The notes below the pieces were generated by a model that worked only from the letters and a program-made list of their open reading frames with translations, was not told the DNA's origin and did not search any database. The position numbers were made by a program, and so were the translations under genes. Below, piece by piece: positions 1 through 47,216 of a stretch of 47,216 bases of DNA (the stretch's first letter is position 1; each line of letters begins with the position of its first letter). The stretch covers positions 3,314 through 50,529 of the forward strand of contig JAULBX010026263.1 of assembly GCA_032358255.1 (NCBI GenBank), in the 5' to 3' direction. The DNA comes from Heterotrichella gracilis (taxonomy: Eukaryota > Sar > Xanthophyceae > Tribonematales > Xanthonemataceae).

Positions 1-54
<54 letters not shown>
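1..54. repeat. poly-C homopolymer
   Basis: The window opens with 54 consecutive C, followed by six A. It may be a genuine C/G tract or a low-quality contig edge; the sequence alone cannot tell. Confidence 0.95.
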
Positions 55-56
<2 letters not shown>

Positions 57-294
57 AAAATCCCTGAAAACCCTAGTGAAGACGCAATGCAACCCTGATG
101 TGCACGTTTGGTTCTGAGACGAAGGATGTTAACGCAGTGGTTAGGGTCTGGGGTTACGCTGGGTGGGAAGAGAGGAAAGGGGTTGCAGGCGCGGGGTGCA
201 TGGTGCAGGGTGGGTGGGGTTTGTGGGGTCACACAAGGGGCTGGAAGGTGCTTGGAATTGGCTTGGGCAAGATGGGGAGTATGAGGCAACTCAC

Positions 295-837
295 CTGCCA
301 GCACCGATGCCAGGCTTTGCTCCAGGTAGGAGGACCCAGGGCCCGGGCGAGGGGTGGCCAGGATATTGATACAATAATCCGGGGAGTCATGGAGGGGGAA
401 GCGGGGGCGTCCCTGGGACGAGCTGCCCGCGAGGCGGGCTAGGTAGACTTCGGTGGCGGTGGAACATACCTGCTCCTGGCCCTGTCGCGCGGGAAAGGGA
501 GGGGCGGCGTTACGCAGGGGGTGGGGCGGGGGCATATGCATGCATAGTGCGTTGACCCAACGATATGAGCGCGGGTTTGCTCCGCACGTCTCTCGCGGGC
601 CTGGAAATCGCTTTAAACGCCCATAAGCCTACAATAACGTCAGCAGCTAGGTCGCTGCGGCTGACCCACCCACTGTGGTCAAGTTCCATCCTATGCATGC
701 ATGTGGCTTACCTGTAGGAGCCGAACAGGGGGGTGGTAGAACGCCGAGTAGCGCAGGTCCCTGCCTATGCCGTACACTATGGAGAGCACCAACAAGGTGA
801 TGAGGACGTTGGACAGGAAGAAGGTGGCCAGGTCCAT
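295..837 (-). CDS. Type II membrane protein, possible GT54-like glycosyltransferase (partial, 5' end)
   Basis: Two exons fit together in phase. Exon 1 (837-712) starts at an ATG and encodes 42 residues: a hydrophobic helix (LITLLVLSIVYGIG) followed by basic residues, which looks like an uncleaved signal anchor. It ends at a GTAAG donor. Exon 2 (481-295) follows a GACAG acceptor and encodes about 62 residues, ending in phase 1 at GTGAG. Its C-terminal part (ILATPRP...SYLEQSLASVL) recalls the start of the catalytic domain of N-acetylglucosaminyltransferase IV-type enzymes (GIPTVKR...SYL..TL.SL). A Golgi transferase would fit the topology. The rest lies beyond the left edge, so the family call is tentative; the membrane anchor and exon structure are better supported. 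Confidence 0.45.
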
Positions 838-3149
838 CGCCTCGCTTGTGCACGGATATATATGTCTCACGATGGCCAAGATACACCCATTGTGGAATGG
901 GGACAGGTCATCGCCTCCTGCTCCAAGCCTGCTGTATGCTGTATGTGGGTTGGTACGACGTGTTTTGCACGGTGTTGAAAGATAGGGAGGAAAGGTTGGG
1001 TACGGTATGCTAGCCAAAGTAGAGTTGGTTCCTGAGAACTGCACTCAGACTGCACTCCTCGTACAAGGTGGCCTTTAGGAGCGTGATACAGGGCTCCGTT
1101 GGGTTGCCGAGCGGCTAAGGGATCTCATTGAAGGAACGAGCTAAGCAGCGTGTTGCGTAATAGAGCACGGTTGGCGTGCAAAGCCTAGCACAAGCATTGA
1201 AGCATGCGAGGGAGCGTGAGGTGGGTGCCTACGTACACAACGTGATTGCTCGCTGCACACCCTATCGTATCCACAAGCACAATTCCTTTCACCAACGCCT
1301 GTACGAAATGCCTGCCGGTCATAGGGTTCCAGCGAATATATGCACTCTTCTGCAGCATTCAAAAGTAGGTTTGCCACCCTGACTGAACCCTAATCAACCC
1401 TAACTGGACCCTAATGAGTGCTAGGGCAATGATGGGACTCTCAAAGCCCTCACCCTAGGGTCCAAGGGTTACCGTATGGGGGCCCCTCCTCTGCCATGAC
1501 TCATGGCTTGAGTCACAATATTAAGAGAGGTCTGGTTACTCCAAAAGCAGCATTCATTCAAGCTTCATGCTATGGAATTTGACTAAGCAGCGCAAGGTTA
1601 TGGGTCTTCATGGTTGACAGTCCATCAACGTACATCACTGGAGTGTGTAGTCAGGGCCAGATTCTGATATTCAGACGCGAATGGTTATCACAAATTAAAA
1701 TTTGTCGCTGAGGAAAGGAAACCCCCACAGGTGGCAGCCAGGCACACCTGGGCACACCACACACAGGGGGCGTGTTCCACCTCGCCAAACACACAAAAAA
1801 TCTCGAATCGCAAGGCATATCCTAAAGCATGGCCTCTCAACACTTGTCCCGGGGTGGAAAAGATTGATTTAGTCTCCGGCGCGTGCGGCTGGTAGCGGGT
1901 GGGGGCTGAGTGTGGGCAGAAAAGGTAGCAACAGATGGCTTGGTAGCAGTGAGTTGCAACAGAGGAGGCTGGAAAGGGCAAGATTCGTGGCAGTTCACTA
2001 AGGGGATGACGTGTTGCAGGCTGCACTGGATTGGTGGCTGCAAAACACGCGCAACCCAACTGGTTAATAACCCTTTTTATTTTACTTTTTTAATTTTACT
2101 AAATATTTTCTTTTCCGGATCCCACGTTTATTTGCCCCTTCGCTTGTGCTCTAGAGCTTGAAGCTGTGGCGCATGAGCTTCATAAGCTGACCATTTGGAC
2201 GCTGCGAGTCACTGACGACACTCGAGAAACCGCAGCCCCATCTTGAAAGGTGCGTTTTATGCATGCATGCATGTGGTATCCCTTGTTCTGCACATGTGAC
2301 CCCCGGTTGTTTGCCCTCCAAGCTGATTTCGTGGTTCCCGTATGCCTTTAAAGTTTTTTCAGGATTCACAATTGTAGCCGCCTCAAACCTGTCTGGCCCC
2401 AGGCCGTGCACACACGTTACAGTATCCAACCTTGAGTGAGTAATCACCATGGGCCACTTCGCTGCAGGGGTTGTATGATAGCTCGCCACTGTCCTCTGTA
2501 CCCTTTAAAACTTCCCTCGGGCCCTTTCGCCTCTCAGAGGCTACCTCTTCGTTTCACAAGTAGCCCCGCACGCAGCAGCGCAAGTGAGGCACATATATAT
2601 ATGCACGCACGCAGGCAGTGCTGAGGTGGAGTGCTCTAGACAAGGGGACCGTGCAGCGCCACCGCGGCGGCCCAGCCTCCAGGGCACAAGTGCGCAGCAC
2701 GCTACTCTCTTCCAGCGCGGAGTAACCCCCAACACGCTCCTCCCTTCGACTGCTGCGGAGCAGTTCACCTGTTCCCATTTCAACTGCTACGGGGATACAT
2801 ATATATATACTGGTTGGTACCAACTCAACCTGGTTCTACGTCTATTGCTGTGGGGTACTCAGCTGCAGCTGCTGACAGAAGGAGACCATGCAGCGCAACA
2901 AGGGCGAGCGATCCTCCAGGGATCAACGGGCAGCGCGGCCCGCAGCACGCCGGGAAGGCACCACCATGTGGGCACTCACGTGTGGCTGGCTGTGGGTGGT
3001 ATCAGGCACTCTGTGCGGGCAAGGCACCAGCAGGCAAGGGCACTGCTACGAGAAAGATTGAGTATCTCCTGCGTCTATTAATTGTCCTTGTCACGCTCCT
3101 AGTGCTGTGTTCCTTATAGTTTCTGTATACAATTATGGTAAGTGTATAT
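838..3149. other. Intergenic stretch with no recognised gene
   Basis: Open frames occur on both strands (for example 1176-1382 + and 2584-3081 +), but none shows a recognisable domain, splice structure or codon pattern. The stretch holds CCCTAA-type units near 1387-1420, TGCATGCA palindromes near 2262, and two (AT)n-flanked segments near 2591 and 2797. The 2584-3081 frame could be an unknown short gene; I cannot support a function. Confidence 0.5.
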
Positions 3150-3248
3150 AGCGGCTGTTAGATAAACCTCGAGCTTGTATTCAATATGGGACACGCCTCT
3201 CGCATGTCCCATATTGAATACAAGCTCGAGGTTTATCTAACAGCCGCT
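3150..3248. repeat. Perfect inverted repeat, 44-bp arms, 11-nt loop
   Basis: Bases 3150-3193 are the exact reverse complement of 3205-3248, separated by 11 bases. Pairing stops at 3149/3249. The hairpin lies just upstream of the F-box exon. Perfect arms imply a recent origin, active homogenisation, or an assembly fold-back. It could be a small-RNA precursor or a tiny foldback element; no flanking target-site duplication is obvious. Confidence 0.95.
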
Positions 3249-3426
3249 TTTCAGGAAGCAACCCCGGGCCCACTATTACCCACTGAAGTGAACTCCCGCT
3301 TCTCACTGGTTCCTCCCCTCGCAGTGACAACGCAGCGCTGCGTCCCTTGCACCGTCCTGCAACTCATGGCAGTTCCCCGGCGCTCGCTGCAATGCCCGCG
3401 CAATCTACACGGCCTCGACCGGTTAG

Positions 3427-5504
3427 GCCGGCATCCACCACCTCCCTTTGGACGTCCTTCAGTACATGCTATCGTACCTCCCCTTAGAGCAGCGTGTGCG
3501 GGAGGTGCCGCTGGTGTGCCGCACCTGGCACCAGGCGTCAGCAGGGCCATCCCCCATGTGGCGCCACCTGGAATTGACCCAGGCTGTCCAAGCTGAAATG
3601 CGCATCGCAGCAAGTAATCAGGTGGGTGTCCTGCATCCCACAGGTTGCAGCCTAAAACTGCGCTAGGGTGTTGTCAAGGAGCTGTTATTGGCAGGTTCTA
3701 CATATATACGTATATACGATATATATATACGTATGCACCTGCACCACTGGGTACCCTCAGCTACCCCACCCTGCCGCACCCCCCACAATCCCCACCCCAT
3801 CCAGCGCACTTCCAAAAGCGCTCATTCGACCCCCTTGAGGCAGCCCATGGCCGGCAGGCTTTGCCGCAGGAAGGGCTCCAGGCTGACTTGCTTCCAGTCG
3901 TGGGTCACCCCCCGCCTCAGTTGCGTAGCCAGCTTGAGCCTGGGATCCCCAGGCACCAGCGCACTGCTCCAGCGAGGGACAGTTGACCTGGCCGCCACCT
4001 GCATCCGCGTCTCTGCTGCCCTCCAGTCGCTCACCCTGGCCACGCTGCAGCCGGTGAGTAGCTGCTGCACTGTTAGTCCAGAGTTTTGGTCGATTTTGTT
4101 ACCTGCCATTTTTTTTCCTTTTTGATAAAATCTCACCAAGCTGCACCTGGGGGTGGACCTGCCCAATGCCCCAGAAATGAATGAAGCCGTGGTGGAAGAG
4201 TTCCAGGTGAGGATTGCCAAGGGAGCTGCTTGTTGGCTAACGCAACTCCTCTGTCCAATGCGCATGTTCTATGACAGGCTGCATGTCTATTTTCCATGTA
4301 CGAGACTCCTGACGGTGTTGTGTTGTTTTGGTTTTTGTAGATAATGCATCCATGTTTTTCTTCATGTTTTGTGTGTTTAATTTCTTCCCATTGTTTTTGC
4401 TATAGGCAGGCATGGCAGGGTTCACCAGCTTGCGCCACCTAGCAGACCTCAGCGTGATGTGCACACCAATCAGCAGCGCCGCCGCCATCAACGTGCGGGA
4501 TTGGAGCGCCTACCGCGCCGCCGCGCAAACCCTCGAGGGTCTCACAGGGCTGAAAAGCTTGCAGCTCCGGGGCCTGCCCTGCCCGCCAAGCCTGCAGCAC
4601 CTGGCGCGCCTCACCAGCCTGAGCATTACCCTCGACGGGGTTTCCAGGTGGGCGATGCCTGGGGTGCACCGCCTCTCTGTGCCCCACAGCGCCTCCCTCC
4701 TCCACCTGTGCCTGCGCGCCAGCCAAGAGAATGGCACGGTCAGCCTGGAAGAGTGCGAGCGCCTGCCCGAATTGCGGCAGCCTGGAGCTCATGGGATTCC
4801 TCCTCTCTGAATTCCCTGTTGTGGACCCCCTGGTTGCACTGCAGCATCTCACCAAGCTGAGGACCCACTCGCTGCACAGCTTCGCATTCCGCCACATATT
4901 CAGCGAGGTCCAGCTCCTAACCAAGCTCCGCCACCTGGACTGCGTGGAGGACGCTATTGGGGACACACACCTGGTCTTGAGGACCCTGTCAGCCCTGGCG
5001 TCCCTCACGCACCTGTCCTTGTCTGGGCAGTGGAGCGGGTGCAAGTTCCTCCCCCCGGACATCCACACGCACAGCAGCCTACAAGAGGTCCATTTGGAGC
5101 ACGGCAGCGGGAAAATGTGGGGCTTGTCCATAGGGCCGGCTACCGTGTTTGCCTCCGACGGTTTAATTGTCGAGCTTAACAACCGCTCGATGTGGAGGTC
5201 CTGGGGGATGGATTGGGAGCTGCTCCGCCGCGCCCTGCAGCGCCTGCATGGGTGGCTGCCCTGCAGCGGCCACGTGGACGTGGATGTGCACCAGTGGCTG
5301 CCCAGGCCGGTGGCCATGCGCACGGCTGTGGACACGCGCTTCAGGGTCCCGTGCCCGTGCGCACGCGGCCCGGCGCACCCCTGCGGCGACAAGGAGTTCC
5401 ATGCGCTGGCCAAGGCCATCGGGGAGCAGGTCTGCCTGCGGTTGGCTGCGTGCGCTGGCTCCCTACGGGACCCCGAGGTGACCGAGGTGGCGTGGGAGGT
5501 GTAG
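3427..5504 (+). CDS. F-box / leucine-rich repeat protein (one frameshift, 5' end unresolved)
   Basis: An F-box protein is the substrate receptor of an SCF ubiquitin ligase, and the LRRs would bind the target. Exon 1 (about 3427-3621) encodes an F-box (LPLDVLQYMLSYLPLEQ, then LVCRTWHQAS). Exons 2 (3805-4053) and 3 (4141-4206) and a long last exon (4406-5504) encode irregular LRRs with motifs such as LTKLRHLDC and LASLTHLSLSG. All junctions are phase 0. No in-frame ATG precedes the F-box: a TAG at 3424-3426 lies directly upstream and may simply be the acceptor of an intron, in which case the start exon is missing. In the last exon the LRR frame shifts by one base at about 4775-4778 (ELR to SLELMGF), and the first frame ends at 4810. 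The cause is either an indel error or a decaying gene. Confidence 0.75.
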
Positions 5505-5512
5505 ACTCTATC

Positions 5513-5563
5513 ATCCGCTCCTCAAAAGCCCGCCCTCTGAGGGCGGGCTTTTGAGGAGCGGAT
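5513..5563. repeat. Near-perfect palindrome (25-bp arms, 1-nt centre) just after the LRR stop
   Basis: Bases 5513-5537 pair perfectly with 5539-5563 around a single central T. It begins 9 bases after the LRR stop codon, so it lies in the 3' UTR. The GC-rich core and T-run resemble a bacterial terminator, but nuclear transcripts do not end this way. It may be a 3'-end stability or processing hairpin, or a small-RNA source. Confidence 0.93.
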
Positions 5564-7465
5564 TTGTGAGTGCAGCTGCTCTGTTTGCACTATAATATGA
5601 GCTCAATGTGCACTTGGTGCGTGTTGTGCACGCATGCCTTGAAGCTGTTGCTTGTATGGTATGATACATCAGTGATCACCACTGATGCTTGGTGTAGCGT
5701 CTAATGGGGATCGATTTTGAAAAAGGGTATATGGTGGGTGGTGGGCGCCGATGTTCCCGTTTTCATGGTGCAGGCACACCTTAGGGTAGTGTTACCGTAG
5801 CTTGACACTCTCCCAGGGGTTCTTGCTCACAATTTGAACACATTGTGTGGCAATTACAATCATTGATGGGAACAGTTTGAAACAGTATCAATCTGCAAGC
5901 TTTGCTGAGTTTGCTTAGGTCATCATGACCTAAGGCCATTGGCTTGTGTCTAAGCAGAGTCACTAATGATTAGGGTTCAGGATAGGGTTTAGCACTCCCT
6001 CCCGTCCACCGATACAATACACGGTGGCTGTGGAGCGGCGATAGGAATGCATGCCATGTGTGATGCTGCAGCAGTAAGCATCCAAATTGGATGGCCAGTT
6101 TGGCTGCGAGGTGTACAATGTCTCCATGAGCCAGGCTTAAAGCATGTTTGATTCAAAGAATCAATGAAAGATTCAGCTATATCACTGATAATACGGCAAA
6201 GTCAATCAGAATGAAGCCTGACCGCCACAAGAAAATGTAATAAGACATACCAATACCAATACCCAAGTGGACCACAGTCATTGTGGTACCATTTGGAAAA
6301 ATACATTGTCTATAGGCATAGTCAATCTGCGCGGGCTGCACAGGCAATCAAACATTGAATTGCACATGTAGCTGCAAAGCATGGCACTGCCGTGGCACGT
6401 CAAACAAGAGCTACTTGCACCCTGAGGGCTGTCTGCACGTTGCCTTATCCTCACAATGCCTGAGCTTAGTCCAGGGCGTATGAAACAACACGTTTTGATA
6501 GCGTATCCGTACCCAGCCGTGACAAAACTAGTTGATGATGCGTCATGGATACTTTATAGGGTGTAAAATGATTGCAGCCTCAAGCAGAGCACATGCGTCA
6601 AACCCTAGACCTCATCCTTAGGGACCCGAAATCCCACGTACTACCTCGATGCATGCGTTGCCTCACTTCACACAATCAAACCAATGTTTTTGCCGAAACA
6701 CACTCAAACACTGCTACAGCACCTCGCCCCCCCATTTGCAGGATTGGGGGTTAGCACACCATGCCTGTCATACCACCTTGAAGGAAGTTCCAAAGGCAGT
6801 AAATATTTTGTTCTTGTCTGTCCGCTCTGAATGTTGGGTAATACAGGTACAACGAAAGTGGTGATACAGGTGAACGGCGCGGCTTGATTAGCCACTACAC
6901 TGGTAACAGAGCCATTTATTCCTCGGCTCTCAAACTGGGGTGAGCCATTGTGCTATGATAGCCAGCAGCGCTGATGCAGCAGTGAAGATGGGGACACATG
7001 GTAACTATGTACATCTGGTCCTCCCCCATCTGATGTACCCCCTGCACCAATGTGCCTAGTTCATTACCCCATACCCTGTGACCCTCAATGGATCCCACAT
7101 GCTGCTAGCTGGCACTCACCCCACTCACCCCACTGCCGACTGGGACATGCATGGCGCTGTACTCGACGGCGCCCCCATATACATGTGCTCCAAGCGTGTC
7201 CCGGGGACAGAATCAGAGCACTGCGTGGGACCCCAAAGGTGTGCAACTCTCTCCCCACCTTCTCCCCGCCCCGGAATGCATGCGCTGCTGTGCTGGGTGT
7301 CTCGACCCTCCCCCCTGCTCTGATGGCAGCACGCCCAGCCACACAGCGCCCATGCTCGCCCATGCCCCGCTTCATGGCGCATGCCGACTGGAGCCCATGC
7401 CCACCAAATTGGTGGCCCCAATGCCCTCCTCCATATGGCGCTCAGAACGGGAGACACTGGCTGCT
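5564..7465. other. Intergenic stretch, no supported gene
   Basis: From about 5564 to 6900 the sequence is AT-richer than the exons and has only short open frames without recognisable content. From about 7080 it becomes GC-rich, leading into the minisatellite. A 159-codon + frame (7151-7630) is driven largely by the repeat composition. It is also the 3' flank of the minus-strand transporter, so part may be its 3' UTR. Confidence 0.5.
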
Positions 7466-7610
7466 ATGGCACCGCGACTAGCCCCGCCGCATGGCACCGC
7501 CACGTGGCACCGCGACAAGCCCTGCCACATGGCACTGCGACAATCCCCGCCACAAGGCTCCGCCACGTGGCACCAAGCCAAGCCCCGACACATGGCCCCG
7601 TCACATGAGA
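7466..7610. repeat. Degenerate minisatellite (unit about 24 bp, core ATGGCACCGC)
   Basis: A motif of the form CCRCATGGCACCGCGACAAG recurs about five to six times with substitutions. It gives His/Pro/Ala-rich open frames on both strands that are probably not genes. Confidence 0.75.
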
Positions 7611-7802
7611 GGTGCCAGGCGCCTATCTGAATGGCGCGGGCAGTGCGGGCGACTGCGGCTGGTACGTCACCGAGCGGCCATAGGGCAGGTTGTCTTGCGG
7701 CGCCCTGCCACCCGCAATCTGCATTTCGGGGGTCTGCAGTGGGGGGAAGGGGAGGTCAATGGGGGAGGGTTGTACTGGCAGCTCAGGCGTGGGGGCATGT
7801 AA

Positions 7803-10800
7803 CTAATCATTGAAGAGGGCAGGGAAGGCCTGCACATGAATATGCACGCATGCTGACAGAGGCAGGCAGTTGACGCCTGTGGGCGGGGCTGTGCAGGACT
7901 TACACGCACCAGCGCACACCCGCCAATCCCGGCAATCCCGGCAATGACGTGCACCACCCCAACCAGCAGTAGGCCCTGCACCCCAATCCCCAAAATCCAT
8001 CCCCATCCACCTCCTGCCCATCCCCAATGAGCCTGGGTGCCTCCGGGCGGTGCCTGGTACTGGGCATGGCCCAGCAAACGTCTTGCGCTCCACCGTCTTG
8101 TATCCATACCATGCCACAACCCACGCAAAACCAACAGCACCCATTGGCCTCACGCCTGTTCTTAGGTCGAAGGACTTCATGCAACCCATGCACCAGCCCA
8201 CATCCCCCACACCCACCTCCTGACCATCCCCGATGAGCCTGGGCGCCGCCGGGCGGTGCCTGGGCGGGCGCGGCGCAGCTGGCGTCATGTGCTCCACCGT
8301 CTTGTACTCGTACCGTGCCGCCACCCACACAAACATGAGGAAGTTGACAAACATGAGGCCGCCCAATACCAGGAAGAAGAGGTCCAGCCTGCCATAATTG
8401 AGGTCCTTGGGGAGCCACCCGGGGCCGCCATCGCCTGAACGAGCGGTTTGAAATTGATTGCCTGGCTCAGATATATGGGGAGACATAAGGGGGCAGAATT
8501 GAGCAGAAGGGTGCAAATAGTTTGAGAGAGAGGAGGAAGATGATTTGTGCAGTGCTAGGTTTGATAGGTTCATGGGGGGCCAGCACCAGGAAGATCAAGT
8601 CCAGTCGGCCGCAATATCCAGCCACCATTGCTTGGAGGGGGGCAAAGGAACGGGTATGGGGGTGTGAGGGCAGGGTTTGGCCCCGTACGATGGGAGGGGT
8701 GCGGAAGATGAGGTGCAGCATTGAGGAGTCAACCAGGGACATCATCGAAGGGGCAGTGGGTAAATCAAATCTTAATTCTTACCTGGCTGCGTGATAGTGG
8801 TCACCAGCCAAATGATCCCGCCCGACAGGTAGGACCCTATGCATGTTGACAGCAGCTGCAGGGCCATGGAGCAAGAGCGCATCACATCCGGGGCCTGGTC
8901 ATAGAAGAACTCGAGCTGGCCAATGGAGGCGAGGACCTGCGGGGGGGGGATTGGCGGGCGGCGTTGAAGAGTTTGGAGGGCGACGGTGTTGGGGGCAATT
9001 GATGATGGCATTGACTGGTGGTTGCGTGGTCGCTCATCCCCCACAAGGCTGGGGCAGGCACCCCCCCGATCGCGGCACATGCCTCACGCACGCAGCGTAA
9101 TGCATACACATGCCCGCCTCTCATCCCCCCACCATACACAATCGCACCCGCCCACCCTACCCACCTCGCTGAGGCCAATCAACAGGTACTGCGGCGCCTG
9201 CCAGAACACGCTGATCTCCACCACCTTGTAGGTGTGGTTCTCAGCTGCCTGCACCACGTGTCCCTGCTCAAACAGCTGCAGGCGCTTCCACTCAAGCCAG
9301 GAGGCAACCAGCATGGCGGCCACAGACACAAGGAGGCCCCAGCCTGCACGAAAAATACACATTTGACTCAGCATGTCGCAGTTCTTTCAGCATTTGCGGG
9401 GCTTTTCCGCTGCATGTGAGGATGGTACCGTCAGCAAGAGAGGCAAGCAATCCCGGGAGGAGCCTATGTAATGTGGTCAGGGTTGTGCATTGCTTAGCGG
9501 CAGACATGGAGTAGCCAGGGGTCACACTTATTTCAATTCCAGTTGGGAGGCAATCAGCATAGCCGCCAAACACAAGCAGGCCCCAGCATGCACCCAGGTG
9601 GTGTTGTCAGCTCTGAATGTCACTTTGAAATCTAATTGTCCATTCCACCACCCCTCACCCCCCACTCCCCACCTATGCGTTTGAGCAGCGTGAGCTTGCA
9701 CCTCCACCTGGCCAGCATGGGGTCAAACACCCCGTCATACAGCGGGATGAGCGCGCAGATGCTGATGGTGTTGAACATGGTCAGCGAGGCCGAGGGGATG
9801 CTGAAGCCGTGGGGCAGGCGGCGGTCCATGAAGGTCCCTTGTTGCACAAATAGTGTGCCCATCTGCATGTAGACGGTCCAGTAGAGGACTGTGGTGAAGA
9901 ACACGGGGAGCATGCGCAGCACCAGCTTGACTTCCTCCACCTGGCGGGTGGAGAAGGCGCCGGGGCGGGGCTGGCCTGCGGGTGGTGGGTGGATGGGTGG
10001 GTGTAGGTGTGGGTTTGGGTCTCCCACCCACCTAGCTCGTCCACTTGCACCGCCTTGTCCAGCCACCGCAGGCTCTTGGCCTTGGCCATGGAGGTGCTGG
10101 GCGCACTCCCTGGCCTGTGCCCGTTTGCCCCCACCAGCAGGGGGATGCGCGCCTCGGGGTCGGTGGAGGTGCCGGACAGGGTGGAGGAGCGGTTCCGAAT
10201 GGCGGTGCCAATCACCTGCAGGGGTGGGGAGGTGATCAATGTGTGTACTATAGATTCTGATGATCGTCTCAGGAAATTTGTTTTCTGGTGGGTTTGATGT
10301 AAATTTGGCTCTGATCAGCAGGGAAAACATGGATGTGAGCGGTCCCAGATGGCTATGTTGTCCACCTAGTTAGGAAAAGGTTTGTAACTCTGAGCATTCA
10401 GTCCACCCTTATTGTTGACAACATTTTGCAGAGATGTTTTCATTTGTAATTTTGTAAATGGACCCATAAAACTAATGCACATAAGCAACATTAGTACCTT
10501 GATGACCCGGGAGAACGGGGACTCTGTTGGCTCCACGTGTGTATACAGGGGGCTGCCCGCCAGGAAGGTGACGATGGCGATCCCCATGCACACCGCGGGG
10601 ATTGCAAATCCCACCGCCCATCCCACGTTTTCCTGGATGTACACGATGACTGTGACGGCGATGAGGCTGCCGATGTTGATGGCAAAGTAGAACCAGTTGA
10701 AGAAGCTGTTCTTCTCCTTGCGGTCCTGCGCAGGTGTAAAATGATTTCTTTAAACGAAATGGATTTACCGATATATACACACTAGCTGTTCATTCCCTTC

Positions 10801-12462
10801 CCGGTTCTGCGCAAGTATTGTTGTCTTTTAGTCTAGACTTGATGCTGGTCCTTAGGGCAATGATGCACAGCAATCCACACCTTTCTCCTTCTGCTCCATA
10901 CATGTGCGCATTGCTAACACGCACTTCCCCGCCCCACAACAAACCCCAATACCCCATCAGGAGCACACCCCATAGCCCTACCTTGGGGTCTGTGAGATCA
11001 AATTGGTCTGCCCCAAACGCCGATACATTGGGCTTGATGCCACCGGTCCCCAGCGCAACAACGTAGAGCGAGCCAAACAGGATGGCGTTCTGGAAGGTGG
11101 TGGGGTACTCGTCCACTGGTGGGGTCAGGCCAGGTAGCCATGCGCTGAGGGCTAGGCTCACCATTCCCTGGCGACAGAGGGATTAGGGTTTAGGAATGAG
11201 GTTTTAGGGTTTGGAGGAGGCACTTCAAATGCGCTCAGCGCCAGGTTCACTAGACCCTGGTGACAGAGGGTTTAGGGTTGAACGGAGTGGTTTCATTGAC
11301 GGGAGATGATAATTATGTAGTTCGCAGCATTTACCATCAATTCAGGACCGTTTGAAGAGGACTGTGTGGCAAGCCGTGCTTTGGGGGCCAAATTCCAGAG
11401 CAGCATGCACTGGTTTCAATGTGCGATGGCATGCAGGCAATACGCAGGGTGGCAGCTGCCAGGGGGCGTACCACAAAGTAGATGCACGAGAACACCAGGA
11501 TGGTTTTGTAGCGCCCCCACAGCGAGTCCGCCAGCCATGCCCCCAGGAGTGGTGTGAGGTAGCAGGTGCCCTCAAACAGGCTCACTTGGATGGCTGCGCT
11601 GCCGGGGTCCTCGCCCATGACCCGGTACAAGTAGATGACCAGGTTGGTGGACAGTCTGCGATGCAGGGTGCAGGGTTAGGGTTACTTGGGGTTATAGGAT
11701 GTATCATTCAGGGTTTAGGGTCCTCGTCCATGACCCAGTACAGGTTGGTGGACAGCATTCGGTACGAGTGCCGGGGTTTAGGGTATAGGGTTTGAGGATT
11801 CAGGGTTGGCAGTGAACTCGGTGATGGCAACACTCTTGGGTCCGGTCCCAAGTTAATGCAAAATATGGGCACAGGAGAATCCCATGGCCGTGCGGATATG
11901 GGTGTGACAAGCGAAGCCAAGTGGGTGTCACAAGCCAAGCCCCCTGCCTGTCAAGACAGGCTGTAGACTATCAAGAGGGTCTGGGACTTACCCATAGAAC
12001 GCCAGCCGCTCACAGAACTCGTTACCTGCAAGCAGTAATACAGCATCCAGTCAAGCGCTTTGGGTCAAGAAATAATTTGAACCTGCTGCCCACATGCGAT
12101 GCAATGTACTGCTGCACTGGCACGCACGCTCCACAGGACCACACAAGCACACCCGCTGGGCCACATATCACATGTACCCAGAATGAAGGGACACCCAGCC
12201 AGCAACATGCAACAGGCATGCACAGGTCTCAACCAGGCCTGGCCTGGCAGTGCAGTTGCAGGAGCGGGTGCCCATGTGCTGTACATGCAATGTGCGCCAG
12301 TGGTGTTGCATGCCCCACAGGGATGGTCCCAGGCACTTCAGGGTTTTGCACACCCATACCTAGGATGAAGGGGCACACTGTGAGGAGCGTGGAGCGCCGC
12401 TTGGCCTGTGGTGTCGCCACCTGGAGCTCATCTGCCTCTATGGCGTGGCTGTGCGGGGCCAT
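7803..12462 (-). CDS. NRT1/PTR-family (NPF, POT/MFS) proton-coupled transporter, 11 exons
   Basis: The family carries nitrate, peptides or hormones with protons across membranes; the substrate cannot be told from sequence. Exons on the minus strand: 12462-12360, 12025-11992, 11655-11472, 11167-10982, 10725-10498, 10215-10032, 9975-9673, 9343-9165, 8936-8783, 8434-8217 and 7829-7803. All phases agree and give about 599 residues, the usual family length. Hallmarks are the proton-coupling ExxER motif ([11 protein letters not shown]) in helix 1, [65 protein letters not shown] and [16 protein letters not shown]. The cytoplasmic loop before helix 7 is long and polar (10215-10032). The last exon ([11 protein letters not shown]) is my choice from phase; reading on from 8217 without splicing also stays open to the same stop. 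Several introns contain decayed copies of exon junctions. Confidence 0.93.
8007..8330. repeat. Tandem duplication of the last long transporter exon (period about 206 bp)
   Basis: The segment around 8217-8330 (end of exon 10 with its AGGAG/GTGG junction) is repeated at about 8007-8125. Both copies keep the encoded YKTVE, the stretch that reads [10 protein letters not shown] in copy 1, and the AG/GT. The downstream copy lies in the predicted last intron and its downstream part is out of frame relative to the upstream copy. Confidence 0.8.
9298..9600. repeat. Decayed copy of transporter exon 8 acceptor region
   Basis: Bases 9298-9353 (start of exon 8 with its TGCAG acceptor on the minus strand) are repeated imperfectly at 9545-9600 inside the upstream intron, about 247 bp away. 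The copy retains the GCATGGC/GGCCCCAGC-like core and a TGC(A/T)-type acceptor region. Confidence 0.7.
11139..11280. repeat. Tandem copy of transporter exon 4 acceptor junction (period about 91 bp)
   Basis: The exon 4 start plus acceptor (11139-11186) recurs at 11231-11280, including TGCGCT, the CCCTGG(C/T)GACAGAGGG junction and a following TTAGGGTTTAG run. The copy lies in the intron upstream in transcript order. Confidence 0.75.
11606..11757. repeat. Copy of transporter exon 3 acceptor junction (period about 110 bp)
   Basis: GGGTCCTCG(C/T)CCATGACCC and CAGGTTGGTGGACAG occur in the true exon 3 start (11606-11655) and again at 11718-11757 in intron 2. The copy has lost about 12 bases between the two blocks. 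Confidence 0.8.
12171..12381. repeat. Copy of transporter exon 1 donor junction (period about 180 bp)
   Basis: The exon 1 end plus donor (about 12352-12381) recurs imperfectly at about 12171-12200 within intron 1, sharing the GAATGAAGGGACACCC-like block and a GTAC/GTAT at the junction. Confidence 0.6.
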
Positions 12463-13798
12463 GGTGCTTGCCCAGTGGCTCTGAGGCCAGGCAACAGCAG
12501 TGCTTTCTGGGCAAGCAAAGCGTGGTGGTTAGTCCTGGAGGGCTGCTGGGGGGGCAGGATGAAGGGGGTTTAAGTAGGCTAGCAACATGGTACGCAAGGG
12601 CTAGGTGTGGCCTGTCGCGCCATGGCAGTGCAATTGCAGGAGCTATGTCAATCCACTGTACATCCAATATGTGGATTGTGGGTTTTGAGCCGTGTGTCAA
12701 CCTGTGTCCGTTGATCTGGTGCAACTGGTGGGTGCAGCTGCCTACATCCTTTAGGAGTACCCATTGGCCGAAACAACCACCCACCAGTGTGCAGACAGCG
12801 CCACAAGTTGGCAGCTAGATAGCGTTCTGAGTAATCACACCTGCTCAACGTAGCAGACTCAGGACGCCTCGTGTGCTACAGTTGAAACGGGGTACCGCAT
12901 GGAGGCGCAGGCTAGTCCACCCCTCGCCACATCACCTCGACGTCGCTCTGGGCTGTGTTGAACTGTCTGCGGCGTGCTGTTTCGAGGGCCCAATGTGAGG
13001 TCTGTGGCAGAATTGACGTCCTCGCCCAAGGTTTGTGCGACTCAACTTTTTGGGTCTGCGGCGCCCGTTTGAAAACGTGCGTTTACTGGAAAATATGCTG
13101 TTTCCATGCACGTGCCCTTCCAAGGTTCACGTCATGGGTCAATTGGAGCCTCAACCTTGTTGCTACACAACAACCCACCAAGAACACGCGCTTGCTTCGA
13201 CCGTAACCCTGTTGTTTGAGACGCTAGTGCAGTGTTATGTGTGCCAGCTGCTCTGTTTTGGGCAAACTGCCAACACCCACGTGCTTAGCCACTGTGGCAC
13301 TCGAAATGAGCGGGAACTGGTCAAGTACGGATAAGTATCGTGCTAGACGAGTGCCGAAATGGTTGCGTTCAAGGCAAAGTTGACCAGGACAGTATTTCCA
13401 GTATTCGTGCGTCGCGCCATATAGTAGGCTTGTCTGTACGGTAAACCAAGGTACCCGGAGCAGACTGCAAGCGCTGAGATGATCACTCGGCATGTGGCGT
13501 TTCCTACCACCACGGTGGCAGCTAGACCTTCGGTATTGTGGCGCGGGCACATATGCTTGCCAAAGCACAGGTACACGCTCCTCTTGCCCTGTGCCAGCAT
13601 ACATTTGCACGCCGAAATAAGCGAGCGCATATGCATGCATTGTGTGCCAGGCAATGCCAGCGACTTCCGTGCACAGTGGTACCACATATATGCATTTGTA
13701 CACATATATGCATTGACACTGCAACCACAAGCACTGGGTTGCAAAGCTCGATTAACCTGCCCCAGGAACTGATATGGGCTAGGCATGTCACCAGCTGA
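12463..13798. other. Intergenic stretch between divergent genes
   Basis: This lies between the start of the minus-strand transporter and the first supported exon of the plus-strand membrane protein, so it should hold both promoters and the missing 5' exon(s) of the latter. Around 12590-12675 an echo of 12240-12300 is seen. Near 13683-13715 an ACATATATGCATT unit is repeated twice. Long minus frames (13224-13730) are unrecognised. Confidence 0.5.
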
Positions 13799-15067
13799 CC
13801 ACCCCTAGTACTGACCCTAGCCACTGCTGTGTGTATCAGTTCGTCAAGGTCACGGTTGCAACGACGAGGGTCAACTAACGATGAGCGAGGGGACTCAGGT
13901 ATGCTGCTTCACCTTACCCCAAGTGCTCATATCAACTACTGCAGGGTACCTTGTAGGTCGAACCAACCTGCTGCTTGTGTGTGTCGGTGCAGACCTCTCC
14001 GAGACGATGAAGGCAGATATGGAGCGTATGCAGCGCATGCAGGCAGCCAAGCAACAAGTATCCAGTCCAACTTTCCAGGACAAGGTGGGTGGTGCTTCAC
14101 AGCTGCCACATCTAGTTGCATGCACCGGCGGGAACTTGGCAGCGGCATGCCAACACATGCTTAGGATGGCAGCTTTGCACTGTGGTGGCGCTGCGCTGTG
14201 GAATGCCCACCCTATGAGCACATGGTGCTTCAAGCCCGCATGTAAAGGTGTCGCACGTGGGATTTGCTCTATGCTAATGGCGCCAACTGCTTAGCTCTCC
14301 CGCGTGCAGGCCGACGCGCCATCGTCTGATGGCCTCGATATCAAGGCGGCGATCGACAAGGTGTTGATAGCTGATTTCTTCTTTGTGGTCCTGGCACTGG
14401 CTTGGCTCGCTGCTGGGGTGGCTGAGAAGACAGCACTCAACTCATCGGTACGCAAAACCCTAAAACCCTAAATAACGTCTCCTGGGGACACGACCAAGCA
14501 TGTGGATCAAGGGCTCTCTTGCATGGCGCTCTGCGCTGCATGACATTTGTATTGTAGATGTTGCGGCACGTGCTGTGTGGATGTGGTAGCTAGTTTAGGG
14601 TTTTGCATGAGCTTGCAGGGTTTTGCAGGGTTTTGCGTGTGGTGTGCAGGTGCTCATCGATGCCTGGTTCCCGATGTGGCAGTTTGTCTTCCAGCCTGCC
14701 ATTGGGGTCCTGATGCTGGGCGCGGTAAGAACCACTTGTACCAGCCCTTGGTACCCCACTATGCATATACCGGCCGCCCCTCGAAAGGGCGCTCATCAAA
14801 GCATTGCAGGTCAATTCCCCTCTTTACACATCGCAAGGCCATTTACATTGTGCATTTTTGCGCGAGTAATAAAGAAAACAAGTGTCGAGCGTGTTTAGTG
14901 GGCGCCTGCCAGTCCTGCTGTCCCCAAGCATGTCTGTTTCCTGCCTGCCAGTTTCTGCTAACCCCAGCCAGTTTCTGCTATCCCCAAGGACTTCACTCAC
15001 ACTCATGTCCTGCCTGCAGCTTGCATCTGGAGGTCTTGGCTGGCTCAAGGAAAATGGCAGCAAGTGA
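13799..15067 (+). CDS. Small two-helix membrane protein, probably organelle-targeted (copy A; 5' exon missing)
   Basis: Exons: one ending at 13898 in phase 1 (frame open from 13799, no ATG seen, Ser/Arg-rich CISSSRSRLQRRGS suggesting a transit peptide), then 13993-14084, 14310-14447, 14650-14724 and 15020-15067 (TGA). All phases agree. The order is: basic targeting-like start, a charged helical stretch (LSETMKADMERMQRMQAAK), one hydrophobic helix (ADFFFVVLALAWLAAGVAE), a Trp-rich segment (VLIDAWFPMWQFVFQPA), and a short second hydrophobic part (VLMLGALASGGLGWLKE). I do not recognise the family with certainty; a plastid or mitochondrial inner-membrane protein is plausible. A partial tandem copy lies 3.7 kb downstream. 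Confidence 0.7.
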
Positions 15068-15630
15068 GAGGAGCTGATCTTGCATGCAAATGCTGGGCAA
15101 ATTAGGAGAACAGCAGCAAGTGATACGGGTGATTTTGCATGCGAATGCTGTGCGTGTCAAGGAGAAGAGCAGCAAATGATAGGAGCTGATCTTACATGCA
15201 AACGCTGGGTGCATCAAGGAGAACAGCAGCAGGTGATTGGGGCTGGTCTTACATGCAAATGCTGGAAGGATAAAGGCATGTGAGGGTCCATGGGGTGGGG
15301 CACACATGATGGCAATTTTGGCGCAAGGCGATTGGACTGCGGGAGAGGCAGCAATCGTATGGCCCCAAGGCGTGAAGCAATGAGGTTCATGAAGCAATAA
15401 TAGCACATCAGATTGGCTGCAATTTGTCATGAAAACAGCTGTTGGGATGTGAGCCATGTGGGTATTGCCCAATAGGATGCAGTCACCATGACAGGCAGAT
15501 GGGACATGGACAAAATGCTGCTTTACAATGACATCTGGTCATGGCGAGGTTTAGAAATTTGGTCTGGAACTATAGACTCAAGCGCTGTATGTATTTCCCA
15601 TGTATTCAGCAAAGGTATCGTTGATAAGCC
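14082..15630 (+). repeat. Partial tandem duplication, copy A block
   Basis: This block (intron after exon 2 through about 0.55 kb past the stop) matches 17749-19140 in exons, introns and 3' flank, including the CCCTAA-bearing intron and the same donor and acceptor sites. It is the longer version because it carries extra 56-bp units after the stop. Confidence 0.88.
15059..15284. repeat. 56-bp tandem repeat, about four units, starting inside the last exon
   Basis: Units begin at 15059, 15115, 15171 and 15228, each starting AGCA(A/G)(A/G)TGA and containing (C/T)ATGC(A/G)AA(T/C)GCTG. The first unit overlaps the stop codon of copy A. The paralogous block at 18748 carries only one unit, so the array expanded after, or contracted since, the gene duplication. 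Confidence 0.9.
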
Positions 15631-15744
15631 TTTTTACCAAAGGTATGAGATACTCGCAAAAGAGCTGTGCATTTTTGAAAGTTCAATTGTAGGCACATCT
15701 GGGCGCTTTATCCCATCCTGTTGCCCGCTGCCACCATGTCCTGA

Positions 15745-16605
15745 TCAGTTATAGGGAAAGGGAGTAGGCAACCCCCGCACTTGAGAAAATTCTTGCAGGA
15801 CATGGGTTGGCAATGCCCTGGCCATAGTGTTGCGGACCCCTGCCCCACAAATCACCAACCCCACAAGTTTGCCGTACTTGTTGACGACGGCGCCTCCAGA
15901 CAACCATGGTCTGCGTGCGCATCCAGATACATCTGTGGCCGCACCACTAGTCCATGGGTAGATGCCGTGGTTGTGAAGTCCCATTGGGACACGGTACCCG
16001 ACGTGACTGCCATGTGTGAGGATCCTGCTAGTGCCCCAAAGATGTACACTATTGCCCAACATTCTCTGTCATATCTGACCAGAATTCCCCTGCGCAGCAG
16101 TGGGTTCCCTCCAGTATCACGACGTCAGCCTGACCTTCTTCCTGATGGGACAGGGCAACAACGTCAGTAAGGTAGATTGTTCAGGCAAAGAGCATAGAGC
16201 ACAGCATAAAGCATAGAACTGAGCTACCAGCAAAACTAAGACATAGCATACCTTCTTGCCAAGTGCCGCAACGTGAACCTTCTCAGTGTCAAGGTTGCTG
16301 TATGTGGCAAAAACGCTTATTTTTTCGAGGTCAAAGTCTTGCAACAGATGTGCTGCACATGAAAATATTGCTGGGGTGCGTGGGTGGACAAGCAACCCTG
16401 TGCCTTCCATCAGGGGCTGCTGGGCGCCTGGGCCTTCCGGGCGCTCGGTTAGATCTGGTCCCTCATAGACCCACAGCTTGACGCAGTTGGGCCTGACCGC
16501 GGCGGTAACTTGCACACGTTGGCTGTCTAATGCTTCCACCACCTTTACCGAAACGGTAGAGGAGCTGACCGTCTGTGAGGTGAAAGTGACGGGCACACTG
16601 ATTTC
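15745..16605 (-). CDS. Trypsin-like serine protease domain (5' part missing, one frameshift)
   Basis: A chymotrypsin-fold triad can be traced. An exon ending at 16252 (donor GTATG) carries EGTGLLVHPR and the His motif FSCAAHLLQ. The next exon, from 16141 (CATCAG acceptor), carries the Asp motif GQADVVILE. After a one-base shift in a GGG run (16055-16057) it continues to the Ser motif RRPWLSGGAVVNKYGKLVG and ends at TGA (15745-15747). Without the shift the frame ends at TAG 16049-16051. No ATG is found: the 5' exon is preceded by an in-frame TAA, so upstream exons are missing. The SGG-x-VVN-x-x-G-x-LVG pattern suits Deg/TYSND1-type proteases, but the subfamily is not certain. It lies between the two copies of the membrane-protein gene, on the opposite strand. 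Confidence 0.6.
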
Positions 16606-17153
16606 AGCTTAAGCAATATTGCAGGACAAACGGTTGCGAAGGGAGAGTTGGGGAATGAGCAAGCAGCCAGTTTTTAAGCGAGCTGTTGCAAAAAGCTTTG
16701 CTGGCAGCACTGCAGAGCAACGTGGGTGCTCTTGCAGGAGATTCAATCTCAGAGAGGGTTTTGGCTGCGCCGAGTGGGCAGACTGTTGAGGGCAGACTCT
16801 GAGGGACTAGTACTGGAAACCTGCTTTAACACGCCAATGTTGTTGGGTTTGCCTCGAAAGTGGTATCGGTAGCGGTACTGGAGCGTGTCAGGTACTTGTT
16901 TCGTTCATGGGTCACTTGCTTGAGTGCACACCAAGGAGCACTGGATTGACACAGTTCGTATGTCCAACTGCTCAGACCCTCTGAGTGTTCAGGCTTTGGC
17001 CCCCGAGTTATCTTCCTCTAGTTTTAATGCTGCTGTAGGCTGGTAACACCGCCGTGATGTGCTGCCGCAACCTGTTGGATTTGAATGCATGCATCATGCA
17101 TGCATGCATCCTCTAGCTAGTAGTAGCCTTTTATGCATCGCTATTACTTGCAG
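16606..17153. other. Intergenic stretch
   Basis: No supported gene. It contains a run of ATGCATGC palindromes at 17084-17107. The missing 5' exon of the minus-strand protease should lie here or further right. Confidence 0.45.
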
Positions 17154-18753
17154 GATCTGTCCAGAAGCAGCATCGAGCAGTGGGCTCGGGCAGTTCTTCA
17201 CCCAATCACGAAGGTGAGAAACTGCTGGGTGCTTCTTTCAGCAACTGGCCAGCTGGTAACCCGCACCGACACTGGCATGTGGCAGCTGGCAGTTTTGGCA
17301 ATACAGGTAGACTAGTGTCAATGCAGAGCTATGCCGGATATTACAAGTGCCCTACTAACTGTGCAGAGAGAAGCCTGGAAGCAGTTGAGGCAGTTGGGGC
17401 ATAGGGGGGGGGGTGGGGGGGGGGTATTGTCACCCAGCATTTGTGTGTGCGATGATGATGGCGCGGAGGACGACGCGATGGAGGTGGAAGAAGAGTAGGT
17501 GGAGGAAGAGAAAGAGGGGTGGGAAGGGGATCATGTGCCTGCAGCCCACGTGAAGAAGCTGGTAGCGGAGAAGAACCAGCGCAGGTCAAAGAATATCTCA
17601 GACTGTCACAACGGAGTCAGCAAGCTGTGGGAGGTGCGTAAGCGTAGTCACTGTGCAACCATAGTCACAGCACGCTCTGGACTCAGGGAACTGCCTGGCT
17701 GCCATAATGTATACCCCGGACTACCCCTTGAATATGCCTTCATTGTGCATGGTGGGTGGTGCTTCAGAGCTGCAGCACCTAGTTGCATGCACCGGCGTGG
17801 ACTTGAGAGCAGCATGCCAATACGTTTGTCGGATGGCAGATTTGCACTGTGACGGCGCTGCGCTGCGAAAATCATACCCCATGAGCACATGGAGCTTCAA
17901 GCCCGCATGTAAAGGTGTCGCACGTGGGTTTTACTCTCATGGCATTGCTGGTCACTCATTAGCTCTCCCGCATGCAGGCCGACGCGCCATCAGAAGGCCT
18001 TGACATTGAGGCGGCCATTGACAAGGTGTTGATAGCTGATTTCTTCTTTGTGGTGCTGGCACTGGCCTGGCTCGCAGCAGGAGTGGCTGAGAAGACAGCA
18101 CTCAACTCATCGGTACGCGAAACCCTAAAACCCTAAATCACGTCTCCTGGGGCACAACCATCATGTGGATCAAGGGCTCTCTTGCATGGCGCTCTGCGCT
18201 GCATGATTGTTTTGGTGTGAAATTTATGGTGCTGTCTGGTGCTGGTAGCTAATTAAGAGTTTTGCATGAGCTTGCAGGGTTTTGCAGGGTTTTACATGTG
18301 GTGTGCAGGTGCTCATCGATGCCTGGTTCCCGATGTGGCAGTTTGTCTTCCAGCCTGCCATTAGGGTGCTGATGCTGGGCGCGGTAAGAACCACATTATA
18401 TAATGGAAGCTCTCATTACCATCCCATGCCTGGGCCCCCTGACAGGGTGCACACCAGAGCAGGGCAGGTTCATTCCCTCGATTCATGGCCATGTATATTG
18501 AGCATCTGTGCGCGGGTAACACGCACTGAGAGTAACTTTTGAGTGTGTTAGTGGGTGCCTGCCAGTCCTGCTGTCCCTAGGCATGTCTGCCACAGCGTTC
18601 CCTGCCTGTAGCTGCCAATGTCTGCTATCCCAGCCAGGGTATGCAACCTCCATCCAGGGTATGCAATCCCAAATCATTCCACTCACCCTGATGTTCTGCC
18701 TGCAGCTTGCATCTGGAGGCCTTGGCTGGCTCAAGGAGATTGGCAGCAAGTGA
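17154..18753 (+). CDS. Copy B of the membrane protein, with different 5' exons (possible chimeric gene)
   Basis: The last three exons (17978-18112, 18309-18383, 18706-18753, TGA) match copy A closely. One codon's worth is deleted in frame in the first, there are few changes (DIKAAID to DIEAAID, PAIG to PAIR, KENGSK to KEIGSK), and all splice sites are kept, which suggests selection. Homology begins only inside the intron after copy A exon 2. Upstream lie unrelated candidate exons: 17154-17213 (DLSRSSIEQWARAV) and 17499-17633 (acidic, then HVKKLVAEKNQRRSK), each phase 0 and therefore able to splice onto the copy B exons. No ATG is identified. An in-frame TAG at 17496-17498 is harmless if it is the acceptor. 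The 3' exons are well supported; the fusion is a hypothesis. Confidence 0.6.
17404..17424 (+). other. G-run with quadruplex potential
   Basis: Two long G tracts separated by a single T, in the intron between the candidate 5' exons of copy B. It may form a G-quadruplex in the transcript; it may equally be an unreliable homopolymer call. Confidence 0.7.
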
Positions 18754-19140
18754 GAGGGGCTGATTTTACACATGGAAATGCTGTGCGTGTCAAGGCATGT
18801 GAAGGGTCCTTGGGGCAGGGCACACATGGAGGCGATTTTGGGACAAGGCGGGCATAGTGCGGCAGTGCCAGGAATGTACGACGCTCAAGACGTGGAGCAA
18901 CAGGGTCCATGAAGCAACCACAGCACATCAGATTGGCTGCAGTATGTCATGGATACAAATAGTGGGATGTGGGTACTGTGGGTACTGCCCAGTAGCACTC
19001 AGGCAGCATGACAGACAGGCGGGACATGGATGAGGGCTGGCTTACGTCCGGCGGTGGCGAGGTTGACAAATTCGGTCTGGAACCATGGAGTTAAGCGCAT
19101 GCAATTTTTCTCATCCTATGTATCTCAGCTAGGGTATCAT
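17749..19140 (+). repeat. Partial tandem duplication, copy B block
   Basis: The counterpart of 14082-15630. The left boundary lies within the intron at GGTGGGTGGTGCTTCA; the right boundary fades at about 19140 after a shared GGCGAGGTT...TCTGGAAC segment. Confidence 0.88.
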
Positions 19141-21208
19141 CTCGCCTGGGGTTCTGATGCAAAGTGTGTCTTGGCTTTTCCCGCAGCGCGTAGTTAAAAT
19201 CTTAGGGGTGCAGTACAGAACAGCACTTTATATGATTGGTTCTGCTTTGCCATACTGACCCAGTAGTTTTGTGCATACAGCTTTATCTACTGATGATTTC
19301 TCACGTTGAAAATGTGCTGGCCCAGGGGAGGAAACCCGCATCGTCTGAGGGTCAGCAGGCAATGCGCTCAAATATATATTTTTGACTGCCGCCAAAGACT
19401 TGCAGGACCTTGGTGCCTGGCCCATATGGCCCGTAAAGCCGGGGATAGCCCCTGGGATTTGCTGTCACGGTGGCGGAGGACGTAAACCTGAAGACCATGT
19501 TCTCATGACTCTCATGGCTCCAGAGGAGGCTTTTCAATTTCAAATGTATATTCAAATAATTTGAACTGGTGGGCACTTGCAGCTGTCGGTTCGCTATTAG
19601 TCATCGAGAACCTGCTAATGAGCAGCAAGGCGACAGAAAAGTAGGCTGGAATTTAGGACACCCCCCCAAGCAGCACCCACTTTTTTAAACTTTAGAAGGC
19701 AGCGGTGAACTTTTCAGGACCCATTATCTATTGGTGCATGCCATGCCGAGCTGATCACAAGGGCTCTCCAACACGGCTGCAGCTCGTACTGTACTGTAAC
19801 AGTCCTCTGACGGCCCACCTCAGCACCGAGGGACTCCTGGAGTTTTAAGTGACGCTACCCGCTTCAACTATCTATCCTGCACACGTTTTATATGCTTGTG
19901 AAGCCCACCTGCCAGGAGCCACTGGCTGAGACTCTCTGTGGCTGCTGTGTCCCTGGTTCATAACCGTTTTACATGTAGCAACCCTCCACACCTGGTGCAT
20001 AGCATGCCGGCACTGGTCTCGCTAGTCTGTAAAGTAAGTCGGGGACAGAGCCCTCCAAGTTTTTGATACATGCAGTCAGGCTCAGGCTTCAGCATACCAG
20101 CCCCTCAGGAGTGAAGAGGCTCCTCAGCCTGCTCAGTGTGTGAGGTAAGCTGCAGTGGGTTACCCTTCATAGAAGGCTAAGCCTTCAAACTGGCCGACTC
20201 TGGCTGAACCCATTTACGTGCACCAACTTCAACGTTACATGTGAGTCAGAGTCTATTAGCAACTTGCAGACTGCTATTGTCAATGAGTAACACTCAGTCT
20301 GCCAAGCGGCTGCCCCATCGACGTATACACTCCGCTTGAAGGTGACGCTGTGTGGAACTGAGCACTTCCATGTTTGAAAATCTGCAGTGCACCCCGCCAA
20401 GACAACGCTTGTGGGTGGAGCATGGGCATCGTTGCATTCCACAGTCACATCGAACCCTCAGTTGGGAACTTGGAATTCAAAGACTGCCAGCATGCACACT
20501 GAGTGCATGTCAGGAGCTTCAAGTTAGTGACTTGTGTATGTGACTTCACAGTGCAGGCTGTGCCAGTTCCAGGCTTACAGCAAGTGACACCATGATCAAG
20601 AGCCCATTTGCAAACCTCCCTCCACAAGCCCCATTCAGCTCCAAACTCAAGGGGCGTCAGCGCACTTCAAGGTCCTCCAGCATGGGAGATGGAGACCTGG
20701 AAAGTGAAGTCCCTTCATATACAGGTGTGTACAGCACGAAGTCCTGACAATGCCTTGATGGGAGGGGCTGTTCAGTGGTGCACTGCCAGGAGTCCTGGGG
20801 ACAGTGACATGCATTGGCGCATACCCAGTCAGCACTATTCAGTCACTCATACCCACTTACTGCCACCTCCATGGTTTTTGGGTCACTGTCAGCCTGCAGC
20901 CTGCATGTATAATCTTGCTTCCTTGGTTCCCCAGCATGCGTGTACCTAGCACAAGGGAACATGCGCAAAGATACCAATATTGCAATTTTTACCAAAAAGG
21001 GGCCCAACCCAAGATATGCATATGTGCGCAAATGTTCAAATAATACTACATGTATGTACATGTGAGCACACATAAATTTCTTTCTGTGCCACATGCATGC
21101 AAAGGCTTGCATGTCCCAAATTTCTATCACCTGCCCTCTTGACTCGGGTCTCCTAAACTCACTGCAATCACCATCTGAATTACCTGAACCCAGCTCCCCG
21201 CATTGCAG
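19141..21208. other. Stretch with no clear gene; Cys-rich minus-strand fragments
   Basis: The minus strand has cysteine-rich open pieces at 20185-20448 (AGCTADFQTWKCSVP) and shorter ones at 20445-20627 and 20647-20835, with recurring W-x-C patterns. They are not in one frame and I find no convincing splice sites, so they may be remnants of an extracellular protein or chance. The right end should hold the promoter and the first exon(s) of the B3/SAND gene. Confidence 0.4.
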
Positions 21209-24200
21209 AGGATGCCCAGGCCTACAATGGCGCTGATCCCTTTGATTTTGATGATGACGAGGACGTTGAGGTGGATCTGAATGGGGACTACGAGATCCTT
21301 GTGCTCAAGGTGCTGACCAACAGTGACGTCAGCACTGTGGTTTCAAAGAGCGGCAGGGTGGTGCTGCCCCGCGCCCAGGTAAGACACTGACTCAGGCATT
21401 TGTGATTGTATGAAGTGATTGTAAGAAGTAAGCATCAATTGCAGCACCTGGCAGCTGGATATTGTATGTCATACATGCATGCGCATGCATTGAATTGGTC
21501 GCGCGAGTGTGCTTCCCAGTGGTTTGTCCAATGCGCATGCACATATTCAACCTGCACTCAGTGTCCCAAGGCCAGTATTAAACTGCGTGTTATCGGCTAC
21601 ATGTACATGCATGTAGCTGGGCACAGCACCAGATCTGACGGCAATTCTCCCTGGTGTGGGCAGGTCCAGAGCAACCTGCGCAGGCTTCTGGAGCATGGCA
21701 GCGTGGATGGGTTCCAGGAATCCATGCTGCACAACATCCAGCCGGGGAAGACCTTTTTCAGCTTGGTACGCAATACAAGTTGGAAGCTGCATGCTAACAT
21801 GTTACGCATGCAGTAACTGTTCAAACGTTAGGCGCTTATGGGTAGCACAGGGATGGATGATGTTGTCTCCCCCTGGGGAGTGATTGAAGTGCAATGTTGA
21901 TGCACAGAGAAGATGACGGCAGACTTTGTTTTCTCTTGTCTCCTCATGCCTCCATTGCCAATGTCATGCACAGAAAATAGACGTCAAGATGTATATACCT
22001 TACCCCATCACCTCTCCAAATTGTTTTGCCACTGCAGCGTGCTGTGGATGTCAATGGAAAGTACTGGGACTTCCTCCTCAAGACCTGGCAGAATGTGTCA
22101 AGTGGCGACAGCAAACCCACTTTCATCCTAGAGCAGACAGGTATGGCGCAGCATGCACAGCCACTGCACAATGTGTTGCTGAACAAGCAGACTCGCGAAC
22201 AAACCAACTTTACATTGCAACCACTAACTTGAGGCCTGTGTTTCCAGCGGGATTCGTGAAGGAGTGGAATGTGAAGCAAGGAGAGACAGCTGCCCTGTGC
22301 CTGCAGGAAGGCAAGCTAGTACGTGGTGCAACACGTGGGGTTGTTGGTATATGGGTGCAAGTACAGCAGTCTGCCACGGACATGAACTGGTAATGTTGGT
22401 TTAGCAGTATGTATTTATGTCCATTTTGTGTACATCTATGCAGCTGCCACAATGAGACGTGGTAGTATCACAAATGCGATAGTTGTGCCATCCCCTTGCA
22501 GCCGTCATCCGTTGACCTGGAATTAGGGTTTAGGGTTTAGAGCATAGGGTTCATAGGGTAAATATAGTGATTGCCTGCCTGCAGATGATCATCACGGGGC
22601 TATCAGAGGACGACGTTGTGCGCCACAACCAGGCAACCTTTGCCAACCGCTCCACCTCCCTGGCCCACGCTGGCTCGGCCCCCGCAGGCATCACGCGCTG
22701 CACCCGCACCCAGGGCTGCACCAAGCTGTCGGGACACAAGGGCTTTTGCTGTGGCCACCAGGCAAGCGCTTGCATTGTGACTGATCGTTCCAAAAAGAGA
22801 GTCGGAAAGGAACCACAGATTTAGGAAGCCAAGTATAAATTTGGTGTTTGTTATTTGATTTAATTATTGTAGTTAGTTCTGGTTAATTCATAAGTTTTTT
22901 GGTACAGTACTGTAATGTTACAGCAAAAAGGGAGCCGTTCTTTGTTTTGGTACTTGAATATTTTGTTCACTGTAGCTGCCAGGCAAGTTCATTTACCTTA
23001 AAATGATTCACGCAATGGTTGTGCCTCCACTACACTCTTGTCCTGATTCGGCAAGCCAGAAACGTACCTACGTAATGCTCCTGCGGTTATTATATGCTCC
23101 TGCGGTTATTATATGCTCCTGCGATAACCCGGCGCTGCAGACTGCAGTCTGCTCTCCCCAGAAACGTATGCATGCATTCCCTTTATGCAGGGTTTCAGGA
23201 GTGGAAGCAGCCCAGACCTGACCCTCTCCGGCCTCCAGCTCACCTCCCAAAGCAGTGGCGCCTCCCCCAAAGCTGGCACCGCTTCCCACACCCACAACCC
23301 AAAGCACCTGAGAGCCTCAAAGCCTGGAGAGGAGCCCACTGGGATCCCCTCATCAACACGCAGCAAGCCTAAGGTGGCCAGGGCTGCGAGCACGGGCCAT
23401 GGGCGGAGCTCGGCAGCTGCAGACACCTGCATGCCTATGAGCACCATGCGCAGGGCATCCTCACTGCCGCCCAAGAAGGTGAGGAGGATAGTTGGTATCC
23501 GTATAGGGGAATATCTGGATTACATGCTAGAATTGGTGATCAGAGTGAAGTGGAGAGCAATGTGCAATGTACGCACCCCATCTGGGGTGCCACTAATCGC
23601 TGCTTCGTGCACCTGTCAAATGAAGCTCTTTAGGACATTGGTTGGGTGCATCCGATTTAGTTCGCAATATGATTGCCATGTTGGTGCGCCTCATTGAATG
23701 CAGCCTCCATGCCTAATTTGGATTTTTGCATCACGACTACTGTTATCATTTTACCTTGGAGCTCTGTGTGCCTGCATGTTACATCAATTTTCAGTTGCCA
23801 TGCCTTATGACTAAACCAACTAATTACCAACAAGTCTTTGACGGACTTCTGCAATTGCAGAGGATGAGGGCCTCCCTGCTGGCCCCCGCTGCGCCTGGTG
23901 CCAGCACATCAGCGACCCCTGCAGCGGCAGCCGTCAGTCCCGCGGGTTTATCATTGGATGGTGCCTCAATGGACGATGGCACCTCTCCTGGGGATGCACA
24001 TCACCCGGGGAGTATGGGCAGGCACAGCCTGGCTGCCACCACACGCCCCCGCACCACCCGACCAGGCTGCGATGGCAGAGATGCACCCTCCAATGTGGCG
24101 AGGTGGGGCAATGTGTTAAGGGGCATATGACTCTCATAGGGTTAAATCCTGCTGGTTTGCAACCTATTGCAAGCAATCCTCATGTGGTCCTGTCCCTGGA

Positions 24201-27200
24201 ACATGCTTTTGGCAAACAGCGTTCTTTATGGCGCATTGGATTACTCTAGTAAGTAATTTGAATCTTGGTAAGCTTCACCACAATTATGTGCACCATGTCA
24301 TCGCATTATTGTATACATGTATGTGTCTCAAAGACTCAAATTACTAACAACAGTCATGCGATGCGTCATGTGATCAGTATAGGGCAATTTTGTGTCTCAA
24401 AGACTCAAATTACTTACAACAATTGTTCAATATGTCATGTGATCAGTATAGGGCAATTTTGTTTAATTCCTGACATTGAGCTGCTGCGCCTGCAGGTCAC
24501 TGGACCTCCCGCCACTCCCAGCGCCCCGTGTGGATGGCACCCAAGCCCCTGGCAGCAACAGGCTGCGCGCAAGGTCCATTTCCTGTGGTGACCTGCCTCC
24601 TGTCCTCAGCCCACCACCAGCTCACCCGTCAGGTGAGCGCATTTGGGGCAAATGCATGAAGGATCCTTCATGCGGCATCTCAGGAAGTTTATGTTTGCAG
24701 ACAGGTCCTAGGGTTTAGGTTTCCTTGAAGATCTGCGGAAGCACCCAGGGCCGCAGAGGCTGTCGTTGGGAACCAAAGGTCTTGAAATTATGCACACCAT
24801 AAAAGGTATAATATTTTCAAGGCGCAAGCTGCATCACTTGTGCAAGAATGGGTTCAAACCAGTTCAATTCGATTGTGCTGGTGGGGTGCATGCTAATTTA
24901 TAACACATTCCCCACCTTTCAGATGTGGCAGCAACCAGAGGCAGGCGCAGGGCACTGCCCTTCAGCAAGGCACCAGATGGGCCCCCTCTCCCCTCTGCAC
25001 CCCGCTCCCAAAGCTGCTCCCTCCCACTGGGCAGTGGCAAGAAGGTCCCCAGTGCTGAGGACCGTGGGGTGGGTGCTGTTGGGGGTATGACGGAGGAGCA
25101 GGAGTGGGTGGATGTGGAGTGCAGGGCCCTGACCGGCCGGTATAACATCAAGGATAATTACATGGTCTGCACAAATGGCAGGGTAAGGAGAGAGGGCCCT
25201 CCGGACAGGGGATGGTTATTTTGCGCAGTTTTGACCAGACAGCAGGGTGTTGTTGATGTGGTGGATGTTGACAGGGAGATAAGAGTTTGTGCAATTTAAA
25301 ATTGAAGCCAGCTTAGTATGCAATAACTCTTTGGGCAAAATGGGTGCAGGTACAAACATGCTTCGATGCCTCACCGAGTTGGGGTTTAGGGTTCAGATTC
25401 AATGCTTGATTGCTGCAGGCGTTTGGCAAGAAGGTCAGCCCCACGGAGTTCGAGCGCCTGGCGGGGAGGGGCAACCAGAAGAAGTGGAAGCAGTCCATAT
25501 TTGTGTCAAACACCGCTGGCTCCATGTCACTCGATGGCAGCAGTAATCAGGAGCTGATGAATGTGGGCACCTGGCTCCAGAGGCAGGGCGTGGGGGCCAC
25601 GGTGCGCCTGGCCAAGAGGCGGGCAATCGAGTCAGAGCAGGTGTGTTGATGGTGGCAGTAGGGTATTACATGCGTTGCAGCAACTCAGCCATATTACGGT
25701 AGCTGTTTGGCATGCGTGGCTTGCGCCAGCCGGCCTTGTCACAGCTAGCTCTGCTTGTTCCATCTCTGCGCCGGCACTCCTAACGCATCTAGGTGCCGGT
25801 GTACAGTTTCTGCAAATGGTCAATTTTTGGGATTAGTGAAGGGACCCGTTTAACGGACATGTCATTGACAATTGTTTCCAATTTTCAAGGCTTCCCTTAT
25901 CACCACGCTGTAATTTTAACCATCGGCCTAATGTGTGGTACGGAGTACGATTCCATATTTGCATGTTGTTTTGTCCCATTGTTGGTACGCTGACTTGCTG
26001 TTGCCCCAGGAGGATGAGGATCACCAGTACTCTGGGCAGGCCAGCAGGGCTGTAACCCTTGCAGCGGGAGCCTTGCTGGCCCTGTGTGAGTCCAAGGCCA
26101 ACCGGCCCGCTGGCAGTAGCTGCACACACAGTACCGCCAACTCACATGGCTCCCAGCCGGAGGTTGTGTCTCCCATCAAGCCCAGAAAGGCTCGAGCCAC
26201 TCAGGTGTGTACTGAGGTATAGCATAATGGCTGACTGGTCCCGACCCATTGGCATTCCCATATTGTCTTCCATGCCGCCACTACCGCAGAAGGCTTTCAC
26301 TGCATTCATACAGCACATGTAGACTGCTTGTGCACCTTCAACAGTCGGTGGCTCGGGGTAAGTATCTATTTTGGTACAGGTGGCGGTCTCCAGAGCTACA
26401 GCCACCCGCAGGGAGCTGCATCCTGAGGGAGATGAAAAGAGCTTAACCTACAGCCATCCTTGCCCAGCGCCCCGACCGACAGGTATGCCAATCAATGGAT
26501 TTCTCACCCACTCGCCCACTAAGTGACTGGTCGAGTTGCCGTTCAATGGCAACAATCAATCCACAGTGTGACTGTCACAATGAATTTCCGAAGGGATTAC
26601 ACGCTGCATTTTGAGCGGGAATGCATGTAGGTAATTAATTCATTACAAGCTGCATCGCAGTGCCATGGGTGGAGTCACATAAATATGAGTTGGAGTAATC
26701 TAAAACCACTGGGATGGATAATTTAGGTGACCTAAATCACCAATGTGGGCTGTGCAGGGACCGAGCTTGTGAGCATGGACGGCAAGGCCAATGCGCACAC
26801 TGGCAAGGCACATTGCCATCTGCCAGCTGCTGCCAGGGCCTGCATCCCAGTCATGGACAGCATGGACTGGCAGGGCCAGGCGCCGATTCCAGGAGCGCCA
26901 ATTTCCACTGGCACCTCCCGCCCTCGTGCCACAGCCCTCTTACCCAGGCTGGATGCACCCAACCAGATCCTCCATTCAGCAGCCTCGGTGCCTGAAAGGC
27001 CGGGCCACTTCCATTACCGTGGTAGGGACTGTCACTTGTGAGGCAATGGCTAGACTCTTTGAGCCTCGCACTGCTTCTCTCTCACGTTGTCTCCCCCTCA
27101 ACTATTGCCCGTGTACTTTAGGCTCGCAGTCACGCAGTCATCTCTTAAACTGAAATGAGATCATTATGTTTCATGTCCCATCAAAATTTGATAATAACAT

Positions 27201-28248
27201 CAATGAAGCTCAATTATTTGCAGGAAATGGGTTATAATTATTCCTATTGCATCTTCGTGCAAGAAATGGGTAATAATCATTCCCATTGTATTTTGTGCAG
27301 CAACCTCAGACGGATTGGATCGCCACCACCACCCTGGTTCAGGGCACAGCACAGGGCATGTTGCACAAGGGCAGGGTGAGGGTAGCCACGCAATGAGCTG
27401 CCCTGCAGCGCTCACACCTGTTGAGAGGGCTTCCCTGGAGCTGCTTGAGCAGGCGCGCAAGGAGCACGAAGCCTTCATGGCAAAGTACGTACTACGCAAT
27501 ATTCCAAGATGCCATGTTGCAACAATACATGTGAAGTATGACGCACTGCTTGCGCAGTTATATTTTGTTAGGTTGACTCCTGAAGGGCAGTTGGTTAACT
27601 TAGCTTGCAATTGCATGAGATCCATTATATTACCTCAGCATGCATTTCACCACATCGTTGGGCAGGATACCGTAACCCTAAACCAGCTCCCGTGTGTTCT
27701 GTAGGTACGCTGCCATCTTCCAATCCATCCCTGCAAGCTACCGCCCGGGGCTCATGCCCCCGGCCCCACCAGCCAACGACGTCCCACAGCCGCTCCGGAG
27801 CTACCCCCGCCACCCGCCGCTGCAGCTCCCACACCCCTCCCCTCTCGCCTACCCAGCGCGCCTGGATGGCTCTCAGTGCTCTGAAAACAGCGCCTCCACG
27901 TACCCAGCACTCAGCAGCCCCAACTACTACCCCGCAGCATGGTCCCAGCTCATGATGCCGCCACCCGCTGCCCCGCATCCCCCTCCAAGGGGAACGCCAG
28001 AGTGTCATCACAGCCACTTCACCGGGGCTCTTCAGAGGGGTTTGGAGACCAGCCTTCACACGCCCTCGGCTCCAAGACCAACCCTGATGAGGGCAAGTTC
28101 CACGCCTGTCAACCCCACCTACCTGGGCGTGCGCCCAACGCACTATGTGGCGGAAACCAGGGAGGGAGGCCACATGCCTTCACCGATGCAGAAGGGTTCT
28201 GTGTATCGCGGGAGGCCTGTCAGTGCGCATTCAGGGCGTAACATCTGA
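21209..28248 (+). CDS. B3-domain plus SAND-domain transcription regulator, 15 exons (N-terminus open)
   Basis: Exons: 21209-21378, 21664-21765, 22038-22140, 22248-22318, 22585-22761, 23191-23478, 23861-24102, 24496-24632, 24923-25182, 25419-25640, 26010-26204, 26380-26482, 26758-27021, 27301-27484, 27705-28248 (TGA). Every phase agrees, giving about 1,019 residues plus a missing start. After an acidic stretch (DPFDFDDDEDVEVD), residues about 25-155 form a B3 DNA-binding domain (VLKVLTNSDVS, VVLPRAQ, DVNGKYWDFLLKTW, FILEQ, WNVKQGETAALC). Next comes a Cys/His cluster (CTRTQGCTKLSGHKGFCCGH), then Ser/Pro-rich and basic linkers. A SAND domain follows at about 490-560 (VCTNGRAFGKKVSPTEFERL, QKKWKQSIFV), then a Pro-rich tail. 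A nuclear DNA-binding regulator is likely. The donor after 22761 is GC, not GT. Confidence 0.88.
24322..24461. repeat. Intronic tandem repeat, two units of about 70 bp
   Basis: TGTGTCTCAAAGACTCAAAT followed by GTCATGTGATCAGTATAGGG and GCAATTTT occurs twice in the intron before the exon at 24496, the two copies nearly identical at their ends. Confidence 0.88.
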
Positions 28249-29966
28249 TATGTAGTACTCGTGATGGCAGCAATGCTGAAAAGCAATGAACCTTCTGCAA
28301 TGGGCCCTGTGGTACGGCTATAGAATATGGGCTGCTGACAAGAACAATTAAATCCATTGAATGCAATGTATCATCTCAGCCCGTTCTTCTGTCCAAGTTG
28401 GACTGCAATATGCATAGCTGTCCTCTGAAATGCAATGACACAATTTCAATACTGTCACAGTCTAGTAGATATTTTGCCAGTCATCGTGCTTCAGCTGGAA
28501 GTGTTAGCAGCACTGCAACGAGGACATGGCCATTGAATAATGAGATTAACCTGGATAATGGATGGTGTACACCTTTGAATGCATGTCAAGCCATCTATTT
28601 ATTTTCTGGTGACCTTGTTTTGCAGTTCAATCTTTGTCAGTCACTGACTCAGTACTTGTATCAAGTACAGAAAGTTTGGTCTTGAGATCACCTGCATGCC
28701 AATAGCCATGTTACACTACAGTAGTTAGTGGGGTTTTCTGAGCAGCGATCGCTTAGAAGTGCTTTTGCTGCAACACTGGTCATACATTATCCTTGTCATA
28801 ACCTGAGAATATCCATCCAACGTGCAATAAACGCATCTGATTTCTGCAGATGTCTCTGCAGCCATCGTAGCGTAGGCATAGGGCTAGGACTACAAATAAC
28901 AACGCCTGTCCGGCACAGCTGTTAGGTAGGGTTCGGCAGAATACAGTTTTAAATGGATACAGGCTGCATTAAGGTAATTCAGTAGCCAAATGTACAGTCA
29001 CTAACGGTTAGTTTCAGGGACCGGCGTTACTCGTTGCTTACCCAGATTTCAAACCAATAGCGAGCGTCTACGGTATACCTGTTGGCTCTTGGGGTACCTT
29101 TGTACCACAACAGAAAACATTTTTGGGTAAAATAATGTATCACAGGATTACAGTAGTGCAAATTGTTACTTTGCCTAAATTATTATCTCCATGACCGTTG
29201 TTGCTGCGGGCAAGGAAAATAGGCAACAATTGCATTTTATACCTACATGAAACGTACAGTTGTTTGGACGGCGGTGAAAGCTGCTGTGGCCTCTGGTGTA
29301 TGATTGATTGGCATGTACTGCATGTCCCCAGGTTTACACGCCACATTAGGTAAGCTGCAGCGCTTCCGGTGTTGTAACACAAGCAGGAACAATCTACACA
29401 CAATCTGTCCTCGTTTTCCCCTCCCGGCCTCCAGCGCCACGAGGCCGGGAGGGCTCGTTTTTCTGCATTTGGATTACCATAGCAAACAACAGTGCAGTGC
29501 ACTATAAAAATCCAGTAGACTTACTGATATTGGGGGTATGAACTATCCGTTTATTCCGCACAATGAGATTAACAGTTTTTGACAAAATAACGATATGATT
29601 TTTTATTTTCACTGTTTGTTTGTTGGCAATGCTTCAAGCACAGCAACAGCATACATAAGCAAACAGCAGTTTTCAGACTTGCTTGCAAACGTGCAATTGC
29701 CCTGTCCTTGCCCCTCCTTGGGTTTGCTTGACTTGGCACACGATTTGGCAAGGTATTGAACAGTTGTTGGACAACGCACTACTTTGGCACGTACTTACCA
29801 CTGTATTCAACATAGTTCCAATCTGCCAGCCTCGTCCCAGCTAAGCCGCATGGAGTAAACTGTGGATGCGCTGTATATGCATGCATGTGGCAAGTGCCAA
29901 TATTTTAACAACTTGTGACTAGTCAGCCCTTGAAACCATCTACTTGACACAACCTGGAACGCTGGT
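28249..29966. other. Intergenic stretch
   Basis: AT-rich, with no supported gene. The left part is the likely 3' UTR of the B3/SAND gene; the right part should contain the PCC1 promoter. Confidence 0.5.
29419..29453. repeat. GC-rich hairpin, perfect 13-bp stem, 9-nt loop
   Basis: CCCTCCCGGCCTC at 29419-29431 pairs exactly with 29441-29453 in an AT-rich surrounding, preceded by a T run. Confidence 0.9.
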
Positions 29967-30678
29967 ATGGGGAGTGACCGCCCTTACAAATTGTAAGTCA
30001 AGTGCCCTGTTGTCTAGTTGCCCATACCCAAGCTTGCCCCCTCAAAGCGGTAGAGCTGCGGCTACCAAGTGTGAAGTTGCAAGCCCGCTGGGAATCATAC
30101 TGAGTAGTTCTCAACTTGCTGGGCAGCCAGTGTGAGGTGGAATATGCTTCTGAGGAAGACGCCACCATCATCAGAAATGCACTGGCAGTAGACCCTGAGG
30201 TGGGTCACCAGGCCAGGCTGGCAGCCCAATTGGTACATGATTATACTTCGTTATCAGCTTCTGCTCTTTGCATAGTCTGCATTGAGAATACTTCTATGGG
30301 CACACCAACACCCTGGTGGCTTGTCTTGCAGTTGCGGCCAGAGATGGTCACCAGGCAGCTGCTGGTTGAGGGCAACAAGCTCAAGCTGTAAGCCACAAAT
30401 GCTTGCTCTTGTGCTGTGCAGTATCAACCGTGTATGAAACAAAAGACTGGGCCTTGTCACATTTGCCTTATTTGATCACATATTGGTCTGAAATTATTTG
30501 GTGGCGTTTGTTGTTTGTAAGCCGCCGCCTGCTGAACGCGCAAGCTGATTGCAGGGACTTCTGTGCCACAGACGCACGGACCCTGAGGGCAGCGGTTGGC
30601 ACTACGTGTGACCTGCTGAACCTAGCAACCAGGACTGTTGAGAAGTTCAAGCTGAAGAGCGACGCCATGCAAGAGTGA
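29967..30678 (+). CDS. PCC1: PCC1/LAGE3-type subunit of the KEOPS/EKC complex
   Basis: Four exons, all in phase: 29967-29992 (ATG, donor GTAAGT), 30127-30199, 30332-30387 and 30555-30678 (TGA), giving 92 residues, typical for this small family. Recognisable features are FQCEVEYASEEDATIIRNAL, VDPELRPEMVTRQLLVEGN, and DARTLRAAVGTTCDLLNLA followed by TRTVEKF, matching the Pcc1 beta-sheet/helix layout. Pcc1 is the dimerising subunit of the KEOPS complex that makes the t6A modification at position 37 of ANN-decoding tRNAs. The start was chosen because it gives a phase-2 exon joining exactly to the acceptor at 30126. The small exons and the good joins make the model strong. Confidence 0.9.
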
Positions 30679-31167
30679 TGGGATGGTGGACTAGCCCTGT
30701 GTAGCAGCGCCCCATGTCACAGCGTGCGCATTAAAGCAGTATAATTATGCTGGGGTTGCGTTCTCTTTTCTGTGAGTATTATTTTCATTGTGTTTCAGCT
30801 TTTCAGCTGGTTTTGGTCCTATTTTTAATAGTGGATGCCACTGGCGCTGCCGATGCAAGGGAGCCATTGCTTGTGGACTTGACATACGTGGCTTTGGGTA
30901 CTTTGATCACCACTACGAACACCTGCAACTTGCAACGCTTGGCTACAGATACAATACATGATAGCAGTAGCATGCAGCCAACCGCCGCGTTGAGGTTGAC
31001 CCATGGAGGCTCCGCTCAGCGTAGTTGGAGAAAACCACTGTGCTGCCGTTACCCGCACGTATTTTAATGACTGCACCTGTTCTGTTAAGAGTCGGGATGG
31101 CGTTGAATACCGTGCTGATGAAGCATTGCATGCATTGCATATGCCACCTTAAAACCCTTAACCCTAG
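30679..31167. other. Short intergenic stretch between PCC1 and the RNA polymerase gene
   Basis: No gene is recognised. It should contain the promoter and possibly the first exon of the polymerase gene, whose start I could not place. Confidence 0.45.
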
Positions 31168-34100
31168 CAGGCCCCAGAGAAGATTGATTTCCCGCCATTG
31201 CAAATTTTGGTGGTTGAGGGGGGGATGGGGGTGGCGGGGTGCCGGGTGCACAGACGGTGGGGGGCGCACCGCATCCTGCTCAAGGTGGGTGGAGTAAAAT
31301 TTACATATATAAGATATTGGCAGTGAAGAAAGCCAACACCCTGCCATGGCTTATCAGGCCAGGGAGCCTCCTCAGGTCTCGAATGGGCAATGTTTCAACA
31401 GGTCTTCATATAAATGCATATAGTTTGGGATGTAGCTATTTGAAGCCAGAACAACATGTCATTCTGCATGGTGATATTTTATATGTTTTTGCTTCCATGC
31501 GCAGACCCCCAGCGTTTCCGTGAATTTCCTCTTCATGCAAATGGCTGATCATCCCCATATACTCCCCTTGCTTGCAGCTGCCAGATGTTGGCAGGTCCAA
31601 GCGCACACAGCAGCAGCTCCTCCTCAACCTGGCCACCATGGAGCTGTACATTGCGGGCAGGTGAGGGATACCCTAGGGTGGGGTTTTGTGCCCATTAGAA
31701 ATCCTCAGCAAGCGCACACAGCAGCAGCTTCTCAACCTAGCTACCATTTGGGTTGTACATAGCGGGCAGGTGAGGGGTTTTGTGCCCGGTAAGGAAACCT
31801 TAACCGCTTGACAGCCCTCGTGCAACTGTGCGATGCAGTGCAAAGGCAGGTGAAAACCCCAGGGCAGGGCTTCATGCAGGCAGACTGAACTCCTGAATTG
31901 AACATCTCTTATGTTGCTGCCATGTGGTTGTTTTGGGTGAATTCAGGGCCCGACTAAATCAACGTTCAAGGGGAATCACTACGCTGTCCAAGCCCCGGGC
32001 GCCAAGATTCCCACGTTGCCGACACCGCATCCCCGCTGACCTACCTCTATCATGTACTATTTCAACACCGCCAAATTTTGCATCCCCACAGATACTGGGT
32101 CGTCGTCCTGTACAAGCCCCGGGACAACAAAATGGTCCTCTTTGCCTGCCAGGGGGTCGGCATCGGCCCAGAAGCTGAGGATGATCGTGAGGAATTCTAC
32201 GCCACTGAAATACCCCCCGAGGGGCCTAATTTGGGCCTGCCTGTGTGCAAGGCTCTGGCCTATCTGAGCCTCATGCTGAGCCAGACCAGGCCATCTGTGC
32301 AGGTAATGACGTTGAACTTGATTAAAACAATGGAATAATGAATTACCATTTTGAAATGATATGTCTGTTCGCCACAATCTGGTCTGGTATTGCCCCTGAT
32401 TAAAAAGGGGTGCTGATTTTAGATGGCACAAGCTCACTTAATTTGGATCCCTTGGTGCAAGTTCCCTTGGAGCATGTGGCATTTGTGGCGGATGGGCCCC
32501 CAGTGGCAAGGTGAGTAAGGGCTGGTGGGTGGATGCAGTAATTGATCGCATACCTTCAACAGTGCTTGACCTCACCCTTTCAATCCATTGACCCCTTTCC
32601 TTTTCCCCTCTGGCCAGCTGTTGACTTTACTTCCCGGCAGCAGCCACTCCGACCTGGCCAAAACCCTAAACCTTAAACTCTAAACCATACACCATGCACA
32701 GTTCTTTAACCCTGCACACCCCAACTTGCAGCAACCAGCCAGCCCTGCACCCCCACCTAACACAAAGCATACCCTTAAACCCTACACAATTCCTTGACCC
32801 CACACACCCCAATCCGCGGCGGCTAGCCCGCCCTGCACCCCGACCTGACCAAAACCCTAAACCCCAAACCCTGCACAGTCCCTTGACCCTACACTCCCCA
32901 ACCCGCAGCAACCAGCCAGCGCTGCACCCCGACCTGGCCAAAACCCTAACCGACGGCGCGGGGTTCATCCGACGTGACGTGGCAGCACAGGCCATGGCAC
33001 AACTCAAGCTGGGCACTGCCCTGGTTCCCTCAGCGCTGCAGTTCCGGTATATGGGTTGCAAGGGCATGCTGGTGGTGGCGGCGGAGCACCCCCTGGTGTG
33101 GGGGGAGCTGTGCAGGTGGGTGGGGTGGTGGGTGTGGCGGTGGTGCTGGGTGGTGGGGGAGGAGGGGGGTGTCAAAGATGACATGGGTGTGAGGTGAGCT
33201 GTGCAAGTGGGATGGGTGCGGGTGGGTGTGGTTGAGAGAGGCGTTGACAGATGGTGTCTGAGGCATTCCCTTGTGTATGTGTGACAGGAATGTGACCATA
33301 CACCATGCCCATCAAACTGACCTCCCACCCTCCCTCCAGGCAGCACGGCGTGACAGACCACAGCAAGACCCTCTGCTGCACGCACCCCTTCCATCGCAAG
33401 GTCCACATGCAAAATAAAGACATTGGGCACTTACACCCCATTACAACAAAGCACTTCCCTGAGTTTGCACACCACAACTGCCACACGCAATGCAATTGAA
33501 AAACCCTGTAGTTGACCTCTCAAGCCCTCTTCTCCCAGGCAACACGGGGTGACAGACCTCAGCAAGACCCTCCTGCTGCGCCCCTCCCAGCGCAAGGTCC
33601 GCATGTCGCACCCCGATGAGCTGCAGACCACGCTGGACATATGCAGCTGGTCGAGCCCCGCACCGTCTGCATGCATCAACAGCCAGGTGCGGCTTGATGC
33701 ACAGCCCGAAACCCTTGGTTAGGGTTATGCTGTGGGTGTGTGGAAATGACCGGATGCTCTGGGTGCCAGCATGGGCATGTTGGCATAGTAACAGGCCTTG
33801 GCGAGGGTAATTTTGTGGGCATGGCCAAAATTCCTTGGTGAAAATATCACCTTTTGAGGGAAAATATCTATTACTTCCTGCATTTTCACCATACTTGCAA
33901 TGACATTTTTTCTAAACATGAGTGCTGCCACTCTCACAGGTGATCCCCTTGCTGGAGGCCCTTGGAATGCCCTTCCCAATCCCACAATTTCCTGGAGGAG
34001 GCGGTTCAGGAAATCGAATCCCCGTTTGTTATGGATGAGCTGCGGACCTGCCTGATGGCCAGTAGCAGCGGACGCCAGGGGGAGGCAATCGGCTTGATGA

Positions 34101-37100
34101 ACGCGGGGTTCCAGGTGAGATACTGATCAATTACAATTATAGTTACAATTGCGAATTAGCGGGCGCCACGGGGAGGCGATACGCTTGATAAAATTTGGGT
34201 TCTAGGTTATTGAAATCTATGAATTGCCAGCCAGAAATTGACTCTTTACCACTTACTCTGCAAGAAAGGCACATAAGACCGATCATTGTGGTTAGATGCG
34301 ACTCGTACTGTGTCACATCTTCTATTTCCACTTGAATGACCCATTCAGAAGGTCAAAAAGTTAAACACATGCTAACCAGGTGACCTGGTCCAATATCATT
34401 TTATCTGGATCGTACCAGCAATGCTGCAATGTCAAGTAGTAAACAAGTGCTGACCTATCATCTGCCTGCCTGTCCTTTTAAGTAACTAACTACATGACGG
34501 CTCTGTTTCAGTTGACTCCTGGTTCGCGACTGCAAGTGGTGGTGAGCAAGATTGTGGCTGGCCAGCTTGAGGGGCTGGTGGATGGGAATGCTGGGTCAAT
34601 ACGGATCAAGGTACCAAATTCACAACAGGTGAGTAAATGCAGCCAATTGGGTGTGGACTCGATGGTTAAATGATTGCCAGGTAAGTGGCACAGCCCGCAA
34701 TGTAGGTAAATGTAGGTAAATACAGGTAGCTGTCGCACCAAGTAAACTGTGACAATGCAGGTACATGCTGCAGGAGGTGAGTGTTGGTCATGATCACACA
34801 GCTGCTTCCCAACTCTAACCCTGCATAGAATATACTACCCCTCGTACACCAGACATCTCCCACTCGAATCGTAACACCGCATCAAGCAGCACCAACACCT
34901 GCCCGCAGGCCTACATGGTCCCAGACCCTACAGGAACTCTAGGGTTTGGGGAGGCCTACTTCCACAGCACCCGCGTCGATCCCCAGGGACAGCCTGTGGG
35001 GATTGTGGAGGGCAAGGTCCTTGCCTTCCGCCTCCCCGCGCACCGCACGCATGACATCGTCCCCTTGCGCTGTGTGGCCAACCCGCACTTGGCTGACTAC
35101 CGGGATGTGCTGGTCATCAACACGCAAGGTGGGTGCAGGGTTTAGCTTTAGGATTTTGAATGTAGAGTTTAGGGTTATTGTGACGCTCTACTCATATCAC
35201 AATGTGAGCCTAGGGTTTAGGATTTTGGTCATTGCCTTCCGCCTTCCCGCGCGTTGCGCGCATGACATCATTCCCTTGCGCCGTGTGGCCAACCCGCACT
35301 TGGCTGACTACCGCAACGTGCTGGTCATCAACACGCAAGGTGTGGAAATCTTTGGATGCGAGGGGTTGGCCTGCCAGACTGGGACCTTTGAGCATCGCCT
35401 GTATAGGTTGCAGCCTTCAAGTGTTGTTTCCATTGGCAGTGTTGTTGGCAACTTGAAAACTGCATACTGCTAGGTGGCTTTGCATATCAGATATTGCCTG
35501 ATGCCCTTACTATTTACAATGTCAACACCAGCCTCCTATGTTATTGCAATAGGAATAAATAAATAATGCATGTGTTAGGTTTTTTATAGATTAAGTTATT
35601 CACATATATTTGTGTGGTCCCCTGCAGGGCCCCTGGGGCTGGCATACCTCATGGCACAGGGGGATTACGACGGGGACCAAGCCACCATAATCTGGGATGA
35701 CAGATTGGTGGCAGGAGCAAACCAAAGGGTAGTGGGGCAGCTCATAGATGAAGTGCTGCACGAGAGCGGCTTGAAACACCTGTTGGGGGCGTCGCCAAAT
35801 GCGGGGCATTTGCCGGGACCCAGGGAGGAGCCTGCATCCGCAATGGTGGCGGCCACAATCCCGGGATCTGGGAAACAGCAGCGACTGTCAGCGCAGTATG
35901 GCGTCATCCGAAGAGGAGACCGAAGCAGTAACACTTGTATAGTAACTGGGATGATGCCAGGTGGCGGGTGTGGGAGGGCGCAGGTGCAGAAGGAGGGGGG
36001 GTATGGGCTGGGGGGGGACGCATTTGGGAGGGAGTCATCTGGCAGCTCAGCAGATTCTGGCTCCTCGGTGGTCGATTTCCCCATCCCCGGGATTACTTTT
36101 GGCGTGGCGGGGATGGCGCTGCCAAGTCAGAGCCCAGGACCCCATCACATGGCCTCGGCAGGTACGCACATGCAAAACCCTGAACTCTAAAACCCTGATA
36201 AAAGGCTCAACATTAGGAGAATTATATGGCCTTGCAATTAGTCACATGCAAACCCTGCTGCATTTTAACAGGAAAATAAAGAGCCCTAAATGAGATCACA
36301 TGGCCCCCGCAGGTACCCACAGGCAGAACCTCCAGGATCAAGCTCAGCTGCCTGCTAACTGCAGGCCCGGGGATGGCAGCAACGCTTTCCCCACGACTCC
36401 CATAATATCCTCAGCCATGCCGGGGAGCAACGGCATCCCCAAGCATCACCCAGGAACCACACCGGGGGCAGACGACAAGGGACAGAACGGCAATTTCTAC
36501 AGCTATTCCGAGGAGGCGGATCTGGGGAAGTTGACGCTGGGTGAGGCTGGGAGCTATGGTGCCGCGCTGCTGCTGTACATTGCTAAGAATGTGGGGGTGA
36601 GCCAGATGGTGCGGCAATATGATGGGGACTTCAAGCGGGCCACCAATGCCCTAGGGGCTGAATCAGAGCTGGTGAGTGGCAATGGTTTTAAACCCTAAAC
36701 CCTAAACAGAATCCAGTACTGCTCAGTGGGAGGAAGCCCCTGTGGCTAGACTTAATATTGCAAGATGGGTCCCTTGTTGAAAAGCCTGCAAAGGCCGCAT
36801 GAAGGGGCCTTCATCGTAATTTATGACCAGCACAGCATATAACCCATCAGGCATACGTATTAGGCATACGTACCACCCGAGACTCTTGGCGGGTGAGTTT
36901 TGACACTCTTTCCTTTGACAAGTTTTGCCTGTGCTCAGGCTCGGGATGTAGCTGCCTGCTTCACAAAGGCTCTGGATGCCCCCAAGTACGGAGGATTCAA
37001 GCTGAAGCCGGAAGACCTTACAGCCAGGTTCAAAGACCTCGCAGTGCCCTGGTGGATGCCTTCATCCAAAGGGATTGAGACTGAGAGGTGTGTTGTCTTC

Positions 37101-38330
37101 CTGTGCACAAGCTGGCTTGCAACATGTGGGTGTTCAGGGTTTGTCATGAGAACCCTTAAATCCATAAATTAGGGCCCAACCCGTTTCTGTGTCGGGCTGC
37201 AGGGCCAGCCATGTGTGCACCACAGCGTTGGACAAGCTGCTTCTCACGATGAAGGAGCACATCTCCCGCCACCGAGATCAGATAATTTGTCCAAGCAGGG
37301 AAGGGGAGATTCAGTTTGATGACGATGGGTGGAAGGTACGGCCTTGCTACTCACGAACAATTATGCTCCAATAGCTGGAAATGTTAACAAATAAACCAGA
37401 TTTCAAGCGCTACTTACTTTCACTTTCAAGCATTTCTGCTGGGGGTGTCAGTTGGTCCTGGATTGCCTCTTACAATCACATACCCAGAGGACACCTCGTG
37501 ACCTCAGTGACCACATTCCTGGTATGTTGCTCTCGACTTTCTGGTATGTATTTTAAATGAATCCGTTTTTGTTCCTGCAGGACCTTGCCATCACTGCGTG
37601 GGCCACTGGCTTCTTCAACAGGGTGAAAGGCGAGCTGAGGGAAGTGATCGGGGAGGGGTTTGGGACCCGGGACTACATCAGCAGGGTGATTCAGAAGGCC
37701 ACACAGGAGCTGCAGGACCGCGCGGGGCTGCTGGCACGGCAGAATAGGTCACGGGACCGCACGGAGATCGCTCGCCTGTCCTACGCAGTCTACAGGTATG
37801 GCGAGGTTAGAGAATCAAGGGCGCACAGGGGGAATTCCCGCAAATGGCAAATGCAAATGGGATTCCGTACGTGTGTTCCCAGATTCGTTGTCTCACCCTG
37901 TGTCAAGGCATGGCATGGTAACTCTTAATCCAGTGCACATCTTGTACTGCCACAGTTGCAATGGTGCATGGCATAGCATTCGCCGCTTTCTCCTACAAAC
38001 CCCAAATCGTTAACCCCAAACCTTAAATCCTAAACCTTCTTCAACGCGCCTCTTGAATGCCAGATTGCACTGGTTTTGTACAAATTCCCTTTTCTCCACT
38101 ATTCCTACAATTATCACTTCCTTCATTCCTCCCTTCATGTCGTGACCGGGTGCTGCAGGGCCCAGTGCGAGTGCGAGAAGCGCAACGGCAAGTGCATGGC
38201 CACTGCCTGGCTGGTGTGTGGGCCCTGGCTCAGCGACATCAAGGCGGGGCTACAGGTGGTGGCAGCTCGGCATGACCTAGTGGAGGGCAAGGGGGCAAAG
38301 GGGGGGCGCAAGAGGAAGAAGAGGGCATAG
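31168..38330 (+). CDS. Eukaryotic RNA-dependent RNA polymerase (RDR), about 16 exons
   Basis: RDRs copy RNA into double-stranded RNA for RNA silencing. Well-supported exons: 31578-31660, 32092-32302, 32909-33115, 33539-33686, 33940-34114, 34512-34628, 34909-35128, 35628-36161, 36313-36671, 36939-37087, 37203-37335, 37581-37795, 38159-38330 (TAG). Weaker: 31168-31284, 31505-31519, and about 32423-32510 (phase does not join its upstream exon). Motifs: LTDGAGFI, FRYMGCKGMLVV, LLLRPSQRK, AYMVPDPTGTLGFGEAYF, and the catalytic QGDYDGDQATIIWDD with the metal-binding DxDGD (canonical form GGDLDGD). The C-terminus is basic (GGRKRKKRA), nuclear-signal-like. One exon has an extra base in a TTT run (33988-33990). 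Several introns hold copies of exon junctions. The identity is secure from 32909 on; the N-terminus is not. Confidence 0.88.
31596..31800. repeat. Intronic copy of the RDR exon ending at 31660 (period about 108 bp)
   Basis: AAGCGCACACAGCAGCAGCT, CTCAACCT(G/A)GC and GCGGGCAGGTGAGGG occur at the true exon end and again at about 31708-31800, including the donor and the following GGTTTTGTGCCC. Confidence 0.88.
32640..32955. repeat. Tandem array of the acceptor and first codons of the RDR exon at 32909 (about 95-bp units)
   Basis: Three to four diverged units contain the acceptor block (CCCAAC...CAGC), the exon start (AACCAGCCAGC(C/G)CTGCACC) and a CAAAACCCTAAAC tail. Only the last unit joins a long open exon, so the upstream ones are decoy acceptors with short open stretches. 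Confidence 0.85.
33336..33610. repeat. Intronic copy of the RDR exon at 33539 (period about 200 bp)
   Basis: CCAGGCAGCACGGCGTGACA and the next roughly 60 bases at 33336-33412 match the true exon start at 33535-33610. The copy has an acceptor-like CCAG and an open frame but lacks the conserved residues (LLLRPSQRK is replaced). Confidence 0.88.
34064..34210. repeat. Intronic copy of the RDR exon 33940-34114 donor end (period about 92 bp)
   Basis: The last 50 bases of the exon plus donor recur at about 34156-34210 with substitutions; the copy's junction reads TAGGTT instead of CAGGTG. Confidence 0.82.
35026..35345. repeat. Intronic duplicate of the RDR exon 34909-35128 end (period about 197-210 bp)
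   Basis: About 110 bases including TTGGCTGACTACCG, GTGCTGGTCATCAACACGCA and the AAGGTG donor are repeated at 35223-35345 with high identity and an intact reading frame, so this could also be an alternative exon end. Confidence 0.9.
36144..36331. repeat. Tandem duplicate whose two AGGT sites form both ends of an RDR intron (period 151 bp)
   Basis: ATCACATGGCC(T/C)C(G/C)GCAGGTAC occurs at 36144 and 36295. The first copy's AG/GT is the donor (exon ends 36161) and the second copy's AG/GT is the acceptor (exon starts 36313). The intron, 36162-36312, is 151 bp, equal to the spacing of the copies. Confidence 0.9.
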
Positions 38331-40029
38331 AGGGTATGGGTGCAGAAGAGTGGGGAGGGTTTTCAGGAGGTAGGCAGCTAGGTAGAATGTAGGCATCTGT
38401 GTAAGATTTTTCTGGATGTAGGCGGCTGGGCAGGGAAGTAGGGTGTAGCATTTTGGGTTGAAGCAAAGCGGCAAAAAGCTGTAGGGAATACGCAATTAGG
38501 AGGATGTGCGGCGATATGCGGTGTAGAATTTTGTATGGGGAGAGACTACAACCGCAGGGTTGTTGTAGGGTTTTGAGCAAAAATAGGCAAAATAGATGAG
38601 TCTCACAGTTGCAGTTGTGTTTTCGGGCCGTATGTAGTTGCCAGTCACGTTAAGAACTGCCCTCGTTGCTTACAAATCAATTTCGTTGGAACTCCTTTCT
38701 TTGTCTCTGTTTCATTGCAGATTGATGGGCGATCTAATGTTCAGCCAGGGTTGCCATCAGATGTGGGCTGTTATCGTGATTTTGAAAACCATTATTGATC
38801 CCCAAGTGAATGAACCCTCTTGACAAAATTGACCAGTAGGCATACTTTATAAAGTTGACAACCTGTTGGTGCAATGTCACATCAACCGGTGGAATAGATT
38901 GCATCGGTGTCAATGCTAGAAGTATAATTGTTTTCTGTCCACTGTATTTGCATGTCATTGACCCACTCAGTCTTGACTTCATCAGATTGCATACTTTATT
39001 TTTGCAGCATTAAAGCATTGAATGGATATAATCCTCCCACACATCGTTGGCTTATCATTGTTGCCTGGCCAACCTGAGGCTGAGCCAGGGGAACGCGCCT
39101 GGGATATACGCAAAGTCCTCAATCATTCATAGTTGTATTAATGTCCAAGGGAATTATATGCTTGAGACACTGTCGCCATGTGCAGAAAGTTGGCACCATG
39201 TGCATAAGCAAGTCGCATGGCCAACGCAACACACCCACCATTGGGCAATGGATTGCATCAGAGGAGTCCGGTGACACTGCCAGTATGAGCAATGCACTTG
39301 TAGATTTGTACTCTGAAAATTGTAAATCAATTTAAAATGCAAGCTAAATGTGGTGTTGTAGCCTGACTCAGAGCTGGTAAGCATTAGTGCGCCGAACATG
39401 CACGTAAAGAAGGAAGTGGTAAAGGGAGTCGTTCTTGAAGAAGCATAGGAGAACGGCATCGATTGCAGATTAAAAAAAGATGTAAACAGGCCTATTGGGT
39501 CTAGAAAAAATATTGGTAAAACAACATACCGTCCCCTTTCTTTCTTTCCTTTCTACCGTGGTATTCATTGATCAAAATATAACACCAAAATTGTTATTGG
39601 AACACACTGCACACTTGTGCATACTCGAGACGTTTTCTTTCTATTAGACCACCACAATCAGATGACCTCTCCACCATGCCAATCAACCCCTGTGTTCAGT
39701 ATTGCAACATGGCTCAGTGCAGGTGAAGGACTGGCATGGCCCTTGAAACCCAGACTACACTATAGTACATTGGTGCCGATCATGGTCACGGCACATCCCT
39801 GAGCATGGCAGCAGCTCACAGGTTGCCGCACATGTAAATGCTAACTCAAGTTGAACTCATCACTGTCAAGACAGCCCCTTGCAGGCCAACGCCCTGGGGG
39901 CCAATATGTAACTGCCTCCACAGCACCTGCAGCGCTCCCAATGGCCCCCCACTCACAGCAGCACGCAACTGCACACCCACCGCTGCCACCATTATTCACC
40001 CCATCCTGCCATTAGCCACATTCATGGAA
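38331..40029. other. Intergenic stretch between convergent genes
   Basis: AT-rich, no supported gene. It holds the 3' ends of the polymerase (+) and mTERF (-) transcripts. A T-rich tract plus GCAG near 38709-38720 and again near 39004 could be acceptors of 3' UTR introns. Confidence 0.5.
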
Positions 40030-41851
40030 TCATCCTTGCACTGTGCTGTGCTGCCCCAACGTTCGCTTGAACTCCGCCACATCCACACCTAGCCGCTTGC
40101 AGTATGCCTCATTGTCCCCCCAATACAGCCGGTAGCTCATCAGCTGTCCTGTGTGCACATCCTGGAACAAATCCAGTTTCCCGCATGATACTGCAAAGTG
40201 GTACCTGGGCACCAGCCATGTAGCCAAGCCATATTCAAGGTTGATGACAGGCTGGGTCACAATTTGCTCATTTGACACGCCACTTTCCCTCAGAAATTCC
40301 AGGCGAGCCTGGAGGGACTCTGTACTGCTGGCAAACACAATCCCCGCACTAATGATCACCTTTGCTGCTTCCTCCCTGCTGAGGCCCAGGGACTGGCACA
40401 AGAGAGTGTAGTTTTGGTTCGTTTTTGTAATGCTGGTGCCGCACAGGCCAGAGTTGTTCTTGATGCACTGCGCCAGCTTGTGTGCAGGCACCCCCTTTGA
40501 GGTAAATCAGGCAACCACCCCCTGGCACGCCTCCAAGCTGCGCCCGTGGAACCCCGGGTGCTTCTTTAAGATCCGCCCAATCTGGTCCTTGGTAAATAAA
40601 GCCCAAGTCGTGCTCCATCCAGTGGAATTTGACCAGCAGGGTGTTGTATCCCCTCACTATGTTGGGCTGCTTCAGCACCATCTCCCTGAGGCGAGAAGGG
40701 TCCACGTAGGTTGCCAGCAGGTTGAATGTTGGCACCGCATCGGAGGAGGCTGCTAGGGTGGGCTGGCGCCAAACCATGTCCCCAACCTGGGCGGGGGAAA
40801 ACCCTAAACCCTCAAGCCCCTCCAGGTTGTGCACCAGGGACTCTGTCGGGAGGTGCAGGAGCGAGGGTTGGGATACGCATACCCTAAGTAGGGTTTCTCT
40901 GTCTGCGATGTAGGGTGACAGTACCTCCAAGTTGGGCGCTACCCTCCCACCATCTGTGTGGCAAAAGTGCGACCACTTGCTGATCATTTTCTCCGCGTGT
41001 GCATGGCTGAAGCCTTCCTTCTGGAGGGCAACTACAAAGGACCACACACGGTCATCGCTGCTGGTGACACCTTGCGTCTGGTAAGGAGGGTATAGATGTG
41101 GGAAGTGGTCCACGAGGGAGGTGTGGGGACCAGGATCGGCAGGAGTGGAGTGGAGGGCGGGGTCGGCAGGGGTGGTACCTGCCCACGTGCGTGTGTGCAG
41201 CCCCTGCGGTGGAGGCCAAGAGTTAGTGAGTAAGGTAACTGTCAAATAAAACTTCATAAAAATCTGCATAGGGATTGGTGTGGGGCAGTGGACCTTCTGG
41301 GCCAGCCTCACCAATGTTTCCAGCTTTGGCTTTGACCAACCAACCACTGACACGAGGAGTGCGGGGGGCGTAATGCAGCATGGTGGCAATATGGGACCAC
41401 AGGGTGAGATGGGTGACTCGCGGCCATTACATATATTCGGGTTGGGTCAGTGGGTGTCCTGAGGTGGTGGTGGTGGTGGGAGAGCAGGTGCACGAGTGGC
41501 ACGCCAGCAGACAACACCGGGTGAGGTGGATGGGGCTTGACCGGACTTCAAATTGCAACAGAATACAGGAGCAATGCTTGTTATTATTGCGGCGAGCGTG
41601 CCAACACCTGGTTGGCACTACCCTAACCTCTGAGGATCCACGCATGCCGCACCGTTGAAGCGGCGGTTTACAGCACTGCATACCTTGTGGGGGTTGAGCC
41701 TGAATTGCAGCAACAGCTGTGGCTGCACCCCTCCTCGTCCCTTGGCCCCGTGGGTCACCAGAGGACCGAGCCACTCATGTGCATGCGTGGCGCCAGAAAA
41801 GCTGTGGCTCGTACGGTGGCTGGCCACACTCGATGTGGTCAAGGTATGCAT
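40030..41851 (-). CDS. mTERF-family organelle nucleic-acid-binding protein (one frameshift, one in-frame stop)
   Basis: mTERF proteins bind organelle DNA or RNA and affect transcription, splicing or ribosome assembly. The main exon (41203-40030, acceptor CCGCAG, stop TGA) carries repeated mTERF helices: VSQPSLLHLPTESLVHNLEG, LGFSPAQVGDMVWRQPTL, LREMVLKQPNIVRG, then DQIGRILKKHPGF, GVPAHKLAQCI and LGLSREEAAKVII. The frame shifts by one base in an AAA/TTT run at 40594-40596, and an in-frame TGA lies at 40509-40507; the protein reads well on both sides. A proposed first exon (41851-41694) starts at ATG and is Ser/Thr/His/Arg-rich, like a transit peptide. One middle exon ending with a GTGAGG donor near 41314 is likely. 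The gene is either a decaying copy or affected by sequence errors. Confidence 0.75.
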
Positions 41852-42308
41852 TTTGAGCTCTCTCACAGAGTTGCTTGAATGGGTTGTGGCTTAGAACTGA
41901 ATTACTGGCGAACCAGACTACCCTGAGATGGCAGGGGTACTCGGGTGTACCAGCTGGTGTCATGTGGACCGGATAGGAAAGAGAAGCACAACCATGACGA
42001 GCCACGGAAACGAGGGCAATAGTGGTGATAGCGAGGTTTCCTTAACGGGCCACTGTTTGTATGCGTACACTGTTTGTCGTTCCTACGCATGCATGCCGCA
42101 TAGGATTGAAAGTGAACCCTCCGAGGATTTCGGAAACCCTATTGAAAATCAATTGAATACAATTTAATAAAGGCCTTCAGCCAATCACAGCCTGCCAGCT
42201 CAGCCTGCCAGCTCGCCCTTGGCACCAGATGCATGCATATATGCTGCAATAGACCCTCCTAAGCCTCTTCTTGGTTGCCACTAGCTGCATCCAGTGACAG
42301 CTGCAACG
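41852..42308. other. Short intergenic stretch between divergent mTERF and FKBP genes
   Basis: Probable shared promoter region. No gene is seen; there is a TGCATGCAT palindrome near 42230 and a direct repeat of CAGCCTGCCAGCTC near 42188-42212. Confidence 0.5.
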
Positions 42309-43444
42309 ATGAAGCTCACCGCTACCCTGCTCTGCCTTGCCCTGGCCTGCGTGGTGGTGGCAGCAGTCGAAAAGGATGTGACCAAGCTCCAGATTGGAGT
42401 GAAGGTGAGCCCACGTTTGCCGTCTGTACCTTCACTGCCCACCCACGTTGCCTTAAATCATTTGACGACTCTCACCTGCCTTATTTTCCCCCGTAGTTCA
42501 AGCCAGAGACGTGCGATCAGAAGGCAAAGTCAGGCGACGTGGTGGAGGTGCACTACAGGGTGAGCTGGCAAACCCTTGGTCTTCACCAACAACCCCAACC
42601 CTAAACGTACTCTAAAACCTTGCAGTGATGTACTACAGTACTTTTATATTGGATCAGTGATCACTGTGTATATGGTGTGATGCCATCTGTGATGCCATCA
42701 GTAATTGCCCTTCAGTAGGTATCTTGTGTCCACCCACTGAAGCCTCTGCTATATTCTCCCAGTCGTTACTGCACTGTTCCACATCGTTTCAGTGAGTCAA
42801 ATTGTGTACCTGGTGGCTGCCAGCTGTGCTCTTGGCAACCCTGCTGTGATTTGAGGTGGGTGGTGTGGCATCGCAGGGGTCCCTGACCAACGGCGAGGTG
42901 TTTGATGCTTCATACGACCGGGGCCAGCCATTCTCCTTCACCCTTGGCCAGGGCCAGGTGATTAAAGGCTGGGATGCGGGCATCAGCGGCATGTGGTGAG
43001 TCCTGACTTGACGCACCCAAATTGAATGGGTGCCATTGCTCCCAGGGCTAGCCTGTTGCGATCACCTCTTTCTTTGTCCTTAGGCTATGTCAGACCTTGT
43101 CCAGGGTTGTGAATCTTGTGCAACCTGGTTGGATGTGCATATAAAGATGGCGTCTTTCAGGCCGGTTGACCCACCTGCACACACCTTTGTGTACCCGCCA
43201 ACTGGTACCCTGATGGTTGGACACTGTGTGACGTGCTTGGCTCACTAGTACGAGCGAGGCTTCATACTCGAGCACTGGCTTACTCCATATCTCATGTTTG
43301 TGTTTCAGCGTGGGTGAGAAGCGCAAGCTGAAGATCCCCGCTGACATGGGCTATGGGGACCGCGGCGCACCCCCCAAGATCCCTGGCGGTGCCACACTCA
43401 TCTTCGACACCGAGCTCATCTCCATCAAGGGCAGCAGGTCTTAA
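42309..43444 (+). CDS. FKBP-type peptidyl-prolyl isomerase with signal peptide (FKBP2/FKBP13-like)
   Basis: Four exons in phase: 42309-42404, 42497-42559, 42877-42995 and 43309-43444 (TAA), giving 137 residues. Residues 1-19 form a clear signal peptide ([19 protein letters not shown]). The single FKBP domain keeps the usual features: [39 protein letters not shown], the [15 protein letters not shown] stretch, and [14 protein letters not shown]. It should speed proline cis-trans isomerisation during folding in the secretory pathway. The C-terminus (SRS) lacks a KDEL-type retention signal, so the protein may be secreted or retained through partners. The ATG is the only start that gives the signal peptide in frame. 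Confidence 0.93.
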
Positions 43445-43605
43445 GCGCAGCACCAGCTTTGATGCAACAGCTGTGGTGCACGTCCCGCCTCAGTAAACCT
43501 CAAAGCAGCTCTGTTGCAGCAGCATTGGCAGGGTTTTGACTCCTGTAGATGGCAAGGGCAGCAGGTCTTGAGCGCAGGTCTACTTTGATGCAGCAGCAGT
43601 AATGC
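43427..43605. repeat. Tandem duplication over the FKBP stop codon (period about 127 bp)
   Basis: AGGGCAGCAGGTCTTAAGCG (around the stop) and the following CTTTGATGCAACAGC recur at 43554-43605 as GCAGCAGGTCTTGAGCG and CTTTGATGCAGCAGC. The copy lies in the 3' UTR. Confidence 0.85.
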
Positions 43606-44893
43606 GGCTTTGGCTTTGACTCCTTTGGATGGCAAGCACGAAATAGCACTCCCTCTGCATGTGTCACAGGCCTGCCACTGGCACCGCACGTTGACCAGAT
43701 GTTGAAACCACTGTTGGGTACAAGGCGCTTTCACCAAGCTGTAACGCATGGCACACACTAGCAGGCAGATCCGGATATTTTCCTTCTGTCAGCCCCACAA
43801 GGCCTTGTAGGATTTAGGGACATTTTTTTGGCGGGAGGGTTGGGTTGCCCAAAGGGGTGTTATGCTACCCACACTGTAACGCACGGCACAAACGCGCATC
43901 TAGCAAAATAGCAGGGCAGTTCTTCGACAGGCTCTTGTGCCTAGCCTGCGCGCACGAGGGGGAGCCGCTGGCAAAACTGTACTTTGAATGTCCTGGAGTC
44001 TGCCTGATAGGCTTCCGGACTGAAGGAAATGTTTTTAAACCTTAATCATCCGTGACGCCAGCATCAGCCTCAGCCTGCACTGCTGGCATATGTCAATTGA
44101 TGCGCATCAAAGAGGCACAGGGGAGTGCCTCCCAACAGCCTCCCTGTGGCAAAAATGCAGTACCTAGAAGGAATGGAAAAAACTCCTCAGCATAGTATAC
44201 ACCAGATCCTAGTTCCTGCTAGAAGAGAGAAAGGCCCACAGGTGGACTTGCTAGGTGGACAAGATTAACTGGTAAATGGGAACTTCCATGTATTGTACAC
44301 ACTGCAATCATTGCATTATGCTAGAAAAATATAATTTATTCAAGCCTGCTACGGTAGTAACCAGCGCCAAAATTCAGAAGGCTGTTCAATGCGGCTAGCA
44401 ACCTGTGCCTTCCAGGTCTATTAATACAATCACTAACACACTCATTCCGCAAGGAAAGTACCTTGAACCTATACTATATGATACCAAACAGAGGAGTCCT
44501 CGAGTGCCAAATATTGGCCCATGGGGTAGAAGTTGGAAACTATGTAACGACTCAGCGCCAGGGTTGCGCGTGGTGTGGGAGTACACACAAAGGGATGATG
44601 CCATTGCATAAATCACGATGACCCTGCATGGCTTCATTGAATTTCACCCATTATGGTATATATCGCACACATCCTGCCAATATTGGAGGGATTACGAGCC
44701 AGAAAAACCATCGCAGGCGGCAACCCAGGTGGCAAAGCGCACAATGTGCATGCAATTATCTGTTGCTCGTGACCTATGCCCCATCCTTGTGGGACAAACG
44801 TTGCACGGAGCTCAACCGCATAAATTATTTCCCCAGCTGTTGGCAAATATCACCAAGTGCTCCAAAGTGCCAAAAACAGCAGGGTCACTGGGA
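43606..44893. other. Intergenic stretch between convergent genes
   Basis: No recognisable gene. A 66-codon + frame (43845-44045) is open but unrecognised. Confidence 0.45.
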
Positions 44894-46853
44894 CTAGTGA
44901 CAGCACCCATTGGGCAACAGCCACCCACCCAACCGCCGCCCCGCGTCGCTCCCCTTCCCATGACCCCCCCTCACCAGATCCTGGGACAACCCCGCGCGAA
45001 ATCCCCCATCCTCATCACCAGCACCAGCACCATTGCCCCACTCCTCCCCGTTCGTCCCCTCCTCGGCCACCACCCTTTTCATCCCCTCTCCCTCCCCCTC
45101 CCCACTATCCACACCGTTGCCCCTCCCCTCCTTATCACCCCCCCTTGTCAGCCCCGCCAGCTCATCCAGAGCCTCCTGTGCCTGCTGAAACACTCGAGTG
45201 ACCTCCCCTTGGGTGGGGGCGATGCAGGTGGCGCCCAGCTTGCCCAAGGGGGATAGCCACCCAAAGGAGTGGAACACCACGCCCTGCGCAGGGGAGGAAA
45301 CAGGGGAAGAGGGGATAGTCAAGGAATGATGTGTCGGGGAGGGGACAGTAGGCTGTACGGATGATGCAATGCGGTGGAGTGGAGGGAAATGAAAGAGGCA
45401 GGGTGGGGAGCGGGAGGGGCTTTTGTGCAGGGGAGGGAAGAGCTGTAAAGGGGTGAATATCGTGTAGGGGAGTGAGTTAGGGGAGCTAATGGGTCCATGT
45501 GCGGTATATAATTGCTGTGCAAGGTGGAGAACTAAGGGTAACGGAATATTGCACATGGCATGTTGGTCCAGGCATGATCCAAGCACGAGCTCTGCAGGGT
45601 GGTTTGGTGCATTACAAATTGCAGAGGCTGTGGCCTTACATTTCACGAAAGCAGCAGCCACAAAACTGCTCTGCCCATCACAATGCACAGCCACAGCTTC
45701 TTGAAACATGTAAAGCACCAAACCACCCTGCAGAGCTCGTGCGTGGGACCGTGCCTGGACCAACATGCCATGCAGCAGCGCAGCATTCCTTTACCATACG
45801 CTCTCGGACTCCGCTTGCCCCCAAATTGTGCACAAGTGGGGACCTTCAATTTTGTGCAAGTGTAAATTGAGAGCTTATGGTAAAGTGCACGTGTGCGCAG
45901 CCTCTGCCAAGAATTCCCTCTGCCTAAATGGAGCGCCACCTGGCATGCTGTCTCAGCTCATGATATCACACTGGTGTAGGGCACATGTAGGATGTCAAAG
46001 CGCGCTGGACACTCGCAGGACGTTGCATGCACATCATACAGCAAGCTGTCACAGCATGGTGGGGACACATGGCGTGCCGCCATATGACACTACACCTTTG
46101 GTGTCACCCACCACCCACGAACTTGCTCCCCCCACCCCCACCATCAAACCCATCCACCATCACCAACCTACCCACCATCATCAAATCCATCCATCACCAC
46201 CCACCCACCCACCACCCACCAACTCCCACCACCCACCACATGAGTCTCCCGGTCATACTGCAGCCTGGGGTCCCCCCTGACCGCCTCAGTGACTTCCCCT
46301 GGAGCCAATCTCATGTACTCCCCCTTGTGGAGGGCACCAGAGTAGTAGCACCGCGCCCGGCACCCCCCCTCCCCAGGTAGCCGGAAGGTGCCGTCGGGTG
46401 CCAATCCCCCTCCCGTGAGGAGCATGAGGGTGGTCATGGGGTGGGTGGTGCCGCCCCTGGGCGGTAGGGGTTGGGGTGTGGGGTGTGGGTAGTTGGCTTG
46501 GGTTGGTGTGTGGTCATGAGGTGGGTCATGATACCCCATGTATGGCGGTGAGGCATACGTAGGAGGTGAAAGAGGAAGGGTGCATGGCAGGGTGCGTGGT
46601 TTTAAACAAGGGTGTGGGATGGCAAGGGGTGCGATGGTGACATGAGTTATGTAGGTTTGTCACGCACCCAATCATCGCAACAGTGGATTGTTTTGGAATG
46701 AACTAGATTTCTATTGGTGTCACTCACCACCTGAGGTTGACTTCAATAGCCTGTATCCGCCACTCCCCCTCCTCCTGCCAGGTGACAAAGTCCACGCCAA
46801 ACCTCTCCCTGCATCCCTCTCGTGACAGTATCCCGGCCACCTTGAGCGCGGCG
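44894..46853 (-). CDS. ATP-grasp protein with PGM1/IQCH-type C-terminal region (partial, C-terminal exons)
   Basis: Three exons in phase: 46853-46728, 46456-46237 and 45283-44894 (TAG). The first ends the ATP-grasp fold: RFGVDFVTW, then WRIQAIEVNLR (metal-binding E and N). The second begins GGTTHPMTTLMLLTGG and carries LHKGEYMRLAPGEV and LQYDRET. The third starts GVVFHSFGWLSPLGKLGATC and then turns into a Gly/Glu-rich tail. The INLR-x-GGTTHP and GVVFH signatures are shared by PGM1-like peptide ligases of bacteria and by the IQCH-type proteins of ciliated eukaryotes. The usual K in LRKGGTTHP is W here if the GTGAGT donor is right. The N-terminal part lies beyond the right edge. Function (amide-bond ligase or non-enzymatic) is not decidable. 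Confidence 0.75.
45553..45771. repeat. Long imperfect inverted repeat (arms about 95-100 bp)
   Basis: CATGGCATGTTGGTCCAGGC and CACGAGCTCTGCAGGGTGG followed by TTTGGTGC occur at 45553-45609 and, inverted, at 45713-45771. The arms fold with mismatches toward a centre near 45660. It lies in the intron upstream of the last ATP-grasp exon. Confidence 0.88.
45789..45885. repeat. Second inverted repeat, 17-bp outer arms
   Basis: CTTTACCATACGCTCTC at 45789-45805 pairs with 45869-45885 with one mismatch. It directly abuts the larger foldback, so both may belong to one element. Confidence 0.8.
46107..46242. repeat. CCACC/CATC-rich low-complexity tract
   Basis: Simple repeats of CCACC and ACCATC, inside the intron after the second ATP-grasp exon. 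Confidence 0.85.
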
Positions 46854-47139
46854 CTGCACCGGGAAGGGGGGGGGTAGGGGGTAAACGATGAGGGTGGGTA
46901 CTAATCAATGAAAGAAAGGTCATTGCTGCCACTGTGCAGTGCACACCTGGGCTGTGCAGGCAAGAGATTAACCCCTAGGCTAGGGTTGCTGCTAACCACC
47001 AGTGCAGTGCAGTGTCAACCTATGAGGGCAAAGGGGAACACCCTTCCGTAGGGTTGTACTGGCCTTAGTGCACGAACTGGAAAATACCTCCAGTTTTCCA
47101 GATAATACCTAGCCCTCTCCACACACACCCATCTTATAG

Positions 47140-47140
<1 letters not shown>
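46854..47140. other. Probable intron of the partial ATP-grasp gene
   Basis: No exon is recognised on the minus strand between the acceptor at 46854-46856 and the AC tract, so the next upstream exon lies outside the window. Confidence 0.4.

Positions 47141-47216
<76 letters not shown>
47141..47216. repeat. (AC)n dinucleotide microsatellite at the window end
   Basis: 38 uninterrupted AC units reach the last base; the full length is not visible. Confidence 0.97.

Follow-up and report, generated by a model that had tools for sequence, protein, structure and literature searches.

Tandem copies of exon edges in the introns of Heterotrichella gracilis and their association with telomere repeats

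Duplicated exon borders in a transporter gene and a polymerase gene

The locus carries two genes, identified by Pfam searches with their concatenated exon translations: a POT-family transporter (PF00854, E 1.4e-97) and an RNA-dependent RNA polymerase of eukaryotic type (RdRP; PF05183, E 2.1e-49). Both lie in a stretch of 47,216 nt, hereafter the window, in which Rfam and tRNA scans found nothing. The window and 200 kb from 20 further stretches, together 247,216 nt, were examined in detail out of the 68.5 Mb genome of Heterotrichella gracilis, the assembly of which is a draft in 903 contigs. Exons were called by a gene finder trained on this same DNA, the Pfam check being restricted to the two genes; 548 exons were called and the 269 confident ones were used. 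Duplications were detected by a blastn self-scan, with a cut-off score of at least 20, and by a repeat search, low-complexity matches being filtered out of the scans.

The introns of both genes contain copies of the adjoining exon edge, which we call echoes. A sequence-only reading had claimed at least ten duplicated borders here, and nine of the ten pairs were recovered by the self-scan at a score of at least 20; the tenth, 12171/12352, is weak and was seen only in a more sensitive border scan. That the copies lie across an exon-intron border is supported by the exon calls for nine pairs and is not established for 8007/8223: there, the exon call takes in the whole upper copy and one third of the lower one, and the pair is therefore placed at the 3' end of the gene. 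The features of the window are the following.

8180..8333, minus strand: upper member of the duplicate pair 7977-8129 / 8180-8333, transporter 3' end (77% over 156 columns)
9532..9593, minus strand: acceptor echo of 9286-9349, transporter exon 9165-9343 (78%)
11229..11279, minus strand: acceptor echo of 11140-11190, telomere-like words within and between copies (82%)
11718..11799, minus strand: acceptor echo of 11605-11700, telomere-like words within and between copies (68% over 98 columns)
12175..12209, minus strand: weak echo from the donor side of the first coding exon, whose border is at 12360 (71% over 35 nt)
15045..15265, plus strand: array at an exon edge called with low confidence, about four units of 57 nt, against one unit in the paralogue within 17748-19160 (repeat search and blastn)
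31709..31776, plus strand: donor echo with a decoy donor, copied from 31598-31667 at RdRP exon 31578-31660 (85%)
32645..32951, plus strand: acceptor echo array, period about 89 nt, three to four copies (repeat search and blastn)
33318..33409, plus strand: acceptor echo of 33513-33605, exon 33539-33686 (82%)
34158..34207, plus strand: donor echo of 34067-34116 (78%)
35132..35226, plus strand: filler separating the 35016 and 35227 copies, contains TTTAGGG-type words and is unrepeated past the second copy (p 0.72)
35227..35342, plus strand: donor echo of 35016-35131 (90% over 116 nt)
36162..36312, plus strand: AGGT-type intron between the duplicates 36129-36179 and 36280-36330 (76%; shift 0)
43553..43605, plus strand: donor echo of 43426-43479, additional to the ten pairs (83%)

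In the array at 32645..32951, the functional exon start (32909) sits in the last copy. Echo copies do carry decoy splice sites, as had been claimed, for instance the decoy donor at 31709..31776. The pattern also extends beyond the two genes: the window, with 17 duplications in 47 kb, is typical when compared with the 78 found in 200 kb elsewhere. All in all, 95 duplications were detected in the 247,216 nt, vs. 1 in one third-order Markov shuffle (score at least 20).

Position, orientation and decay of the echoes

In the window and the 20 stretches, a copy of the exon edge is present in the adjoining intron at 41 of 240 donors (35 of these copies reaching the border) and at 29 of 239 acceptors (23 reaching it), against 3/480 and 1/478 in unrelated-exon controls (Fisher p 1e-17 and 9e-14, respectively). 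The anticipated enrichment of tandem matches at exon borders is supported. Near-copy coverage, from which copies longer than 250 nt or with an overlap above 20 nt were left out, is maximal at the exon edge (11% at donors, 9% at acceptors), amounts to 0.1-2.6% in donor introns at 60-300 nt from the edge and is about zero deep within exons; at acceptors, beyond 240 nt, it climbs back to 8%, a rise taken to reflect donor echoes from the opposite end of the intron.

An approximately tenfold depletion of intron interiors, estimated from this coverage, was not retained, as matched probes give a smaller contrast. Raw matches number 62/352 at borders vs. 30/352 in intron interiors, with 37/178 vs. 17/178 at donors (p 0.005) and 25/174 vs. 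13/174 at acceptors (p 0.058), the interior matches being unclassed in these comparisons; the cross-control of the interior probes gave 3/352. Among the 30 interior matches, 10 overlap known echoes, 4 are at weak exon calls, 6 have a telomere word and the remaining 10 are intron-only, and clean intron-interior duplications are found with 10/352 probes, vs. 62/352 at borders. The sequence-only reading had explained the copies by their tolerance within introns. They do decay freely there; tolerance alone is probably insufficient to account for the border preference, as it would also make purely intronic duplications common, an argument that depends on how the interior matches are classed.

Of the copies of exon sequence in noncoding DNA up to 700 nt away, 71 are direct and 1 is inverted. 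The median spacing is 175 nt. Direct, local and short, the duplications are in this respect as staggered-break tandem duplications would be. When the 49 of 95 pairs with one copy at least 30% exonic and the other not exonic at all were analysed, substitutions were found at 121/920, 106/920 and 211/923 of codon positions 1, 2 and 3, respectively. Of the 43 exonic gaps in these pairs, 40 disrupt the frame; one poor alignment contributes 12 gaps, and leaving it out gives 28 of 31. The reading frame is not kept in both copies, as it would be in duplicated functional exons, and the echo copies decay without constraint. Their one-lineage divergence, analysed in 43 of 48 pairs, ranges from about 1% to 40%, in agreement with the predicted spread from recent to old.

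Telomere words, arrays and new introns

The filler between two copies often contains the word TTTAGGG/CCCTAAA, the telomere repeat of this genome. Such a word is present in 38 of 70 fillers (nearest echo per border only, probe tails limited to 20 nt), vs. 15.6% in matched non-echo introns. Telomere words between the copies are absent from the earlier account of this DNA. Telomere tracts flanked by a duplicated target, as in a telomere-repeat insertion, are also seen when the telomere clusters are taken as the starting point: 50 of 178 are flanked by a duplication, vs. 11.5% of random positions, and in 43 of these 50 the duplication includes an exon call (confident in 35, weak in 8); the other 128 of 178 are without a flanking duplication at that score.

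Across the genome, the sequence just inside donor words is enriched 4.5-5 times in telomere words. A donor word is followed within 28 nt by GGGTTTAGGG 924 times, vs. 206 for the control word, and by CCCTAAACCC 598 times, vs. 118, the control being one word, as common as the telomere word in the sample; farther in, a donor word is followed by a telomere word 410 times at a distance of 29-57 nt and 309 times at 120-148 nt. The words cluster at donors in both orientations, about equally common. Near acceptors, they are mostly pyrimidine-rich (C 13.0 vs. G 4.2 per kb at 20-40 nt; 71 C words and 0 G in acceptor fillers), and some far acceptor bins, which hold fewer introns, match the donor-side density (13-16 per kb). 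Telomerase extension of broken ends was considered and rejected: the strand polarity that it predicts was tested in the fillers and not found, CCCTAAA-type words lying towards the left copy.

In 30 of the 37 pairs tested (out of 48, those with a gap of at least 30 nt), the filler is no more similar to the sequence past the echo than in mismatched pairs. The copies, described earlier as plain tandem ones, are thus direct and local, and in most single echoes the filler is not clearly repeated past the second copy. A complete tandem duplication with a decayed intron part is disfavoured for most single echoes on the same ground; it is kept as a reading for arrays. In the other 7 pairs, which include 4 of the 8 youngest, the filler does resemble the sequence past the echo and is not wholly unrepeated, with scores of 13.5-19.5 that are at the floor of the test and far under what complete duplication of these fillers (41-134 nt) would produce.

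Arrays have two to five units with a spacing of mostly 85-112 nt, and contain telomere tracts. At borders with several echoes, the nearest is more similar than the second in 10 of 12 cases (p 0.019). Intron lengthening, also claimed, may at best be read from a difference between medians (438 vs. 362 nt at donors, 400 vs. 378 nt at acceptors). The claim that new introns sometimes arise is fitted by one pair, 36162-36312, both copies of which bear a splice junction at the same position, as in AGGT-type intron gain. Such an outcome is rare, with 1 clear case in 228 introns, and classic new introns as the chief outcome were rejected; L015 (shift -3) is a doubtful second candidate. Several other pairs with scores of at least 16 resemble echo copies or repeats that the gene finder took for exons.

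Break repair at exon edges and alternative readings

We propose, with a probability of roughly 45%, that the echoes were left behind by the repair of DNA breaks near exon edges. The break would be staggered, running from the exon to a point between a few and a few tens of nt inside the intron; fill-in of its ends would double the stretch between them, with exon edge and splice site, and filler DNA, often captured or added telomere repeats, would be joined between the two copies. Splicing would retain the exon-attached copy and remove the filler and the second copy, so that the duplication would be tolerated and, the event being nearly neutral, the second copy would decay. Some units (exon edge, splice site and telomere tract) would be amplified later into arrays, and newer insertions would displace older ones inward, introns growing from their edges. 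The anatomy of the echoes, their tandem orientation, their place at exon edges, their free decay, their association with telomere words and the arrays are observed; the repair mechanism, growth from the edge and the cause of the border preference are inferred. Confidence in the break-repair reading is reduced by the border contrast of the matched probes, milder than that of coverage, and by the partial resemblance of the filler in 7/37 pairs. The arrays also count against it, as their intron part is duplicated too, as plain tandem duplication predicts, and so do the 32 of 70 fillers without any telomere word.

The tracts could instead have come first, beside splice sites, their instability (slippage, stalled forks, G-quadruplexes) then duplicating the neighbouring exon edge. 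This order of events, which we consider rather unlikely, would agree with the clustering of telomere words at donors in both orientations and with arrays in which tract and exon edge are duplicated together. It would also agree with a donor-side telomere tract common to paralogues (14447 and 18112), neither donor being among the 70 echo borders; it is at odds with the mostly unrepeated filler of single echoes (30/37) and with the fillers devoid of telomere words (32/70). Ordinary tandem duplication at a uniform rate could also leave such a pattern, if exon-internal events were purged and border events visible for longer because the exon copy is conserved. Local duplication is indeed common in this genome, coverage deep in exons is about zero, and all interior matches together (30/352) nearly reach the 34 that 62 border matches predict at 55% detectability. 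After classing, however, 10 or 16 remain, well under 34; coverage falls to 0.1-2.6% inside donor introns, and uniform duplication does not predict the donor clustering of telomere words, which makes survivorship an unlikely explanation.

Selection on echo copies or fillers, which could serve as alternative exons or enhance splicing where splice sites are weak, would fit the pyrimidine-rich orientation near acceptors; it is very improbable, given that echoes are frame-broken and substituted at every codon position and that both orientations are about equal at donors. An artefact of assembly or haplotypes, for which the draft state of the single assembly used (903 contigs) might speak, is hardly credible: the copies diverge by about 1% to 40% with frame-breaking gaps, the telomere-donor association holds genome-wide, and a search for a second copy of window positions 31500-34200 found none.

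Primate interstitial telomeric repeats are inserted at break sites with target duplication. Like them, the tracts described here are short, internal and located between duplicated target DNA; unlike them, they lie at exon edges, with thousands of internal tracts genome-wide, and matched lengths are 17-115 nt, the upper bound being set by the 120-nt probes. In passages of PMC8355091, CST-guided Pol alpha-primase fills in staggered breaks and generates small tandem duplications, as demonstrated with Cas9 nicks in mouse and human cells. The duplications are likewise short, result there from nearby opposite-strand nicks and involve a fill-in complex also active at telomeres; these passages mention neither telomere repeats between copies nor a splice-site bias, unlike the situation in H. 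gracilis. Introners, as presented in part of PMC9860276, shape introns by mass insertion across many eukaryotes. Mass insertion is a shared trait, whereas the fillers of H. gracilis are not homologous across sites, as no sequence is shared once telomere words are masked (0/2,016 pairs, from 64 fillers of at least 30 nt).

AGGT-type intron gain, according to a passage of PMC3443670, starts from a short tandem duplication in a gene, the extra sequence being spliced out, and an excerpt of PMC4974935 describes, in potato RdRp, a duplication crossing an intron-exon boundary and another, 83-bp tandem duplication inside an intron. As in these accounts, short genic tandem duplications have their surplus removed by splicing; the events in H. 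gracilis differ in that they nearly all enlarge existing introns (1 clear new one in 228) and that their copies are often separated by telomeric filler. A concentration of telomere repeats at splice sites is unreported in the titles and abstract openings among the matches listed, in which few subscription papers are covered.

Intron lengthening and intron origin are hard to study, because the scars are usually too old to be read. In H. gracilis, about one border in seven (70/479) bears a readable scar, with a range of ages, which makes the process countable, datable and testable. The link between telomere repeats and duplication near splice sites, if true, would tie intron evolution to break repair. 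Going further, breaks might form preferentially at exon-intron junctions and be repaired by the telomere-maintenance machinery, through fill-in and addition or capture of repeats, an extension that we regard as doubtful. If true, junction breaks and telomere machinery would together be a standing engine of edge-inward intron growth and, occasionally, of new introns.

Duplications at exon borders

We scanned the window, which is part of contig 375, together with 20 stretches of 10 kb (247 kb in total) of a genome of 68.5 Mb in 903 contigs; contig numbers were drawn at random, low numbers being kept, and the position was fixed at 20,001-30,000. Exons were taken from a gene finder trained on the scanned sequences, which gave 269 confident exons among 548 called. 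Of the two genes in which the sequence-only reading had seen ten duplicated pairs, one is confirmed to encode a POT transporter and the other an RNA-dependent RNA polymerase. Nine of these pairs are significant, the tenth being only weak. Over the 247 kb, 95 local direct duplications are found, versus 1 in a shuffle, and their density in the window is no higher than in the remaining sampled sequence. Where a piece of exon recurs in noncoding DNA, the copy is nearby and in the same orientation (71 direct versus 1 inverted, at most 700 nt away). The sole inverted one within this distance, at 4344-4497 of L013, another stretch of the genome, is a hairpin: a 97% copy of 76 nt of exon, partly overlapping that exon. 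The window itself starts with 54 C (1-54) and finishes with 38 AC repeats (47141-47216).

The copies cluster at exon borders, as had been claimed. An echo, i.e., a copy of the exon edge within the adjoining intron, is found for 41/240 donors and 29/239 acceptors (35 and 23 of them reaching the border), versus 3/480 and 1/478 in controls with unrelated exons, and near-copy coverage, which is 11% exactly at the edge of donors and 9% at that of acceptors, drops off to either side. Uniform duplication followed by survivorship could produce such a pattern. When both copies are intronic, 55% are still visible, and a uniform rate predicts 34 hits for intron-interior probes; the 30/352 obtained (62/352 for matched border probes) are compatible with this. 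Of these 30, however, 10 are intron-only, while another 10 coincide with known echoes, 4 are located at weak exon calls and 6 carry a telomere word (TTTAGGG/CCCTAAA type), and the 10 or 16 interior hits remaining after classing are too few. If that classing holds, survivorship alone probably does not account for the border pattern, and we consider it a less probable explanation.

Anatomy and decay of the echoes

The anatomy of the echoes mostly differs from that of a plain tandem duplication. The filler separating the exon edge from its echo is 2-326 nt long (30-150 nt in 57/70), and its likeness to the sequence past the second copy is no higher than that of mismatched pairs in 30/37 pairs and weak in the other 7, among which are 4 of the 8 youngest. 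The initial description as tandem copies thus holds for their direct and local arrangement, but not for the filler, which is mostly unrepeated. Beyond telomere words, no filler-to-filler similarity is detected (0/2,016 pairs), which argues, within this sample, against insertion of one shared element.

Differences between the copies affect 121/920, 106/920 and 211/923 sites at codon positions 1, 2 and 3, and 40/43 exonic gaps are frame-breaking (28/31 without one poor alignment). This pattern fits a dead echo, free to change everywhere, and a live exon in which most changes are confined to silent sites. The estimated one-lineage divergence ranges from about 1% to 40% in the pairs examined, giving the spread from recent to old that was expected of the duplications.

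Telomere repeats and arrays

Telomere words are present in 38/70 fillers, versus 15.6% of matched stretches. Over the first 40 nt of the intron at donors, words of both orientations are dense (8-14 per kb). They are also dense, mostly in the CCCTAAA orientation, 20-40 nt upstream of acceptors, an equal density being reached in a small number of distant bins that contain fewer introns. Among echo donors, 21/41 have a telomere word within 80 nt, the first starting at a median of 13 nt into the intron. Genome-wide, a donor word is followed by a telomere word within 28 nt 924 and 598 times, per orientation, versus 206 and 118 for the control, a single word equally common in the sample; two more distant bins give 410 and 309 for the first orientation. 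Eleven contigs have perfect TTTAGGG arrays of at least 7 units: in 5 the array lies among the first bases, in another it is located at base 138, and 5 further contigs make up the rest. Telomeres of this type may point to a plant or a green alga. The abundance of TTTAGGGTTTAGGG (2,845 + 2,784 occurrences genome-wide; reversed control, 2 + 3) contrasts with perfect seven-unit arrays on only 11 contigs. At 32925-32951 of the window, a coding exon includes AAAACCCTAACC, telomere-like letters being therefore translated near the exon start.

Ten stretches, selected for repeated hits and hence examples rather than a sample, contain young arrays of 2-5 units, mostly 85-112 nt apart (some 55-68), whose sequence reads as exon edge, donor, telomere tract, exon edge again. 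On contig 76 (G000), donor-plus-telomere hits recur at multiples of roughly 96 nt at about 114191-114805, apparently a long array judging from hit positions. Two paralogues of the window, 14081-15640 and 17748-19160, are about 79% identical over their first part and share a CCCTAAA tract at most 10 nt from the same donor. One carries an array, in which no telomere tract is found, and the other a single unit; such arrays therefore change after gene duplication.

Possible origin and intron gain

In the simplest account, staggered breaks near exon edges would be repaired, fill-in would double the exon edge, and filler, be it telomere DNA or another sequence, would be joined between the two copies. 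According to PMC8355091, the CST complex, active also at telomeres, makes small duplications of the same kind with Pol alpha-primase at nicked breaks in mouse and human cells; this match in kind is suggestive only. The strand polarity predicted for telomerase is absent from the telomere words of the fillers. The main rival to break repair is that telomere tracts came first and, being unstable, would cause the duplications.

Several echoes occur at each of 12 borders, and at 10 of these the closest echo is more similar to the exon edge than the second one (p 0.019), giving weak support to intron growth inward from the edge. As to the claim that the process sometimes creates new introns, it is supported by one clear AG|GT-duplication intron, at 36162-36312, no other clear case being found among 228 introns. 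This intron lies exactly between two copies having the AG|GT junction in common and, judged from its sequence, is a textbook tandem-duplication intron and a candidate gain.
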